Shown piece after piece: positions 1 through 58,194 of a stretch of 58,194 nt of DNA (position 1 is the first letter of the stretch; each line of letters starts with the position of its first letter). The position numbers were made by a program, and so were the translations under genes. The notes below the pieces were generated by a model, which saw nothing but the letters and a program-made list of their open reading frames with translations, made no database searches and was not told the DNA's origin. Location: NCBI GenBank assembly GCA_947627565.1, contig CANQWO010000009.1, positions 1-58,194 of the forward strand, given 5' to 3'. This DNA is from an uncultured Clostridia bacterium. Its GTDB lineage: Bacteria > Bacillota > Clostridia > Christensenellales > Borkfalkiaceae.

Positions 1-75
1 GGTGCTTGAGCACCGGCTGGTATTCATGCCCTTTAGGGCGAAAATAAAAGCCCCCACTTTAGTGGGGGATATTTA
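1..75 (+). mobile_element. possible right end / omega-RNA scaffold of an IS200/IS605 (TnpB) element
   Basis: Three short hairpins follow one another: GGTGC-TTGA-GCACC (1-14), GCCC-TTTA-GGGC (about 29-39) and CCCCCAC-TTTA-GTGGGGG (51-68). A terminal CCCCCACTTTAGTGGGGG-type hairpin preceded by smaller hairpins is typical of the 3' end of IS605-family tnpB elements, where it forms the omega-RNA scaffold and the transposon right end. The tnpB gene would lie left of the window and cannot be seen. Alternatively this is just the terminator of an unseen upstream gene; only a short T-poor tail follows. The foreign-looking lipoprotein gene next to it fits a mobile boundary. Confidence 0.4.
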
Positions 76-132
76 CTTTAGCAACCGACATGATAAAGTT
101 GCATGATAACGACTATACAAAAGAGGTAGGAA

Positions 133-1656
133 ATGAATAGAAAGAAGATTTTATCGCTTGTTTTGGGAGGCGTCATGCTTGCAAGCATGCCTCTCACATT
201 TGTAGGCTGCGAACTTTCTGAAAATCAAAATGTGGTGAATCCCGGAATCACAACTCCTGACGTGAACAAGAACCCGGGCGGAAACGTCAATCCTGGGAAC
301 AACGATAAGCCACAGGACACAAAGCCTGACAATAAAGAGTTGGAAGCGGCGGTTTCAAAGCTAAACGCCATCCTTGACAAGGCCCAGGAAAATGCCAATT
401 TTAATCTTATTGAAAACGAACTCGGAAAGGAAACCATCTATCATTTTGACGGCACGGACGGGTATGGCTATGTGGATGGCGAAGAGCATTATTACAGAGT
501 TTTAAATGGCGAAAAAGTGCACTATTATGTCAGCGATAAAGACAAATCCTTCCATATAGAATACACAGACTCTTCTTTGCAGGATTTTGCTTTGGATGTA
601 ATTGAAGACCTTAAAACCGCCAAATGGGATAGTTTCTCGGATGATAAATTGTCTGGCACTTACAAAAATAAAGGTGCTGAGGCGAAAGTTGTTGGCGGAG
701 GAATCTTTTACAAACTGAACGACGGGACAAAAAGCGTGGAAGTAACCGATGTAAATGGCGTTGAAATAATCTTCCCAGCGGAGAGCGATTGCGTGTACGA
801 CACTGCTCAAACAGAGGACAAATCAAAAGACCTTTACACAGAGGTAAACGGCCAGAAGGTTTGGAACTTGCCACTCTTAGAAAAAACCATAATCGATTGG
901 TTTAAGGAGACGGATTTTTACACCAAAAACCTCAGCCATAACAGATTTATTTGTAGCTTAGATGACATTGTTTATTTGTCATTTAACGACGAAGATTCAA
1001 GATATGAATTTGGTGCCTATGCAACAGAAGATAATAGAAAAATATTTCAAGTTTTTGTTATCGGTTCAAACTTTGAAAAGGCTCTAAATAGTGGAGAGAT
1101 TAAAACAGCAGATGATGTATCAAAATGGCTTACAGAATCTGTTAAGAAAGATTCTTATAATCTGCCTATTGACATCGGTGCTGCACCAATAACTATAGAA
1201 TCCACAGTATCCCAAGATGACATGAAAAAGATGTGGGGGCTTGTACAAAATAGGCTGGAAACCGTGGGAGTACAAAGACTTGGCTTTGGTACAGATAAAG
1301 ACGGAGTTGTTACTGACAAATATAAGGATGCTAAATTTGTTGGAGGCTTTTTAAAGCAATGGCCACAAGGTGTTGAATTGATAGACGGCTATTTTGTGAA
1401 AGGAACAGTGGCAACTTTTTTTGTAGAACACAACGATGGCACACAAGAAAAAGTAGACGTCAATCTTATAGGCGAATCAGGCGTGACCTCTCCATACGAA
1501 AATATTATGCAAAATAAAAAGTGGGTAATTGGGAAACTGTACAATACAGACATTCAACTTTTAGATAAAGCAAATACAAAAACAATACACGCGACAAATA
1601 CAATGCGATTGAACGAGGGAAATATTGTTGTAGACGATAAGCAACAACTTAAATAA
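133..1656 (+). CDS. putative lipoprotein of unknown function, AT-rich
   Basis: A 507-residue protein with a lipoprotein signal: basic start (NRKK), hydrophobic stretch at residues 6-24 and a lipobox ending FVGC with Cys26 as the lipidation site. Residues 30-70 are a Pro/Asn/Gly/Asp-rich linker (NPG and NPGNN repeats), as in exported Firmicutes lipoproteins that hold a folded domain off the membrane. The rest is mostly polar and beta-rich, with no enzyme motif I recognise. A purine-rich site (AGAGGTAGG, 121-129) precedes the ATG. Codon use is clearly more AT-rich than in all genes from 1.9 kb onward, suggesting recent transfer. It is monocistronic, ending in its own terminator. Surface location is inferred from the signal; function is unknown. 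Confidence 0.75.
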   Translation: MNRKKILSLVLGGVMLASMPLTFVGCELSENQNVVNPGITTPDVNKNPGGNVNPGNNDKPQDTKPDNKELEAAVSKLNAILDKAQENANFNLIENELGKETIYHFDGTDGYGYVDGEEHYYRVLNGEKVHYYVSDKDKSFHIEYTDSSLQDFALDVIEDLKTAKWDSFSDDKLSGTYKNKGAEAKVVGGGIFYKLNDGTKSVEVTDVNGVEIIFPAESDCVYDTAQTEDKSKDLYTEVNGQKVWNLPLLEKTIIDWFKETDFYTKNLSHNRFICSLDDIVYLSFNDEDSRYEFGAYATEDNRKIFQVFVIGSNFEKALNSGEIKTADDVSKWLTESVKKDSYNLPIDIGAAPITIESTVSQDDMKKMWGLVQNRLETVGVQRLGFGTDKDGVVTDKYKDAKFVGGFLKQWPQGVELIDGYFVKGTVATFFVEHNDGTQEKVDVNLIGESGVTSPYENIMQNKKWVIGKLYNTDIQLLDKANTKTIHATNTMRLNEGNIVVDDKQQLK

Positions 1657-1666
1657 TGAAAATATA

Positions 1667-1699
1667 AACAAGGAGTTTAATAAATTCCTTGTTTTTTTT
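1667..1699 (+). terminator. rho-independent terminator after the lipoprotein gene
   Basis: Stem AACAAGGA (1667-1674) pairs with TCCTTGTT (1686-1693) around an 11-nt loop and is followed by a T run. It lies 10 nt after the stop codon. Confidence 0.85.
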
Positions 1700-1760
1700 A
1701 CTAAATTGTGTTATTATATAAGCATGAAAGGGAAAAAGAGTTTTTTAGTTATGGGAAAAC

Positions 1761-1795
1761 AACAGGAGCGGAAAAATTCCGCTCTTGTTTTTTGT
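1761..1795 (+). terminator. second terminator upstream of rnhA, perhaps ending a short RNA
   Basis: A 12-bp stem with one G-U pair (ACAGGAGCGGAA with TTCCGCTCTTGT) is followed by TTTTTT. A promoter-like pair TTGTTT (1689-1694), 17 nt, TATTAT (1712-1717) lies just upstream, so a ~70-nt transcript from about 1724 to 1795 is possible. An ATG sits at 1724 but its reading frame runs across rnhA in the wrong frame and does not look coding. Confidence 0.65.
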
Positions 1796-1858
1796 ATGAA
1801 ATGGGACAAACGCAGGCGGATAAGCGTTCGGAAAGAAAGGGGAACCTGCAATTCTTGC

Positions 1859-1887
1859 TTGACAATCCGTCCGTTCTCGGCTACAAT
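1859..1887 (+). promoter_or_regulatory. consensus sigma-A promoter of rnhA, leaderless geometry
   Basis: TTGACA (1859-1864), 17-nt spacer, TACAAT (1882-1887). The rnhA ATG starts at 1894, only 6 nt after the -10 box, so transcription should begin at or next to the start codon. No ribosome binding site precedes the ATG. Confidence 0.75.
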
Positions 1888-1893
1888 AAAATC

Positions 1894-2370
1894 ATGCGAT
1901 CTGACCTCAAACAAGTTACGCTCTATACGGACGGCGCATGTTCCGGCAATCCCGGTGCGGGGGGGTGGGGGTGCGTTCTCCTCTACGGAAAGCACAAGCT
2001 CGAACTTTCGGGCGGCGAGGAGAATACGACCAACAACCGCATGGAACTGATGGCCGTCATTGCCGGCCTTGAGCGCTTGAAATATCCCTGCGCGGTGGAT
2101 GTCTATTCCGACTCCGCCTATACCGTCCGCGCTTTTGACGAGCGGTGGGTCTACGCCTGGGAACAGAGCGGCTGGAAAAAGGCCGATAACAAGCCCGTCT
2201 TAAACGTCGACCTTTGGCAACGTCTTTTGGAACTGACCCGCGTGCACCGAGTGACCTTTCATAAGGTCAAAGGGCATGCGGATAACGAGCTCAATAACCG
2301 TTGCGACGAGCTCGCCCGCGGCGCCGTGCCGTCCGCGGCCGCCTGCAAGGAGGACGATAGCAGCTTATAA
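1894..2370 (+). CDS. rnhA: ribonuclease HI
   Basis: A 158-residue RNase HI, which cuts the RNA strand of RNA-DNA hybrids in the cytoplasm (R-loops, replication primers). The four metal-binding acidic residues are visible: Asp13 in LYTDGACSGNPG, Glu51 in NRMELMAV, Asp73 in YSDSAY and Asp138 in NNRCDELA; the H-K-V-K-G-H loop is at 123-128. Length matches bacterial RNase HI (about 155). The open frame extends upstream to 1708, but the added residues do not resemble the family and would run across the promoter; the ATG at 1894 is the start. It lies on its own between a terminator and the next promoter. Confidence 0.95.
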   Translation: MRSDLKQVTLYTDGACSGNPGAGGWGCVLLYGKHKLELSGGEENTTNNRMELMAVIAGLERLKYPCAVDVYSDSAYTVRAFDERWVYAWEQSGWKKADNKPVLNVDLWQRLLELTRVHRVTFHKVKGHADNELNNRCDELARGAVPSAAACKEDDSSL

Positions 2371-2387
2371 TTTGTTGTAACAACGTA

Positions 2388-2393
2388 TATACT
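2388..2393 (+). promoter_or_regulatory. -10 box just before the TVP38 gene
   Basis: TATACT at 2388-2393 lies 5 nt before the ATG at 2399. The -35 region is weak (TTATAA at 2365-2370, 17-nt spacer). There is no ribosome binding site, so this too looks leaderless. Confidence 0.5.
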
Positions 2394-2398
2394 AAATT

Positions 2399-3430
2399 AT
2401 GGTGTTGCAAACAGATAGAAAATCGGCCGTATACCGCGCCGTGCATATCGGATTGATGACCCTTGCCGCGATCGGCGTTGAGGTATTCTTACTTCTGTGC
2501 CTGCATGCGCTCCATAAGGATCTGCCGCAATGGCTTTGGCTGACGCTCGCGATCGCCTTGAGCGTGTGCAACGTCGCCATGCTCGCTGCCGATATCGTGT
2601 GCTATCTTTTGCGGAAGCCGATCGTCTATAAGGCCTGTATCACGGGATATATCATGCTCTTGTTCTTCGGCGCCGTCTGCTACGCGCTGCTCGCGACGGG
2701 CTTTTTCGAAGTCATCCGGGACGAAGATCTGCTCGAAGATTATCTCGCGCGTTCGGGAAGCTGGATGGGGTTCGTCTTTACGATGTTGCAATTTTTGCAG
2801 GTCGTAGTCTTGCCCATCCCGAGCGCGGTGACCGTCGTTGCGGGCACGGCGCTCTTCGGTCCGCTCAAGGGCAGCCTTTTGAGTTTGCTCGGCATCGTCA
2901 TCGGCTCGCTCGTCGCGTTTCTCGTCGGACGCTATGCGGGGCTTCGCGTCGTCTCATGGCTTGTCGGGAAAGAGACGCTGGACAAATGGCTGAAAAAAAT
3001 CAAAGGGAAGGACAAATTGCTGCTCACGGCCATGTTTTTGCTGCCCGTCTTCCCGGACGACGTGCTGTGCTTTGTCGCGGGCCTCTCTTCGATGTCGCTT
3101 CCATACTTTTTGGCGGTGATCGCCGTATCCCGCGTGCTTGCGATCTTTTCAACGAGTTACTCCATCACCCTGATCCCGTTTGATACCTGGTGGGGATTGT
3201 TGATCTGGGGTATTTTGATTGCCGCTGTCGTCGTGCTGTTCATTGTTCTATACAAGAAATCGGACGCCATTCTCGGTTGGTTTGAGAAGAAGTTCCACCG
3301 CGAAACGCGCGTGGAGCAGAAGGCGAAGCGAGGCGAGTTTACGATGGAGGTTGTCGGGCCGGACGGAACGATCGTCTCCAAGGGTGTTCAACGCGGCGAA
3401 TCCAAAGATACGCACGATCCCAAAGCATGA
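2399..3430 (+). CDS. TVP38/TMEM64 (DedA-related, VTT domain) membrane protein
   Basis: A 343-residue multi-pass membrane protein. Hydrophobic segments lie near residues 13-35, 43-65, 78-100, 120-150, 155-180, 203-230 and 262-285. The VTT/SNARE-associated core is recognisable: the re-entrant LPIPSAVTVVAGTALFG region (about 138-155), the G-x-x-x-G-x-x-x-A-F-x-x-G-R-Y motif near 166-180, and LLPVFPDDVLCFVAG near 217-231. This family acts in lipid or small-molecule handling at the membrane; some DedA relatives flip undecaprenyl phosphate or phosphatidylethanolamine, but the substrate here is unknown. The C-terminal ~50 residues are a charged cytoplasmic tail. No operon partner: it has its own promoter and terminator. 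Confidence 0.85.
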   Translation: MVLQTDRKSAVYRAVHIGLMTLAAIGVEVFLLLCLHALHKDLPQWLWLTLAIALSVCNVAMLAADIVCYLLRKPIVYKACITGYIMLLFFGAVCYALLATGFFEVIRDEDLLEDYLARSGSWMGFVFTMLQFLQVVVLPIPSAVTVVAGTALFGPLKGSLLSLLGIVIGSLVAFLVGRYAGLRVVSWLVGKETLDKWLKKIKGKDKLLLTAMFLLPVFPDDVLCFVAGLSSMSLPYFLAVIAVSRVLAIFSTSYSITLIPFDTWWGLLIWGILIAAVVVLFIVLYKKSDAILGWFEKKFHRETRVEQKAKRGEFTMEVVGPDGTIVSKGVQRGESKDTHDPKA

Positions 3431-3434
3431 TGAG

Positions 3435-3462
3435 GCCGTCTTCCCGCGGGAAGACGGCTTTC
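3435..3462 (+). terminator. terminator after the TVP38 gene
   Basis: A perfect 24-nt inverted repeat with arm GCCGTCTTCCCG (3435-3446) and its complement to 3458, 5 nt after the stop; only a short TTT follows. Confidence 0.65.
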
Positions 3463-3515
3463 CGCATAGATTGCGGGGAAAATCCGCTTTTTTTATTTTA
3501 CCTGCCTCAAAGCCG

Positions 3516-3544
3516 TTGACATTTCCCATTCGCTCGGCTATAAT
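3516..3544 (+). promoter_or_regulatory. perfect consensus sigma-A promoter of a small RNA
   Basis: TTGACA (3516-3521), 17-nt spacer, TATAAT (3539-3544). Both hexamers match the consensus exactly. The predicted start, 3551, is the first base of the closing stem of the RNA candidate. Confidence 0.85.
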
Positions 3545-3550
3545 GAACAT

Positions 3551-3647
3551 AGAAAGTGTTTGGCTCGGTGTCAGCGGTTTCCGCTCTCGTCCTTGTAGCC
3601 CCGTACAATGGAATCGTTCATACGATTTGCGGGCACTTTCTTTTTTT
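3551..3647 (+). ncRNA. structured small RNA of unknown class, about 97 nt
   Basis: The transcript predicted from the consensus promoter starts with AGAAAGTG (3551-3558), which pairs with CACTTTCT (3634-3641) and is followed directly by a T run, so the closing stem is also the terminator. Inside are two hairpins: AGCGG-TTT-CCGCT (near 3573-3585) and AATCG-TTCATA-CGATT (near 3612-3627), the latter enclosed by GCCCCG/CGGGC. There is no convincing open frame. It lacks the SRP RNA GGTCCGGAAGG-type core, is too short for a typical 6S or tmRNA, and fits no riboswitch I know. The decarboxylase operon has its own promoter 100 nt further on, so this looks like a stand-alone RNA rather than a leader. 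Confidence 0.65.
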
Positions 3648-3747
3648 ATGCCCGTTTCTTTTTCGGGGCTTTTTCTTTTTATCGTTTGCATTTGCGCCGG
3701 CCGCGCGTCACGCAGAAAAATTCGTTTGGAAAATCTTATGAATAGGC
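3648..3747. other. gap between the small RNA and the decarboxylase promoter
   Basis: Holds a second weak hairpin (GCCCG ... CGGGGC near 3650-3669) followed by T-rich sequence, perhaps a back-up terminator. Nothing else was recognised; no gene. Confidence 0.4.
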
Positions 3748-3776
3748 TTGCTTTTTCCCGTCGGTTTGTATATAAT
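3748..3776 (+). promoter_or_regulatory. promoter of the decarboxylase operon
   Basis: TTGCTT (3748-3753), 17-nt spacer, TATAAT (3771-3776). The predicted start near 3783 gives a 38-nt leader with a small hairpin (GGTGT-TTTT-ACACC, near 3793-3806) before the ATG at 3821. An in-frame TTG at 3782 lies 5 nt after the -10 box, the same geometry as the leaderless genes in this window. Confidence 0.75.
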
Positions 3777-3820
3777 GATATTTGGTAGAAATTGGTGTTT
3801 TTACACCGAATGAGGTTGAA

Positions 3821-5164
3821 ATGGATAAAATTCAAATGCTCAAAGAGCGGCGGGAAGCGCTGAAACAGGCCGGGAAAGCCGTTCGCAGCCAAATTGCCGC
3901 TTTGGTCGACGAAGACAGCTTTGTCGAGCTCGCGGCGTTCTCGTATTCCGAAAACGTTTTCTTTGACGAGAAGGCGCACGGGGAGGGCGTCGTGACGGGA
4001 TTTGCGACTATCGGCGGCTATCCGTATTACATTGTCGCCCAAAATTTCGAAGACGGCTACGGTGGTCTCACCAAGGCGGGTTGCGCGAAAATCGCGAAGA
4101 CGCTTGATTCTGCGGAAAAGCAGAATACGCCCGTCGTATATCTTCTGCATTCGCACGGCGTGAAAGTGGGAGAGGGCGTCCATGTATTGGAGGGCATCGC
4201 GGAGCTGCTCCGCAAGGCCACCGCGCTGAAGGGCTCGGTCCTGCAATTTGCCGTTTTGGACGGAGAGGTATACGGCTCCTCGGCCGCGCTCGCCTCCGTC
4301 TGCGACGTCGTTCTCTTTTCCGAACAGGCCGTTCTCTCCGTGTCGTCGCCGTTCGTGCTCTCGGCAAAGGCCGGGAAGAACGTCAAGGCGACCGAGGTGG
4401 GCGGGAGCAAGGCGCTCACGGAAAGTCTTCTTCCCGCGCTCACTTTTTCCGGCATGCGGGACGCCGCCGCGAAGATCCTTGCGGTGTCCGACCTTGTGCG
4501 CATCGATGCGGTGGACGCCGAACTCAACGAGCCGGCGCCGCTGCTCAACGAAAAAGCGGATGCCGCTTCCATCGTGGCGCTGTTGGAGAACGGACTGGAA
4601 TTGGGGGCCGATACGCATCCTGAGGTCAAGACGGTGCTCGGCCGGCTCGGTGGGATCGCCGTGGCGGCCGTCGTCTTCGACGGGGTCCGTCTCAATGAAA
4701 ACAACCTCAGGAAGATCAAGAGCTTTGCGGAATTTGCCTGCTGCTACGGGCTCCCGTTCGTCACGTTTGTCGATTGTTACGGCGCGGAAGCGACGCTCGG
4801 GAACGCCAACAGCGCGTGCCTGCGCGAGATCGGGGAATATCTCAACATGCTCGATGCCATCGACACGGCCAAAATTTCCGTCGTGACGGGCAGTGCGATC
4901 GGGCTCGGATACAGTCTCTTTGCCGCGAAATCGGCGGGCTTTGATTATACGTTCGCGCTTGCGACGGCCAAGATCGCGCTCTTCGAAGACGAAGCTGGCG
5001 CTGAGATTGAGAATGCGGGGTGTGACCGCGAAAAAGTGGCCGCCTTCTACGCGGAAGAGAACGCCGATCCGTTCAATGCCGCAAAGGGCGGGTATCTCGA
5101 CGACGTCATCGAGCCGCAATTCTTGAAGCAGTATCTCGTTGCCGCTTTGGAAATGCTGAGGTGA
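3821..5164 (+). CDS. divergent acyl-CoA carboxyltransferase (MmdA/AccD-like)
   Basis: A 447-residue member of the crotonase-like carboxyltransferase family, which moves a carboxyl group between an acyl-CoA and biotin. Supporting stretches are DEDSFVEL near 30, GEGVVTGFATIGG near 55-67, GLTKAGCAKIAKTLD near 82-96 and NENNLRKIKSFAEFACCYGLPFV near 290. It is shorter than methylmalonyl-CoA decarboxylase alpha (about 510), and the glycine-rich oxyanion loops are altered: the usual GGARxQEGV reads HGVKVGEGV and the usual AGGA segment reads GEVYGSSA. Substrate is therefore uncertain. The ATG at 3821 has a weak GAGGTT site; an in-frame TTG at 3782 would add 13 residues. First gene of a five-gene operon with the sodium pump. 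Confidence 0.8.
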   Translation: MDKIQMLKERREALKQAGKAVRSQIAALVDEDSFVELAAFSYSENVFFDEKAHGEGVVTGFATIGGYPYYIVAQNFEDGYGGLTKAGCAKIAKTLDSAEKQNTPVVYLLHSHGVKVGEGVHVLEGIAELLRKATALKGSVLQFAVLDGEVYGSSAALASVCDVVLFSEQAVLSVSSPFVLSAKAGKNVKATEVGGSKALTESLLPALTFSGMRDAAAKILAVSDLVRIDAVDAELNEPAPLLNEKADAASIVALLENGLELGADTHPEVKTVLGRLGGIAVAAVVFDGVRLNENNLRKIKSFAEFACCYGLPFVTFVDCYGAEATLGNANSACLREIGEYLNMLDAIDTAKISVVTGSAIGLGYSLFAAKSAGFDYTFALATAKIALFEDEAGAEIENAGCDREKVAAFYAEENADPFNAAKGGYLDDVIEPQFLKQYLVAALEMLR

Positions 5165-5168
5165 CGAG

Positions 5169-5513
5169 ATGCGTTTGATCAATGTCCTTGCCGATTCGCT
5201 TTCCGGCTGGCCCAAACTCGACCTCGGAGAGGGCGCCTTTTATTCGGTTTTCGGATTTGTGTTTGTCTTTGCCGGGATCGCGCTCCTCATCGGGATCATC
5301 ATGCTTGTCGGGTTCGTCATGACGAAGTACAGCGCCTTCAAACAAAAGAAGAAGCAAAAGACGGAGACTGTGCCCCCGTCCGCACCTGCGCCGCAAATCG
5401 AAGAGGGGATCTCCCCCGAGATCGTTGCCGCCATCACCGCCGCGCTTGCCGTATGCCTCGAAGAGGAGACGGGGAAGTGCGAGTTCGTTGTCAGAAGGAT
5501 CCGCCGGATATAG
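5169..5513 (+). CDS. OadG-like small membrane subunit of the sodium-pump decarboxylase
   Basis: A 114-residue protein with one transmembrane helix at about residues 25-50 (YSVFGFVFVFAGIALLIG), then a Lys-rich stretch (KQKKKQK) and a Pro/Ala linker, followed by a short helix with EEGISPEIVAAITAALAVCL. This layout, one helix plus a flexible charged tail, is that of the OadG/MmdD subunit, which ties the soluble carboxyltransferase to the membrane pump. Sequence identity in this subunit is always low, so the call rests on layout and position: 4 nt after the carboxyltransferase and just before the biotin carrier. Confidence 0.75.
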   Translation: MRLINVLADSLSGWPKLDLGEGAFYSVFGFVFVFAGIALLIGIIMLVGFVMTKYSAFKQKKKQKTETVPPSAPAPQIEEGISPEIVAAITAALAVCLEEETGKCEFVVRRIRRI

Positions 5514-5555
5514 GGTGGAAATTCATATGGAAATAACCCTTTAAGGAGAAACAAT

Positions 5556-5909
5556 ATGCGAAATTTTATTATCACGGTTGACGGAAAACAGTATGAAGTC
5601 GGCGTAGAAGAAGTGGGCAGAACGACCGTTTCCCGTGCCGCGGCGCCCGTTGTTGACGAGAAGGCTGCGCCCAAGGCGGCGCCGAAAGCGGTCGGAAACG
5701 GGACGAAAGTGCTCTCGCCCTTCCCGGGTCTCATTAAAAATCTTTTGGTCGCGGACGGCGTTTCCGTCAAGAAGGACCAGCCCATTCTCGTTCTCGAAGC
5801 CATGAAGATGGATAACGACATCACCGCCCCCTGCGACGGGACCGTTTCGTTCCAGGTCGCGAAGGGCGCCAACGTCGAATCGGACGCCGTGCTTGCCGTC
5901 ATCGGATAA
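5556..5909 (+). CDS. biotin carrier subunit of the decarboxylase
   Basis: A 117-residue biotin/lipoyl attachment protein. The biotinylation site is EAMKM with Lys as acceptor (near residue 89), inside a normal biotinyl fold (LSPFPGLIKNLLVADGVSVKKDQ ahead, APCDGTVSF after). The first ~30 residues form a small RNFIITVDGKQYEVGVEEV domain seen in MmdC/OadA-type carriers, then an Ala/Pro-rich swinging linker. It carries carboxyl groups from either carboxyltransferase of the operon to the membrane subunit. Translation has a good AAGGAG site. Biotinylation would need a BirA encoded elsewhere. Confidence 0.92.
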   Translation: MRNFIITVDGKQYEVGVEEVGRTTVSRAAAPVVDEKAAPKAAPKAVGNGTKVLSPFPGLIKNLLVADGVSVKKDQPILVLEAMKMDNDITAPCDGTVSFQVAKGANVESDAVLAVIG

Positions 5910-5921
5910 TCGGGGATCGCC

Positions 5922-7106
5922 ATGCAAAATAATTTACTCATCGACTTCGGAAAGATCTTTTCCGGCCTGTGGGACAGCATGGGCTTTTCGCAGGGGACAT
6001 GGCAGAATTACGTCATGCTTCTCATCGCCTGCGTGCTTTTCTTCCTCGCCATCTTCAAGAAGGCGGAGCCTATGCTGCTTCTTCCCATCGCCTTTGGGAT
6101 GTTCCTCATCAATATCCCCGGCGCGGAGAGGGTCCTGTGGGGAACCTATCCGGAGGGGCTGGAACATACTTACGACAACGTCGTAGACCGCGGCCTGCTA
6201 TGGTATCTCTACTACGGCGTGGATAAGGTCATCTATCCGCCGCTCATCTTCCTTGGCATCGGCGCCATGACGGATTTCGGCCCGCTCATCGCCAATCCCA
6301 AGAGCATGTTGATCGGCGCCGGCGCCCAGCTCGGGATCTTTGTCGCGCTGTTTGGCGCCGTTCTCCTCGGCTTTTCGGGCGCGGAGGCAGCGGCGATCGC
6401 CATCATCGGCGGTGCGGACGGCCCTACGGCCATCTACGTCGCCAAAAAACTTGCAGAGGACCTCGTGCCGACCATCGCCATTGCGGCCTATTCGTATATG
6501 GCGCTCATTCCCTTCATCCAAAAGCCCATCATGCGTGCGCTCACGACCAAAAAGGAGCGCGCCATCCGCATGAAACCGCTCCGCCAAGTCTCTAAGACGG
6601 AGAAGATCATCTTCCCGATCGTGGTGACGCTCGTCGTCGGCATTCTGCTTCCGGACGCCATTCCGCTTCTCGGAATGCTGATGCTTGGCAATCTCTTTCG
6701 CGAATCGGGCGTTGTCGAACGGCTCTCCTCGCAGGCGCAGAACGGGCTCATCAACACGGTCACCATCTTCCTTGGCATTGCCGTCGGCTGCAAGGCGAAG
6801 GGGGAGATGTTCCTCGCGCCTCAGACCATCTTCATTTTGGTTCTCGGCGTCATCGCCTTTGTCTGCGGCACGGTCGGCGGCCTTTTGACCGCAAAACTCA
6901 TGTGCAAGTTGACGAAGGGACAGATCAATCCCTTGATCGGCTCGGCGGGCGTTTCCGCCGTACCCATGGCCGCCCGTATCTCGGAGGACGTCGGCCGCGA
7001 GACCGATCCGTCCAACCATCTCTTGATGCACGCCATGGGGCCTAATGTCGCCGGCGTCATCGGATCTGCGCTCGCCGCGGGCATGTTGCTCGCCATCTTC
7101 GGTTAA
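5922..7106 (+). CDS. sodium-pumping decarboxylase beta subunit (OadB/MmdB/GcdB)
   Basis: A 394-residue integral membrane protein of the sodium ion-translocating decarboxylase beta family. It decarboxylates carboxybiotin and exports sodium ions. Family hallmarks are FLGIGAMTDFGPLIANP near 105-122, the highly conserved IIGGADGPTAIYVAKKL near 160-177 with its essential Asp, PIMRALTTKKER, the GNLFRESG motif near 260, and the C-terminal SAVPMAARISEDVGRE and HAMGPNVAGVIGSA. Length is within the family range. It starts 12 nt after the biotin carrier and is followed by the second carboxyltransferase. The sodium gradient it makes would serve ATP synthesis or transport; this is inference. Confidence 0.95.
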   Translation: MQNNLLIDFGKIFSGLWDSMGFSQGTWQNYVMLLIACVLFFLAIFKKAEPMLLLPIAFGMFLINIPGAERVLWGTYPEGLEHTYDNVVDRGLLWYLYYGVDKVIYPPLIFLGIGAMTDFGPLIANPKSMLIGAGAQLGIFVALFGAVLLGFSGAEAAAIAIIGGADGPTAIYVAKKLAEDLVPTIAIAAYSYMALIPFIQKPIMRALTTKKERAIRMKPLRQVSKTEKIIFPIVVTLVVGILLPDAIPLLGMLMLGNLFRESGVVERLSSQAQNGLINTVTIFLGIAVGCKAKGEMFLAPQTIFILVLGVIAFVCGTVGGLLTAKLMCKLTKGQINPLIGSAGVSAVPMAARISEDVGRETDPSNHLLMHAMGPNVAGVIGSALAAGMLLAIFG

Positions 7107-7121
7107 AACAGGAGTTATCGT

Positions 7122-8558
7122 ATGTCGAAAAAAATCTTGATCATGGATACCATTCTCCGCGACGCGCATCAGTCGCACGCGGCGACCAGAATGCGCACGG
7201 AGCAGATGCTGCCCGTTCTCGAACAGCTCGACGATATCGGCTACTATTCTCTCGAGGGATGGGGCGGCGCGACGTTTGATTCCTGTATGCGCTTTTTGAA
7301 CGAGGACCCTTGGGAACGGCTCAGGACGCTTAGAAAATATCTCAAGAAAACGCCCATTCAAATGCTGCTCCGCGGGCAGAACCTTCTCGGATACCGCAAT
7401 TATGCGGATGATCTCGTCGAGAAAGTCGTCGAAAAATCTTTTGAAAACGGCATCGGCGTCATCCGCGTCTTTGATGCGCTCAACGATCCCCGCAACATCG
7501 CGTCCTCGATGAAGGCCATCAAGAAATACGGCGACCAGATCAAAAAGACGGATCCCACGCGCGGGATCTGCGAGGCGGCCATTTCGTACACTTCGGGCCC
7601 CGTCTATACGAAAGAATACTTCATCAACCTTGCCAAGACGTATGAATCCATGGGTGCGGACAATATTTGCATCAAGGATATGGCCAATCTTCTTTTGCCG
7701 TTCGACGCCTATGAGCTCGTGCGCGCGCTGCGGGCGGCGCTTCGTCCCGAAACCAAGATCCACCTTCATACCCACAACACGACGGGCACGGGCGACATGG
7801 TCAACCTCATGGCCATTCAGGCGGGCGTCGATATTGTGGACACGGCGCTCTCGCCTCTCGGCAACGGCACGTCGCAGCCCGCGACCGAGCCGCTTGTCGC
7901 GACCTTAAAGGGCACGGAATACGATACCGGGATCGACCTCGAAAAGCTCATTCCCATCGCAAACCACTTCAAGAAGGTCGCCGCCGAGCTCGAAAAAGAG
8001 GGCTCTCTCAATCCGAAAGTGCGTCAGGTCGACGTCAATACGCTCATCTACCAAGTTCCCGGCGGCATGCTCTCCAACCTCATGAACCAGCTCAAAAAGG
8101 CGGGGAAGGAGGACAAATTGCAGGAGGTGCTCGCGGAAGTTCCCAATGTGAGAAGAGATTGCGGCTATCCGCCGCTCGTCACGCCGTCGTCGCAGATCGT
8201 CGGAACGCAGGCCGTGATGAATGTCGTCATGGGGGAGCGGTATAAGATGGTCACCAAGGAGACGCGCGATCTCTTTGCCGGGAAATACGGCGCGCTTCCC
8301 ATGCCCATCAACGAAGAAGTCGCCGAAAAAGTTTTGAGGGGCGAGAAGCGCATCACATACCGCCCCGCAGACGATCTCGCGCCGGAGTATGAGAAGCTCA
8401 AGGAAGAAGTCATTGCGAAAGGGTATTATACGCAGGAGGAGGACGTGCTTTCCTATGCTTCCTTCCCCGAAGTGGCGGAGAACTTCTTCAAATGGCGCAA
8501 GGCGAAAGACGAGGGCGTTGACAGCGACCTTGCGAAGACGGGCGTTTATCCCGTTTAA
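7122..8558 (+). CDS. oadA: oxaloacetate decarboxylase alpha / pyruvate carboxylase subunit B carboxyltransferase
   Basis: A 478-residue HMGL/DRE-TIM carboxyltransferase that moves the carboxyl group of oxaloacetate to biotin, giving pyruvate. The TIM-barrel start is DTILRDAHQSHAATRMRT (residues 9-26). The active-site Lys lies in ICIKDMANLL near 184-193 and the metal-binding histidines in HLHTHNTTG near 213-221. The C-terminal conserved PYC/OADA domain runs to the end (VPGGMLSNL, GYPPLVTPSSQIVG). There is no fused biotinyl domain, so it should use the separate carrier upstream. Last gene of the operon. It is a different fold from the first carboxyltransferase, so the pump may serve two substrates. 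Confidence 0.93.
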   Translation: MSKKILIMDTILRDAHQSHAATRMRTEQMLPVLEQLDDIGYYSLEGWGGATFDSCMRFLNEDPWERLRTLRKYLKKTPIQMLLRGQNLLGYRNYADDLVEKVVEKSFENGIGVIRVFDALNDPRNIASSMKAIKKYGDQIKKTDPTRGICEAAISYTSGPVYTKEYFINLAKTYESMGADNICIKDMANLLLPFDAYELVRALRAALRPETKIHLHTHNTTGTGDMVNLMAIQAGVDIVDTALSPLGNGTSQPATEPLVATLKGTEYDTGIDLEKLIPIANHFKKVAAELEKEGSLNPKVRQVDVNTLIYQVPGGMLSNLMNQLKKAGKEDKLQEVLAEVPNVRRDCGYPPLVTPSSQIVGTQAVMNVVMGERYKMVTKETRDLFAGKYGALPMPINEEVAEKVLRGEKRITYRPADDLAPEYEKLKEEVIAKGYYTQEEDVLSYASFPEVAENFFKWRKAKDEGVDSDLAKTGVYPV

Positions 8559-8570
8559 CGGAATCTGACC

Positions 8571-8599
8571 AGCGAGCGGGGGCGCGTGCCCTCGCTTTC
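8571..8599 (+). terminator. likely terminator of the decarboxylase operon
   Basis: AGCGAG (8571-8576) pairs with CTCGCT (8591-8596) around an inner GGGC/GCCC stem, followed by TTTCC. The T run is poor. Confidence 0.5.
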
Positions 8600-8608
8600 C
8601 ATTGTGAT

Positions 8609-9832
8609 ATGAAAAAAATCGTGATCGGCGGGGGAGCTTCCGGGCTCATGGCGGCATACAGCGCGGCTTCGCGCGGGCATGAAGTCATTCTTCTCGAAAA
8701 GAACGAGAAGCTCGGCAAGAAAATTTATATAACGGGAAAGGGGCGCTGCAATTTGACCAACGATTGCACGCCGGAAGAGTTTCTCGAACATGTGGTCCGC
8801 GGCCGGAAATTTCTCAGGGGCGCGGCTTACCGCTTTTCCGCGGCCGATACGATGAACTTTTTTGAAGAACACGGCCTTGCGCTCAAGGTGGAGCGCGGCA
8901 GACGCGTGTTTCCCGTGAGTGACCATGCGAGCGACGTTACCAAAACTCTGGAATCGGCATGTCGGGAGTGCGGCGTTGAAATTCGGCTTGGAGTCGAAGT
9001 GAATGAAATCGATGTTTTGCATGGTACTGTGCGTGGCATAAACTGTACCATGGGACATATTTCCGCAGAGAATGTCATTCTCGCAACGGGCGGGCTCTCG
9101 TATCCTTCGACGGGGTCAACGGGAGACGGCTATCGGTTTGCCGCGGCGCTCGGACACACGGTCACCGCGTGCGTGCCGTCGCTCGTCGGGATCGAGGTCC
9201 TCGGGGTCGCGGCAGCGCAGGGCATTTCCCTCAAGAATTGCGCTCTGACGTGCAGACATGGGAGGAAGATCATTTTTTCGGAGCAGGGCGAGTTGCTGTT
9301 CACCCATTACGGGATCTCCGGGCCGCTTGTTTTGTCGCTCTCCGCGAACATCAATCGCATTGCGCCGGACGAATGCCGACTTTCGCTTGATTTTAAGCCT
9401 GCTTTGGATGAAAAAAAGCTCAATGAGCGCCTTCTCCGCGATTTCGGCGAGCGCTCGAACGAGCAGTTGAAGAGCGTGATGCGGGGGCTTCTGCCGGCCG
9501 GATTGGTCGGTCTCGTGCTTTCTGCCGCGGCGGTTTCGCCGGAAAAGCGGGCCAACAGCGTCACGAAAGAGGAGCGGGCGCGCCTCATTGCGGCCCTGAA
9601 ATCTTTCCCGATGACACCCGTTGCCCTTCGCGGATTCCATGAGGCCGTGGTGACGTCGGGGGGCGTGGATCTCAACGAAGTCGATCCGCGCACCATGGGC
9701 TCCAAATTGGTCCGCGGTCTGTATTTCTGCGGAGAAATGCTTGACGTCGACGCCTATACGGGCGGCTACAATCTGCAGATCGCATTTTCAACGGGCTATC
9801 TTGCCGGGATCGGGCAGGGAGAGGCTTCATAA
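8609..9832 (+). CDS. HI0933/YhiN family flavoprotein (NAD(P)/FAD-dependent oxidoreductase)
   Basis: A 407-residue FAD protein. The N-terminal dinucleotide-binding motif is GGGASGLMAAYSAASRG (residues 7-23) and the family signature GKKIYITGKGRCNLTN follows at about 36-51; ATGG near 155 and a C-terminal second FAD contact (GLYFCGEMLDVDAYTGGYNLQ) complete it. The family is widespread but its reaction is not established; some members act on RNA or envelope substrates by inference only. No clear ribosome binding site precedes the ATG. Codons around 9015-9043 contain a degenerate copy of the dispersed 29-bp motif. Next to cmk, plsC and ispH, a common Clostridia arrangement. Confidence 0.9.
   Translation: MKKIVIGGGASGLMAAYSAASRGHEVILLEKNEKLGKKIYITGKGRCNLTNDCTPEEFLEHVVRGRKFLRGAAYRFSAADTMNFFEEHGLALKVERGRRVFPVSDHASDVTKTLESACRECGVEIRLGVEVNEIDVLHGTVRGINCTMGHISAENVILATGGLSYPSTGSTGDGYRFAAALGHTVTACVPSLVGIEVLGVAAAQGISLKNCALTCRHGRKIIFSEQGELLFTHYGISGPLVLSLSANINRIAPDECRLSLDFKPALDEKKLNERLLRDFGERSNEQLKSVMRGLLPAGLVGLVLSAAAVSPEKRANSVTKEERARLIAALKSFPMTPVALRGFHEAVVTSGGVDLNEVDPRTMGSKLVRGLYFCGEMLDVDAYTGGYNLQIAFSTGYLAGIGQGEAS
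9015..9043 (+). repeat. degenerate copy of the dispersed 29-bp motif (copy g)
   Basis: TTTTGC, then GGTACT, then TGCGTG and CATAA line up with copy e (reverse complement of 40284-40312) at about 23 of 29 positions. It lies inside the flavoprotein gene in the same frame as copies c and d. A CATGGTAC/GTACCATG inverted repeat overlaps it (9019-9051). Confidence 0.4.
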
Positions 9833-9860
9833 GGTAATTGCAGAATGCCTGTATATGCAG

Positions 9861-9889
9861 TTTTGCGATGTACTATGTTTGACATACTA
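9861..9889 (+). repeat. dispersed 29-bp motif (copy a), intergenic
   Basis: TTTTGCGATGTACTATGTTT followed by GACATACTA, about 23 of 29 identical to copy d. It lies between the flavoprotein stop and the aroH-cmk promoter. Confidence 0.65.
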
Positions 9890-9921
9890 TATGCCCCGCT
9901 GTCCCGTATCGCAAAAAAATC

Positions 9922-9950
9922 TTGACATTCGCGCGATTTTGCGTTAAAAT
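9922..9950 (+). promoter_or_regulatory. sigma-A promoter of the aroH-cmk operon
   Basis: TTGACA (9922-9927), 17-nt spacer, TAAAAT (9945-9950). A normal ~20-nt leader with AAGGAG precedes the ATG at 9978. Confidence 0.85.
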
Positions 9951-9977
9951 AGACAATGAGAGTAAGGAGAAAGATTT

Positions 9978-10988
9978 ATGGTAGTGATCCGCGGCGCGAC
10001 GACGGTCGCATGCGACGAAAAGGATGAGATCAGAAAGGCTGTCAAAGAGCTCTTGGAACAGATCGCAAACGTCAATCTTCTCATCAAAGATGAGATCGTC
10101 AGTATTGTCTTTTCTTCAACGTCGGATATCCATTCCTACTATCCGGCGAAGGCCGCGCGGGAAGCGGGGTTTGAAGGGTGTTCGCTCTTTTCCGCGCAGG
10201 AGCCCGATATCCAGGGCGGTCTCGCACTCTGCATCCGCGTCATGATTTTTGTGGAGAAGGATATGACGCCCCGCCATGTCTATCTGCGCGGCGCGAAAGT
10301 TTTGCGAAAGGATATCGCGACCGTCTACAGCGTCGCGATCGACGGGCCTGCGGGAAGCGGGAAATCCACAATCGCAAAGCGCCTTGCGGCGGATTATCAT
10401 ATCCATTATCTCGATACCGGCGCCATGTACCGTGCCTGTGCGCTCAAAATCCTCGAAGCGGGCGTGGCCGTCGATGACGAAGCCGCGATCGTCGACCTTA
10501 TGCGTACCGTCAAGTTGGAGGTATCTTACGACGAAACGGGGAATCAGCATACGCTGCTCGACGGGCGGGATGTTTCGGAGGAGATCCGTAGGCCTCCCAT
10601 CTCCATGGCCTCTTCGAGGGTCTCCAAACATCCCAGCGTGCGCATGCATATGGTCGAGAAGCAGCGGGAGATCGCTTCCAAGATGAGTTGCGTGCTCGAC
10701 GGGCGGGATATCGGGACATTTGTGCTTCCCGACGCCGATTTTAAGTTTTATCTGACGGCGAGCCCCGAGGTCAGAGCGAAACGGCGTTACGACGAACTGG
10801 TCGCCAAGGGAAACCAAGTGGACTTCGAAGAACTCAAGGCGGAGATCATTCGCCGCGATGAGCAGGATTCTACACGCGCGGTGGCGCCGCTGAAACGGGC
10901 GGAAGACGCCGTACTCATCGACACGACCGACCTCTCGATCGACGAAGTGTTGGGTCGCATCAAAAGCTATATGCAGGAGCGGATCTGA
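9978..10988 (+). CDS. cmk: fusion of AroH-type chorismate mutase and cytidylate kinase
   Basis: A 336-residue two-domain enzyme. Residues 1-115 are an AroH-class chorismate mutase (chorismate to prephenate): the known catalytic residues of Bacillus AroH have counterparts here, Arg5 in VIRGATTV, Glu75 in AQEPDI, Arg87 in CIRVMI and Tyr102 in HVYLRGA. Residues about 117-336 are cytidylate kinase (CMP/dCMP to the diphosphate), with P-loop GPAGSGKST at 123-131, YLDTGAMYRA, the DGRDIGT motif and RRDEQDSTR near the lid. Both halves look intact. No stop or restart lies between them, so this is a true fusion. It overlaps the acyltransferase start by 1 nt and leads the operon cmk-plsC-ispH/S1. Confidence 0.93.
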   Translation: MVVIRGATTVACDEKDEIRKAVKELLEQIANVNLLIKDEIVSIVFSSTSDIHSYYPAKAAREAGFEGCSLFSAQEPDIQGGLALCIRVMIFVEKDMTPRHVYLRGAKVLRKDIATVYSVAIDGPAGSGKSTIAKRLAADYHIHYLDTGAMYRACALKILEAGVAVDDEAAIVDLMRTVKLEVSYDETGNQHTLLDGRDVSEEIRRPPISMASSRVSKHPSVRMHMVEKQREIASKMSCVLDGRDIGTFVLPDADFKFYLTASPEVRAKRRYDELVAKGNQVDFEELKAEIIRRDEQDSTRAVAPLKRAEDAVLIDTTDLSIDEVLGRIKSYMQERI

Positions 10989-11734
10989 TGGAACCGGGCG
11001 AAAAACTTACGCGTGCACAGAAAAAGGAGCTGAAAAAGCAAAAAATTCGCGAAAAGCGGGCGGCGCGCAATCTGCATGTGCGTCTGGTTCCCGCGAACAA
11101 AAAAGGGTATCACATCAACCGTTTCATGAATTTTTTGCGGGTCCTCTTCTATCCCGTGCACTTCCTTGTGTACCCGTTCAAGTTGCACGGACACAAGCGG
11201 GTGGGGAAAGGGGCCTGCATCTACTTCGGCAACCACTATTGTATTTTCGATATTTTCTATCCCGCGCATACGACATGGGAAGCAATCCACTTTCTCGCCA
11301 AGCAGTCCATCCTCGAGGCGCCCGTCCTCAATTATTGGGGGATGAAGATCGGCGCGATCGGCGCCATGCGCGACGGATCGGACATCCGCACCGTAATGGA
11401 ATCCATGAAGGTCTTGAAGAACGGAGAAAAACTGTCTCTGTTCCCGGAGGGGACGCGCAACAAGACGGACGGCGACGATTTTCTGCCTTTCCACGGCGGC
11501 GCGGCGCTCCTTGCCATCAAGACGCAATCGCCCATCATCCCGTTTGTCATTTGCAACAGGCCGAAAGTCTTCCGCCTCACGCATGTCGTATTCGGGGAAC
11601 CCTTTGAACTCAGCGAATATTACGGAAAGAAGCTGAAGCCGGAGGATTACGAGGAGGCCGACGCCAAATTGCGCCGGAAACTTTACGACTTGCGAGACGA
11701 GTTCCGCGCCTCGCGGGCGAAGAAGAGAACATGA
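10988..11734 (+). CDS. plsC: PlsC-like 1-acylglycerol-3-phosphate acyltransferase
   Basis: A 248-residue acyltransferase that would add the second acyl chain to lysophosphatidic acid at the inner membrane face. The catalytic motif NHYCIFD (NHx4D) is near residue 78, and the substrate motif FPEGTRNKT near 154. The first 35 residues are very basic (KKELKKQKIREKR), followed by a hydrophobic segment (MNFLRVLFYPVHFLVYPF) that probably attaches it to the membrane. Length is normal. The start overlaps the cmk stop (TGATG) and its end overlaps the next start, implying translational coupling. Confidence 0.9.
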   Translation: MEPGEKLTRAQKKELKKQKIREKRAARNLHVRLVPANKKGYHINRFMNFLRVLFYPVHFLVYPFKLHGHKRVGKGACIYFGNHYCIFDIFYPAHTTWEAIHFLAKQSILEAPVLNYWGMKIGAIGAMRDGSDIRTVMESMKVLKNGEKLSLFPEGTRNKTDGDDFLPFHGGAALLAIKTQSPIIPFVICNRPKVFRLTHVVFGEPFELSEYYGKKLKPEDYEEADAKLRRKLYDLRDEFRASRAKKRT

Positions 11735-13956
11735 CGGTCGTCGTTGCGCGGGACCACGGTTTTTGCGCCGGGGTACGGAAAGCAGTGCAAACGGCGCTGG
11801 CGATCGACGCGGAAAACACCTATCTCCTCGGCGAGTTGATCCACAATGCCGACGTCACGGCGCGCATTGCGGCCCGCGGGATCAAAACGGTGGAGGACCC
11901 GTCGGAGGTTCCCGCCGGCGCCCGTCTCATGATCCGTTCCCACGGCGTGGGGCGCGAAATCTTCGCGCAGTGCGAGGAACGCGGGTTGGAAGTCATCGAT
12001 TGCACCTGTCCGTTTGTAAGGCGTACCCAGGAGATCGTCTCCCGGGAGAGCTGCGAAAAACTGGTCGTGATTGCGGGCTTTCCGGCGCATCCCGAAGTCA
12101 TCGGCCTCATCGGCTGGGCGCAGGGAGAAGTGCGCGTTGTCTCGTCGGAGGACGCCGATTTGACTTTCGCGGCGGGTCGGGAAGTCGTTTTGGTCGCGCA
12201 AACAACGGTTTCGGAACAATTTTTTTGCAAAATCGGTGAAAATCTTCAAAAAGTATCCCCGAAATCACTTGTTATTTTTCCGACAATTTGTTATACTACT
12301 GTCAGGAGGCAGCTTGAAGCGGCCCGTCTTGCCGCGGAATGCGACGCGATGGTCGTGATCGGGGGCCTCAACAGCAGCAACACAAAACAACTCGGCGAAA
12401 TTGCTCGGGCACACTGCGGCCATGTTTTCATGGTAGCGGATCCCAAAGCATTCGAATATGAAAAACTGAAAAATTTTGGTAGGGTCGGCGTTATCGCGGG
12501 AGCGAGTACTCCCGATTGGCAGACTCAGGAGGTTCTTTTCAAAATGGTGGAAAACAACGCGGAAGTACTGAAGACCGATGTCCCCGCAGAAGCGGAAGCC
12601 GTCGAAGCGCCCGTAGCGGAAGAGGTCAAAGCGGAAGAAGTTGCTCCGGCAGCAAGCGAAGCGAAAGCGGAGGAGCCCGCGGCGCCCAAGTCGGCCATGG
12701 AACAGATCATGGACGACATCGACAAAGAGGAGCGCTACAAGAAAGGGCAGATCATCAAAGTCCGTATCGTCTCCGCTACGGATGAGGAAATTTTTGTCTC
12801 CGGTTCCGGAAAGCTGGAAAACAGAATCCCCAAGTCCGAGCTCGACTGTGAAGAGTACAGCCGCGAAGTATACGAGGAGAAAGCGAAGAACGGCGAAGAG
12901 ATCGAAGTCATCGTGACGGCGGTCAAGCCCACGCAGCTCTCCGAGAAATTGGTGAAGAAGCTGAAGGAAGAGGAAGCGATGCTCGCGGATATCGAAGCGG
13001 GCAAAGAGTTCTCTGTCGTCTGCACCGGCTCCAACAAGGGCGGGCTTACGGCAGAGCTCGGAACTTATCCCGTCTTCGTTCCCAGAAGGGAGATCCGGAT
13101 CGGTTATGTTTCCGACCTTGAAAAATACAAGGGCAAGACGCTTCGCCTCAAGCTCATCGAGATCCGCAAAGAGCGGAGAAAGGAGATCATCGCCTCCCAG
13201 CGCGTCGTTCTCGAAGCGGAGCGTGCGGAACGCGAAGCCGCTAAGGCCGCCAAAGAGGAGAGCTTCTTCTCTTCCATCCAGGTCGGCGACGTCGTGGAAG
13301 GAAAGGTGGAGCGCGTAACGAGTTTCGGTGCCTTCGTCTCCGTCAACGGGTTCGATTGCCTTGCGCACATTTCCGACCTCTCCTGGACGGGCGTCAAAGA
13401 AGTGACCGACGTCCTCGAAATCGGGAAGCGGTATCAATTCCAGGTGCTCAAGATCGACCGCGACGGCAAGAAGGTCTCCATCGGATATAAACAGTTGCAG
13501 CCCCAGCCTTGGGAGCTTGCCGCCGAGAAATATGCCGAAGGCGATGTCGTGCACGGGAGAGTCGTTCGCATTGTTCCGTTCGGCGCCTTCGTCGAATTGG
13601 AGAAGGGCATTGACGGGCTCGTCCATGTGTCTCAGATCACGCACGAATGGCTTGAGAATCCCACCTCTGCGCTGACGATCGGGGAAGAGGTCGACGCGAA
13701 AATCATCGCGTTCAATCCCGCGGAGCGCAAGATCACGCTTTCCATCAAGGCGCTTCAGCCCCGTCCCGAATTTGAGCCCCGTCCCGAGCGCAGCGAAGAA
13801 AGCGGCAACGGCGGGCGTCGCGAGAGAGGCGGCAAGAAGGGCAACCGTCGCACGGCGCAGTCGTATGGCGAAGAGGACGAATACAGAGAATGGTCGGAAG
13901 GCGGGAACTTCGGCGCCTCCATCTCCGAGCTTCTTGGCAACGACGAGAATAAATAA
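11731..13956 (+). CDS. ispH: IspH (HMBPP reductase) fused to ribosomal protein S1
   Basis: A 741-residue fusion. Residues 1-280 are IspH, the iron-sulfur enzyme making IPP and DMAPP at the end of the MEP pathway. Its three cluster cysteines are in GFCAGV (Cys12), DCTCPFV (near 94) and TICYTTVRRQ (near 190), with SHGVG, FPAHPEV and GGLNSSNTKQL also present. A linker rich in Glu/Ala/Pro (about 282-325) leads to four S1 RNA-binding repeats (residues about 335-690) and a Gly/Arg-rich tail. This bifunctional form is known from several Clostridia. dxs and ispA of the same pathway lie in the right half of the window. Third gene of the cmk operon. Confidence 0.95.
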   Translation: MTVVVARDHGFCAGVRKAVQTALAIDAENTYLLGELIHNADVTARIAARGIKTVEDPSEVPAGARLMIRSHGVGREIFAQCEERGLEVIDCTCPFVRRTQEIVSRESCEKLVVIAGFPAHPEVIGLIGWAQGEVRVVSSEDADLTFAAGREVVLVAQTTVSEQFFCKIGENLQKVSPKSLVIFPTICYTTVRRQLEAARLAAECDAMVVIGGLNSSNTKQLGEIARAHCGHVFMVADPKAFEYEKLKNFGRVGVIAGASTPDWQTQEVLFKMVENNAEVLKTDVPAEAEAVEAPVAEEVKAEEVAPAASEAKAEEPAAPKSAMEQIMDDIDKEERYKKGQIIKVRIVSATDEEIFVSGSGKLENRIPKSELDCEEYSREVYEEKAKNGEEIEVIVTAVKPTQLSEKLVKKLKEEEAMLADIEAGKEFSVVCTGSNKGGLTAELGTYPVFVPRREIRIGYVSDLEKYKGKTLRLKLIEIRKERRKEIIASQRVVLEAERAEREAAKAAKEESFFSSIQVGDVVEGKVERVTSFGAFVSVNGFDCLAHISDLSWTGVKEVTDVLEIGKRYQFQVLKIDRDGKKVSIGYKQLQPQPWELAAEKYAEGDVVHGRVVRIVPFGAFVELEKGIDGLVHVSQITHEWLENPTSALTIGEEVDAKIIAFNPAERKITLSIKALQPRPEFEPRPERSEESGNGGRRERGGKKGNRRTAQSYGEEDEYREWSEGGNFGASISELLGNDENK

Positions 13957-13969
13957 TCGAATCAAATGC

Positions 13970-14001
13970 ATACGGCGGACTTCGGTCCGCCGTATTTCTA
14001 T
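13970..14001 (+). terminator. terminator after ispH-S1
   Basis: A perfect 11-bp stem ATACGGCGGAC / GTCCGCCGTAT closed by a TTCG tetraloop (13970-13995), then a T-rich tail. Confidence 0.85.
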
Positions 14002-14085
14002 ATAAAATTTTTGCGAATTGTTGGAAATTTGTTTTCGGATGTCAGAAAGAGGGTATATAAATAGGAGAAAACAAGAGGTGAAACT

Positions 14086-15900
14086 ATGGAAAGACAGGGT
14101 AATATTCGCATCTCCAGCGAAAACATGATGCCGATCATCAAAAAGTGGCTGTATTCCGAAAAAGATATCTTTCTTCGCGAAATCGTTGCAAATGCCTCCG
14201 ACGCCATTACCAAACATAAGAAATTGGCGTCCATGGGTGAAACCTGCGGAGAAGACGCCTACCGCATCACCGTGACGACGGACGAAAAACAGAACACGCT
14301 CACCGTCGAGGACAACGGCATCGGGATGACTGAGGAAGAGGTGGAAAAGTATATCACGCAGATCGCCTTTTCCGGCGCGGCCGATTTCCTCGAAAAATAC
14401 GAGAAAGCCGGCGGCGACGGCATCATCGGGCATTTCGGGCTCGGCTTTTATTCCGCATACATGGTCTCCGAGCGCATCGAGATCTTCACGAAATCCTATC
14501 TCGAGGACGCCAAGGCCGTGCGCTGGGAATCGGACGGGGAGAGCACATATACCATCGGCGATTGCGAGAAGGAGACGCACGGGACAAAAGTCGTGATGCA
14601 CCTCGCCGCGGAGGAAAAGGAATTTTCCAAAGAGAGCAATATCCGCAACCTGTTGCGGAAGTATTGCGCGTTTATGCCCTATGAAATTTATCTGAACCCC
14701 AAGGGCACCGAGGAGGACAAGCCCGTCAATACGCCGTTTCCGCTCTACCTCAAGATGCCCAAGGATTGTACCGAGGAGGAATATAAGTCCTTTTACAGGG
14801 AGACGTTCTCCGATTTCGAGGATCCGCTGTTTTGGATCCATCTGAATATGGAATATCCGTTCCGTCTGCACGGGATCCTCTATTTCCCCAAGGTCAAAAA
14901 GCAGGTGGAACTTGAGCGCGGGCAGGTAAAACTGTATTGCAACCAAGTCTTTGTGGCCGACAATATCAAGGAAGTCATTCCCGAATTTTTGATGCTGTTG
15001 AACGGCGTCATAGATTGCCCCGATATCCCGCTGAATGTATCCCGTTCGTTCTTACAGAACGATAGGGAAGTTCGGAAAATCGCGAAACACATCGTAAAGA
15101 AAGTCGCGGATAAACTCAATGAACTCTACAAGAACGATCGCGAGCGCTATGAAACTTGTTGGCCCGATCTCGCGACCTTTGTCAAGTTCGGCGCGATCAA
15201 AGACGACGATTTCTATAAAAAAGCCGCGGATATCATCATTTATAAGAACTTGAACGGGGAGTATAAGCCGATCAAAGACTTCTTCGGAGAGGAGGTCTCC
15301 GAGGAGGACGCGAAGGCCGGCAAGGAACCGCAGACGGCATATTATGTCTCCGACGAGAACAAGCAGGCGCAGTATGTCCGCATGTTCCGAGAGAACGGGC
15401 TCGACGCCGTCATTGCCGACGCCTATATCGATCCGCACTTCATCAGTTATCTGGAATACAAGAATCCCACGCGAGTGCGCTTCATGCGCATCGACGCCGA
15501 CATTGCGGGCGCGCTCAAGGAGGAAGGGGAAGCGGACAGCGAATTGGAAACGATCTTTGCGGATATCCTTAAGGAAAAAGGGGTGAAGGTCAAGTCGGAA
15601 AGGCTCAAAGATGTCGGGGTGCCGGCTGTCGTCAACGTCTCCGAGTTCATGCGCAGGATGTCCGAGATGAACAGCTTTTATCGCATGGGGGATACGGAGG
15701 CCGAGGTGACTCTGATCGTCAATACGGCCTGCCCCGAAGTTTTGGCGATCAAAGAAACGGGCGAGCAGGAACGCAAGCTGGCCGTGGAGTATATCTATTA
15801 CCTCGCGCTCATGAATTATCGCACCTTGAAACCGGAAGAACTTGCCGCATTTACGGCAGAAAGTACGGAATTTCTTGGAAAATATTTGAAAACAAAGTAA
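14086..15900 (+). CDS. htpG: chaperone HtpG (Hsp90)
   Basis: A 604-residue Hsp90. The GHKL ATP-binding domain shows LREIVANASDAITK (residues 25-38, with the Mg-binding Asn), EDNGIGMTEEEV near 79-90 and GHFGLGFYSAYMVS near 115-128. The middle domain contains the conserved INGVIDCPDIPLNVSRSFLQ-type stretch, here LNGVIDCPDIPLNVSR near 305-320. Length is close to other bacterial HtpG proteins of the short class. An AGGAG-like site (ATAGGAGAAAAC) is upstream. It stands alone after a terminator; I see no CIRCE operator (TTAGCACTC-type) in the 130-nt gap. Confidence 0.96.
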   Translation: MERQGNIRISSENMMPIIKKWLYSEKDIFLREIVANASDAITKHKKLASMGETCGEDAYRITVTTDEKQNTLTVEDNGIGMTEEEVEKYITQIAFSGAADFLEKYEKAGGDGIIGHFGLGFYSAYMVSERIEIFTKSYLEDAKAVRWESDGESTYTIGDCEKETHGTKVVMHLAAEEKEFSKESNIRNLLRKYCAFMPYEIYLNPKGTEEDKPVNTPFPLYLKMPKDCTEEEYKSFYRETFSDFEDPLFWIHLNMEYPFRLHGILYFPKVKKQVELERGQVKLYCNQVFVADNIKEVIPEFLMLLNGVIDCPDIPLNVSRSFLQNDREVRKIAKHIVKKVADKLNELYKNDRERYETCWPDLATFVKFGAIKDDDFYKKAADIIIYKNLNGEYKPIKDFFGEEVSEEDAKAGKEPQTAYYVSDENKQAQYVRMFRENGLDAVIADAYIDPHFISYLEYKNPTRVRFMRIDADIAGALKEEGEADSELETIFADILKEKGVKVKSERLKDVGVPAVVNVSEFMRRMSEMNSFYRMGDTEAEVTLIVNTACPEVLAIKETGEQERKLAVEYIYYLALMNYRTLKPEELAAFTAESTEFLGKYLKTK

Positions 15901-15917
15901 AATTTTTCGGAATGGTA

Positions 15918-15946
15918 TTGACAATCGTCCGTCACACTGTTATAAT
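15918..15946 (+). promoter_or_regulatory. perfect sigma-A promoter of the cold-shock gene with flanking inverted repeat
   Basis: TTGACA (15918-15923), 17-nt spacer, TATAAT (15941-15946). An imperfect inverted repeat, CGTCCGTCACAC (15926-15937) and GTGTGAAACGGACG (15954-15967), brackets the -10 box and start point and could be an operator or a 5' RNA element. The leader is about 55 nt. Confidence 0.85.
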
Positions 15947-16008
15947 AATGTTTGTGTGAAACGGACGGGGCATGTCTGCCGCGACGAAGCACAATAGGAG
16001 GTAACATT

Positions 16009-16221
16009 GTGAACGGGACTGTGAAATGGTTCAATGATGGAAAGGGCTACGGCTTCATTTCCAACGACGAGGGGGGAGACGACATCTTCGTGCATTTCTC
16101 CGCGATCCAGACGGATGGCTTCCGTACCTTGAAAGAGGGCCAAAAGGTGACCTTTGAGACCGAGCCGGATCCCAAGGATAGCGGAAAACTCCGCGCAGTC
16201 AATGTCGTTCCCGTATCCTGA
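16009..16221 (+). CDS. csp: cold-shock domain protein
   Basis: A 70-residue Csp starting at a GTG: (M)[19 protein letters not shown]1-type KGYGFI and RNP2-type DIFVHF motifs are intact, so it should bind single-stranded RNA or DNA and melt RNA structure. An AGGAGG site sits 7 nt before the GTG, which decides the start; the longer open frame upstream is the leader. Converges with spoVG over a shared terminator. Confidence 0.95.
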
Positions 16222-16242
16222 GAGAGGATGGAGAAAGACAAC

Positions 16243-16277
16243 AAAAAACACGCCGTAATTTGCGGGCGTGTTTTTTT
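16243..16277. terminator. bidirectional terminator between csp and spoVG
   Basis: AAAAAACACGCC pairs with GGCGTGTTTTTT around a short loop; A and T runs on either side serve both converging genes. Confidence 0.9.
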
Positions 16278-16284
16278 GTTGTTA

Positions 16285-16560
16285 TCAGGATTTTTCCTCC
16301 GATTCCGCCAGAACTTCGCGATATCTGGCGAGGATCGCATCCTGCAGTTGCATGCGCGTCTCAGTATTGATGGGATGCGCGATGTCCTTATACTCCCCCT
16401 CCGTTGTTTTGCGGCTGGGCATGCCGATGAAACATTCCCCGTCCCGCTCGAAGATCTTGATGTCGTGTACGACAAAGCAACCGTCGATCGTTACGGAGGC
16501 GACTGCGCGCAAGATCCCTTCTTTATGGACCAGGCGCACTCTGACATCACCGATTTCCAT
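16285..16560 (-). CDS. spoVG: SpoVG, RNA-binding regulator of septation and sporulation
   Basis: A 91-residue SpoVG protein, with the family start MEIGDVRVRLV and conserved MPSRKT and DIAHPI stretches. SpoVG is an RNA/DNA-binding regulator that influences septum formation and cortex synthesis. An upstream GTG would add three residues, but the GGGAGG site lies against that GTG and 9 nt from the ATG, so the ATG at 16560 is chosen. Single gene with its own promoter; convergent to csp. Confidence 0.95.
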   Translation of the reverse strand: MEIGDVRVRLVHKEGILRAVASVTIDGCFVVHDIKIFERDGECFIGMPSRKTTEGEYKDIAHPINTETRMQLQDAILARYREVLAESEEKS

Positions 16561-16595
16561 TTGATTCACCCTCCCGTATGGACTTCTTGTTCACA

Positions 16596-16624
16596 ATATT
16601 AACACACTTTTTCTTGAATATCAA
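16596..16624 (-). promoter_or_regulatory. promoter of spoVG
   Basis: On the - strand TTGATA (16619-16624), 17-nt spacer, TAATAT (16596-16601). The match is to sigma-A; I see no clear sigma-H element. Confidence 0.6.
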
Positions 16625-16661
16625 GAGTTTTTCTATAAAAAGTTTATAAATTCCCAAAATT

Positions 16662-16691
16662 TTCACAAACTTTTGCGGTTTTGCATAACAT
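16662..16691 (+). promoter_or_regulatory. possible leaderless promoter of murC
   Basis: TTCACA (16662-16667), 18-nt spacer, TAACAT (16686-16691), with the ATG at 16697 only 5 nt further. No ribosome binding site is present. Confidence 0.4.
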
Positions 16692-16696
16692 ATAGT

Positions 16697-18019
16697 ATGT
16701 TTTTCGGGGAGAATGTCGAAAGACAGGGGATCTATTTCATCGGCATCGGCGGCGTCAGCATGAGCGCGCTTGCAAGGCTCATGGCCGGGAAAGGATTTCC
16801 GGTCCGCGGAAGCGATGATTCAGAGAGCAATTTTACGAAAATGCTTCGCGGCGACGGAATTTCGGTGTGCATCGGGCGAGAGGAAGAGATCACCGAGGAA
16901 CTCGTCGTCTACACGGGCGCGATCGGAGAAGATCACGCCCAACTGAAAAGGGCAAGGGAGGCGGGGAAACGTCTCTATTCCCGCGCGCAATTCCTCGGTC
17001 TCGTCGCGCAATGGTATCCCGAAGTTCTCTCCGTTGCGGGCTGCCATGGGAAGACGACGACGTCATGCATGCTTGCGCATATTTTTCGGGCCGCAGGCGC
17101 ACCGTTTACCTGCCATATCGGCGGGGAAGATCTCGATCTCGGGAACTTTTATGCCGCGGGCGACCGCTATTTCATCACCGAAGCGTGTGAATTTCAACGC
17201 AGCTTTCTGGCCTTGCACAGCGCAATTGCCGTCATCCTCAACTGCGATCTCGATCACACCGACTGCTATAAGGACGAGAAAGAAGTCTTGGACGCCTATG
17301 CGCAATTTGCCGACCAAGCGAAGGTCGTGATCGTCAACGCGGACGACGTCCGTGCGCGCGGCATTCCCCATACTTGGGATTTCGGCATCTACAACGGCCG
17401 CATCCGCGCCGGGAGGCTGCGTTCCATCGGCGAGCGCTATGCGTTTACGGTCATGGAAAACGAGATTCCCGTCGTTCGCATCAAGCTCGGCATCGTCGGA
17501 AAAGTTCACGTCTACAATGCGCTTGCCGCCTATACGGCGGCGCGCCTCTGCGGGATCACGGGCGAGGAGATCCGGAGGGGATTGGAGGCATTTCACGGAG
17601 TCAAACGGCGTTTCGAACAGATCGGAACGCTGGGCGGGCACCCGGTCATCTGCGACTATGCCCATCATCCCCGCGAGATCGCCGCGACGATCGCCACGGC
17701 GGAACGGCTTACGGCGGGTACGGTCCGGGTCGTATTTCAGCCGCACACCTACACTCGGACCCGCGATCTCTTGGAGGATTTCATTTCCGTGCTCCGCAAG
17801 ACGGAAAGTCCGATCATTTATCGCACATATTCAGCGCGGGAGCCGTATGATTATGCGGGGAGCGCGGTCAGGCTTGCCGCTTGCATTCCGGACGCCCGAT
17901 ACTGCCAATCGCCGCGGCAGCTTTCCGAAAAAATCCGAGAACGATGCGAGGAGGGCGATCTGATCCTCGTTCTCGGCGCCGGCGATATCTACGAAATCGC
18001 CAAACAAATCGTGGATTGA
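16697..18019 (+). CDS. murC: UDP-N-acetylmuramate--L-alanine ligase
   Basis: A ~440-residue Mur ligase adding the first residue (L-Ala) to UDP-MurNAc in peptidoglycan synthesis. It shows the N-terminal Rossmann motif GIGGVSMSALA (about 13-23), the ATP P-loop GCHGKTTTS (about 115-123), the YAHHPREI domain-3 motif typical of MurC, and FQPHTYTRT. The Mg-binding EACEF and NCDLDHTD motifs are intact. Length is slightly below the usual 450-490. The start at 16697 is preferred over 16673 because the extra residues do not match the family; neither has a ribosome binding site. Single gene ending in a strong terminator. Confidence 0.95.
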   Translation: MFFGENVERQGIYFIGIGGVSMSALARLMAGKGFPVRGSDDSESNFTKMLRGDGISVCIGREEEITEELVVYTGAIGEDHAQLKRAREAGKRLYSRAQFLGLVAQWYPEVLSVAGCHGKTTTSCMLAHIFRAAGAPFTCHIGGEDLDLGNFYAAGDRYFITEACEFQRSFLALHSAIAVILNCDLDHTDCYKDEKEVLDAYAQFADQAKVVIVNADDVRARGIPHTWDFGIYNGRIRAGRLRSIGERYAFTVMENEIPVVRIKLGIVGKVHVYNALAAYTAARLCGITGEEIRRGLEAFHGVKRRFEQIGTLGGHPVICDYAHHPREIAATIATAERLTAGTVRVVFQPHTYTRTRDLLEDFISVLRKTESPIIYRTYSAREPYDYAGSAVRLAACIPDARYCQSPRQLSEKIRERCEEGDLILVLGAGDIYEIAKQIVD

Positions 18020-18021
18020 CC

Positions 18022-18055
18022 AAACAGGCGACCCGAAAATGGGTTGCCTGTTTTT
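18022..18055 (+). terminator. terminator after murC
   Basis: Stem AAACAGGCGACCC / GGGTTGCCTGTTT with loop GAAAAT, then TTTTT. The inner part (CGACCC-6 nt-GGGTTG) is the same palindrome as at 30323-30341 and 30386-30404. Confidence 0.92.
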
Positions 18056-18112
18056 ACAGTGTTTTGAATTTGCACAGAGTCAAAAAATTTTTGTAAAAAA
18101 ATCATTTTCCTA

Positions 18113-18141
18113 TTGAAATCTGCACATTTTTATAGTATAAT
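18113..18141 (+). promoter_or_regulatory. promoter of the glycogen operon
   Basis: TTGAAA (18113-18118), 17-nt spacer, TATAAT (18136-18141). The ~50-nt leader holds a GACGC/GCGTC hairpin (about 18154-18172). Confidence 0.8.
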
Positions 18142-18198
18142 AAATACGGTTCAGAGACGCCTGTTCGCGCGTCCGAAAAAGGGGGTGGCGTTGCGCTT

Positions 18199-20139
18199 AT
18201 GAGTATCGAAAAGCCTGTTGAACAAGAAACGGATTTCCCGCTCTATCTCTATCATCATGGCAACAACGATCGGATCTACGAGATCTTCGGCGCCCATCCC
18301 GCAGAGAAAAACGGCGAACGCGGCTATATTTTTCGTGTTTGGGCGCCGCATGCGGTGCGTGTTTCCGTTGTCGGCGATTTTAACGGCTGGGATGCGTCCC
18401 GCGATGTCATGCAGCGCATGGTAGACGGCGAATGCTTCGAATTGTTTATCCCCGGGCTCAAGGAATACGATATCTATAAATATGCCGTTTTGACGCATGA
18501 CGGGAGAACGCTCTTAAAGGCCGATCCCGTCGGATTCCATACCGAAACGCCGCCCGCAACGGCTTCCAAACTCTATGATCTGGAGGGCTATCGTTGGCGG
18601 GACAAGTCCTATCTCGAAGCGATCTCCAAACAAAACATCTTTTCCTCGCCGATGAATATCTACGAGGTCAATCTGCTGTCTTGGAAGCGTCACGAAGACG
18701 GCAATTTTCTCTCATACCGCGATCTTGCGGTCGAACTCGTCAATTATGTCGTCGAGATGGGGTATACCCATGTCGAATTTATGCCCGTCACGGAATATCC
18801 CTACGAGGGCTCTTGGGGATATCAGGTAACGGGCTATTTTGCCGCCACCTCGCGCCTCGGGACGCCCAAAGACTTCATGTATTTGGTCGACAGTTTCCAT
18901 AAGGCCGGGATCGGCGTGATCGTCGATTGGGTCCCCGCGCATTTCCCCAAAGACGCGCACGGGCTCTATGAATTTGACGGCCAGCCGCTCTACGAGAGCA
19001 ACCAATGGGATCGGATGGAGCACAAGAGCTGGGGGACGCGCCGCTTTGACTACGGCAGAAACGAAGTGCTCTCGTTTTTGATCTCGAGCGCCTGCTTTTT
19101 CTTCGACAAATTTCATGTGGACGGGCTTCGGGTCGACGCGGTCGCTTCCATGCTCTATCTCGATTATGATAAGCGGCCGGGAGAGTGGGTCCCCAATATC
19201 TATGGGGAAAACAAAAATCTCGAAGCGATCGCCTTTCTCAGAAAACTCAACGAGGCGGTATTCAAGCGGTTCCCGTATGCGCTCATGATCGCCGAGGAAT
19301 CGACGGCGTGGGGGCTCGTGACCAAACCGGGCTCGGTGGGCGGCCTCGGCTTCAATTATAAGTGGAATATGGGTTGGATGAACGACATGCTCTCCTACCT
19401 CAGTCTCAATCCGTTCTTCCGGATGGGGAGCCACAACAAGCTGACGTTTTCGATGATGTATGCGTTCTCGGAGAACTATGTGCTTCCCATCTCCCATGAC
19501 GAAGTGGTGCACGGGAAGTGCTCGCTGATCAACAAGATGCCGGGTACATACGAAGATAAATTTGCGGGCGTCCGCTCGTTTCTCGGCTATCAAATGGCGC
19601 ATCCCGGCAAGAAGCTCAACTTTATGGGCTATGAATTTGGACAGTTCAAAGAATGGGATTACCATGAAGGGTTGGAGTTCTTCTTGCGCGATAACTACGA
19701 ATTGCACGGAAAACTTTCGTTGCTCGTCAGGGAACTCAACGAATTTTACAGATCGACGCCCGCATTCTATGAGGTAGAGGACTCGTGGGACGGCTTCGAA
19801 TGGCTGGCCGCCGACGACGCAGACCGCAATATTGTCTCCTTTATCCGCAGAGATAAGGCCGGGAACGAAGTACTATGTCTGACATGCTTTTCGGGTACCG
19901 ACGCCGAAGGGTATCTGATGGGAGTCAACAAGAGAGGGAAATACCGCGTGATTTTCTGCACCGACGATAAGAAATACGGCGGCGCGGGCGCGCTGAAACA
20001 TAAGACGTTGATGACGGTGAAAAAACCCAGCCATGGAAAGCAATATTCGTTGCGGTTTACCGTTCCCAAACTCACGACGCTCTATCTCGTCTATGAGGGA
20101 GATCCCAAGAACTCTACGGCGACAAAGCCGAAAAAATAA
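18199..20139 (+). CDS. glgB: 1,4-alpha-glucan branching enzyme
   Basis: A 646-residue GH13 branching enzyme making alpha-1,6 branches in glycogen. An N-terminal CBM48 domain (about 20-115, [20 protein letters not shown]) is followed by the catalytic barrel: [17 protein letters not shown] near 195, DWVPAHF near 240, [15 protein letters not shown] (nucleophile Asp) near 310, and AEESTAW (acid/base Glu) near 360. ISHDEVVHG near 433 is diagnostic for branching enzymes. First gene of a six-gene glycogen cluster. Codons at 19866-19885 contain a 17-bp exact match to the dispersed motif. The ribosome site is weak (GGGGGTGG). Confidence 0.96.
19866..19885 (+). repeat. core of the dispersed motif inside glgB (copy b)
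   Basis: CGAAGTACTATGTCTGACAT. Seventeen bases from AGTACT onward match copy d exactly and CGAAGTACTATG matches copy e. The reading frame differs from copies c and d (here GAA GTA CTA TGT), so the similarity is in DNA, not protein. Confidence 0.5.
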
Positions 20140-20174
20140 TCGAAGGCCCAAGGGCCGTACAGGGGGTTAGAAAA

Positions 20175-21371
20175 ATGCTCAGAAAGAAGGAATGTGTCGC
20201 AATGCTTTTGGCGGGCGGACAGGGCTCAAGGCTCTATGCGCTCACCAATAACATCGCTAAGCCGGCAGTCGCATTCGGCGCGAAATATCGGATCATTGAT
20301 TTTCCGCTCTCCAACTGCATCAACTCGGGGATCGATACGGTGGGCGTGCTCACACAGTATGAGCCCCTCGAGCTCAACGAATATATCGGGAACGGACAGC
20401 CGTGGGATCTCGACCGCGCGTTCGGCGGCGTGCATATCCTTTCTCCCTATCAAGGGAAAAAGAAGCAGTCCTGGTTCGAGGGGACGGCCAACGCCATCTA
20501 TCAGAATCTCGGATTCATGAAGAAATACAATCCGGATTATGTCCTCATTCTCTCGGGCGATCATATCTATAAGATGAACTATGCCGCGATGCTCCGCGCG
20601 CACAAGGAGACGGGGGCCGATTGTACGATCGCCGCCATCGAAGTTCCTCTGAAGGAAGCCTCGCGTTTCGGCATTCTGAACACCAATCCGGACGGGTCGA
20701 TCTATCAATTCGAAGAGAAGCCCAAGGTACCCAAGAGCAATCTTGCCTCGATGGGCATCTATATTTTTACAGCAGAGAAGCTCTATAAATATCTCGAGGC
20801 CGACGACGCTAACCCCAATTCTTCCAAAGATTTCGGAAAAGACGTGTTGCCCGCCATGCTCAATGCGGGGGAGAGGATGTTCTCGTACCGTTTCAAAGGA
20901 TATTGGAAGGACGTCGGGACGATTTCTTCCCTGTGGGAATCCAACATGGATCTGCTCGGCGACGCGCCCTCCTTTGACGTGGGCGACGCCGATTGGAAGA
21001 TCCATTCCCGCAATCCGCTTGCTCCGCCCGAATATATCGGCGAGGAGGCCGTCGTCAAAAATTCCATGATCGCGCTCGGCTGCGAAGTCGAGGGGACGGT
21101 CGTCAACTCCGTTTTGGCGTCCAATGTGGTCGTGGAACGGGGCGCCACCGTGCGCGACGCCGTCATTATGGCGGGGACGGTCGTCAAGACGGGCGCAGTG
21201 GTGGAATATTCCATTGTGGATGAAAATGTTGTCATCGGCGACGGCGCGACCGTCGGCGAAGGCAAGGGGGCTGGCGCCGGGATCGCCGTGCTCGGCAGAA
21301 ATATTACGATCGCCGCGGGCGCCAAAGTAAAGGGCGGCGAAATTCTCGATAAGGACTACAAGGGGGAATAA
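20175..21371 (+). CDS. glgC: glucose-1-phosphate adenylyltransferase, catalytic subunit
   Basis: A 398-residue nucleotidyltransferase making ADP-glucose from glucose-1-phosphate and ATP, the committed step of glycogen synthesis. It has the [14 protein letters not shown] loop (about 13-26), the SGDHIY metal site near 132, and [20 protein letters not shown] near 180 (split here for length: FEEKP, then SNLASMGIY). The C-terminal third is a left-handed beta-helix of hexapeptide repeats. Followed 4 nt later by the GlgD partner. Confidence 0.96.
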
Positions 21372-21375
21372 AATT

Positions 21376-22500
21376 ATGGCACATTCTACAGTCGGCGTGA
21401 TTTTTTCCAATATTCATGACGAAAATATCCCCGAACTTTCGCGTCATCGCACGATGGCGTCGGTGCCGTTCGGCGGGAGATACCGTCTCATCGACTTTGC
21501 TCTGTCCAATATGGTAAATTCGGGGATCACGACGGTCGGTATTGTGACGAAAAACAATTATCAATCGCTCATCGATCATCTCGGAAGCGGAAAGGAGTGG
21601 GACCTCGCGCGCAAGGACGGCGGGATTATCTTGCTTCCGCCCTATTCGGATGAGACGGATCGGCCCTATACCACCCGTCTGGAAGCGCTCATGAGCATTA
21701 CGGGTTTCCTCAACCATCGCAGAGAGGATTACGTCGTCGTCTCCGACTGCGACGGGATCTCCCACATGGATATTGCGGATATCGTGCGCTTCCATGAGGA
21801 AAAGGGCGCCGATATCACCATGGTCTATCACGATGAGACCAAACCCTGCGAGTCCTCCTACTTTATTACGCTCGAACCGGATCCGGCGACGGGGCGCATC
21901 CGCGGGCTCAAGATCAATCCCAAAGATCTCAAAAACGGGTGCGGATATCATCTCTACGTCAACGTCATGGTCATGCGCAGGGAGTTCCTCATCAACACCA
22001 TTCAAGACGCCGTCACGCGCGGGTTTTCGAGTTTCGGGCGAGATATCCTTGCGAAAAATGTGGATACGCTCAAAATTTACGGCTATGCCTTCGAGGGCTT
22101 CTATGCCGGCGTGAACTCCATGCAGGATTACTATGAGCACAGCATGCAGTTGCTCGACAAAGCGGTGCGCGACGAAATTTTCGGCAATCGCGACATCTAT
22201 ACCAAGGTGCGCGACAGTGCGCCTTCCAAGTATCTCGACGGTGCCTACGTCGCCAATTCCCTCATCTCCGACGGTTGCGTCGTGGAGGGAACGGTGGAAA
22301 ATTGCATCCTTTTCCGCGGGGTGAAAGTCGGAAAGGGGAGCGTCGTCAAAAATTCCATTATCATGCAGGACACGGTGATCGGGGAGAATGTGACGCTCGA
22401 TTGCGTCATCACGGATAAAAACGTTGTCATCCGTGACAGACATTCGCTGGCGGGATGTCCGGAGCTCCCTTACTTCATCTCCAAGGGGAGAATGCTGTAA
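21376..22500 (+). CDS. glgD: GlgD, regulatory-type subunit of ADP-glucose pyrophosphorylase
   Basis: A 374-residue paralogue of GlgC. The nucleotide-binding GGxGxRL loop is missing; the N-terminus instead reads GVIFSNIHDENIPELSRHRT, the hallmark of GlgD, while FGGRYRLIDFALSN and the C-terminal beta-helix (SDGCVVEGTVENCILFRGV) remain. In Firmicutes GlgC and GlgD form a mixed tetramer in which GlgD modulates activity. Sits directly between glgC and glgA in the operon. Confidence 0.95.
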   Translation: MAHSTVGVIFSNIHDENIPELSRHRTMASVPFGGRYRLIDFALSNMVNSGITTVGIVTKNNYQSLIDHLGSGKEWDLARKDGGIILLPPYSDETDRPYTTRLEALMSITGFLNHRREDYVVVSDCDGISHMDIADIVRFHEEKGADITMVYHDETKPCESSYFITLEPDPATGRIRGLKINPKDLKNGCGYHLYVNVMVMRREFLINTIQDAVTRGFSSFGRDILAKNVDTLKIYGYAFEGFYAGVNSMQDYYEHSMQLLDKAVRDEIFGNRDIYTKVRDSAPSKYLDGAYVANSLISDGCVVEGTVENCILFRGVKVGKGSVVKNSIIMQDTVIGENVTLDCVITDKNVVIRDRHSLAGCPELPYFISKGRML

Positions 22501-22564
22501 GGCGCGGGCCGAATCATTGGAACGGGAATGCCGCGAAAGCGGAAATAATAAGGGGGGAAACAAA

Positions 22565-24115
22565 ATGACTGCAACCAACAAAACCGGTAGTAAACGGAAG
22601 AGCGAGCCTGTGAACGCGGGACCTGCGATCGAGCTGGTCGAGCCGACTGCGGCGCCCGCGCCCGAAGAGGCGCCCGCCGTGGAAGTGGTGCCCAAGAAAA
22701 AGATCCTGTTTGTGGCGTCCGAGGCCGCACCGTTTATCGCGACGGGCGGGCTGGCGGAGGTCATCGGTTCGCTTTCCAAAGCGCTCGCGAAGAACGATCG
22801 CTATGACGTCCGCGTCATCGTGCCGCTCTATCAGGACATCCGCAAAGAGTATCGCAAAGATTTCCGTTTTATTGGCAATATCTTTGTTCCGCTCTCGTGG
22901 CGCAACCAATACTGCGGGATCTTCGAGTACGAAAAGGACAACGTAACGTTCTATTTCGTAGACAACGAATACTATTTCAAGCGGCCCGGATGCTATGGAT
23001 ATTATGACGACGGCGAACGTTTTGCGTTCTTCTGCCGTAGCGTCATGGAAATTTTGGGATTCATCGGGTTTTATCCCGACATCCTTCACTGCCACGATTG
23101 GCAGGCCGCGCTCGCCGCGCTCTATCTCAAGACGATCTATTGCTTCCGGCCCGAATATCAGTTTATCCGCGCCGTGTTCACCATTCACAACATAGAATAT
23201 CAGGGGAAATATTCTCTCGATATCCTCGAAGATCTATTCGGGATCTCCTATCATTATCGGAATCTTGTCGAATACGACCGCTGCATCAACCTGATGAAAG
23301 GGGCGATCGAATGTTGCGAACGGTTTTCGACGGTTTCTCCGACGTATGCAAACGAGATCAAGGATCCGTATTATGCGCACGGGCTCGACGCGATCGTGCG
23401 CAGGAACGAGTTCAAACTCTGCGGGATCCTCAACGGCATCGACCCCGATTACTACGATCCGGAGACGGATACGGCGCTCTTTGCCAATTACAGCGCCGCG
23501 CATCCCGAGAAGAAGGCCGTCTGCAAAGAGGAACTTCAAAAGATGTTGGGGCTCCCCGTCAAACCGGATACGCCCATCCTCGCCATGATCACCCGCCTTG
23601 TGTCCCACAAGGGGTTGGATCTCGTCAAGGAGGTTATCGAGCAGGCATTGCGGCAGGATATGCAGTTTATCCTTCTCGGCACGGGCGACTCCGGTTATGA
23701 AAATTATTTCACCGATCTTGCCCGCAGATACCAGGGGAAAGTCGTCTCCATCATTTCCTTCAATTCCGATCTTTCGCGGAAGATCTATGCGGGCGCCGAT
23801 CTCTTCCTGATGCCCTCCAAGAGCGAGCCGTGCGGGCTCTCTCAAATGATCGCGAGCCGCTACGGTACGGTGGCGATCGTCCGCGAGACGGGCGGTCTGA
23901 AGGACAGCATCACGCCCTACGGCGCCGGCGGGAACGGGTTCACGTTCGCCAATTACGACGCATACGATATGCTGTATGTCATCAATGAAGCGCTCGGGGT
24001 GTATCGGATCAAGGGCGAATGGGCAAAACTTGTCAAAAAGGCGATGGAGACCGATTTCACATGGTCGACGTCGGCGAAGAGCTATGAGAATCTCTATCTC
24101 AGCATTTTGAATTAA
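22565..24115 (+). CDS. glgA: glycogen synthase (ADP-glucose type, GT5)
   Basis: A 516-residue GT5 synthase that elongates alpha-1,4 chains. The ADP-glucose motif KxGGLxxV appears as ATGGLAEVIGSLSKAL about 60 residues from the start; CHDWQAAL and HNIEYQGKY are present, and the C-terminal active site shows PSKSEPCGLSQMIA and RETGGLKDSI. Compared with usual GlgA (about 475), an extra 40-residue Lys/Pro/Ala/Glu-rich tail precedes KKKILFVASEAAPF. The ATG at 22565 has a GGGGGGA site; the frame open from 22424 overlaps glgD and is not used. Confidence 0.95.
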   Translation: MTATNKTGSKRKSEPVNAGPAIELVEPTAAPAPEEAPAVEVVPKKKILFVASEAAPFIATGGLAEVIGSLSKALAKNDRYDVRVIVPLYQDIRKEYRKDFRFIGNIFVPLSWRNQYCGIFEYEKDNVTFYFVDNEYYFKRPGCYGYYDDGERFAFFCRSVMEILGFIGFYPDILHCHDWQAALAALYLKTIYCFRPEYQFIRAVFTIHNIEYQGKYSLDILEDLFGISYHYRNLVEYDRCINLMKGAIECCERFSTVSPTYANEIKDPYYAHGLDAIVRRNEFKLCGILNGIDPDYYDPETDTALFANYSAAHPEKKAVCKEELQKMLGLPVKPDTPILAMITRLVSHKGLDLVKEVIEQALRQDMQFILLGTGDSGYENYFTDLARRYQGKVVSIISFNSDLSRKIYAGADLFLMPSKSEPCGLSQMIASRYGTVAIVRETGGLKDSITPYGAGGNGFTFANYDAYDMLYVINEALGVYRIKGEWAKLVKKAMETDFTWSTSAKSYENLYLSILN

Positions 24116-24134
24116 CCGCAACCAAAGAAAAATG

Positions 24135-24159
24135 ACGCGGCCGCGATGAGCGGCCGCGT
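24135..24159 (+). other. strong hairpin between glgA and glgP
   Basis: Arms ACGCGGCCGC (24135-24144) and GCGGCCGCGT (24150-24159) with a 5-nt loop; no T run. It could stabilise the upstream message or set the glgA:glgP ratio. Confidence 0.6.
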
Positions 24160-24182
24160 AATCCCGAAAAGAGGAAGATATT

Positions 24183-26612
24183 ATGGAAAATTTAACACAA
24201 CAGGAGGCGGAACGCCTGATCGCAGGAAAACTTTCCCGCTATTTCGGCGTTGCGCCGGCAGAGGCCTCCCGCGAACAGCTCTATAAGGCCGTCGTCATGG
24301 CGGTGCGGGATCTGATGCTCGAAAAACGTCAAAAGTTCCATTTGAAGACGAAGGCTGCGCGTGCGAAGAGGGTATATTATCTTTGCATGGAATTTTTGAT
24401 GGGGCGTTCTCTCAAAAACAGCGTCTACAATCTCGGGATCGGCGCTCCGCTCGACGCCGCGCTCAAAAAGTACAAGACGAAACTGGAAGACCTCTATGAA
24501 GAGGAGCCCGATGCTGGGCTCGGGAACGGCGGCCTCGGCCGTCTTGCCGCTTGCTTCCTCGACGGGCTTGCAACGCAAAATTATCCCGCGATGGGCTTCT
24601 CCATCTGCTATCAATATGGATTGTTCAAGCAGAAGATCGTCGACGGTTGGCAGATCGAACTTCCCGACGTCTGGCTCCCGGGCGGGGAGGCCTGGCTCAC
24701 CATGCGTACCGATAAGACCTTCATCGTTCGTTTCGACGGGCAAGTCGAGGAGAAATGGACGGATCACGGCATGGAGACGATCTATCATAATGCCAAGGAA
24801 GTGGAGGCCGTCGCGTATGACATGATGGTGTCCGGAGCCGATTCGGAAGCGGTCAGCGTGCTTCGGCTGTGGCGTTCCCGTGCCGTGCAGGAATTTGACA
24901 TGCAGGCCTTTTCGCAGGGGAATTACGAGGCCGTCATGCGGGATGACAGCGACGCGCAGTTGATTTCCAAAGTGCTCTATCCTTCCGATAATCACAGCGA
25001 GGGGAAGTCGCTCCGCTTGAAACAGCAATATTTTCTCGTTTCGGCGTCTCTGCAATGTATCGTTTCCGATCATAAACGCCGCTACGGTTCGTTGGCCCGT
25101 CTGCCCGAAATGGCGGCCATCCATATCAATGATACGCACCCCGCGCTTGCGATCCCCGAACTCATGCGCATCCTCGTCGACGAAAACTATTTTGACTGGG
25201 ATACCGCTTGGAATATTACGACCGCCACTTGCGCATACACCAATCACACCGTGCTCGCGGAGGCGCTTGAAACGTGGGACGAACAGCTTGTGGCGCGGAA
25301 ACTTCCCCGTATTTATTGCATTTTGAAGGAGATCAACCGCCGTTTTTGCGATGACCTTTGGCATCGCTTCCCGGGGGACTGGAACAAGATCTCCCGCATG
25401 GCGATCCTGTCCCATGACAGCGTGCGCATGGCTAATCTCTGCGTGGTCGGTTCCCACTCCGTAAACGGCGTCTCCCAACTGCACAGCGAGATCATCAAAG
25501 AGAGCATTTTCCGCGATTTCTACGAATATACGCCCGAAAAGTTCTGCAATGTCACAAACGGCATTGCGCACAGAAGATGGCTCAACCAGTCCAATCCGGA
25601 ACTTTGTGCGCTGCTCGATGATTGTATCGGGACCGGGTACGCAAAAGATGCCGAAAAACTGCTCGGATTCAAGAAGTTTGCGAACGATAAGAGCGTCTTA
25701 AAGCGGCTTGATGAGATCAAGGCGATCAAAAAAGTCCAATTTTCGAACTATGCCAAAAAGACGCAGGGGATCGAGATCGACCCCAATACGGTGTTTGATG
25801 TACAGGCGAAGCGGATGCACGAATACAAGCGCCAACTTCTCAACGTCTTGCACATCATCGGCGTCTATAACGATCTTCGGGAAAACCCCAATCTCGACGT
25901 GCTTCCCAAGACATACATTTTCGGGGCGAAGGCGGCCGCCGGATACGACATGGCCAAGCAAATCATGAAACTTATCTGTTTCTTGGCAGAGGATATCCGG
26001 AAAGATCCCCGCATCCGCGAAAAGCTGAATGTCGTATACATGGAGAATTACAACGTTACCATGTCGGAGAAGCTCATGCCCGCCTCGGAGATATCCGAGC
26101 AGATTTCGCTCGCGGGAAAAGAGGCGAGCGGAACGGGGAACATGAAGTTTATGATCAACGGCGCGCTTACGATCGGCACGCTCGACGGCGCCAACGTTGA
26201 GATGGCGGAACGGGTGGGGGACGAAAATATCTTTATTTTCGGACTGAAAGCCGACGAAGTCAAGGCCATTTGGAATCAAGGTTATAATTCCAGCGTCTAT
26301 TATAACCAAAACACCTATTTGCGCAAGATCATCGAATCGCTCATCGTGGGCTTCAACGGCTGTTCGTTTGCGGAGATCGCGAACTATCTCCTGCGCAATG
26401 TGCGTATCGCCGATCCGTATATGTGTCTTGCGGACTATGAATCGTATGCGCAGACGCAGGAAAAGATGAGCGCGCTCTATGCAAACGATAAGATGAGTTG
26501 GAATAAAAAGTCGCTCATGAATATCGCGTCCGCGGGATATTTCTCCGCCGACCGCAGCGTCCGCGAATATGCGGCGAATATTTGGCACATCAAACCACTT
26601 GGAAAATCATAA
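24183..26612 (+). CDS. glgP: glycogen phosphorylase
   Basis: An 809-residue GT35 phosphorylase releasing glucose-1-phosphate from glycogen ends. Present are EEEPDAGLGNGGLGRLAACF near 104-123 (given as two parts: EEPDAGLGNGG and LGRLAAC), HINDTHPA near 315, VFDVQAKRMHEYKRQ near 537 and the pyridoxal-phosphate lysine in EASGTGNMKF near 650. Length matches bacterial enzymes. It is in the glycogen operon after a hairpin and ends 7 nt before the amylase start. Confidence 0.96.
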   Translation: MENLTQQEAERLIAGKLSRYFGVAPAEASREQLYKAVVMAVRDLMLEKRQKFHLKTKAARAKRVYYLCMEFLMGRSLKNSVYNLGIGAPLDAALKKYKTKLEDLYEEEPDAGLGNGGLGRLAACFLDGLATQNYPAMGFSICYQYGLFKQKIVDGWQIELPDVWLPGGEAWLTMRTDKTFIVRFDGQVEEKWTDHGMETIYHNAKEVEAVAYDMMVSGADSEAVSVLRLWRSRAVQEFDMQAFSQGNYEAVMRDDSDAQLISKVLYPSDNHSEGKSLRLKQQYFLVSASLQCIVSDHKRRYGSLARLPEMAAIHINDTHPALAIPELMRILVDENYFDWDTAWNITTATCAYTNHTVLAEALETWDEQLVARKLPRIYCILKEINRRFCDDLWHRFPGDWNKISRMAILSHDSVRMANLCVVGSHSVNGVSQLHSEIIKESIFRDFYEYTPEKFCNVTNGIAHRRWLNQSNPELCALLDDCIGTGYAKDAEKLLGFKKFANDKSVLKRLDEIKAIKKVQFSNYAKKTQGIEIDPNTVFDVQAKRMHEYKRQLLNVLHIIGVYNDLRENPNLDVLPKTYIFGAKAAAGYDMAKQIMKLICFLAEDIRKDPRIREKLNVVYMENYNVTMSEKLMPASEISEQISLAGKEASGTGNMKFMINGALTIGTLDGANVEMAERVGDENIFIFGLKADEVKAIWNQGYNSSVYYNQNTYLRKIIESLIVGFNGCSFAEIANYLLRNVRIADPYMCLADYESYAQTQEKMSALYANDKMSWNKKSLMNIASAGYFSADRSVREYAANIWHIKPLGKS

Positions 26613-26619
26613 GGCAGCC

Positions 26620-28461
26620 ATGCAACTACGGTATGATCCATTAGATCGCGCGTGTAAATCGCAAATCGGAGCTGTTTCGCGCGGGAGCGAGGTACTATTT
26701 CACGTATACTATTCGGCAGGCGGAGAAGAAAACTTCTCCGCCGATAGCTGTACGCTGAATTTTTATCAGGACGACGGAACGAAATTTTCCTTTCCGATGA
26801 AACGAACGGAGGACGGATTTACCGTTGCGCTCCGATTCCATCGGATCGGGTTGTATTTCTATTATTTTGACTTGGGGGGAAGCCGTTTTCTCGGCTGCGG
26901 GCCTCTGCGTGCGGGCGTCGTGACGGGGGAGCCCGCAAGCTGGCAGATCACCGTTTACGATGAATCGTATGAAACGCCCGCCTGGTTCAAGGGCGGGATC
27001 ATGTATCAGATCTTTCCCGATCGGTTTTGCAAGGTGGGGGAGTATCCCGCCAAGCCCTATCAAATTTTGCGGCAAGATTGGGGCGGACAACCCTATTTTC
27101 GGCCAAATTCCTTTGGAAAAGTGCTCAATAACGACTTCTTTGGCGGCAATCTCAACGGCATTCGAAGCCGACTCTCCTATCTTGCTTCGCTTCATGTGAC
27201 GACGATCTATCTCAATCCCATTTTCGAAGCCTATTCCAACCATCGCTATGATACGGGCGACTATCTGAAGATTGACGGTCTGCTCGGCACAGAGGCCGAT
27301 TTTAAGGCCTTGGCCGACGAAGCCGCCGGCTATGGGATCCGCTTGATCCTCGACGGCGTTTTCAATCATACGGGGGACGACAGCCGCTATTTCAATAAAT
27401 ACGGCCGCTACGACAGCTTGGGCGCCTATCAATCCCGTAATTCCCCCTATGCCGATTGGTATCGCTTCCAACATTTTCCCGATTCTTACGACAGTTGGTG
27501 GGGCGTCGAAACGCTCCCGGCCGTCAATGAAGATTCCCAAAGTTACCGCGATTTTCTCTTCGGGGCGGGCGGCGTCATCAAAACTTGGCTCAAACGCGGC
27601 GCGAGCGGCTATCGGCTCGACGTCGCCGACGAATTGCCCGATTCCTTTTTGCAATTACTGCGGCAAACCGTCAAATCGGAGGCGCTCGACGCGCTGGTCC
27701 TCGGCGAGGTTTGGGAGGACGCGTCCAATAAGATCGCTTACAGCGAGCGCCGCCAATATCTTCAGGGCCGCGAGCTGGATTCGGTCATGAATTATCCGCT
27801 CAAGAACTCGATCATTCATTTTGTTTTGACGGGCGATCTTTCGGAACTGCGTGAGACGGTCGCGATGCTCCGCGACAACTATCCCAAGGAGACGTTGGAC
27901 TGTCTCATGAATATTTTGGGGACGCATGACACGCCGCGCATTTTGACCGTAATGGGTAACAGGCAATGCGCCGACAAGGAGGAAATGTCCCGCACGCGTC
28001 TCTCCGACGAAGAAAAGACGCGCGCCAAGGCGCTCGTCAGGATGGCGGCAGTCTTGCAATATACGCTTCCGGGCGTTCCCTGCGTGTTTTACGGCGACGA
28101 GGCCGGGCTTGAGGGCTACATGGACCCGTTCTGCCGCGCGTGTTTCCCGTGGGACCAGATGGACAAATCGCTGTGCGCGTTTTATCGGCGGCTCGGCGAG
28201 ATCAGAACAAAGCGCATTCCCGAGGCGTTCCGCGACGGAGAATATCGTGAAATCTACGCCGATACCCGATGCCTCATCTTTGAAAGAAAAAGCGCACGCA
28301 CAAGCGCGTATGTATTTTGCAACAATTCCGCGACGCGATACAGTTTGAAGTTTCGGTCAGATGGTCGCTACAAAGAATTTCTGAGCGGCGAGGAATCGAC
28401 GGAGAGATTGGAGATCGGGCCGTTTTCATATGGGATCGTCGGGAAAATCGATGAAAAATAA
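26620..28461 (+). CDS. GH13 alpha-amylase family enzyme (neopullulanase/cyclomaltodextrinase-like)
   Basis: A 613-residue cytoplasmic GH13 enzyme without signal peptide. An N-terminal beta domain of about 130 residues resembles CBM34; the barrel shows IMYQIFPDRF near 128, NHRYDTGDY near 207, DGVFNHTG near 245, GYRLDVADEL (nucleophile Asp) near 330, LGEVWED (acid/base Glu) near 362 and LGTHDTPRI near 428. It likely hydrolyses malto-oligosaccharides or limit dextrins left by GlgP. The ATG at 26620 is preferred; translation could start at 26569 within glgP, but that segment does not look conserved. Last gene of the glycogen cluster. Confidence 0.93.
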   Translation: MQLRYDPLDRACKSQIGAVSRGSEVLFHVYYSAGGEENFSADSCTLNFYQDDGTKFSFPMKRTEDGFTVALRFHRIGLYFYYFDLGGSRFLGCGPLRAGVVTGEPASWQITVYDESYETPAWFKGGIMYQIFPDRFCKVGEYPAKPYQILRQDWGGQPYFRPNSFGKVLNNDFFGGNLNGIRSRLSYLASLHVTTIYLNPIFEAYSNHRYDTGDYLKIDGLLGTEADFKALADEAAGYGIRLILDGVFNHTGDDSRYFNKYGRYDSLGAYQSRNSPYADWYRFQHFPDSYDSWWGVETLPAVNEDSQSYRDFLFGAGGVIKTWLKRGASGYRLDVADELPDSFLQLLRQTVKSEALDALVLGEVWEDASNKIAYSERRQYLQGRELDSVMNYPLKNSIIHFVLTGDLSELRETVAMLRDNYPKETLDCLMNILGTHDTPRILTVMGNRQCADKEEMSRTRLSDEEKTRAKALVRMAAVLQYTLPGVPCVFYGDEAGLEGYMDPFCRACFPWDQMDKSLCAFYRRLGEIRTKRIPEAFRDGEYREIYADTRCLIFERKSARTSAYVFCNNSATRYSLKFRSDGRYKEFLSGEESTERLEIGPFSYGIVGKIDEK

Positions 28462-28465
28462 TACC

Positions 28466-28493
28466 TATGCCAGACATAATTATGTCTGGCATA
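28466..28493. repeat. perfect 28-bp palindrome after the GH13 gene
   Basis: Half-site TATGCCAGACATAA (28466-28479) and its exact complement to 28493, only 4 nt after the stop codon, with no T run. Its TATGTCTGGCATA half differs by one base from the TATGTCTGACATA core of the dispersed motif. Confidence 0.75.
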
Positions 28494-28684
28494 ATTATCG
28501 GAAATTTCATGGAACAACTTGCGCATGTTTGTGCGAAATCTTGTAAAACCGTGCAAAACAGCGCATGGTAAATCGTGTAAATCTGCGCAAAATCGGCATA
28601 ACGGCCGGGACGATCAATTATTTTGTAAAATTGCGTTTTTGGCCGAAAAACCGTGTAAATTTTGAAAAAGTGCCCCTATTTTTG

Positions 28685-28726
28685 CCATAACTATTCGTAA
28701 AAGCGTTGTTTTGCGAATAGTTATGG
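28685..28726. repeat. long hairpin, 18-bp arms
   Basis: CCATAACTATTCGTAAAA pairs with TTTTGCGAATAGTTATGG (one T-G) around GCGTTG. No T run follows, so it is not an obvious terminator. Confidence 0.8.
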
Positions 28727-28739
28727 ATATCCTCCCCAC

Positions 28740-28840
28740 TTGAATTTCCCTCAATCCCGTTGCAATTTTCCATAGGACACACTGTAATTTTTTCATCCTG
28801 CCAACTGGAATTTCGCATTCGGCCAATTGCAATTTCCCCA
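28740..28840. repeat. array of five degenerate direct repeats spaced about 22 bp
   Basis: The element TG-N-AATTT recurs with AATTT at 28743, 28764, 28786, 28809 and 28831: spacings 21, 22, 23 and 22, two helical turns. Units read TTGAATTTCC, TTGCAATTTTC, CTGTAATTTTT, CTGGAATTTCG and TTGCAATTTCC. Same-face spacing suggests protein binding sites. Confidence 0.55.
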
Positions 28841-28990
28841 AGGCATGCCGATCTGCGCAAACGATGTCATTGGCGTGCACACTGCGCCGTATCGTTCGAT
28901 TCCGCATCATCGGTCGAAAAATAGCAACCCATTTTCGACTTGTCTCTTTTTTTTTGCCCTGCCTGTGTTATTATGGTTTTGGAGGTATTT

Positions 28991-29251
28991 ATGAAGCCGC
29001 TCGCAAAAAAATTACATGATCTCCGTATCTCACACGGTTGCATTTCCCAGATGACGCTTTCCGAGCTCACGGGAATCAGCCAGTCCTCTCTTGCGCGTTG
29101 GGAACTTGGGCAGTCGGAGCCGCGGGCTTCGGAAATCTCCATTCTGTGCCGGCATTATCAAATCAGCGCCGACGAACTTTTGGATCTCGCAGATATCCCT
29201 GCCGTCTCCGAGAAAACTGCCCGTCAAAAAAGCGCAGGCGGATCGAGGTAA
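28991..29251 (+). CDS. small XRE-family helix-turn-helix regulator
   Basis: An 86-residue DNA-binding protein. The helix-turn-helix spans about residues 6-62: LAKKLHDLRISHG, MTLSELTGISQSSLARWELG (recognition helix SQSSLARWE) and the trailing PRASEISILCRHYQISADELL typical of Cro/C1-type regulators. No further domain. GGAGG 5 nt before the ATG at 28991 fixes the start; the longer frame from 28940 lacks a site. It ends 6 nt before the recombinase gene, so the two are probably co-transcribed. The repeats upstream are candidates for its operators. Confidence 0.88.
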   Translation: MKPLAKKLHDLRISHGCISQMTLSELTGISQSSLARWELGQSEPRASEISILCRHYQISADELLDLADIPAVSEKTARQKSAGGSR

Positions 29252-29257
29252 CGCGGA

Positions 29258-30322
29258 ATGAAGACCAAACGAGGCGCCGATTACTATCAGGAGCGCAATC
29301 TGAGAAATTTGGATAAGATCTACGAACTGCTTGACGATCTCCCCTACTTTTGCGAGGATTTTTTCCGCGGCGTCGAAACGCGGACAAGCACGCTTACCCG
29401 TCTCAATTATTGCTACGATCTTCGTATCTTCTTCGATTTCCTCATGAAGAAAAAGTTTCGCGGCAAGATCTCCGACGTCCATGATTTTACGTTCGAACAT
29501 TTAGAGCTCGTGACGGATACCGATCTTGAGATCTATCTCTCCTATCTCTCCCACTATCGCTTTCAGGACAAGGATCTTTCCTGCGACGAACGCGCCAAGG
29601 CAAGAAAATTATCGACTGTCCGATCCATGTACAAGTATTTCTTCAATAAGGGCTTGATCTCCGTCAATCATACGGCAAAGGTTTCCATGCCCAAATTGCA
29701 CGATAAAGAGATCATTCGCCTGGAAAAAGCGGAAGTCTCCGAGCTTTTGGATACGGCGGAATACGGCAACGGGATCTCCCGCCACATGGAGGGCTATCAT
29801 GAGCGGACAAAAGTGCGCGATTGTGCGATCCTGACGCTTTTCCTGGGGACCGGGATCCGTATTTCCGAACTCGTTGGGCTCAACAACGAGAGCATTGATT
29901 TTGCGGCAAAATCCTTTATCGTAACGCGAAAAGGCGGCAATAAGGCGATCCTGTATTTTTCCGATGAGGTTGCGCACGCGCTCGAGGCCTATGTGGAGCA
30001 AAAAAACAACGATCCCAAGGTCCCCGCCAACGAGCCCGCGCTCTTTCTCTCGATGCAGTATCGCCGCATCACCGTGCGCGCCGTCGAGAATCTTGTCAAA
30101 AAATATGCCGCCATCGTGACGCCGCTCAAACACATCACGCCGCATAAACTTCGTTCCACCTACGGCACCGCGCTCTACCGCGAGACGGGCGATATCTATA
30201 TTGTCGCCGACGTTCTCGGACACCGCGACGTCAATACGACCCGCAAGCATTATGCGGCCATCACCGAAGACAACCGCAAGGCCGTGGCGGATCGGGTAAA
30301 GCTGCATCGAGAAGATGAGTGA
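29258..30322 (+). CDS. tyrosine recombinase (XerC/D-like)
   Basis: A 354-residue tyrosine recombinase. An N-terminal SAM-like core-binding domain (about 40-140, with LTRLNYCYDLRIFFDFL) precedes the catalytic domain. Catalytic residues are visible: Arg in GTGIRISEL near 206, Lys in RKGGNK near 227, His-x-x-Arg in PHKLRSTYG near 293-296, His in LGHRDVNTT near 317 and the Tyr nucleophile in RKHYAAI near 327. It is about 50 residues longer than XerC/XerD. It sits between an XRE gene and hflX/lexA, with no phage genes around, so a resident role rather than a prophage is likely, though its target is unknown. Confidence 0.92.
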   Translation: MKTKRGADYYQERNLRNLDKIYELLDDLPYFCEDFFRGVETRTSTLTRLNYCYDLRIFFDFLMKKKFRGKISDVHDFTFEHLELVTDTDLEIYLSYLSHYRFQDKDLSCDERAKARKLSTVRSMYKYFFNKGLISVNHTAKVSMPKLHDKEIIRLEKAEVSELLDTAEYGNGISRHMEGYHERTKVRDCAILTLFLGTGIRISELVGLNNESIDFAAKSFIVTRKGGNKAILYFSDEVAHALEAYVEQKNNDPKVPANEPALFLSMQYRRITVRAVENLVKKYAAIVTPLKHITPHKLRSTYGTALYRETGDIYIVADVLGHRDVNTTRKHYAAITEDNRKAVADRVKLHREDE

Positions 30323-30404
30323 CGACCCATTTTCGGGTCGCTTCAGGAGAAGTTGTGCAAGAAGTCGAACGCATCTATGTCATACAACCCATTTCCGGGT
30401 CGTC
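30323..30404. repeat. two copies of a CGACCC-N6-GGGTCG palindrome around the hflX start
   Basis: CGACCCATTTTCGGGTCG at about 30323-30340 and CAACCCATTTCCGGGTCG at about 30386-30403, 62 bp apart. The first lies between the recombinase stop and the hflX ribosome site, the second in hflX codons. A third copy forms the inside of the murC terminator (18029-18046). Confidence 0.6.
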
Positions 30405-31572
30405 TTATCACGTCCTGCACGCAGAGGCCGTTGCGCTCATCGAGAGCGCAGGCGCCGCCTACGCCGGGACGATCTATCAACCCATACGCGAAGTCAATCC
30501 CGCGACCTATATCGGCGAGGGCAAGTTGCGCGAACTCGAGGAGCGTCTTGCGGGACTGGATGTCACGGTCCTCTTCAACGGGGATCTCTCCCCTTCCCAG
30601 ACGCTCAACATCTCCAAGGCGTTGGGCGGCCGCAAGGTCATCGACCGCACGACGCTGATCCTCGATATCTTTGCGCTCCGTGCGCAGACCGGGGAGGGAA
30701 AACTGCAGGTGGAGCTGGCGCAGTATCAATATCTCTATCCGCGGCTCAAGGGCAAGGGCGAGGCGCTTTCGCGGCTTGGGGGCGGGATCGGAACGCGCGG
30801 CCCCGGCGAGACCCGTCTCGAGACCGACCGCCGGCACATCCGCGCGCGCATCCATGCGCTCAAAGAAAAACTGAAGGAGACGGAACAGCGCCGCCGGTTG
30901 CAGTCCGAACGCAGAAAAAAGGAACGCGTCAAGACCGTCGCGCTCGTCGGGTATACGAATACGGGGAAATCCACGCTGCTCCATGCCGTCACGGGCGCGG
31001 ATGTCTTGGTAAAAGACGCTCTGTTTGCAACGCTGGACCCCACGGCCCGCGCGTTTGAGATCGAAGGCGTCCCCTTTCTCATGGTGGATACGGTCGGGTT
31101 TTTGCAGGACCTCCCCACCCATCTCATCGAGGCGTTCAAATCGACGCTTGAAAGCGCACTGAATTGCAATCTCGCGCTCATCGTATGCGATGCGACGGGC
31201 GCTTACGACGTGCAGCTCAAGACGACGCTGGATACGTTAAACGGAATGGGGTTTCATGCGCCCTATCTCGTTGTCATGAATAAATGCGATCTCGTTGCGG
31301 GGGCCAGATTCCCCAAGGAATATGTCGAGATCTCCGCCCAAAACGGCACGGGCTTGGAGGAATTAAAGCGCCGGATCTTTGAAGCGCTCCGGGACGAATT
31401 TATCCGCGCCAAGTTGTTTATCCCCTATCCGGCGATGTCCGCATATACGGCGCTCCGGCCCCTTTTGACGGAGCGTTCCGTCGAATACACAGAGGACGGC
31501 ATGGTGGCCGAAGCCATCATTCCCACGATCTATGCGGAAAAGTTTCGCGGATTTCGCAAGGAGGAAATATGA
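30355..31572 (+). CDS. hflX: GTPase HflX
   Basis: A ~405-residue HflX, a ribosome-associated GTPase that splits or rescues stalled ribosomes. The N-terminal HflX domain shows TYIGEGKL near 44, FNGDLSPSQ and the Gly-rich RLGGGIGTRGPGETRLE near 140-156; a coiled helix follows; the G domain has G1 GYTNTGKST near 200, G3 DTVGF near 245 and G4 NKCD near 315. The GTG at 30355 sits 4 nt after AGGAGA and is the likely start; the frame open from 30319 would overlap the recombinase. Overlaps the next gene by 4 nt (ATGA). Confidence 0.95.
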   Translation: MQEVERIYVIQPISGSSYHVLHAEAVALIESAGAAYAGTIYQPIREVNPATYIGEGKLRELEERLAGLDVTVLFNGDLSPSQTLNISKALGGRKVIDRTTLILDIFALRAQTGEGKLQVELAQYQYLYPRLKGKGEALSRLGGGIGTRGPGETRLETDRRHIRARIHALKEKLKETEQRRRLQSERRKKERVKTVALVGYTNTGKSTLLHAVTGADVLVKDALFATLDPTARAFEIEGVPFLMVDTVGFLQDLPTHLIEAFKSTLESALNCNLALIVCDATGAYDVQLKTTLDTLNGMGFHAPYLVVMNKCDLVAGARFPKEYVEISAQNGTGLEELKRRIFEALRDEFIRAKLFIPYPAMSAYTALRPLLTERSVEYTEDGMVAEAIIPTIYAEKFRGFRKEEI

Positions 31573-32462
31573 TCAAAAACGCATTGAAGAATTTCACAAA
31601 AAATCTCTTGCTTCTGTTTGTCCCCATGGGGATCTTCTATCTGTTTTTGATCATAGCCATCTTCGGCATGTTTTCGGCCGCGACGGGGAGCGCGCAGAAG
31701 ATGCTCGCGGATCTGACGGAGCTCATCCATCTTTCGTCGGAGCAATCGTCCGCCTCCGTCAACGAATTTCTTGCCTATTCTTTGGGACAGCTCAACTGGG
31801 ACGGGAGTCTCCTGAATATCGCGCGGCAAATTTTGAGCAGCGGATGGTTACAGACGACGCTGAACGGCTTTTTCCAAACGCTCAACGCCTCCACTGCGGG
31901 ATTCGAAGGGCAGATGAAGGCCATAATCGGAGATTTTCTTGCTTCGATGAAGGCCATGCTGGCTGCAGCCTTTCTGACGCTTAGCCTCGGGCTGGTTTGC
32001 GCCAACTATGCGACGAGGTTTGCCGTCAGACGAATCACCGTCAAGGGCAGCGTCAAAAAATTCATCGTCGCCCATACGGTCGTACCGCTCGTGGAATCCA
32101 TCCTGCTTCTGGTGGCGCTGTGCTTTTTTGCCGTCATCAAGATCTACGGGACCCTGCTGCTCTTTGTCCTCATGATCTTCACGAGCGGGATCTCGCTTAC
32201 GGCCTCGTGGCTCATCCATCGCGACGGCATGCTTGGCTTAAAGGAAGTCCTGACGCCGAAAAACATCTTCAGCCAGCTTGTTGCATTTGGGCTGATCCTT
32301 CTCATTGACGTGGCGCTTGCGGCCGTGCTGTTTTTGATCAATCCGCTCCTTGCAGTCCTGCTGCTCGTACCCATCGTGCTCTATTCGCAAAACATCGTGG
32401 ACGTCAACTGCGACGCCTATGTAAGTTCCCTGGCGGAAAAGAAAATGCAGGCAACGAAATGA
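31569..32462 (+). CDS. conserved membrane protein of unknown function
   Basis: A 297-residue hydrophobic protein. Membrane segments lie at about 12-38 (LLLLFVPMGIFYLFLIIAIF), 122-145, 165-190, 192-210 and 228-265; a polar loop of about 80 residues between the first two is Ser/Gln-rich. I recognise no family motif. The layout (long extracytoplasmic loop, four later helices) resembles the YihY-like or small transporter-type membrane proteins, but that is only a likeness. Coupled to hflX by an ATGA overlap and followed by a strong terminator. Confidence 0.75.
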   Translation: MIKNALKNFTKNLLLLFVPMGIFYLFLIIAIFGMFSAATGSAQKMLADLTELIHLSSEQSSASVNEFLAYSLGQLNWDGSLLNIARQILSSGWLQTTLNGFFQTLNASTAGFEGQMKAIIGDFLASMKAMLAAAFLTLSLGLVCANYATRFAVRRITVKGSVKKFIVAHTVVPLVESILLLVALCFFAVIKIYGTLLLFVLMIFTSGISLTASWLIHRDGMLGLKEVLTPKNIFSQLVAFGLILLIDVALAAVLFLINPLLAVLLLVPIVLYSQNIVDVNCDAYVSSLAEKKMQATK

Positions 32463-32471
32463 TGCCGAAAA

Positions 32472-32514
32472 AACGCAGAAGGGATTTGGCCGATCGCCAA
32501 ATCCCTTCTGCGTT
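32472..32514. terminator. strong bidirectional hairpin after the membrane protein gene
   Basis: A 19-bp perfect stem, AACGCAGAAGGGATTTGGC (32472-32490) and its complement to 32514, loop CGATC, between converging genes. A-rich sequence on the left serves the - strand gene. Confidence 0.85.
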
Positions 32515-32552
32515 CTCCGAACGGGATCGTTATATATATCCTGCGGAGTCGG

Positions 32553-32732
32553 TCATTCCTCTCTGGGATCCCGGATGATCTTGTCGATCTTGATGCTCAC
32601 GAAATCCTTGATGTCGAGGCACTTGCCGCAGTTGGTGCAGGGCTTGGAGGGGTCGAGATCGCAGACCTCGCACTCCATGCATCCGTCGCACTCCTTGCCG
32701 TCGTATAAAACGCATTCTTTCCCAAGTTCCAT
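32553..32732 (-). CDS. Cys-rich mini-protein (59 residues), unknown function
   Basis: A 59-residue acidic protein beginning MELGKECVLYDGKEC. Eight cysteines are at 7, 15, 18, 21, 24, 32, 35 and 38, giving C-x2-C-x2-C-x2-C and a second C-x2-C-x2-C cluster, a pattern suited to zinc or an iron-sulfur cluster. I believe similar small proteins (CDLDP ... CDNCxKC) are conserved in Clostridia without known function. GAGGT lies upstream of the ATG at 32732; a longer frame to 32882 runs through the promoter and is rejected. It is divergent from lexA and has a hairpin-bearing leader. Confidence 0.8.
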   Translation of the reverse strand: MELGKECVLYDGKECDGCMECEVCDLDPSKPCTNCGKCLDIKDFVSIKIDKIIRDPREE

Positions 32733-32742
32733 TTGAGACCTC

Positions 32743-32788
32743 ACAGGCAACCCATTTTTGACTTGCTTGATCGCAGTCGGTTGCCTGT
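32743..32788 (-). promoter_or_regulatory. leader hairpin of the Cys-rich gene
   Basis: ACAGGCAACC (32743-32752) pairs with GGTTGCCTGT (32779-32788) in the leader, ending 10 nt before the start codon and close to the ribosome site. It contains the GCAACCCATTTTTGACTTG element shared with 28924-28942. Confidence 0.6.
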
Positions 32789-32796
32789 TTTCCAGT

Positions 32797-32825
32797 ATTA
32801 TAATCGGTCGTCCGAAAAAAATCAA
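32797..32825 (-). promoter_or_regulatory. promoter of the Cys-rich gene
   Basis: On the - strand TTGATT (32820-32825), 17-nt spacer, TATAAT (32797-32802). Its -35 lies 35 bp from the LexA-box-like palindrome. Confidence 0.8.
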
Positions 32826-32859
32826 GAAAAATGCAAAAAAATTTTCGAAAAAGTTAAAA

Positions 32860-32895
32860 CAAACGTTTGCTATTTTTCCCAAAATCCGCTATAAT
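32860..32895 (+). promoter_or_regulatory. lexA promoter with overlapping LexA-box-like palindrome
   Basis: TTGCTA (32867-32872), 17-nt spacer, TATAAT (32890-32895). The palindrome CAAACGTTTG (32860-32869) covers the -35 and fits the GAAC-N4-GTTC-type Firmicutes SOS box with loose ends, implying autorepression. Confidence 0.7.
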
Positions 32896-32914
32896 AAGAA
32901 TCGGAGGTTCGGAG

Positions 32915-33523
32915 ATGCTCAATAAGAACAAACTCATGGAAGCGCTCGACTATATCAAGGGATATATGGAAGACAACGGGTTCCCGCCCACTGTCCGCGA
33001 TATGTGCCGCGATCTCGGGATCAAGTCCACTGCGACGGCTTATGACTATATCAACCGCTTAAAGGAAATGGGATATCTCGAAAAGGCGGAAAACAAGAAA
33101 CGCGCCGTGGCGGTCAAGAGCGAAGGAGCTATCCGCATTCCTCTTTTGGGAACGGTAACCGCAGGCCAACCCATCCTTGCGGCAGAGAATTTCGAGGGTT
33201 ATTATCCCCTCCCTTCCTCCGAATTTCACGGCGAGGAGCTCTTCATGCTCCGCGTGCGCGGGGAAAGTATGATCGAGGCGGGCATTTTTGACGGCGACAA
33301 GATCATTGTGAAAAAGCAGAATACGGCCGAGAACGGGGATATCGTGGTCGCACTGTTCAATCCGGACGGGACCGACCAAGGCGCCACGGTGAAGCGTTTC
33401 TTCCGGCGGGACGGCAAAATCATTTTGCACCCCGAGAACGCTGCGCTTTCGGACTATGTGCTCGACTCCGAGAGCGAGGCGATGCTCATCGGAAAGGTCA
33501 TCGGTCTGATGCGGTCGATCTGA
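32915..33523 (+). CDS. lexA: SOS repressor LexA
   Basis: A 202-residue LexA. Winged helix at 1-65 (PPTVRDMCRDLGIKSTATAY recognition region), then the S24 protease domain: Ala83-Gly84 self-cleavage site in TVTAGQP, catalytic Ser118 in RGESM and Lys160 in TVKRFF. RecA-stimulated cleavage would release SOS genes; recN is at 43-45 kb. Start by GGAGG 7 nt before the ATG. It converges with rluB at the strand switch of the window. Confidence 0.97.
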   Translation: MLNKNKLMEALDYIKGYMEDNGFPPTVRDMCRDLGIKSTATAYDYINRLKEMGYLEKAENKKRAVAVKSEGAIRIPLLGTVTAGQPILAAENFEGYYPLPSSEFHGEELFMLRVRGESMIEAGIFDGDKIIVKKQNTAENGDIVVALFNPDGTDQGATVKRFFRRDGKIILHPENAALSDYVLDSESEAMLIGKVIGLMRSI

Positions 33524-33540
33524 AATAACAGAATACGGCG

Positions 33541-33564
33541 CCGCCCGACAAGTCTGTCGGGCGG
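33541..33564. terminator. terminator between lexA and rluB
   Basis: CCGCCCGACA-AGTC-TGTCGGGCGG, followed by TATTTTC on the lexA side; also lies just beyond the rluB stop. Confidence 0.8.
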
Positions 33565-33569
33565 TATTT

Positions 33570-34283
33570 TCATAGATTTTTGAGGTAAAAAACTTCTTCC
33601 TGCGTCAGTTTTCTGCATGCGCCGCGGTCGAGCCCCGAGAGCGTCAGATCGCCGAGGCGGATCCGCTTTAAGAATGTAACTTCCTTCCCCACGGTTTCGA
33701 ACATCTTCCTGATCTCGCGGTTCTTGCCTTCGGTCAGAACGACGTGCATTTTGGTATACTTTTTATCGGTCTCCACGACGACGATTTTGCACTTTTTGGT
33801 GACGACGCCCTTCTCGATTTCGACGCCCGCGCGCAACCGGTTCAGTTGGGTTGGCGTCATCGTGCCTTCGACGCGCACGAGATACGTCTTCGGGATCTCG
33901 TTCTGCGGCGCGGTGAGGCGATAGGCGAGTTCCCCGTCGTTTGTGAGGATCAAAAGGCCCTCGCTGTTATAATCCAATCGGCCGACCGGGAAGACCCTTC
34001 CCGCTCCTTCCGGCAAAAATTCCATGACCGTCTTGCGCGGGCGGTCCGTCTTTTCATCGGCTACGGTACACACGCACCCCTTGGGTTTATTGAGAAGGTA
34101 ATATTCATAGTGGATCTTGTGGGATAGGATCTTGCCGTCGAGCATCACGGTATCGCTCTCCTCGATCTCGCAGCCCGGCGCCGCAATTTTTCCGTTGACG
34201 GTGACGCGTCCCGCCGCAACGATCTCATCGGCGCCCCTTCTCGAGGCGATCCCCAGTTCCGCCAAAAACTTGTTTATGCGCAT
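33570..34283 (-). CDS. rluB: 23S rRNA pseudouridine synthase, RluB/RsuA family
   Basis: A 237-residue enzyme with an N-terminal S4 RNA-binding domain (MRINKFLAELGIASRRGADE) and the catalytic stretch VGRLDYNSEGLL with the essential Asp; LTEGKNREIRKM near 185 is family-typical. It would convert a uridine of 23S (or 16S) rRNA to pseudouridine. The start codon lies at one end of copy f of the dispersed motif, and the nearest GAGGAG site is about 27 nt away, so initiation is unusual. In Firmicutes it usually follows dacB-spmA-spmB; here it directly follows dacF. Confidence 0.94.
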   Translation of the reverse strand: MRINKFLAELGIASRRGADEIVAAGRVTVNGKIAAPGCEIEESDTVMLDGKILSHKIHYEYYLLNKPKGCVCTVADEKTDRPRKTVMEFLPEGAGRVFPVGRLDYNSEGLLILTNDGELAYRLTAPQNEIPKTYLVRVEGTMTPTQLNRLRAGVEIEKGVVTKKCKIVVVETDKKYTKMHVVLTEGKNREIRKMFETVGKEVTFLKRIRLGDLTLSGLDRGACRKLTQEEVFYLKNL

Positions 34284-34311
34284 AGTATGTCACGCAGAGT
34301 ACTCTGCACTC
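34283..34311 (-). repeat. dispersed 29-bp motif (copy f) at the rluB start
   Basis: On the - strand it holds GCAGAGTACTCTGCGTGACATA; given in parts: palindrome GCAGAGTACTCTGC, then GTGACATAC. TATGTCACGCA and AGTACT are shared with copy e. Confidence 0.5.
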
Positions 34312-34342
34312 CTCTGTTTTATGCCCCAACGGGAGCTACTAT

Positions 34343-35344
34343 CTACATAATATACAAATTTTGCGAAAAAAGCAAGCGATTCCCAAGATAAATATAGACT
34401 TGTCCGGCGACTTCCCCCTTGTTTTCCGGGAGCGGCATCACGGAAGTCCCTTCGATCCGAATCTCGTTCATCTCCTCCTTCGTCAGCGGATAGGCGAATC
34501 CGTATTTGATGGCATAGCCGTCATAGGGTTGCGTTGCGTCGAGCAGAGGGATCATCTGATAGTTTTCGTAGAGGCCGTCGAGGAGTTCGGACGTGCGCTC
34601 ATATGTTTCGGGACAGTTGAGAAGCACGGAGACGAGCGTCATGCCGTTTCTCTCCGCGCTCGTGACGAGGCACCGCCCGGCGGCCGTGGTGAATCCCGTC
34701 TTGATCCCGCTCGCGCCCTCATAGGCCGAGAGCATTTTGTTCTTGTTTTTCCAACCCTGCGACTCATAATATTTGCAGGATACGATCTCGCGGAACGCGG
34801 CATTTTGCATGGCATAGGCGGCGACCAACGCAAGATCGCGCGCCGTCGTATAGTGCCGCACATCGGGCAATCCGTGCGGATTCATAAAATTGCTGTGCTC
34901 CGCCCCCATTGCGGCGGCGCGCTCCGTCATCTCTTCGGAAAATGCCTCGATGCTTCCGCTGTGCATGAGCGCGAGCGTCACGGCGCAATCGTTCCCGGAG
35001 CGCAGCATGAGCCCGTACAGGAGATCGCGAACGGTGTAGACGTCTCCCGCCTTGAGGTAGACGCTGGAGCCCTCCGTCCCCTCCGCTTCCCGCGGGACGG
35101 TGACCGCCTCTTCGAGATCGCAATCTTCGAGAATGATGATCGCCGTTAAGATCTTGGTCGTACTGGCCATCGGCAGCCGTGATTCGGCATTTTTTTCGTG
35201 CAAAAACCGACGCGAAGTAACTTCCACGACGCATTCCGCCGTCGCGGGGATGGCCGCCGCGGCCGCTTTGGAAGCGGGAGCGGGAATTAGGAACGCGGAG
35301 AGCAACAGCGGCAAAAGAAAGAAAATTCGCCTATTCTTCATCAT
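34343..35344 (-). CDS. dacF: D-alanyl-D-alanine carboxypeptidase, DacF-like (PBP5 family)
   Basis: A 333-residue serine carboxypeptidase trimming peptidoglycan pentapeptides. Signal peptide at 1-27 (IFFLLPLLLSAFLIPAPASKAA), active-site Ser-x-x-Lys in MASTTK near 60, SGN in MLRSGND near 117, and KTG in GIKTGFT near 215. A C-terminal beta domain follows. The neighbours ytfJ and scpAB point to the sporulation role of DacF (spore cortex cross-linking), but a vegetative role cannot be excluded. Overlaps ytfJ by 14 nt. Confidence 0.93.
   Translation of the reverse strand: MMKNRRIFFLLPLLLSAFLIPAPASKAAAAAIPATAECVVEVTSRRFLHEKNAESRLPMASTTKILTAIIILEDCDLEEAVTVPREAEGTEGSSVYLKAGDVYTVRDLLYGLMLRSGNDCAVTLALMHSGSIEAFSEEMTERAAAMGAEHSNFMNPHGLPDVRHYTTARDLALVAAYAMQNAAFREIVSCKYYESQGWKNKNKMLSAYEGASGIKTGFTTAAGRCLVTSAERNGMTLVSVLLNCPETYERTSELLDGLYENYQMIPLLDATQPYDGYAIKYGFAYPLTKEEMNEIRIEGTSVMPLPENKGEVAGQVYIYLGNRLLFSQNLYIM
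34347..34375 (-). promoter_or_regulatory. internal promoter for rluB
   Basis: On the - strand TTGCTT (34370-34375), 17-nt spacer, TATTAT (34347-34352), inside the 3' end of dacF. The leader of about 57 nt carries copy f. Confidence 0.6.
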
Positions 35345-35708
35345 CGCGCTTGATCACCTTGCCGAGGAGGTCCCCCGCCTTTTCGATCAGCCCGTCGAGC
35401 GGGTCGTCGGAGATTTTGACGACGCGGCATTCCATTCCGTCGTCGATGAGGAAACCCGCGGGCTTGATGTTGACGACCGTACCGGCACCGCCTGCGAAGG
35501 GAAAACTTTCCCCCTCCTTGACCGCCTTGACTTCTCCGTATTCTCCCCCGCCGGAGAGGTAGCCCATCGTCACCTTGGTGAAGGGAATGATTTGCGCGCC
35601 ACTTGCGGAAAATACGGGTTTCCCGATGACCGTATTCACGTCGACCAGCTTTACGAGCTGCTCCGCTGTTTTTTCCATGATGCCGTCAACCTTTTGTTTC
35701 TTATCCAA
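35331..35708 (-). CDS. ytfJ: GerW-family sporulation protein YtfJ
   Basis: A 125-residue GerW/YtfJ protein: DVNTVIGKPV near 22-31, IIPFTKVTMGYLSGGGEYG near 40-58 and a Gly-rich core before IKPAGFLI. YtfJ-type proteins are made in the forespore and are needed for germination responses in Bacillus. The start is a TTG at 35708 with GGAGG about 10 nt upstream, giving a 58-nt overlap with DUF2953; a shorter start at Met11 would remove conserved-looking residues. Confidence 0.93.
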   Translation of the reverse strand: MDKKQKVDGIMEKTAEQLVKLVDVNTVIGKPVFSASGAQIIPFTKVTMGYLSGGGEYGEVKAVKEGESFPFAGGAGTVVNIKPAGFLIDDGMECRVVKISDDPLDGLIEKAGDLLGKVIKRDDEE

Positions 35709-36238
35709 TTTAATAATGCCTCCATAATTTTTTTGGTGATTGCCAACGTGAGAACGAGACCGTTAAACACGGTGATCGTTTCGAATGTAAGTTTGAGGCA
35801 CGGCGCGTCGGCGAGGACCGTACCGTTTTTGAGAGAGAGGAACGGATGGCGCGTGCGCAGTACGGCAAACGCGGCGCCTCCGCCCGATTGTAGCAGCGCG
35901 GCGATCAGGACGCCGTAAATTTTATCCGACCCGCCCGTCTCCACGATCTGATGCAGTTTATAGAGCTGAAAACCGGCCGTGACCTCAAAATATTTCCGCG
36001 TGTCTCCCATCTTATCATAGGTGAGAAGCAGGGCAAACTTTTCGGTCAGATGAATGGCGATGCCCTCCCTGCGCACTTCCGCATAGCCGCCGAAGACGCG
36101 CAGGCCGAACGTGCTGATGGCGAACGACGCTTTGTTTTCGCGAAGATCGAGATAGACGTCCAATCCCACGAAGATCGGGAAGAGGAACAGCAGCATCCCG
36201 AAAAAAGTGGACCATATGAAAAATTCGCCCATGACCAT
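35651..36238 (-). CDS. DUF2953 family membrane-anchored protein
   Basis: A 195-residue protein with one N-terminal membrane helix (FFGMLLFLFPIFVGLDVYLDL) followed by beta-rich sequence (ASFAISTFGLRVFGGYAEVRRE). It matches the DUF2953 proteins that lie between scpB and ytfJ in many Firmicutes; function unknown. Two starts are possible, ATG at 36238 and 36232; neither has a good ribosome site, and both are inside a hairpin (36221-36253). Confidence 0.85.
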   Translation of the reverse strand: MVMGEFFIWSTFFGMLLFLFPIFVGLDVYLDLRENKASFAISTFGLRVFGGYAEVRREGIAIHLTEKFALLLTYDKMGDTRKYFEVTAGFQLYKLHQIVETGGSDKIYGVLIAALLQSGGGAAFAVLRTRHPFLSLKNGTVLADAPCLKLTFETITVFNGLVLTLAITKKIMEALLNWIRNKRLTASWKKQRSSS

Positions 36239-36253
36239 ATCATGAGCGAATTT
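36221..36253 (-). promoter_or_regulatory. inverted repeat over the DUF2953 start codon
   Basis: Arms AAATTCGCCCATGA and TCATGAGCGAATTT (one mismatch) with a 5-nt loop. In the mRNA this would bury both possible start codons. Confidence 0.5.
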
Positions 36254-36286
36254 TCGGATTTTATGCGAATTTTTTCCAACCGGATA

Positions 36287-37012
36287 TCAAGAGATCTTGA
36301 CGATGTCGTTGTTGTCGATCCCGTTCAAAAAGTCGGGGATCTCATAGCCGCCATCCACTTTTTCGGGCTTGGGCTGTTTCTTCTGTTTGTCTTCTGCGGC
36401 GACTTCCGGCGCGCCCAACGTCGAGGAGCTGTCCGCGTCGATATCTTCCCATTCGTCGCGGGCATAGAGGTAATTCCCGCGGTCTCCTTCGGGATGCGCG
36501 ATCGCCGCCATGAGCGTATCGTAATCGGGCAGATCTTCGAGAGAATTGAGCTTGAATCGCTTCAAAAATTCATCGGTCGTGGCAAAGAGCGTCGGATGGC
36601 CGATGGCGTCCTTTTTGCCGCAGGGATAGATCAGTCCGAGCTCCATGAGCGCGTTGATGCCGTAGTCGCTGCTCACGCCGCGGAGCGTCTCGACCTCCGT
36701 GCGGGTGATGGGTTGTTTATAGGCGATGATGGCCGCACACTCGAGGATCGTGCGGGTGAGTTCTTTTTCGCGGATGGGCGTGAGAACGGCTTCCACATAC
36801 TCTTTATAGTTGGGATTGGACGCAAGTTGCGCCTTTTTGTTGAACTCGAGCAGTTGGATTCCGCCGTTTTCGCCATAGCGCTCCTTGAGCACTTTGAGCG
36901 CGTCCTTGATGTGCCCGACATCCGTCCCCAACTTGTCCGCGATATCCGCAAGCGGCACGGCCTTCCCGGAAGCAAAGAGCACCGATTCTACAATATTGAC
37001 GAGATTTTCCAT
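36287..37012 (-). CDS. scpB: chromosome segregation/condensation protein ScpB
   Basis: A 241-residue kleisin partner of SMC with two winged-helix domains: the first from MENLVNIVESVLFASGKAV, the second around YKQPITRTEVETLRGVSSDYGINAL (in parts: KQPITRTEVE, GVSSDYG). The C-terminal 60 residues are Asp/Glu/Lys-rich and longer than usual. Partner ScpA is 9 nt upstream. Confidence 0.95.
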   Translation of the reverse strand: MENLVNIVESVLFASGKAVPLADIADKLGTDVGHIKDALKVLKERYGENGGIQLLEFNKKAQLASNPNYKEYVEAVLTPIREKELTRTILECAAIIAYKQPITRTEVETLRGVSSDYGINALMELGLIYPCGKKDAIGHPTLFATTDEFLKRFKLNSLEDLPDYDTLMAAIAHPEGDRGNYLYARDEWEDIDADSSSTLGAPEVAAEDKQKKQPKPEKVDGGYEIPDFLNGIDNNDIVKIS

Positions 37013-37021
37013 AGTTTCCCC

Positions 37022-38074
37022 TTATTCGTATTCGTCGATTTGTTGTCCGATCCACTGGTGACTGGATTCGCTGTTGAATGTGATATAAATTTGGCCCAAC
37101 GGTTCCGGTTGACGCACTTGCAGATATTGATGCTTCATGAGCTCCAAGAGCGCCTGGAACGTGGTAATGATCTCGCCGCGCGTAAAATCCTTCATGAAGA
37201 GCTCTTCAAAGCGGACTTCCTCTGCCGTCTCGAAAACTTCGAGGATATACAAGATCTTTTGGGCGACCGTAAATTCATCCCGCGGGATCTCGCGCACCTC
37301 TTCCTCTTCGAACGACGCCTCCCGCTTCAACAGGAGAGACGAAAATGCCTTTACGAGCCCATCGAGCGTAAGACCTTCGAGGGAGAAGACCGTCTTGGTC
37401 GCGCCGACGTTTTTATCGGGCGCCTTGAAATAATACCCGACCGTCTCCAACTTTTTGAGCTTTTCCGTTTCCTCTTTGATGAGGCGGTATTCTTCAAGCG
37501 CCTGGATCAGTTCGGCCTTATCGTCTTCGATGGAGCCGTAATCGTCCCAATCTTCCATCTCGTCGATGACCGGCACCAGCGATTGCGCCTTGATCCGCAG
37601 GATCGTTGCGGCGATATTGAGATATTCGGTCACTTTCTCCACATCGATATAGGGCAAGCCCTTCATATATTCGAGGAATTGTTCGGTGACCTGCGAAACA
37701 AAGATATCTTCGATCTCGATCTCATTTTTATTGATGAGATAGAGCAGAAGATCGAGCGGCCCTTCAAAGTTATCCAGAACCGTCGTATAGTCGACGGAGG
37801 AATCGAACTTTTCGCTGATGGAACGGATGCGCTCTTCACGTTCCTCCTCCGTCTCCGGGGCCTTGTTTTTGGCGCGCCGCAAGGCGAGCTCCCGTTCGAG
37901 CTCGTCGTCTGCCGCAAGCGCTTCCGCCGCGTCGATCGTAGAGGCCTCGCCCGTTTCCGCAGTTTCGGCGGCAAACGTCTCCCCTTCCGTATTCGGCACG
38001 GAAGGAGCGGAGGAACCCGCCTCGGCCTCGGGGGCTTCCGATCCCTCTTCGTTTTTGATGTTTTCTCTTTCCAT
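37022..38074 (-). CDS. scpA: chromosome segregation/condensation protein ScpA
   Basis: A 350-residue kleisin. The SMC-binding N-terminus of the family, FEGPLDLLLYLINKNEIEI, only begins near residue 103; before it lies a ~95-residue acidic Ala/Glu/Pro/Thr-rich extension that normal ScpA (about 250 residues) lacks. The core continues with EYLNIAATILRIKAQSLVP. The ATG at 38074 overlaps the protease stop (TAATG). The extension looks disordered; its role is unknown. Confidence 0.94.
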   Translation of the reverse strand: MERENIKNEEGSEAPEAEAGSSAPSVPNTEGETFAAETAETGEASTIDAAEALAADDELERELALRRAKNKAPETEEEREERIRSISEKFDSSVDYTTVLDNFEGPLDLLLYLINKNEIEIEDIFVSQVTEQFLEYMKGLPYIDVEKVTEYLNIAATILRIKAQSLVPVIDEMEDWDDYGSIEDDKAELIQALEEYRLIKEETEKLKKLETVGYYFKAPDKNVGATKTVFSLEGLTLDGLVKAFSSLLLKREASFEEEEVREIPRDEFTVAQKILYILEVFETAEEVRFEELFMKDFTRGEIITTFQALLELMKHQYLQVRQPEPLGQIYITFNSESSHQWIGQQIDEYE

Positions 38075-38775
38075 TAAATCTTCCAAGGAATTAACCCCCA
38101 AAGCGAAGTGATGGGCCAGCCGAGGATCCCCACGGCGAATTTCATGATCCAACCGAGCAGATTGAAGTTATCCATGATCCCGACGCCCGCCTGCACAAAA
38201 ATCTCGCAGAGAAAGCTCTCGGCGACGAGCGCCAACAGGATCCAATGCCCGTAGTCCCGCAGAAAGCGGTAAACTTTCCCTCTGCGCCGGTTGAGCGCGT
38301 CGACGATCCGGAAACCGTCGAGCGGATTGAGCGGCAACAGATTAAAGACGGCGAAACTCAGGCTGTATGCAAAAAGGAAATACGCCCATTGCCGCAAAAA
38401 GGAGCCGAGGACAACGACATCGCCGATGCGGAAAAACAGCAGGACCACGAGCCGATAGAGCGGGTAAAACAGAAACGCGGTCAGATAGTTCATGAGGATC
38501 CCCGCGCTTGCGGTGAGGAAGAGCCCGCGTTTGTATTTTTTGAAGTTATACGGATTGATGGGTACCGGTTTCGCCCAGCCGAACCCGACGAGCGCAAAAC
38601 AGACCAGCCCTATGAGATCGAAATGCCTCATCGGATTGAGGGAGAGCCTGCCGTTCCACTTGGGCGTCGGATCGCCGCAGCGGTAGGCCACATAGGCATG
38701 GGAAAACTCATGGAGCGTCAATACGATCGCCACTGCGCAAAAACTTGCGACAAGGCCGATAGCATAATCGAGCAT
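38074..38775 (-). CDS. site-2 protease family (M50) membrane metalloprotease
   Basis: A 233-residue M50 protein in the short, ScpA-linked class. The zinc motif HEFSH is near residue 23, and the third ligand motif NLLPLNPLDGFRI near 145; WNGRLSLNPMRHFD is the class signature after it. Six hydrophobic segments. Substrate unknown; SpoIVFB belongs to the same broad family but has a different layout. The ATG at 38775 lies 10 nt after a TATAAT box, so the leader is only 4-5 nt. Confidence 0.92.
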   Translation of the reverse strand: MLDYAIGLVASFCAVAIVLTLHEFSHAYVAYRCGDPTPKWNGRLSLNPMRHFDLIGLVCFALVGFGWAKPVPINPYNFKKYKRGLFLTASAGILMNYLTAFLFYPLYRLVVLLFFRIGDVVVLGSFLRQWAYFLFAYSLSFAVFNLLPLNPLDGFRIVDALNRRRGKVYRFLRDYGHWILLALVAESFLCEIFVQAGVGIMDNFNLLGWIMKFAVGILGWPITSLWGLIPWKI

Positions 38776-38785
38776 AGCATATTCT

Positions 38786-38814
38786 ATTATAATGCATACG
38801 CAGGAAAAAAGCAA
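38786..38814 (-). promoter_or_regulatory. promoter of the M50-scpA-scpB unit
   Basis: On the - strand TTGCTT (38809-38814), 17-nt spacer, TATAAT (38786-38791). Predicted leader 4-5 nt. Confidence 0.75.
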
Positions 38815-38880
38815 GAAAAAATCGGATATTTTGAAAAAAATCCGATTCATTTAACAAGATATAGTGGCTATGGGGAATTT

Positions 38881-40215
38881 TTACAGCGATCTCTTTTTCA
38901 GCCGCGCGGGCAGGACGTCGTTGCGGACGAGGTCGTCATACGTCTGCGGCTTTACGATGTATTCGGCCTTTCCGTCCTTTACAAGGATCGCGGGAGGGAC
39001 AAGATTGCGGTTGTAATTGGAGGCCATGGAATAATGGTAGGCCCCCGTCGAAAAAATCGCGAGAATATCCCCCGTCTCGGCGGCCGGGAGGTTGATATCG
39101 ACGCCGATCAGGTCTCCGCTTTCGCAGCACTTGCCGGCGATCGAGACCCGCTCGGTCGGCGCCTCGTCCGCACGGTTGGCGAGGAGCGCCGTATAGACAG
39201 AGCCGTAGAGGCAGTAACGCGGATTGTCGAACATCCCTCCGTCCACGGCGATGTATTTGCGGATCCCGGGGATATCCTTGATGGTGCCGACGGTATAGAG
39301 CGTGATGCCGGCCTCCCCCACGATGGAACGGCCGGGCTCAAGGTAGAGAAAAGGAAGCGGAAGGCCATAGGCCGCACAGCCCGCCTTGACGGCGCCGAAG
39401 AGCGCTTTGAGGTCCTCGCGGTAGGCGGATACGGTCCGCGCGGGGTCGCCTTCGGCATACCAAATGCCGAATCCCCCGCCGAGATCGAGCTCTTCGCAAC
39501 AAAAAGCATGGCGATCCCGCATGTCCCGCATGAACGCCAGACATTTTTCTGCGGCCAATACAAAGGACTGTTTCTCGAAGATCTGGGAGCCGATGTGGCA
39601 GTGGAATCCGCGAAGACGCAGGTGCGGCTTCGAAAGGATATACGTCACCATCTCCTCTGCGCTACCGTTTGCGACGGAAAATCCGAATTTGGAATCCGGC
39701 GTGGCGGTCTGCACATACGCATGCGTGTGCGCCTCTACGCCGGGATTGATGCGAATGAGAACGTCCTGCACCATCCCGCGCCGCGCGGCCTCTGCGTCCA
39801 GCAGATCGGCTTCGGAAGCCGCATCCACGACGATGCGTCCGACGCCGGCGTCCAGTGCCTCGCAAAGTTCGTGCAAAAGTTTATTGTTGCCGTGCATGCA
39901 GATCTTCTGCGGGGGAAATCCGGCCTGCAACGCGGTGTAGAGTTCGCCGCCCGAGACGACGTCAACGCCCAATCCCTCCTCGTCTGCGATCGCATAGATC
40001 GCTTCGCACGCAAAGGCCTTGGAGGCATAGAGCGCGCGGCCATTCCCGCCGTAAAATTCTTCGATGCAATCGCGGTAAACGCCCATCATGGTGCGGATGT
40101 GCGCCTCATCATATACATAGAGCGGCGTGGAAAACTCTTCGGCCAACTTTACGCAATCGGCGCCGCCGATGTGAAGATGGCCGTCTTTGATCAATAGCGT
40201 ATTTCGGAAGTTCAT
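38881..40215 (-). CDS. lysA: diaminopimelate decarboxylase
   Basis: A 444-residue PLP enzyme converting meso-diaminopimelate to lysine. PLP lysine in ALYASKAF near 56; HCHIGSQI near 198; GGGFGIWY near 233; EPGRSIVG near 285; and CESGDLIG near 350 for the second subunit's active site. The ATG at 40215 follows a TATAAT box by 6 nt; the 12 further residues in the open frame would lie across the promoter. Confidence 0.95.
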   Translation of the reverse strand: MNFRNTLLIKDGHLHIGGADCVKLAEEFSTPLYVYDEAHIRTMMGVYRDCIEEFYGGNGRALYASKAFACEAIYAIADEEGLGVDVVSGGELYTALQAGFPPQKICMHGNNKLLHELCEALDAGVGRIVVDAASEADLLDAEAARRGMVQDVLIRINPGVEAHTHAYVQTATPDSKFGFSVANGSAEEMVTYILSKPHLRLRGFHCHIGSQIFEKQSFVLAAEKCLAFMRDMRDRHAFCCEELDLGGGFGIWYAEGDPARTVSAYREDLKALFGAVKAGCAAYGLPLPFLYLEPGRSIVGEAGITLYTVGTIKDIPGIRKYIAVDGGMFDNPRYCLYGSVYTALLANRADEAPTERVSIAGKCCESGDLIGVDINLPAAETGDILAIFSTGAYHYSMASNYNRNLVPPAILVKDGKAEYIVKPQTYDDLVRNDVLPARLKKRSL

Positions 40216-40221
40216 GACGAT

Positions 40222-40251
40222 ATTATAGCACCGTTTGCGGCGCAAGGTCAA
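40222..40251 (-). promoter_or_regulatory. leaderless-type promoter of lysA
   Basis: On the - strand TTGACC (40246-40251), 18-nt spacer, TATAAT (40222-40227), then 6 nt to the ATG. No ribosome site. Confidence 0.75.
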
Positions 40252-40283
40252 GAAAAATGCGTGAACAACCGCTGAAATTCAGC

Positions 40284-40312
40284 GATTATGTCACGCATAG
40301 TACTTCGCAAAA
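40284..40312 (-). repeat. dispersed 29-bp motif (copy e), between dacB and lysA
   Basis: On the - strand TTTTGCGAAGTACTATGCGT then GACATAATC: 25 of 29 identical to copy d. A CGCTGAA-A-TTCAGCG palindrome (40270-40284) abuts it. Confidence 0.75.
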
Positions 40313-40329
40313 TCGATATTATTGCCGAC

Positions 40330-41490
40330 TCACTGCCAGTTTCGTGCCGTCTTCCGATAGGCGTCCCACCAACTGAGCCGCGCGATATCGGTGTTTGCGA
40401 CGAGCGGCGTCGAGGCAATTTCCACGCCGTCCGAAAAGAGCGTCGCAGTCCCGAGAACGTCTCCTTTCCCGACGGGCGCCTTGCGGTCTTGCTCCGTCAC
40501 GATGTCCAAGGTAAAGTTCTCCTCCTGCCCGCGCTTGGTAAATACTTTCAGCGGATGTTCGGCCACGACGCCGACGTCCTTTTGTTTTCCGCCGCGCACG
40601 GCTATGCGCTGCTCGATTTCCGTTCCGGCGTCCAACACGATGCGCGTCGTGTAGCGCTCAAAGGCAAATTCGAGCATCGAGGCGACGCCTTTGAACCGCG
40701 AATCGGAGTCCGCGGCGCCGATGACGACGGAGATCAGTCTGGTCTCCCCGCGTTTCGCCGTTGCGGCGAGACAGAATCCCGCCTCGCTCGTGAAGCCGGT
40801 TTTTCCGCCGTCGCACCCGGGGAAACTGCGCATGAGCTTATTGGTATTGGTCATGCTCGTGACGCGGCCGTCCGGATGCCGAAATTCTTCGTAGCGGATC
40901 TTGGAGAAGGAAAAATACTTTTCATGCCGGAGAAGTTCCCGAAGCATCGCGGCGACATCCTTTGCGCACGAATATTGCGGGTCCTTCGGAAGCCCCGTAC
41001 AATTGGAAAACAGCGTGTTCTCTGCGCCCAGTTCCCGGGCACGGCTGTTCATGCGGTCGACAAACGCCTCTTCGCTTCCCGCGATTTGTTCCGCGAGGGC
41101 GACGCAGGAATCATTGGCCGAACACACCGCGACCGATTTCATCAGCTCCTCGGCGGAATATTCCGATCCGCATTCGAGGAAGACTTGCGAGCCGCCCATT
41201 CCCGAGGCCCGTTCGCTGACCGTGATCCTGTCGTCATAGGAAAGCGCTCCCTCTTCGATCGCTTCAAATGAGAGCAAGAGCGTCATGATTTTGCACATGC
41301 TCGCGATCGGGAGCCGTTCCGTCTCGTTGCGGGAATAGACCGCCGTCCCGCTGTCACAGTCGGCAAGATACGCCGCCTTTCCCGCTATTTGAATTTCCGT
41401 CGCGCTTGCGCCGAGGTGCGCGTGGCCCAGTGAACCCAACATCGCGCCCGCCATCAAGGCAGCCGCCGTACAATACAAAAATCTTTTCAT
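40330..41490 (-). CDS. dacB: D-alanyl-D-alanine carboxypeptidase, DacB-like (PBP5 family)
   Basis: A 386-residue exported carboxypeptidase. Signal at 1-28 (RFLYCTAAALMAGAMLGSL), Ser-x-x-Lys in IASMCKIM near 63, SAN in VCSANDSC near 123, and KTG in CDGGKTGFT near 227, then the C-terminal beta domain. Second such enzyme in the window besides the 34.3 kb one; together they fit the DacB/DacF pair that tailors spore cortex. The open frame runs 61 residues upstream but only the ATG at 41490 gives a signal peptide. Confidence 0.93.
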   Translation of the reverse strand: MKRFLYCTAAALMAGAMLGSLGHAHLGASATEIQIAGKAAYLADCDSGTAVYSRNETERLPIASMCKIMTLLLSFEAIEEGALSYDDRITVSERASGMGGSQVFLECGSEYSAEELMKSVAVCSANDSCVALAEQIAGSEEAFVDRMNSRARELGAENTLFSNCTGLPKDPQYSCAKDVAAMLRELLRHEKYFSFSKIRYEEFRHPDGRVTSMTNTNKLMRSFPGCDGGKTGFTSEAGFCLAATAKRGETRLISVVIGAADSDSRFKGVASMLEFAFERYTTRIVLDAGTEIEQRIAVRGGKQKDVGVVAEHPLKVFTKRGQEENFTLDIVTEQDRKAPVGKGDVLGTATLFSDGVEIASTPLVANTDIARLSWWDAYRKTARNWQ

Positions 41491-41521
41491 ATCCGCAGTT
41501 TGTGCGGATTTCGAAAAATTA

Positions 41522-42118
41522 TCAAAGTACGGTGCCGATGGGATGGAAGATCGCAAGCAGCAAAACGCTTTCAAACAGGCAAACGGCGGCCGCAAGGAGC
41601 AAGAGCGCGCAAAAATCCATGCCGAGTTCGCAAAAATCGTGTCTGCAAAAGCAAAAATGCGGCGCCCGTGCACAGGAGAGCGTTGTGGCCGCGAGCAATA
41701 CGGCGTCCAGCAACAGATGCACGGGGAGATATAAGACGAATACGATCAACACGCCCGTCACGCGATATACCGAGAAAAAGATGACGAGGCTCCCGCCGAA
41801 TGTATAGGCTCTGTATAATAAGATCGCGGGCGGAACGATCAGCGCCGCAAAATGAACGCCCGAAAGCAGCATGAGCGCGATCAGAAGGGCGGCGCCCGCA
41901 AGGCGTTCCCAAAAGATGACGAATACGCTTCGGTCGGAAAAACAGACCCGCACGACATAGCGTTCGCAGAGCCCGAGGTGGTAGTCATAGACTGCAGGTG
42001 TACGGATAAAGCACAGACCTAAGATCGCGCCGACGAGGCAGAGCGCCGCAAGCAGGATAAACGTCCGCTTGCGTTCGAGGATCCGCGCAAGACACTCCCG
42101 CAAAAATGAAAGGTCCAT
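41522..42118 (-). CDS. SpoIIM-like sporulation membrane protein (tentative)
   Basis: A 198-residue membrane protein with an N-terminal helix (FILLAALCLVGAILGLCF), a polar loop of about 45 residues, three to four central helices and a last helix ending in FESVLLLAIFHPIG. This layout and the ending (E-x-x-L ... P near the C-terminus) resemble SpoIIM, a part of the engulfment complex with SpoIID and SpoIIP. Position between spoIVB and dacB also fits. Sequence alone is not decisive; it has many cysteines (8), unusual for SpoIIM. Confidence 0.5.
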   Translation of the reverse strand: MDLSFLRECLARILERKRTFILLAALCLVGAILGLCFIRTPAVYDYHLGLCERYVVRVCFSDRSVFVIFWERLAGAALLIALMLLSGVHFAALIVPPAILLYRAYTFGGSLVIFFSVYRVTGVLIVFVLYLPVHLLLDAVLLAATTLSCARAPHFCFCRHDFCELGMDFCALLLLAAAVCLFESVLLLAIFHPIGTVL

Positions 42119-42158
42119 ATCACAGGATATGAACCGAATGCAGCGATTATGCGCGATC

Positions 42159-43169
42159 TTATTCCCCGATCATTTTTTCGATGCCGATGCCGTAGCCCCG
42201 CGTCGGGTCGTTGAGGAAGACATGCGTGACGGCGCCGATGAGTTTCCCGTTCTGCACGATGGGACTTCCGCTCATGCCCTGCACGATCCCGCCGGTCTCT
42301 TCGATGAGCCGGGGATCCGTCACTTTGATTACAAAATTTTTGTTTTCGCGATTGTCTTCGTCCACTTTTACGATGTTGATCTCATATTGTTGGGGGCAGC
42401 AACCGTCCACAGTGGAATAGATGACGGCCTTCCCGATGGTCGCCGCAGACAGCGGCGCGGCTTCGACCGATTCACAGTGGGAAAAATCGTATTTTTTATC
42501 GAATGTTCCGTACAGGCCCGTCGAACATACCTTTTCTGCCTTTCCCAGCGCGCTGTCATTGAGAAAGAGTCCGCGGAGCTCCCCCGCCTTGCCTCTCACG
42601 CCCTTATTCACCCCGATCACGCTGCAGAGGTACACTTTGCTTTCCGCGATCCCGAGTGAATTTTTGTTGTCGTCGCAGACGTCGTGCCCGAGCGCGCCGA
42701 AGCGGTAGGTCTTTTGGTTGACGAATGTCACCGTGCCGATCCCGGCAAGCGTATCGCGGATGAGCACGCCGATCTTATATTTTCCGCTCTTCTTTTCCTT
42801 TACGGGCAAGATCTCCGTTTCCGCCGTCTCGCCCCTGCGCTTGACCGTGAGCTTGACGGGTTTGCCGCCGCTGCGCTCCAATGCGGCGTTGAGGTCGCCG
42901 ATCGTCTTGATGCGAATATCGTCGACGGCGACGATCGTGTCGCCGATCCGGATGCCGGCGTCCTCCGCGGGGCGGTGCAGACCGTCTTCTGCGGCGACTT
43001 CGGAGAGCCCGATGATCTCCGTCCCCTCCGCGGAAAGCATGAAGCCGGCAGTCATGCCTCCGATATAATATTTATCCGTCTCTTCTGCCCATACATTGAG
43101 GTGCGCACCTCCCCCGAGGAGGAGAAGCGCGGACAGAAAGGCAGCAAGAAAAAATTTCAGCTTACGCAT
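42159..43169 (-). CDS. spoIVB: SpoIVB serine peptidase
   Basis: A 336-residue forespore signalling protease of the sigma-K checkpoint. N-terminal membrane anchor (FFLAAFLSALLLLGGGAHL), PDZ domain at about 65-140 (EDAGIRIGDTIVAVDDI), then the S55 peptidase: His in GALGHDVCDD near 160, Ser in VQGMSGSPIVQNG near 300. GGAGG lies 5 nt before the ATG. spo0A, its usual next gene, is not here. Confidence 0.96.
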   Translation of the reverse strand: MRKLKFFLAAFLSALLLLGGGAHLNVWAEETDKYYIGGMTAGFMLSAEGTEIIGLSEVAAEDGLHRPAEDAGIRIGDTIVAVDDIRIKTIGDLNAALERSGGKPVKLTVKRRGETAETEILPVKEKKSGKYKIGVLIRDTLAGIGTVTFVNQKTYRFGALGHDVCDDNKNSLGIAESKVYLCSVIGVNKGVRGKAGELRGLFLNDSALGKAEKVCSTGLYGTFDKKYDFSHCESVEAAPLSAATIGKAVIYSTVDGCCPQQYEINIVKVDEDNRENKNFVIKVTDPRLIEETGGIVQGMSGSPIVQNGKLIGAVTHVFLNDPTRGYGIGIEKMIGE

Positions 43170-43234
43170 GAAAACCTCCGTTAGCAGAAGTTAATTTGCG
43201 TAAGCCGAAAAAAACTATTCCCGTTCCCGCATTG

Positions 43235-44923
43235 TCATGACAGGGACTTTTTGTAAATATCCGCCTCTTCGAGAAGTTCTTTCGCGTGAGCGACCACATG
43301 TTCGCTCTCCCCGCCGATCAGGCGCGCAAGTTCGGAGAGCCTGCCCTCCTCGTCCAATTCCCGGATCGTCGTGTGCGTCTTTCCGTTCAGTTCGCGCTTT
43401 TCGATGAGAAATTCACGATCCGCGAAGCAGGCGACCTGCGCCAAGTGTGTGACGGCGATGAGTTGGACGTCGCGCGCGATTTTGACGAATTTTTCTGCGA
43501 CGACGCGCGCCGTCTTCCCGCCGATCCCCGCGTCGATCTCATCGAAAATATACGTTCCGATGCCGCCCGCGGAGGAGAGTTGCGCCTTGACGGCCAACAT
43601 GAAGCGGCTCATTTCACCGCCGCTGATGATCTTTCCGAGCTCTTTGAGCGGTTCGCCGGCATTGGCGGAGAAGAGAAATCTCACGCCGCCCAGACCTTCG
43701 GAATTTGCTCTCTCCACATCTTCCGGCCCATAATCGTCAAATTCCACTTCGAATTTCGCGGAGGGAATGTTCAAGGTCTTCAATTCGGCGACGACGCGCC
43801 GGGTAAAATCTTCCGCGGCCTTTTTGCGGGCCTCCGTGAGCGCGCGGCATTGAAGATACAGCGTTTGATCGAGCGCGGCGAGCTCCTTCGTGAGCGAATC
43901 GAAGCGGGCGCCGCTGTCCGACAGCAGGCCATACTCCTCCTTCGCCTTTGCGAGAAAGTCCGTCACGGACGCAATATCGTTGCCGTATTTCTTTTTCAGG
44001 CCCTTGATCTCATCGAGACGGGCCTCCACGCGTTCGGCCTCCCGTTCGTCGATGTCGCTGTCGTCGAGATAGCTCTCCACCGTATCCGCAATGTCCGACA
44101 ATTCGTCCAGCGCGGATTCCAACCGCTCCGCAAGCGCCTCACAGCGGGGTTCGTAGGCCTTGATCGAGGAAAGCGAACGGGCGGCGCCGCGGACGGCGTC
44201 GGTCCCGCTCCCGTCGGCCAAAAGAAAATCCCGCGCGGCGGCGAGTCCGTTCAGAATGCGTTCGGCATTTCGGAAGCGCAGAGAGCAGGCCCTCAGCTCT
44301 TCCTCTTCCCCATCCTTTAAGGCGGCGCGTTCGATCTCGTCGATCTGATATTTCAAGATGTCCATCCGGCGCGACCTCGCCCCGTCGTCGCCGCCGAGGA
44401 CGGCGAGATCGCCGAGGATGCGCTTTCTCTCCGAGAGCAGTTCGCCGAGCCGCGCCTTCTTCGAGGCGACGTTCTCCCCCGCAATGGAATCGAGCAGCCG
44501 AAGCTGGTTGCTCTCTTTGAGCAGGAAGAAATGTTCGCTCTGCCCATGGACGTCTACCAACTGCGCCGTAACTCTGCGCAGCATGGCGGCCGTTACGGTA
44601 CACCCGTTGATCTTCAGGCTCCCTCTTCCGTCGGCGGACAGTTTTCTCGAAATGACGAGCGTCTCCTCCGGTTCGATATCGTAACTCTCGAGGAGCGCAT
44701 GCAACGTTTCGGGCACGGTAAATTCGGCGCGCACACTGCACGCCACTTCGCCTGCGCGGACCATGCCCTTGTCCGCCTTTGCGCCGAGAACAAAGTCGAT
44801 GGAATCAAGAATGACCGATTTCCCCGCGCCCGTTTCGCCCGTCAGGATATTCAACCCGTCGGAAAATTCCAATTCCGCACGGTCGATCAGGGCGACATTT
44901 TCTATGGTGAGCCGTTTCAGCAT
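43235..44923 (-). CDS. recN: DNA repair protein RecN
   Basis: A 562-residue SMC-like ATPase for double-strand break repair. Walker A GETGAGKSVI near 30, long coiled-coil arms (about 150-370), signature MLAVKAQLS/ISGGEMSRF near 455 and Walker B YIFDEIDAGIGG near 485. Starts MLKRLTIENVALIDRAELEF, as in the family. Follows argR by 6 nt. Likely SOS-induced in many bacteria, but no box is visible here. Confidence 0.96.
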   Translation of the reverse strand: MLKRLTIENVALIDRAELEFSDGLNILTGETGAGKSVILDSIDFVLGAKADKGMVRAGEVACSVRAEFTVPETLHALLESYDIEPEETLVISRKLSADGRGSLKINGCTVTAAMLRRVTAQLVDVHGQSEHFFLLKESNQLRLLDSIAGENVASKKARLGELLSERKRILGDLAVLGGDDGARSRRMDILKYQIDEIERAALKDGEEEELRACSLRFRNAERILNGLAAARDFLLADGSGTDAVRGAARSLSSIKAYEPRCEALAERLESALDELSDIADTVESYLDDSDIDEREAERVEARLDEIKGLKKKYGNDIASVTDFLAKAKEEYGLLSDSGARFDSLTKELAALDQTLYLQCRALTEARKKAAEDFTRRVVAELKTLNIPSAKFEVEFDDYGPEDVERANSEGLGGVRFLFSANAGEPLKELGKIISGGEMSRFMLAVKAQLSSAGGIGTYIFDEIDAGIGGKTARVVAEKFVKIARDVQLIAVTHLAQVACFADREFLIEKRELNGKTHTTIRELDEEGRLSELARLIGGESEHVVAHAKELLEEADIYKKSLS

Positions 44924-44929
44924 AATGTA

Positions 44930-45385
44930 TTACATCTTGAGAAGCGTTTCGAGTTTTCCGTAGACGCTATGCGCGTCGGACACATTTTCACAGACGATGA
45001 GCACGGTATCGTCGCCCGAAATGGTGCCGACGATCTCGCGATAGCCGAGCCGATCGACGACGACGCCCGCGTTGGAGCCGTTGCCGTTGAGCGTTTTGAT
45101 GACGAGAAGATTGCCCACGGGGCGGATATCCTCGACGCAAGTTTGGAAAAGCGAACGCATTTTATCGGAGATTCCGCTCTCGCTATCCTTTGCCGAGGCA
45201 TAGCGGAAGCGCTTTTTGGTGCCCTTGACCTTGAACAAATGCAATTCCTTGATGTCCCTCGAGACGGTGGCCTGCGTGACGGAAAATCCGGCCGCGGAGA
45301 GTTCTGCGCAGAGCTCTTCCTGGGTCTCCACCTCTTTTTCCGCGATAATTTCCAAAATCTTGCCGTGCCTTGCGTTTCTTAACAT
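44930..45385 (-). CDS. argR: arginine repressor ArgR
   Basis: A 151-residue ArgR/AhrC. N-terminal winged helix (EIIAEKEVETQEELCAEL, SVTQATVSRDIKEL) and C-terminal hexamerisation/arginine domain with GTISGDDTVLIV. Linked to recN and nadK as in most Firmicutes. GAGGGG site upstream. Confidence 0.96.
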   Translation of the reverse strand: MLRNARHGKILEIIAEKEVETQEELCAELSAAGFSVTQATVSRDIKELHLFKVKGTKKRFRYASAKDSESGISDKMRSLFQTCVEDIRPVGNLLVIKTLNGNGSNAGVVVDRLGYREIVGTISGDDTVLIVCENVSDAHSVYGKLETLLKM

Positions 45386-45417
45386 AATTTCCCCTCAGTA
45401 TTTTTATAATTTTTCTT

Positions 45418-46203
45418 TCAGCAGAGCTTTTGCGTAAGTTTCAGGAAAAATCCGCTCCGGTCGCGGGTCAGAAAGCGGACGCTGCGCGCCTTTGTGACGG
45501 TCAACGTGTCCGCCTCGGTCACGCGGCCCAAAAATTCCCCGTCGCCGTATGCCATCAGCGCGTCGTTTTCCGCGATAGTAAGTCCGAGCATGACGGAATC
45601 GGAACAGACGATGGGACGCGATGACATGGAGAACGCACAGACGGGCGTCAGGATGAGCGCGCCGCAATCGGGCGCCAGAATGCTCCCTCCCGCGGAGAGC
45701 GAATAGGCGGTCGAGCCCGTCGGCGTGGCGACGATCAGCCCGTCCGCAACAAAATTCCCCGCCGCTTTCCCGTCGAGCGATACGGCGATGCGTTCGACGC
45801 GGTTGGAGCGTTCGGGGGAGATTTCTCTGAGCAACGCAAGCTCGTTGAGACAAATATGCTCGCTGTTCCCGAGGCGCACGCGGATCATGGCGCGCTCGAT
45901 CACGGGACAGCCGGGATCCAGAATGAGTTCGATGAGCGCAGCCTCTTCGCCCCGCTCAAATTCGGTCAGAAAACCCAATCGCCCATAGTTGATGCCTACG
46001 AGCGGAATATCGTGCAAAACGGCGCGTTTTGCGGCGCGCAGCATGGTCCCGTCGCCGCCGAGTACGAGGAGACGGTCGCAAACGATCTCGTCCTGCGCAC
46101 CGAACACGACAGCCGTCGCGCCCGCCGAGCGCAACCGTGCGGCGATCTCCGCAACAATATTTTCGGATACTTGGGCTCCGTTATAAAAGATCCCGATTTG
46201 CAT
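45418..46203 (-). CDS. nadK: NAD kinase
   Basis: A 261-residue NAD kinase (NAD + ATP to NADP). Motifs GGDGTMLRA near 47-55 and the nucleotide site TPTGSTAYSLSAGG near 160-173. The ATG at 46203 is taken; an in-frame GTG at 46221 overlaps the -10 box and is unlikely. Confidence 0.95.
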   Translation of the reverse strand: MQIGIFYNGAQVSENIVAEIAARLRSAGATAVVFGAQDEIVCDRLLVLGGDGTMLRAAKRAVLHDIPLVGINYGRLGFLTEFERGEEAALIELILDPGCPVIERAMIRVRLGNSEHICLNELALLREISPERSNRVERIAVSLDGKAAGNFVADGLIVATPTGSTAYSLSAGGSILAPDCGALILTPVCAFSMSSRPIVCSDSVMLGLTIAENDALMAYGDGEFLGRVTEADTLTVTKARSVRFLTRDRSGFFLKLTQKLC

Positions 46204-46212
46204 ACCTGTGTC

Positions 46213-46241
46213 ATTATACACTATTCTTTGAATGATTGCAA
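46213..46241 (-). promoter_or_regulatory. promoter before nadK with a 2-3 nt leader
   Basis: On the - strand TTGCAA (46236-46241), 17-nt spacer, TATAAT (46213-46218), 9 nt to the ATG. Confidence 0.65.
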
Positions 46242-46256
46242 GCCTTTTCCCGAATT

Positions 46257-47021
46257 TTATGCGTTACGAAAATTTTCGGCACGGTCAAGGAAACGCGTTT
46301 TTGCGATCGGGATCCCCTCTTTTTGCAGCCGGACGACGTATTCGACATTCTTTTTTGGTAGAATGGGCGCATTGACGACGTCGCGCGGGGCGAGCCCGGC
46401 GGAGGTGCAGAAATCGTAAAAGTCCGCAAGCAAATTGCGGTGACGGGCCACGGGAAGGATCCCGCTCTTGCCCAAAGCGTTCTTACCGCATTCGAATTGC
46501 GGCTTCAAGAGCACGAGCGCCTCGCCCTGCGCGGGCAAAATGTCCAATACGGCGGGCAAAACAAGGCGGAGCGAGATGAAACTGAGATCGGAGACCACGC
46601 CGTCGAGCGGGAGCGGAAAATCCGTCCGCTTCAAATACCGCGCGTTGGTCTTGTCCATCACGGTGACGCGATCATCCGAAGCGATGCGGGGATCGAGCAA
46701 GCTGTCGCCTACGTCGACGCAAAAGATATGCCGCGCGCCGTGGCGGAGGAGGCAATCGGAAAATCCGCCTGTACTCGCGCCGAGATCCGCAAAAATTCTC
46801 CCCGCGACGGGAAACGAAAAGACGTTGAGCGCGCGCTCGAGCTTTCTGCCGCCGTTCGACACAAAATCGTCGTCCTGCAAGACGGTAAAAGCGTCCGCTT
46901 CGGATACTTCGTCGGCGGGCGTAAGCTGCTTTCCCGCCCGCAAAATGCGGCCCGCCGCAAGCGCCTCTTTCGCTTTTGTGCGGGAGCCGAACCGTTCCGC
47001 AAAGAATTTATCCGCGCGCAT
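46257..47021 (-). CDS. tlyA: TlyA-family rRNA methyltransferase
   Basis: A 254-residue TlyA/hemolysin A family protein: S4 domain at the N-terminus (MRADKFFAERFGSRTKAKEAL) and an FtsJ-type methyltransferase with SAM motif FADLGASTGGFSDCLL near 78-93. Known members 2'-O-methylate 16S and 23S rRNA. The start overlaps the end of dxs by 14 nt. Confidence 0.93.
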   Translation of the reverse strand: MRADKFFAERFGSRTKAKEALAAGRILRAGKQLTPADEVSEADAFTVLQDDDFVSNGGRKLERALNVFSFPVAGRIFADLGASTGGFSDCLLRHGARHIFCVDVGDSLLDPRIASDDRVTVMDKTNARYLKRTDFPLPLDGVVSDLSFISLRLVLPAVLDILPAQGEALVLLKPQFECGKNALGKSGILPVARHRNLLADFYDFCTSAGLAPRDVVNAPILPKKNVEYVVRLQKEGIPIAKTRFLDRAENFRNA

Positions 47022-48717
47022 GACAGCCCCTGATTTTTTCGGCGATCTCATCCGGATCAAGCCCGCTCTTCACGGAGAGCGACGAGATCTCGCCATGCGG
47101 GATAAAGGCGTCGCCGTATCCGAAGCAAAAGACCGCCTTCCCCGAATTGCGATAGAACCGCGCGATGGCGTCGCCGATCCCGCCGCGAACGATGTTGTCC
47201 TCCAGCGTGATGACATAAGATTCCCGTCGGGAAGCGAGGAGCGCTTCGTCGAGCGGACGCAGGAAGCGCGCGTTGACGATGGAAAAGTCGATGCCCTCCT
47301 TGGCGAGCGTCGCGCGCAGTTTTTGCGCCAAAGAAATACAGCGTCCCCCCGCCGCAAAGACGATTATATCAGACATAGTACTGTGCAAAACTTCAAATTT
47401 CCCGATTTCAAGCTCGCAATGCGCCCCGATCTCCCCGAGATGCGGATAGCGAACGGCCATCGGGCCGTCGTAGCGAAGCCCCGCGCGCAACATGGCGCGC
47501 AGTTCGGAAATATCCTTGGGGATCCCTATCGTCAGATTGGGGATGGGCGCAAGATAGGAAAGATCGAAAATGCCCTGATGCGTCTCCCCATCCGGCCCCG
47601 TGATGCCGGCGTGGTCGATGCAAAACGTAACGGGCAAATTCTGTCCGCAGATGTCATGGATGATCTCATCGTATGCACGCTGTAAAAATGTCGAGTAAAT
47701 GGCGTAATAGGGACGCATCCCCTGCGTCGCCAACCCGGCCGCGAGCACAGCCGCGTGTTCCTCACAGATGCCGACGTCGAAAGCACGCTCCGGGAATTGC
47801 TCGAAGAAGTTTCGGAGCCCGAGACTGTCCGTCATGGCGGCCGTAATCACGGCGACGCGCTCATCGTGAGAGGCGAGCCGCATGAGTTCGTCGCCCAGCG
47901 CTTCGGAATAGGAGTGCTCGACGCGCGGTTTGGGATCGAGCCCGTGCGTCTCGACGGGGGCATTTTCGCTGAAGGGATACCCCTGCCCCTTCTTTGTGAC
48001 GACGTGCAGGAGTACGCTCGAGGAGCGGAGCGTTTCCTTGGCCTCCTCCAACGCGGGCAAGAGTTCTTCGAGCTTGTTTCCATTGACAATGCCCCGATAG
48101 GTCAAGCCGAAGCGCTCAAAGAGCGCAACGTCTTCCGTGCAGGCAGAATCTTTCAATTCGTTAAGAATCTCATGCGTACTTCCGACCGTCGGCGAGATCG
48201 ACATCCCGTTGTCGTTGAGGAGGATGAGAATGTTTGTATGTAAGATCTTGAGACTGTTCAACGCCTCGTAGATGAGTCCGTTCTGAAAGGAACCGTCGCC
48301 GATGAGCGCAATGACGGAAAAATCCTCCCCCTTGAGGTCGCGCGCCTTGGCGATCCCCAGCGCGGCCGAGAGAGCCGTGCCCGCATGCCCCGTGTCGTAG
48401 CAGTCGTATTCGCTCTCTTCCCGCTTGGGGAACCCGGAGAGCCCCCCCTCCTTTCTCAGCGTATGGAAGAGCGGGGCGCGGCCGGAAAGCAATTTATGCG
48501 TGTAACATTGATGGCCTACGTCGAAGATGATCTTATCGCGCGGGAAATCGAAGACGCGGTGAAGCGCCACGGTGAGTTCTACCGTGCCGAGATTGGATGA
48601 GAGATGCCCGCCGCAGGTCGAAACGGTGCGAAAAATCTCTTCCCGCAGCGTCTCACAGAGCGCATTCAGTTGTTCTACGGAGGAATTTTTGATCTCCGCG
48701 GATGAAATCGTTCTCAT
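47008..48717 (-). CDS. dxs: 1-deoxy-D-xylulose-5-phosphate synthase
   Basis: A 569-residue thiamine-diphosphate enzyme, first step of the MEP isoprenoid pathway. GHQCYTHKLLSGR near 67, TPP site GDGSFQNGLIYEALN near 138-152, CEEHAAVLAAGLA near 320 and DHAGITGPDGETHQG near 365. Shorter N-terminus than Escherichia coli Dxs, normal for Clostridia. Codons at 47362-47390 contain copy c of the dispersed motif (protein VLHSTMSDII). Confidence 0.96.
   Translation of the reverse strand: MRTISSAEIKNSSVEQLNALCETLREEIFRTVSTCGGHLSSNLGTVELTVALHRVFDFPRDKIIFDVGHQCYTHKLLSGRAPLFHTLRKEGGLSGFPKREESEYDCYDTGHAGTALSAALGIAKARDLKGEDFSVIALIGDGSFQNGLIYEALNSLKILHTNILILLNDNGMSISPTVGSTHEILNELKDSACTEDVALFERFGLTYRGIVNGNKLEELLPALEEAKETLRSSSVLLHVVTKKGQGYPFSENAPVETHGLDPKPRVEHSYSEALGDELMRLASHDERVAVITAAMTDSLGLRNFFEQFPERAFDVGICEEHAAVLAAGLATQGMRPYYAIYSTFLQRAYDEIIHDICGQNLPVTFCIDHAGITGPDGETHQGIFDLSYLAPIPNLTIGIPKDISELRAMLRAGLRYDGPMAVRYPHLGEIGAHCELEIGKFEVLHSTMSDIIVFAAGGRCISLAQKLRATLAKEGIDFSIVNARFLRPLDEALLASRRESYVITLEDNIVRGGIGDAIARFYRNSGKAVFCFGYGDAFIPHGEISSLSVKSGLDPDEIAEKIRGCHARG
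47362..47390 (-). repeat. dispersed 29-bp motif inside dxs (copy c)
   Basis: On the - strand TTTTGCACAGTACTATGTCT then GATATAATC: 27 of 29 identical to copy d. Confidence 0.8.
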
Positions 48718-48720
48718 AAT

Positions 48721-49557
48721 TCAGTGATCGCGCGTCAAAACCATCTCGACGACGCCGTCCAAAAATTTCGTATCATACGGCAGCGTCTCCAGGATCCGGC
48801 GGCATGTCTGCGCCGTTTCAACGGCAATGGCGCGCGCCTTCTCCATGCCGTAGAGGCGGACGGCCGTCAGTTTTTGTTCCTCATCGCCGGCGTGATTTGC
48901 ATCAAGCAGATCGTCCGTGAGTTGGAAAAGTAATCCGAGGTGATTGCCGAAATTTTCAAAGGGCTCTGTGGGGACGTTGGCAACGGTAGCCGCCATGCGG
49001 AGCGGCGCGGCGATCATGCGGCCCGTCTTATTCAAATGGATAAAACGCAGAGCCTCCGCGTCCCCCGTTCCATTCTCATAGAGCAGATCGGCCGACTGTC
49101 CCGCCACCATTCCGTTGGGGCCCGCCGCTTCGGCAAGCAATCTCACTGCCGCGGCCTCTTCGAGCGTCCTGACGTCGGAAAGCGCCAATTCGAATGCCGC
49201 GGTGAGCAGGGCGTCTCCCGCCAAAATGGCGTTGGCTTCGCCGAACATCTTGTGATTGGAGGGTTTTCCGCGCCGAAAATCGTCGTTGTCCATGGCGGGA
49301 AGGTCATCATGGATGAGAGAATAGGTATGTACGCACTCGATCGCGATCGCAAGCCGGCTCTCCGTGCGGAAATCTACGCCGAGCATATCCAGTGCGGACA
49401 AAAAAAGCACCGGCCGGATGCGCTTCCCGCCGGCAAGCAACGAGTACCGCATACTCTCCGAGAGAATTGCGGGGCGGTACTGCATCGATTCGCAAAAATC
49501 GCCGAGCACCCGTTCGAAATATGCGCGATAGAGTTCGTATTTGACTTGTACGTTCAT
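48721..49557 (-). CDS. ispA: polyprenyl (farnesyl) diphosphate synthase
   Basis: A 278-residue trans-prenyltransferase. First Asp-rich motif in HDDLPAMDNDD near 83, GGKRIRP near 44, second motif in QLTDDLLD near 223. ATG at 49557 overlaps the folD stop (ATGA); the frame open to 49842 runs through folD and is not used. Usually preceded by xseA/xseB, absent here. Confidence 0.95.
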   Translation of the reverse strand: MNVQVKYELYRAYFERVLGDFCESMQYRPAILSESMRYSLLAGGKRIRPVLFLSALDMLGVDFRTESRLAIAIECVHTYSLIHDDLPAMDNDDFRRGKPSNHKMFGEANAILAGDALLTAAFELALSDVRTLEEAAAVRLLAEAAGPNGMVAGQSADLLYENGTGDAEALRFIHLNKTGRMIAAPLRMAATVANVPTEPFENFGNHLGLLFQLTDDLLDANHAGDEEQKLTAVRLYGMEKARAIAVETAQTCRRILETLPYDTKFLDGVVEMVLTRDH

Positions 49558-50399
49558 TTCAGCGATCGCTCCGCCGCTTCCATCGTATTTTCCAGCAACA
49601 TCGCAATGGTCATGGGCCCCACGCCGCCGGGTACGGGCGTCAGATAGGCCGCCTTCTCTGCGACCGCGTGAAAATCGACGTCGCCGCATAACTTTCCGTC
49701 TATCCGGTTGATCCCGACGTCGATGACGGCCGCCCCCTCCTTCACCATATCCGCCGTGATGAAATTTGCCTTCCCGACCGCCGCGACCAGAATATCCGCT
49801 TGCCGGCAGATCGCCGCGAGGCCTTGCGTTTTGGAGTGGCATACGGTGACCGTCGCGTCGGCGTTGAGCAACAGCATGGCTATGGGGCGCCCGACCGTCC
49901 TGCTCCTTCCGACCACGACGGCATGCTTGCCGCAGACGGGAATTTCGTAGCGGCGAAGCAGTTCCATGATGCCCTTGGGCGTACAGGCGACGGAGACGGG
50001 CGTCCCGAGCGCCAATGCCCCCATGTTCCCCGCGAGAAATCCGTCGACGTCTTTTTGGACGGGAATATGGTCGAGCAGCCGTTTTTCATCCAGATGCGCG
50101 GGAAGCGGCAGTTGGACAAGGATGCCGTCGACCCTGTCGTCGGCGGCGAGACTGTCTATGAGCGCTTCCGCCTCCGACTGCGAGGTCTGCGCGGGCAACC
50201 GATAAGAAAAAGAGCGGATGCCCGCCTCTTCACATCCTTTGATCTTGTTGCGCACATACACCTCGGAGGCCAGGTCTTCGCCGATGAGAATTACGGCGAG
50301 GCCGGCGGGACGATGCGCAAGCGCGGAAAACATTTCCGCGCGAGGGCGCAGCGAGGCGCGGATCTCGGTCGCGACGCGCTTTCCGTCGATGACTGTCAT
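49554..50399 (-). CDS. folD: methylenetetrahydrofolate dehydrogenase/cyclohydrolase
   Basis: A 281-residue FolD. Catalytic Lys in YVRNKIKGCEEAG near 53, VQLPLPAHL near 98, GRSRTVGRPIA near 163 and VPGGVGPMTIAMLLENT near 258. ATGA overlaps on both sides (nusB before, ispA after). Confidence 0.97.
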   Translation of the reverse strand: MTVIDGKRVATEIRASLRPRAEMFSALAHRPAGLAVILIGEDLASEVYVRNKIKGCEEAGIRSFSYRLPAQTSQSEAEALIDSLAADDRVDGILVQLPLPAHLDEKRLLDHIPVQKDVDGFLAGNMGALALGTPVSVACTPKGIMELLRRYEIPVCGKHAVVVGRSRTVGRPIAMLLLNADATVTVCHSKTQGLAAICRQADILVAAVGKANFITADMVKEGAAVIDVGINRIDGKLCGDVDFHAVAEKAAYLTPVPGGVGPMTIAMLLENTMEAAERSLK

Positions 50400-50788
50400 G
50401 CGTTGATGATCCCTCCCAAGACGCCGTTGACGAAATCGGCGGATTTCTCCGTGGAATAGGCGCGGGCAAGCGCGGCCGCTTCACTGACGGATACAACGGG
50501 CGGGATCTCGTCGAAATATTTGATCTCGGCGAGGGCAATGAGCATGATCGCCTTGTCTGCCGGATAGATGCGGTAGTCCGCAAAACGCGTGACGGCCGCG
50601 GAGATTTCCGCAGACAGCTCCTCAAGATGTTCCTGCGTAACGGAGACGAGCCGTTCCGCAAACATCTTTTCTTCGTCGTTCAATTTGGTTTTGAGATAGA
50701 GATTGGCGCGTGCAGTCTTGCCGAGCCCTCCGCCGAGGAGACCGGAAAAGATCGTCTTGAACGCAACCTCTCGTGCGTCGCTTCTCAT
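50396..50788 (-). CDS. nusB: transcription antitermination factor NusB
   Basis: A 130-residue all-helical NusB: REVAFKTIFSGL at the start, IPPVVSVSEAAALARAYST and the terminal FVNGVLGGI motif. Acts with NusE on rRNA transcription. AAGGAG site upstream; a perfect GC-rich hairpin separates it from asp23. Confidence 0.94.
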   Translation of the reverse strand: MRSDAREVAFKTIFSGLLGGGLGKTARANLYLKTKLNDEEKMFAERLVSVTQEHLEELSAEISAAVTRFADYRIYPADKAIMLIALAEIKYFDEIPPVVSVSEAAALARAYSTEKSADFVNGVLGGIINA

Positions 50789-50806
50789 GCGTACTCCTTA
50801 CGCAAA

Positions 50807-50836
50807 CGGCCCTTTCCCGATCGGGAAAGGGGGCCG
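50807..50836 (-). terminator. hairpin between asp23 and nusB
   Basis: Arm CCCTTTCCCGA and its complement, perfect palindromic centre; on the - strand followed by GTTTGCG. Weak terminator or processing hairpin. Confidence 0.45.
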
Positions 50837-50838
50837 AA

Positions 50839-51213
50839 TCATGCGTTTTTCTTTTCTTCCGGATCTTCGGATTCATGGACGGGCACGGGCGTCTGTTCGG
50901 GGAACACCACGCTCTGCACATGGACGTCGACTTTGGCGATCTTATAGACTGTCATGGATTCCACCATCTGTTTGATGGTCTGTTGGATCCGATAGGCGAG
51001 CTCGGGGACATTGTAGCCGTAATGCGCGATCACGGAAATATCCACGAAGATCCCTTCCTTTTCGAAGCTGATTTTGATCCCCTTGCTCTTGGAGGGAATG
51101 AGCTCGATCCCCTCCGTCTCCTGCAGACTCAAAACCACGATCCCGCTCACGATATCCGAGCTGTATGTGATCTTGCCCTTTTGTCCGTTGGGGTTGTATT
51201 TGATGCTTGCCAT
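50839..51213 (-). CDS. Asp23/Gls24 family protein
   Basis: A 124-residue Asp23/Gls24 (DUF322) protein: GKITYSSDIVSGIVVLSLQE and the SVIAHYGYNVPELAYRIQQ block (in parts: AHYGYNVPEL). Family members are envelope-stress related and sit near nusB in Clostridia. ATG at 51213 has AAGGAG 8 nt ahead; the ATG at 51219 is too close to it. Confidence 0.92.
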   Translation of the reverse strand: MASIKYNPNGQKGKITYSSDIVSGIVVLSLQETEGIELIPSKSKGIKISFEKEGIFVDISVIAHYGYNVPELAYRIQQTIKQMVESMTVYKIAKVDVHVQSVVFPEQTPVPVHESEDPEEKKNA

Positions 51214-51278
51214 AATCATTTCTCCTTACTAATGAAATCATTATAGCACATGTCGAAAAAAATTACTACCGTTTTTTC

Positions 51279-51764
51279 TCAACTTTCCGCATAAACAGGC
51301 ATAATTATGATATTTCCGTTGCGGATCTGATGTTCGACTTCAATTGCATAGAACACTTTGGTGACCGTTTCGGCCGTCAGTTCGCTGGAATTGATGAAGA
51401 TGTTGATGTTGTCGTGGTCCCCGATGACGACGCCGACGTCGGAGAATCCGAGCGCTTTGATGATGGATTCGAGAACGAGTTCGTCCTCCATCATCTCTAC
51501 GAGCTCCTGTTTCCGCGCAACGGCCTCGGTGTACTCCGCGCTGTCCTTCGCATAGGCGGAGATCACGCTGTCGAGCTGAACAAATTCCTCGTTGCGCTTG
51601 GAGCTTCTTTCGCTGCGGAAGCTCGTAAAATAATTGACCTCCACGGTGCCGCCTTCGGCCGCGGCGGAGGAACGTGTTCCCGCAAGGACGAAGTTGAAGA
51701 CAGCCGTCACGGCGAGAAGCAGGACAAGGGTAGACATAAGTGCGATTTTCTTGGTGTTTGACAT
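51279..51764 (-). CDS. spoIIIAH: stage III sporulation protein AH
   Basis: A 161-residue SpoIIIAH: N-terminal helix (IALMSTLVLLLAVTAVFNFVL) then a YscJ/FliF-like ring-building domain (VLESIIKALGFSDVGVVI). It forms the mother-cell half of the SpoIIQ-SpoIIIAH channel between mother cell and forespore. Last gene of the operon. Confidence 0.94.
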   Translation of the reverse strand: MSNTKKIALMSTLVLLLAVTAVFNFVLAGTRSSAAAEGGTVEVNYFTSFRSERSSKRNEEFVQLDSVISAYAKDSAEYTEAVARKQELVEMMEDELVLESIIKALGFSDVGVVIGDHDNINIFINSSELTAETVTKVFYAIEVEHQIRNGNIIIMPVYAES

Positions 51765-51793
51765 GATTTATCTCCTTATAAATGATTTCCGGA

Positions 51794-52153
51794 TCAGCCC
51801 TTCACGGGATAGACGCGCACGGCATTTTTGGGGATATTCAATGCGCCGGCCGCAATTTCGAGGATGTTCATGCGCAGGATCAGCCCGTCCTCGCCCTGAA
51901 ACAACACGACGGCCCCCACCGCCGTCCCCTCCTCCTCTGTGATCATGACCGTGGCGTCGTCGACGCCGTCCAACTTTTCAAGCAACGCCACAAGCCGCGC
52001 CTCTTCCGTGGACATCTTGTAGGCGTCCTCCTCTTTTCCCGCCGCAAAGACGCGGTAGCAGATGAGCAGCAAAACGAGTGCCGCAAGCAGGATCATGACG
52101 ACGCGGAACGATTTGCTCTTCACGATGTCTTTGAGAGTCTCCGGAACTTTCAT
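51794..52153 (-). CDS. spoIIIAG: stage III sporulation protein AG
   Basis: A 119-residue protein with one membrane helix (VVMILLAALVLLLICYRVF) and a short ring-building domain ending LNIPKNAVRVYPVKG. It is shorter than Bacillus SpoIIIAG (about 229) and lacks most of the beta-insert. Confidence 0.88.
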   Translation of the reverse strand: MKVPETLKDIVKSKSFRVVMILLAALVLLLICYRVFAAGKEEDAYKMSTEEARLVALLEKLDGVDDATVMITEEEGTAVGAVVLFQGEDGLILRMNILEIAAGALNIPKNAVRVYPVKG

Positions 52154-52605
52154 GTCACTTCCGCCTCCGTGCCGTACTGCGTTTCAAGCGCCTCTTTTAC
52201 GCGGGTCATGATATATATACGCGCCTCCTCCTCGTTTATTCCGGAAAGATCGAGCTTTACCTTGATTTTTTCAAGGGGAAAATATGCCGAAGCGGCCCGC
52301 GTGGCGTCGACCTCTGCCGAAAGCGAAAATTCATCGGATAGGTAGGCCGCGATCGCCGCCTCGTCCCGTTCCTCCAAAAGGTGCGCGCACGCGGCAAGAT
52401 AGGCGGGATCTTCTTCGAGCTCCCCCGTTTCAAGTGCGGGCTTCCCCGTCCGGATCCACCCGACCAGCGGGGAGATCATGACGACGAGAACAAAGAGACG
52501 CGTACATCCCTTTACAAACGTTCCCATTTTCCCGTTCGGACAAATGATCGCAACGACCGCGGAGAGGATCACGACGCCTGCGATGCTCAGAATATAGGCT
52601 TTCAT
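52150..52605 (-). CDS. spoIIIAF: stage III sporulation protein AF
   Basis: A 151-residue protein with two N-terminal membrane helices (YILSIAGVVILSAVVAII, LFVLVVMISPLVGWI) and a cytoplasmic or intermembrane alpha/beta domain, as in SpoIIIAF. Overlaps AG by 4 nt. Confidence 0.9.
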   Translation of the reverse strand: MKAYILSIAGVVILSAVVAIICPNGKMGTFVKGCTRLFVLVVMISPLVGWIRTGKPALETGELEEDPAYLAACAHLLEERDEAAIAAYLSDEFSLSAEVDATRAASAYFPLEKIKVKLDLSGINEEEARIYIMTRVKEALETQYGTEAEVT

Positions 52606-53798
52606 CAGAGGATCACTCCCGAAGAACAGATGAGCAGAATGAGCGTCAAAAAATAGAGAAACGCGATGGCAAGGAGCGCGGCGAGGAAATAGCCGCTGTC
52701 CTTGGCGAGCCCCGATAAAAACGCGGAGACCTTGCCCGATACGGGCTCCGTCACGGCCGCCGAGATGCGCAAAAAGAACTGAAACGCGGCAAAGAGCAAT
52801 ACCGGTTTCAAAATGGTCCCCGCGAGCAGAAAGAGCGCAAAGGCGCCCAGCGCGTTTTTGATGACGGCGCTCCCCGCAATGACGAGATCGACGCCCCCCG
52901 ATAAAAATCCGCCCACGATGGGCACGGAGCCGGAGATGATGTATTTGACGGCGCGCAGCGAGAGCCCGTCATATTGCGCCGCGGCGATCCCCTGCACGCT
53001 CAACAGCAGACTGAAGAGCCCGAGCGTCAGGCCGATGAGCCACTTTGAAATGCTCTTGAACAGGTCGGAAAGTTTATCCGTGCGGACCTCCGGCGAGAGA
53101 TTCCCGATAAACGTCAAGACGATCACGATGACCGCCGAAGGCAGCACGATGTCCGAAAAGAGCGCGACGATGCCGCTCGACATAAAGGCGACGGCGGGCC
53201 TGTAGATGCCGACGGAGACGGCTCCCCCGCTTGCCGCCATCAAAGTGAGCAGCATCGGATAGACGATCTCCATCTGCCTCCGCATGCTGTTGATGGTCTG
53301 AAATCCCGTTTCCAACAGCCCCAAGAGCACTGTGAGAACGACCGCCCCCACCGAAATGAAGGAAACGAAATGGATTATGTCAGACATAGTACTCTGCAAA
53401 AAGCTGTTTTTGACCGCATTCAGGATCCCGCAGAGCAATGTAATGATGAGGATCACGGCAAATGCGGGGACCATGCGCTTCCCCTCTTCCCACACGAGCG
53501 CAACGGACGCCTCGAATATCGAACCGTAGTCAAGCGCAAAGTCCCCCGTCAGAACGGCGCGCAGGCGGTCCTTCACGGAAATGCCGCCGAATTGCGTCAG
53601 GGAATCCAGAAATTCCTGGAGTTCCTCCGTATCGAGGGAATCCAGCAAGTCGTCGAGCATGTCTTCAAATTCTTTTTCCTCCTCACTGCCTCCATCCGCA
53701 TAGGCGCGCATATTACCGCGCGGAAAAAGCAGCATGATGAGAACCATGAGAACGGCCGCAAAGACGATGCATTTGCGCCATGAAATACGCCGCGTCAT
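52605..53798 (-). CDS. spoIIIAE: stage III sporulation protein AE
   Basis: A 397-residue multi-pass membrane protein with signal-like N-terminus and about eight helices; GGFLSGGVDLVIAGSAVIKNA near 290 is a family block. Part of the feeding-tube apparatus. Codons at 53373-53401 contain copy d of the dispersed motif (protein FLQSTMSDII). Confidence 0.95.
   Translation of the reverse strand: MTRRISWRKCIVFAAVLMVLIMLLFPRGNMRAYADGGSEEEKEFEDMLDDLLDSLDTEELQEFLDSLTQFGGISVKDRLRAVLTGDFALDYGSIFEASVALVWEEGKRMVPAFAVILIITLLCGILNAVKNSFLQSTMSDIIHFVSFISVGAVVLTVLLGLLETGFQTINSMRRQMEIVYPMLLTLMAASGGAVSVGIYRPAVAFMSSGIVALFSDIVLPSAVIVIVLTFIGNLSPEVRTDKLSDLFKSISKWLIGLTLGLFSLLLSVQGIAAAQYDGLSLRAVKYIISGSVPIVGGFLSGGVDLVIAGSAVIKNALGAFALFLLAGTILKPVLLFAAFQFFLRISAAVTEPVSGKVSAFLSGLAKDSGYFLAALLAIAFLYFLTLILLICSSGVIL
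53373..53401 (-). repeat. dispersed 29-bp motif inside spoIIIAE (copy d, best copy)
   Basis: On the - strand TTTTGCAGAGTACTATGTCT then GACATAATC. The centre TATGTC-T-GACATA is an inverted repeat. Confidence 0.8.
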
Positions 53799-54190
53799 TT
53801 GATGAGCCCCAAAAGTCCCACGATCAATTCGAACACGCTTTCAATGATGGGGATCGCCAGAATGAGAATGATGATCTTGCCCGAAAAAATCAGCTTGTCC
53901 GCCAGTGAATTTTGTCCGAAATCGGTGAGGATACCCGCGCTAAATTCGACGATATAGCCGATCCCCACCATTTTCAAAAGAATTTTGACGAGGGAGATGT
54001 CGATCCCGGCGATCTCGGAGATCTGCGCAAAGATGCCCATGCCCTCTTTCAGCATATCAAAGACAAACAAAAGCAAGATGATGCTGCCCGCGATCACGAC
54101 GGCGAACGCGAGCTCCGGCTTTGTCTCCTTGAGCAAAATTGCGGCGATCGCCGTAATGAAGGCGATCCCGATGAGCTGGAAGAGTTGCAT
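53795..54190 (-). CDS. spoIIIAD: stage III sporulation protein AD
   Basis: A 131-residue protein with four membrane helices, homologous in layout to SpoIIIAC. Overlaps AE by 4 nt. Confidence 0.93.
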   Translation of the reverse strand: MQLFQLIGIAFITAIAAILLKETKPELAFAVVIAGSIILLLFVFDMLKEGMGIFAQISEIAGIDISLVKILLKMVGIGYIVEFSAGILTDFGQNSLADKLIFSGKIIILILAIPIIESVFELIVGLLGLIK

Positions 54191-54390
54191 CAGTACACTC
54201 CGAAGATATCCTGTACGACCTTAAACAGATCTCCGATCATGGTCACGGCGATCGTAAGCGCGATGACGAGCCCGACAATGGAGACGACAGTCGCGACGTC
54301 TTCCCTGTCCGACTTCTTGAGGACCTGACAAACGATGGTAATGATGATGCCGATGGCGGCAAGTTTGAAGATGATCGAGATGTCTATCAT
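54190..54390 (-). CDS. spoIIIAC: stage III sporulation protein AC
   Basis: A 66-residue protein with two helices: IDISIIFKLAAIGIIITIV and VVSIVGLVIALTIAVTMIG. Starts MIDISII at 54390, overlapping AB by 4 nt; the longer open frame has no family match. Confidence 0.93.
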   Translation of the reverse strand: MIDISIIFKLAAIGIIITIVCQVLKKSDREDVATVVSIVGLVIALTIAVTMIGDLFKVVQDIFGVY

Positions 54391-54851
54391 AGCATGAGAA
54401 TGATGACGGCGAGCCCGAAGAGCAAGCCGAGTTTCAGATAGAGTTCCCCGCGCGATTTGCATTCCCGCGCAGTCTGTTCTTTCAGGGTCACGAGCGGATC
54501 CCTCTGCGCGGAAAAGTATCCGCGCTGCGAGGCGGCGTCTCCGCGACCCAACATCGAAAAGTAGTCGCACAGTTGCGCGCGCTCCTCCTTCGTCAAAAAT
54601 CCGAATGCAGGGATGGTCTCATGGCGCATCATACATTCTATCGCGCGCTGAAATTCCCCGGAATAGTTGTAGGCCCGCAAAAATTCGCCCAGCGGCTTTC
54701 TCGCATAGGCCAATTCATTAAGATAGCGGTCGTTGAAGTCGGCAAATTGGGCATAGAATTTCTTACGGGAACGGTACTTTTCCGCCGCGACATATCCGAT
54801 CATGACGCAAAACGCGATGACGAGCCCGCTTAAAAGCAATTTAATCCACAT
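54387..54851 (-). CDS. spoIIIAB: stage III sporulation protein AB
   Basis: A 154-residue SpoIIIAB (GSPII F-like): N-terminal helix (LLLSGLVIAFCVMIGYVAA), cytoplasmic helices and a C-terminal helix (LGLLFGLAVIILML). Start MWIKLLL at 54851 overlaps AA by 11 nt. Confidence 0.9.
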   Translation of the reverse strand: MWIKLLLSGLVIAFCVMIGYVAAEKYRSRKKFYAQFADFNDRYLNELAYARKPLGEFLRAYNYSGEFQRAIECMMRHETIPAFGFLTKEERAQLCDYFSMLGRGDAASQRGYFSAQRDPLVTLKEQTARECKSRGELYLKLGLLFGLAVIILML

Positions 54852-55677
54852 GGTTTCCCTCGCTGTCGAGAACGTCCCCCACTTTTCCAAGCCCGTCGAG
54901 CAGCACATAGCGTTCAAATCTTTTTTCCGGGACATCTGCAAACGCTTTCAAGTGCGCCGAAGCAAACACTTTGATCCCGCTCTCAACGGCGCGCCTCACG
55001 GCCGCATAGTCCTCCGGAAGAAGCTCGTCCGTCACAATGACGTCGGGCCGCATGGCGCGGATCCCCGCGGTAAAAGCCGTGAGTTTATCCGCAAAGCGGA
55101 CCACATCCACGGTCTCGCCCAAGTCTCCCGCCGAGAGCTCCCCGCGTTCGTCACTGACGAGCACATTTTTCTGCGTCCGTTCGGAAACCAGTCGCGTGAG
55201 ATCGCGCAGAATGGTCGTCTTGCCCTCTCCCGGAGGCGCAAGAATGAGGACGGAGCGAAGTTCATCCGCAAGACACCTCTGGAAGATCTCCTCCGCACAG
55301 CCCCGAATTTCATGCGGAATGCGGATGCACAGCGACGTGATGTCGCGGACGGCGAGCACGGCGGCGCCTTCGTAGACGACTGTGCCCGCGATCCCGATGC
55401 GTTCCCCGTGTTCCGCCGTTACAAATCCTCTGCGAAGCTGATTTTCCACAGCATAGACGGAATAGCCGCAGGCCGCATAGACCGTATCGCCGATCTCCTT
55501 TTCCGTGGGGCGCAGGGCATTCTCGGGCGTGCACAGTCCCAGAGCTCCCAAGAAGGCAAAATCTCCCCCATAATTTACGAGCAGCGGCTTGTCCGCCCGC
55601 AGACGGAGCTCATAGAGAAGATTCCGATTGAGATATTTGAGACAATCTCCGATGCGCGGCGGAAGAAATTCCAGCAT
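54841..55677 (-). CDS. spoIIIAA: stage III sporulation protein AA (ATPase)
   Basis: A 278-residue RecA/VirB11-like ATPase that powers the SpoIIIA channel. Walker A LAPPGEGKTTILRDL near 146-160, DERGELSAG near 180 and VIVTDELLPEDY near 215. Met at 55677 (MLEFLPPRIGDCL) matches the family start; 21 extra residues are open upstream. That ATG lies 6 nt after a sigma-E-like -10 box. Confidence 0.94.
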   Translation of the reverse strand: MLEFLPPRIGDCLKYLNRNLLYELRLRADKPLLVNYGGDFAFLGALGLCTPENALRPTEKEIGDTVYAACGYSVYAVENQLRRGFVTAEHGERIGIAGTVVYEGAAVLAVRDITSLCIRIPHEIRGCAEEIFQRCLADELRSVLILAPPGEGKTTILRDLTRLVSERTQKNVLVSDERGELSAGDLGETVDVVRFADKLTAFTAGIRAMRPDVIVTDELLPEDYAAVRRAVESGIKVFASAHLKAFADVPEKRFERYVLLDGLGKVGDVLDSEGNHVD

Positions 55678-55683
55678 TGCTCT

Positions 55684-55710
55684 ATCATATGCTTCGCCCT
55701 CCGTTGTTAT
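55684..55710 (-). promoter_or_regulatory. sigma-E-like promoter of spoIIIA
   Basis: On the - strand ATA (55708-55710), 16-nt spacer, CATATGAT (55684-55691), resembling ATA-N16-CATACANT of sigma-E; 6 nt to the spoIIIAA ATG. Confidence 0.45.
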
Positions 55711-55748
55711 GTTTGAAACGGAACGGAATCCCATCCTCACAGTAAGGC

Positions 55749-55779
55749 AAAGAGCGCGAAGAATTGCTCCGCGCTCTTT
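55749..55779 (-). terminator. hairpin upstream of spoIIIAA
   Basis: AAAGAGCGCG / CGCGCTCTTT with an 11-nt loop; poor T tail. Confidence 0.5.
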
Positions 55780-55800
55780 GGTAGGATTTGAGAAGATAGA

Positions 55801-55826
55801 TAAACAGGGTGCAAACCTGCACCCTG
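55801..55826 (-). terminator. terminator of the Ig-like repeat protein gene
   Basis: On the - strand CAGGGTGCA / TGCACCCTG (55805-55826), then TTTATC. Confidence 0.7.
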
Positions 55827-55842
55827 CGTCCGATAAAATTAT

Positions 55843-58194
55843 TTATCTGTGTTTGCGGCGTTTCATGCGGCGCCGTTTGCCCATCGACATTCTGACGACC
55901 CCGTCACCGGCGTCACCGGTACTACCGGTATCGTCTGCATCATCCGTGTCATCCGTGCCATCGGACGCGCCATCCTCTGCCGGTGCGGCCTCCTCCGCGA
56001 TTTCGCCAATGGGAGCGGGCTCTTCCACCGCTTCCTCAACGGGCGCGGACTCCTCGAAAATTTCCTCGATGGGAACGGGCTCTTCAAAAACTTCCTCGAT
56101 GGAGGCGGTTTCTTCGGCCGTTTCCTCAACGGGAACAGGTTCTTCAGCCGTTTCCTCAACAGAAGCTGGTTCTTCGACAACTTCTTCAACAGGAGCAGGC
56201 TCCTCTACCGTTTCCTCAACGGGAGCAGGTTCTTCAACTGCCTCCTCGACGGGAGCAGGTTCCTCGGCCGTCTCCTCAACAGGAGTAGGTTCTTCGACAA
56301 CTTCTTCAACAGGAGCAGGTTCTTCGACCGTCTCCTCAACAGGAGTAGGTTCCTCAACTACTTCCTCAACGGGAGCGGGCTCTTCAATCACCGCCTCAAC
56401 GGGAGCAGCAGGTTCTTCAGCCGCTTCCTCAACAGAAGCGGGTTCCTCGACTGTTTCTTCAACGGGCGCGGATTCGGGAACGGGGAGCGTGCGGCGTTTC
56501 TCTTGTTCGAGAGACACGCCGGTCACGATGACGCCGGGTGCGATCTCCACATCTTCGGGGACGGATTCCTCTTCCGCAATGCCTGCGTTCTGACGGAAGA
56601 ACGCCTCGTCCTCCGCCGACTTGATGTTGCGCTTGATGAGGCCGCGGTTGATGAGTTCCACAACGCCCTCATACGGAAGGTAGAAGTCCTCGGAGATGTA
56701 GTTTTCGTTCTTCTGCGCGCCGAGGCGTTCCATGACGGTATCAATGAGCTCCATGGCGTATTTCACGCGGCGGGAGTTCTTGATGCGGTACATGCACGGG
56801 GTATCTTCGTAGCTTACGCAGTCCTTGATGGGCTCGACCTTGTACTTGGTCTCCTCGTAAGTCATGGAATCGAGAGGAAGGTACACGCAGAGCGTCTTCC
56901 CGCGGTATGCGAGGCGCACGACGGGCTCCCGCCCGAAGCGGAAGCTCTCGCGCTTCCAGCTCATGCGCGCTCTGACTTTTTTATAGGAAAGCAGGTAGTT
57001 CTTGAGTTCGGTATACCAGTGCTTGACTTCGTCATCCGACTGAATGAGCCGTGCCGTGAAGCTCCTGTCGTAGCGGAGCGTGCCCTTTGCGTGCATCTCT
57101 TCTTGGATGTAGATGGGTTCTGCCTTGAGGCGGATGACCTCGGGCTCCTCGTTGATGATGACGGTCGCGGGTGAGACGGTGATCTGGTATCCGATCGTCT
57201 TTTCGCCGTAGCGGACGAGCACGGTGGGTGCGCCCACCTGTGTCATATCGACGGGCAGGATCTCATAGTCCTCCACCTCTTCGGCGAAGGGCTCCAGGTT
57301 GTAATTCGCGATGACGACAAGTCCGGTGGGATCGAGCTCCTCGCCCGCAATGTATTCCTTTCGGACGTTGTCCGTGTGGAGCGTGATCCCGATGAGTTCG
57401 CGCTCGGCAGGGCGTTCCGCTTCGAGCACGGTGACGGGATAGGAGGCGCGCTTGCCGCCGTAGCGGACGGTGACGATAGCTTCTCCCGCCTGCGACAGAT
57501 CGGGCGCGTCCACCGCATAGTCCTCGACTTTTTCCACGCAGGGTTCCTCGCTGTACGAAGCGTACACCACGAGCCCCTCGGCGTTGAAGCGGCCGCCCTC
57601 CGTGAACTCGCGCTGTACGAGCTCCGTGTCGAGGGTGATGCGCAGCAGTTCGCGGTGCACGTCCGCCGCGACGGAGACGACATAGATCGCCGATTTCTCG
57701 CCGTAGCGCACCGTGACCGTCGGCTTGCCCTCCGCGCTCATATCGGGCACATCGACCACGTAGTCGGTCACGACCTCGCTATACGGAGGCTCGCTGTAAT
57801 TCGCCGTGACGATGAGCCCTTCGCAGTTGAACGGCTCTCCCACCGTAAATTCGCGGCGCGCCATGGAGGCGTCGAGCGAGATGCCGACAAGCTCGCGCTC
57901 CGCGACGGGTTCTTCTTCCCTTTCCGCGACCACGGAGATGGCATAGACCGCAGTTTTTCCGCCAAATTCCACGGTGACGACGGGCTTGCCCTCAACGTTC
58001 ATATCGGGCATGTAAACGGTGAAATCGAGCACTTGCTCGCTCAGAGGTTCGACGTTGTAATTCGCCGTAACGATGAGCCCTTCGCAATTGAACGGCTCTC
58101 CCACCGTAAATTCGCGACGCGCCATGGAGGCGTCGAGCGAGATGCCGACAAGCTCGCGCTCCGCGACGGGTTCTTCTTCCCTTTCCGCGACCAC
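55843..58194 (-). CDS. large Ig-like repeat protein with acidic PVEE repeats, N-terminus beyond the window
   Basis: At least 783 residues; the true start lies beyond the window. At least four bacterial Ig-like (Big_3-type) repeats of ~87 residues occupy residues 1-345 (each: REFTVGEPFNCEGLIVTANY ... VTVRYGxKxAxY). Residues about 365-500 form a basic domain (FTARLIQSDDEVKHWY, SYKKVRARMSWKRESF, LYRIKNSRR-like MYRIKNSRRVKYAMEL) that I recall from other Clostridia proteins of unknown function. Then about 190 residues of EEPAPVEE-type repeats and a very basic end (KRRRMKRRKHR). No LPXTG or C-terminal membrane helix. Confidence 0.85.
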   Translation of the reverse strand: MVAEREEEPVAERELVGISLDASMARREFTVGEPFNCEGLIVTANYNVEPLSEQVLDFTVYMPDMNVEGKPVVTVEFGGKTAVYAISVVAEREEEPVAERELVGISLDASMARREFTVGEPFNCEGLIVTANYSEPPYSEVVTDYVVDVPDMSAEGKPTVTVRYGEKSAIYVVSVAADVHRELLRITLDTELVQREFTEGGRFNAEGLVVYASYSEEPCVEKVEDYAVDAPDLSQAGEAIVTVRYGGKRASYPVTVLEAERPAERELIGITLHTDNVRKEYIAGEELDPTGLVVIANYNLEPFAEEVEDYEILPVDMTQVGAPTVLVRYGEKTIGYQITVSPATVIINEEPEVIRLKAEPIYIQEEMHAKGTLRYDRSFTARLIQSDDEVKHWYTELKNYLLSYKKVRARMSWKRESFRFGREPVVRLAYRGKTLCVYLPLDSMTYEETKYKVEPIKDCVSYEDTPCMYRIKNSRRVKYAMELIDTVMERLGAQKNENYISEDFYLPYEGVVELINRGLIKRNIKSAEDEAFFRQNAGIAEEESVPEDVEIAPGVIVTGVSLEQEKRRTLPVPESAPVEETVEEPASVEEAAEEPAAPVEAVIEEPAPVEEVVEEPTPVEETVEEPAPVEEVVEEPTPVEETAEEPAPVEEAVEEPAPVEETVEEPAPVEEVVEEPASVEETAEEPVPVEETAEETASIEEVFEEPVPIEEIFEESAPVEEAVEEPAPIGEIAEEAAPAEDGASDGTDDTDDADDTGSTGDAGDGVVRMSMGKRRRMKRRKHR
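57820..58194 (-). repeat. nearly identical 261-bp tandem repeat units
   Basis: The sequence at about 57820-57934 recurs at 58081-58194 with only a few differences (period 261 nt, 87 codons). More units may lie beyond the window end. Confidence 0.85.

Follow-up and report, generated by a model that had tools for sequence, protein, structure and literature searches.

An oriented, partly palindromic DNA site family around dif in a genus of Clostridia, with a membrane PadR protein as its candidate reader

A partly palindromic DNA site recurs around the dif-like locus of an uncultured Clostridia bacterium and mostly points towards dif along both arms of the chromosome. Seven copies lie in the window, by which we mean the whole stretch of 58,194 nucleotides that was analysed, and the motif is present in all 25 genomes of the genus that were searched. 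Going by sequence comparisons, on balance we lean towards reading the motif as the predicted binding site of a terminus-domain system, in which a membrane PadR protein would read the sites and hold the terminus.

An earlier note on this DNA had described the seven copies, two of them agreeing at 27 of 29 bases (47362 and 53373), and had taken the palindromic core for an oriented signal of the DNA itself. The copies are real, with 7/7 located and the agreement reproduced, and the idea of a DNA-level signal is borne out, since the motif is one half of a longer palindrome with the leading-strand consensus TTTGCATAGTACTATGTCWGACATAATA. Each site is an incomplete palindrome whose strong half, TTTTGCANAGTAYTATG, lies mostly towards the origin. 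The core is palindromic and the outer arms are mostly asymmetric; near-symmetric sites, with arm scores within 6 of each other, make up 14 of 96. With up to 3 mismatches allowed, the 17-base core matches the window 6 times, where shuffled sequence would give 0.06.

The plus-strand copies begin with a weak one at 9015..9043 (R1 15.7 bits, E 0.001 in the window) inside a flavoprotein gene (8609-9832, TIGR00275), followed by 9861..9889 (R1 24.5 bits) in the gap 9833-9977, and by 19862..19889 in glgB (18199-20139). On the minus strand there are copies at 34283..34311 (R1 21.1 bits) at the gap 34284-34342, at 40284..40312 (R1 26.2 bits) in the gap 40252-40329, and at 47362..47390 (R1 26.1 bits) in dxs (47008-48717). 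The best copy of the window, at 53373..53401 (R1 29.6 bits), also on the minus strand, is in spoIIIAE (52605-53798). These are the host genes that the note had named, although for spoIIIAE the best family match, at 175.5 bits, is below its cut-off of 247.45.

Between the last plus-strand copy (19.87 kb) and the first minus-strand copy (34.28 kb) the GC skew changes sign, and the same interval holds three features that are absent from the earlier note. The first is a symmetric site at 28466..28493, where two core copies, inverted relative to each other, form a perfect palindrome of 28 bp. Next to it is a dif-like site at 28689..28722, an inverted repeat of AACTATTCGTAAAA and TTTTGCGAATAGTT with 6 bp between them, and then a gene for a XerS-like tyrosine recombinase of 354 aa (29258..30322, plus strand, PF00589). 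By eye, we found symmetric or double sites beside the dif-like repeat in 5/5 relatives inspected, and the dif-like site, with variants, upstream of xer in 6/6 genomes. The recombinase orthologues are 74-79% identical in the five relatives whose compared stretches contained the gene, and 78% identical in G012. As in XerS/difSL, where one recombinase alone resolves chromosome dimers, a XerS-like recombinase gene has a dif-like site next to it, close to where the skew changes sign; unlike XerS there, the recombinase has its best NCBIfam match (XerS NF003462) at 194.6 bits, below the cut-off of 267, and we take the dif-like sequence to be different from difSL. An HTH gene at 28940-29251, which separates dif from xer, was tried as a reader of the sites and rejected: in five relatives it had no match beside xer and two 37% matches away from it.

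The sites follow the leading strand to the dif/XerS-like locus (28.7-30.3 kb in the window), with the stronger arm towards the origin. Sites pointing with the leading strand numbered 64 of 68 (p = 6e-15), and 85 of 96 in an enlarged set (p = 2.5e-15), so the arrays of the two arms converge on dif. At the named loci 25 of 28 asymmetric sites point at xer, and on G012 C8 all seven sites (7/7) point towards its xer. One G007 contig has a single strand switch around xer, one member of a close pair excepted. The earlier note had seen the orientation as following the local genes, which is true in the window but is no general rule. Sites in ORFs of at least 150 aa are on the gene's strand in 10 of 23 cases and opposite to it in 13, and of those in genes that run against the skew, 12/13 still follow the skew. 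Relative to origin and terminus, orientation thus goes with the replichore. Exceptions to the polarity amount to 11 of the 96 sites in the enlarged set. A strong near-symmetric site at 156.4 kb on G006 C1 tilts opposite to the rule, and on G041 C2 one of six asymmetric sites is on the other strand from the rest.

The note had also proposed a genome-wide signal, and this did not hold in the window's genome. Its 42 listed model matches (150 of 258 first-look candidates were scored with the model) are all on 5 of 63 contigs, which together have 371,644 of 1,804,522 bases (20.6%), and among those scored candidates there was no match on the other 58 contigs. Four of the five (C9, C43, C4, C6) can be aligned, as can the beginning of C1, with a single terminus contig of G007 that is 388 kb long. 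Synteny gives no place to another part of C1, which has sites at 41, 115 and 117 kb. On G007 C1 the sites form a block of ~290 kb on one contig, about one site per 13 kb, and surround dif and the cumulative skew maximum, as they do in the window. Each genome has some 15-30 sites, grouped in a block that surrounds dif. The contigs with listed matches give upper bounds for the share of the genome of ~27% in G012, ~25% in G041, ~36% in G007 and ~39% in G020, but confinement is well measured in the window's genome only. The uptake, Chi and KOPS readings, all offered by the note, are rejected on this distribution in the window's genome, with no match among the scored candidates on those 58 contigs; none of the three suits a long, palindromic site restricted to the terminus sector. 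The nucleoid-type option came nearest.

Beyond the genus there was no motif match in 16 genomes of 16 other families. We saw the site family in genus g1, partly in f18 and f20, and near xer in the named relatives. Five genomes of other families that have a long PadR gene (G026, G029, G033, G037 and G059) had no clear R1 site, G033 having one at E 0.83, and G025, without the long PadR gene, had two weak R1 matches (E 0.16 and 0.46). A de novo motif search around xer in G026, G029 and G059 found no comparable motif, yielding only a coding repeat, tRNA-like words and tandem repeats; the dyad part was swamped by N runs for G059 and G015, where only word counts are informative. No sign change of the skew is seen at the xer gene of G026.

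The candidate reader, which we call PadR-TM, is a PadR winged helix followed by a long linker and predicted C-terminal transmembrane helices (PF03551, 67.6 bits against a curated cut-off of 27). A match to its gene was found in 37/37 genomes of the genus, the one in G002 being a contig-end fragment. A promoter-like TTGAC box precedes the gene, and at 27 of 30 loci a site is no more than 45 bp from it, at a nearly fixed distance. In other Clostridia the gene is often a neighbour of xer/dif: within 10 kb of xer, as far as flank was available, 26 of 80 named loci have a long PadR ORF, and all 25 complete ORFs among these have 3-4 C-terminal hydrophobic segments. The PadR gene of genus g1 is 73, 124 and 125 kb from xer in G015, G006 and G007 respectively, the three genomes with both genes on one contig. 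The predicted structure is a winged helix with four C-terminal helices, and its best-ranked structural matches (VIA-align) are PadR proteins. The operators of PadR proteins are described as inverted repeats of the type ATGT/ACAT (PMC3506622). Their known spacer has 8-10 nt, and the site core is ATGT-3 nt-ACAT.

Promoters of distant PadR-TM genes had a site arm or core at 10 of 26 loci, while of 270 upstream stretches taken as controls no more than 9 had one; the degenerate arm word was partly chosen after the promoters were seen, so the p-value is too favourable. Shuffled arm words gave a mean of 0.1 promoter matches and a maximum of 2, against the 10 real ones. Outside promoters, the arm word in these families has no leading-strand polarity (8 with the skew, 19 against). 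Counted by strand relative to xer, it looked biased downstream, 18 vs 2. The note knew of no described family with this motif, and our survey of the open-licence PMC literature likewise found no description of the site family, nor any title or abstract start on the site or on a terminus role for PadR.

We propose that dimers of the membrane PadR protein would bind the dif-pointing sites and would control their own gene through the promoter site. They may keep the region of the terminus bound to the membrane, most likely where the division septum forms, and this tethering would let the XerS-like recombinase and the FtsK/SpoIIIE pump reach dif last. The least certain step is what the asymmetry does: it may make each complex of protein and site a one-way obstacle, which a fork or pump on its way to dif would easily displace and which would resist motion away from dif. 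Tentatively, we take this to be an undescribed terminus system of Clostridia, in which an integral-membrane PadR protein of the RTP-like fold class would read dif-pointing sites and anchor the last-replicated DNA. That tentative reading is a joint one, with MatP-ZapB anchoring and RTP polarity combined in one protein and a family that would predate the genus and have a link with xer/dif.

The main rival to this tether is a polar fork barrier, with PadR-TM as a terminator protein of a third kind, unrelated to the two others, and the sites as Ter sites, open to forks that approach dif and closed to forks that leave it. The aim of the sites at dif on both arms (85/96) is what a fork trap would have, and PadR dimers are described as structurally close to RTP (PMC3506622). 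In our structural search RTP was not among the best 50 matches listed, though it may rank lower. Against the fork trap, the RTP family (PF02334) was over its cut-off in 0/25 genomes, with one sub-threshold match in G027 and a positive B. subtilis control. The near-symmetric sites also stand against it: some of them have two strong arms and are a long way from dif (G000 C4 16924 and C6 45543, G007 223612, G006 156416), and if polarity depends on arm strength, forks coming from the origin would be stopped there. Tus/Ter and RTP/Ter have roughly ten Ter sites each, fewer than here, and Tus and RTP are soluble proteins, unlike the predicted integral membrane protein PadR-TM. We consider a fork trap rather unlikely.

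We find it highly improbable that the sites are KOPS/SRS-like signals that FtsK/SpoIIIE reads directly to orient a DNA pump. Leading-strand sites that converge on dif would suit a pump, but KOPS and SRS are short sequences that are not palindromic and occur densely over entire replichores, whereas these sites are long palindromes at the spacing seen on G007 C1 and, in the window's genome, on contigs with about one fifth of the bases; the conserved site at the PadR-TM promoter points to another reader. We give very little weight to an ordinary regulon in which a PadR transcription factor uses the sites as operators, for which the near-fixed promoter site and the 47 of 70 sites outside ORFs of at least 150 aa could be cited. 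The other 23 of 70 are inside such ORFs, on either strand, and the sites have in common a single sector of the chromosome and a polarity relative to replication.

The host genes bear on the origin of the sites. The glgB copy is in a different reading frame, as the note had said and the orthologue alignment confirms, and it is absent from 6/6 distinct orthologues, where it replaces homologous codons with no indel. Judged from this alignment, it is a recent gain by substitutions, the one such gain that we looked at, and for glgB this goes against the domesticated mini-repeat that the note had considered. The dxs copy is at the same codons in 6/6 distinct orthologues aligned (a variant in G015), and the spoIIIAE copy is missing in one of four. 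Sites are kept at the same codons in fragments that are 50-75% identical. A mobile REP- or MITE-like mini-repeat, inserting near the terminus with a replication-strand bias, is hardly credible, even though the sites are palindromic, dispersed and strand-biased with some inverted double copies, as it has to contend with the codon swap in glgB, with sites that persist in diverged orthologues and with no matches, among the scored candidates, outside the five contigs of the window's genome.

If the membrane PadR reading is true, it would be a new bacterial way to organise the chromosome end. It suggests that proteins of chromosome architecture would be found in a family whose members are annotated as ordinary regulators of the PadR type. 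The site set, candidate reader, dif-like site and recombinase are now named together in many genomes, so the question of the terminus becomes directly testable.

Among known systems, matS/MatP is like the one proposed here in having a site repeated about 20 times in the terminus domain, a dedicated protein and a link to the division site. Confinement to the terminus sector, as for matS, was found in the window's genome. The sites here differ from matS in sequence and are polar, and the proposed reader has predicted transmembrane helices; a pure tether does not account for the polarity, because matS, the known tether site of the terminus, is not described as polar. MatP (PF06303) was found in 0/25 genomes of the order, with a positive control in E. 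coli. One account gives 23 matS sites in 800 kb of the E. coli Ter macrodomain (PMC3330122), and MatP is described as also binding lipid membranes (PMC6538776). RTP/Ter and Tus/Ter are described with oriented sites that converge on dif (PMC6549158); here there are more sites, mostly half-palindromic with some symmetric, and a predicted membrane protein. RacA anchors through DivIVA and not by membrane helices of its own. In Bacillus subtilis, RacA/ram is described as combining an N-terminal helix-turn-helix and repeated sites with anchoring of DNA to the membrane, the ram sites being densest near the origin (PMC6593407), whereas the sites in the window and on G007 C1 surround dif. Lastly, HAAS-PadR is described as a standalone PadR paired with a separate, membrane-linked HAAS protein (PMC11237479), while here the winged helix and the predicted membrane helices are one protein.

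All seven copies of the 29-bp motif that the earlier note described in the window were real when we re-read the sequence at their positions. The 17-base core of the motif, AGTACTATGTCTGACAT, had 6 matches in the window at up to 3 mismatches versus 0.06 from shuffles, and 16 at up to 2 mismatches in the window's genome, G000 (1,804,522 bases, 63 contigs), where the reversed pattern had 0. A core search of 41 genomes found 7 to 38 matches in each of the 25 genus genomes (G000 included) and none in the 16 genomes of other families; the reversed-pattern control gave one match in a single genus genome and also matched in three other-family genomes. One homologous protein bears the name Candidatus Gallimonas, which hints at the taxonomic neighbourhood without fixing it. 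To the earlier note the motif looked like a genome-wide sequence signal or a domesticated mini-repeat. In G000 the matches were clustered. A site model (R1) built from 17 sites gave 42 matches in G000 at E <=10, with 150 of 258 first-look candidates scored, and all matches listed from those 150 fall on five of the 63 contigs (C1, C4, C6, C9 and C43), which together hold 371,644 bases or 20.6% of the genome.

These contigs surround the presumed replication terminus. We aligned G000 ORFs to one 388-kb contig of a relative, G007 C1, of which 320 kb was compared. C9, the window, falls at 66-137 kb of that contig (24/37 ORFs), C43 at 143-146 kb (2/7), the first 52 kb of C4 at 152-202 kb with the remainder at 8-33 kb on the other arm (36/64 for C4), C6 at 204-260 kb (22/36) and the start of C1 at 282-306 kb (10/95). 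The C1 sites at 41, 115 and 117 kb have no place on the G007 contig by synteny. The recombinase gene xer lies at 108-109 kb of the G007 contig, and clearly asymmetric sites are on the + strand from 11 to 107 kb and on the - strand from 130 to 300 kb, apart from a single + site at 248.7 kb that belongs to a close pair. The sites are a conserved family that points to dif and is confined in G000 to a sector around the terminus; all genus genomes are drafts, and the sector is drawn by synteny with one contig and not from a closed chromosome. For other genomes, the contigs with matches give upper bounds of about 25% (G041), 27% (G012), 36% (G007) and 39% (G020), among the matches listed, of rounded genome sizes and with contig order not fixed. 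We also observed an inversion around the terminus, from one chromosome arm to the other, by which C4 54-76 kb and G007 C1 8-33 kb differ; the two sites paired at C4 68.4 kb point in opposite directions. A further word, TCGAAATGACA, is over-represented in G007 C1 1-240 kb (24 copies vs 0.29 expected).

In the window, GC skew is mostly positive up to about 28-30 kb and mostly negative beyond, with one 2-kb step on each side of opposite sign. At this switch are a perfect 28-bp palindrome with two core copies (28466-28493), a dif-like inverted repeat (28689-28722) and the XerS-like recombinase gene xer (29258-30322). The recombinase is 74-79% identical in the 5 relatives that have xer in the fetched stretches, and by eye we found the dif-like repeat (with variants) and the adjoining symmetric or double site again in the same 5. 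Asymmetric sites flank xer on both sides in G000, G015, G006, G007 and G012, and are clear on one side only in G018 and G001. Glycogen metabolism genes (glgB and an alpha-amylase-family gene, 18199-28461) adjoin dif, with the dif-proximal site directly after the end of the latter gene. Between dif and xer is an HTH gene (Cro/C1 type, weak RstR-like match; 28940-29251) with no match beside xer in the 5 relatives. A second dif-arm half-copy (AACTATTCGTAAAATTGAC) overlaps the TTGAC box before xer in G007, G006 and G018, which suggests that the recombinase may control its own gene.

The leading-strand consensus of 96 aligned sites is TTTGCATAGTACTATG - TCWGA - CATAATA, and in full the site forms a palindrome some 39 bp long, TTTTGCATAGTACTATG-TCWGA-CATAGTACTATGCAAAA. 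Most copies have a single strong outer arm, the opposite one having decayed; 14 of the 96 are near-symmetric (e.g. G000 C6 45543), and a few sites form inverted pairs close together (G000 C6 20563; C4 68446/68459). For polarity we used a symmetric-arm matrix, so detection favours neither direction. At a score of at least 14 it found 70 sites in 1.077 Mb of fetched sequence and 0 in Markov and reversed controls. The stronger arm is origin-side in 64 of the 68 sites with usable skew (p 6e-15), the exceptions being two G000 close-pair members and two G001 sites, and in 85/96 (p 2.5e-15) at a threshold of 12 with G007 and G006 added and the sign set by xer on five contigs; the counts include the 17 matrix-training sites, which were picked by sequence and not by strand. 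Since related species are not independent, these binomial p-values are too small in a strict sense. The better argument is that the same polarity recurs in several genomes, across the arm inversion and in 80 named xer loci (the best 80 of 591 in the genome_contigs collection, drawn almost entirely from uncultured genomes, with flanks up to 10 kb). Sites are present in 29 of these 80, and 25 of the 28 asymmetric sites outside padR promoters point to xer and 3 away; besides these there are 4 symmetric sites and 2 sites in padR promoters. The weakly skewed G012 C8 has 7/7 sites pointing to xer with the stronger arm away from it, one being nearly symmetric. G041 C2 has neither usable skew nor xer, and 5/6 of its asymmetric sites are on one strand. 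The top match from a search of relatives, G006 C1 156.4 kb, has nearly symmetric arms and leans in the wrong direction.

Some sites lie inside genes, in a pattern that speaks for selection on the DNA. Within mechanically called ORFs of at least 150 aa running against skew, 12/13 sites follow the skew. A site occurs at the same codons across orthologues of dxs, miaA, spoIIIAE and a class A penicillin-binding protein gene (antisense in the last), the orthologues having roughly 50-75% local protein identity. There is no spoIIIAE site in G019, which retains a similar peptide, and in G001 both the miaA copy and the one in the penicillin-binding protein gene have changed. The glgB site is present in G000 and absent from 6/6 distinct orthologues without any indel, so it arose by substitution.

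Our candidate reader of the sites is a 744-aa PadR-TM protein (G000 C6 29760-31994, + strand) with a PadR domain (PF03551, 67.6 bits), a long charged linker and, towards the C terminus, four hydrophobic segments. One conserved site abuts the TTGAC box upstream of its gene. All 37 genus genomes searched have a match (in G002 a contig-end fragment only), and in 27/30 loci a TTGAC word is 12-21 bp from the site centre, at exactly 19 bp in 17; the 5 loci with TTGAC at 12 bp have a second one at 19. In L096 and L101, two of the 27, the site precedes a longer ORF and is 0.6 and 1.1 kb upstream of the PadR domain. The remaining three loci (L078, L100, L102) reached the matrix threshold only partly or failed to reach it; a separate scan scored sites in L078 and L102, and L100 has a degenerate copy and a second core further upstream. 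Within the genus, the distance from this gene to xer is 73 kb in G015, 124 kb in G006 and 125 kb in G007.

The promoter of the gene links it to a site, and in other Clostridia the gene is often linked to xer as well. A long PadR ORF (at least 420 aa) occurs in 7/24 genomes of other families, beside xer in four (G026, 0.5 kb; G029, 1.1 kb; G033 and G059, about 0.15 kb) and on another contig than xer in the remaining three, which are in more pieces. G026 has no skew sign change at xer. Such a gene is within 10 kb of xer in 26 of the best 80 of 591 loci, and all 25 complete proteins have 3-4 C-terminal hydrophobic segments. Among these distant promoters 7/26 have the arm TTGCATANTAY, partly picked after viewing them, and 3/26 the core, versus 7 and 2 of 270 control upstream stretches; shuffled words gave 0.1 matches on average and at most 2, versus 10 observed. 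At distant xer loci (L230-L275) the arm also occurs outside padR promoters (27 vs 6.3 mean for shuffled words), with a + strand excess downstream of xer (18 vs 2) and no leading-strand bias (8 with skew, 19 against). Two further families have weak sites; among these, G053 carries one at its padR promoter and, about 2 kb from xer, a symmetric site. The R1 search found no clear site in five families with a long PadR gene, and two weak matches in one genome without it.

We consider it probable that the candidate PadR-TM protein binds the sites. A bound protein might arrest forks in a polar way; we think this less likely, and symmetric sites far from dif count against a strict fork trap. Site polarity counts against a pure terminus tether. 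In the 25 genomes searched, RTP (PF02334) and MatP (PF06303) were each over cut-off in 0/25, with positive controls. Overall we think it slightly more likely than not that the PadR-TM protein tethers the terminus to the membrane.
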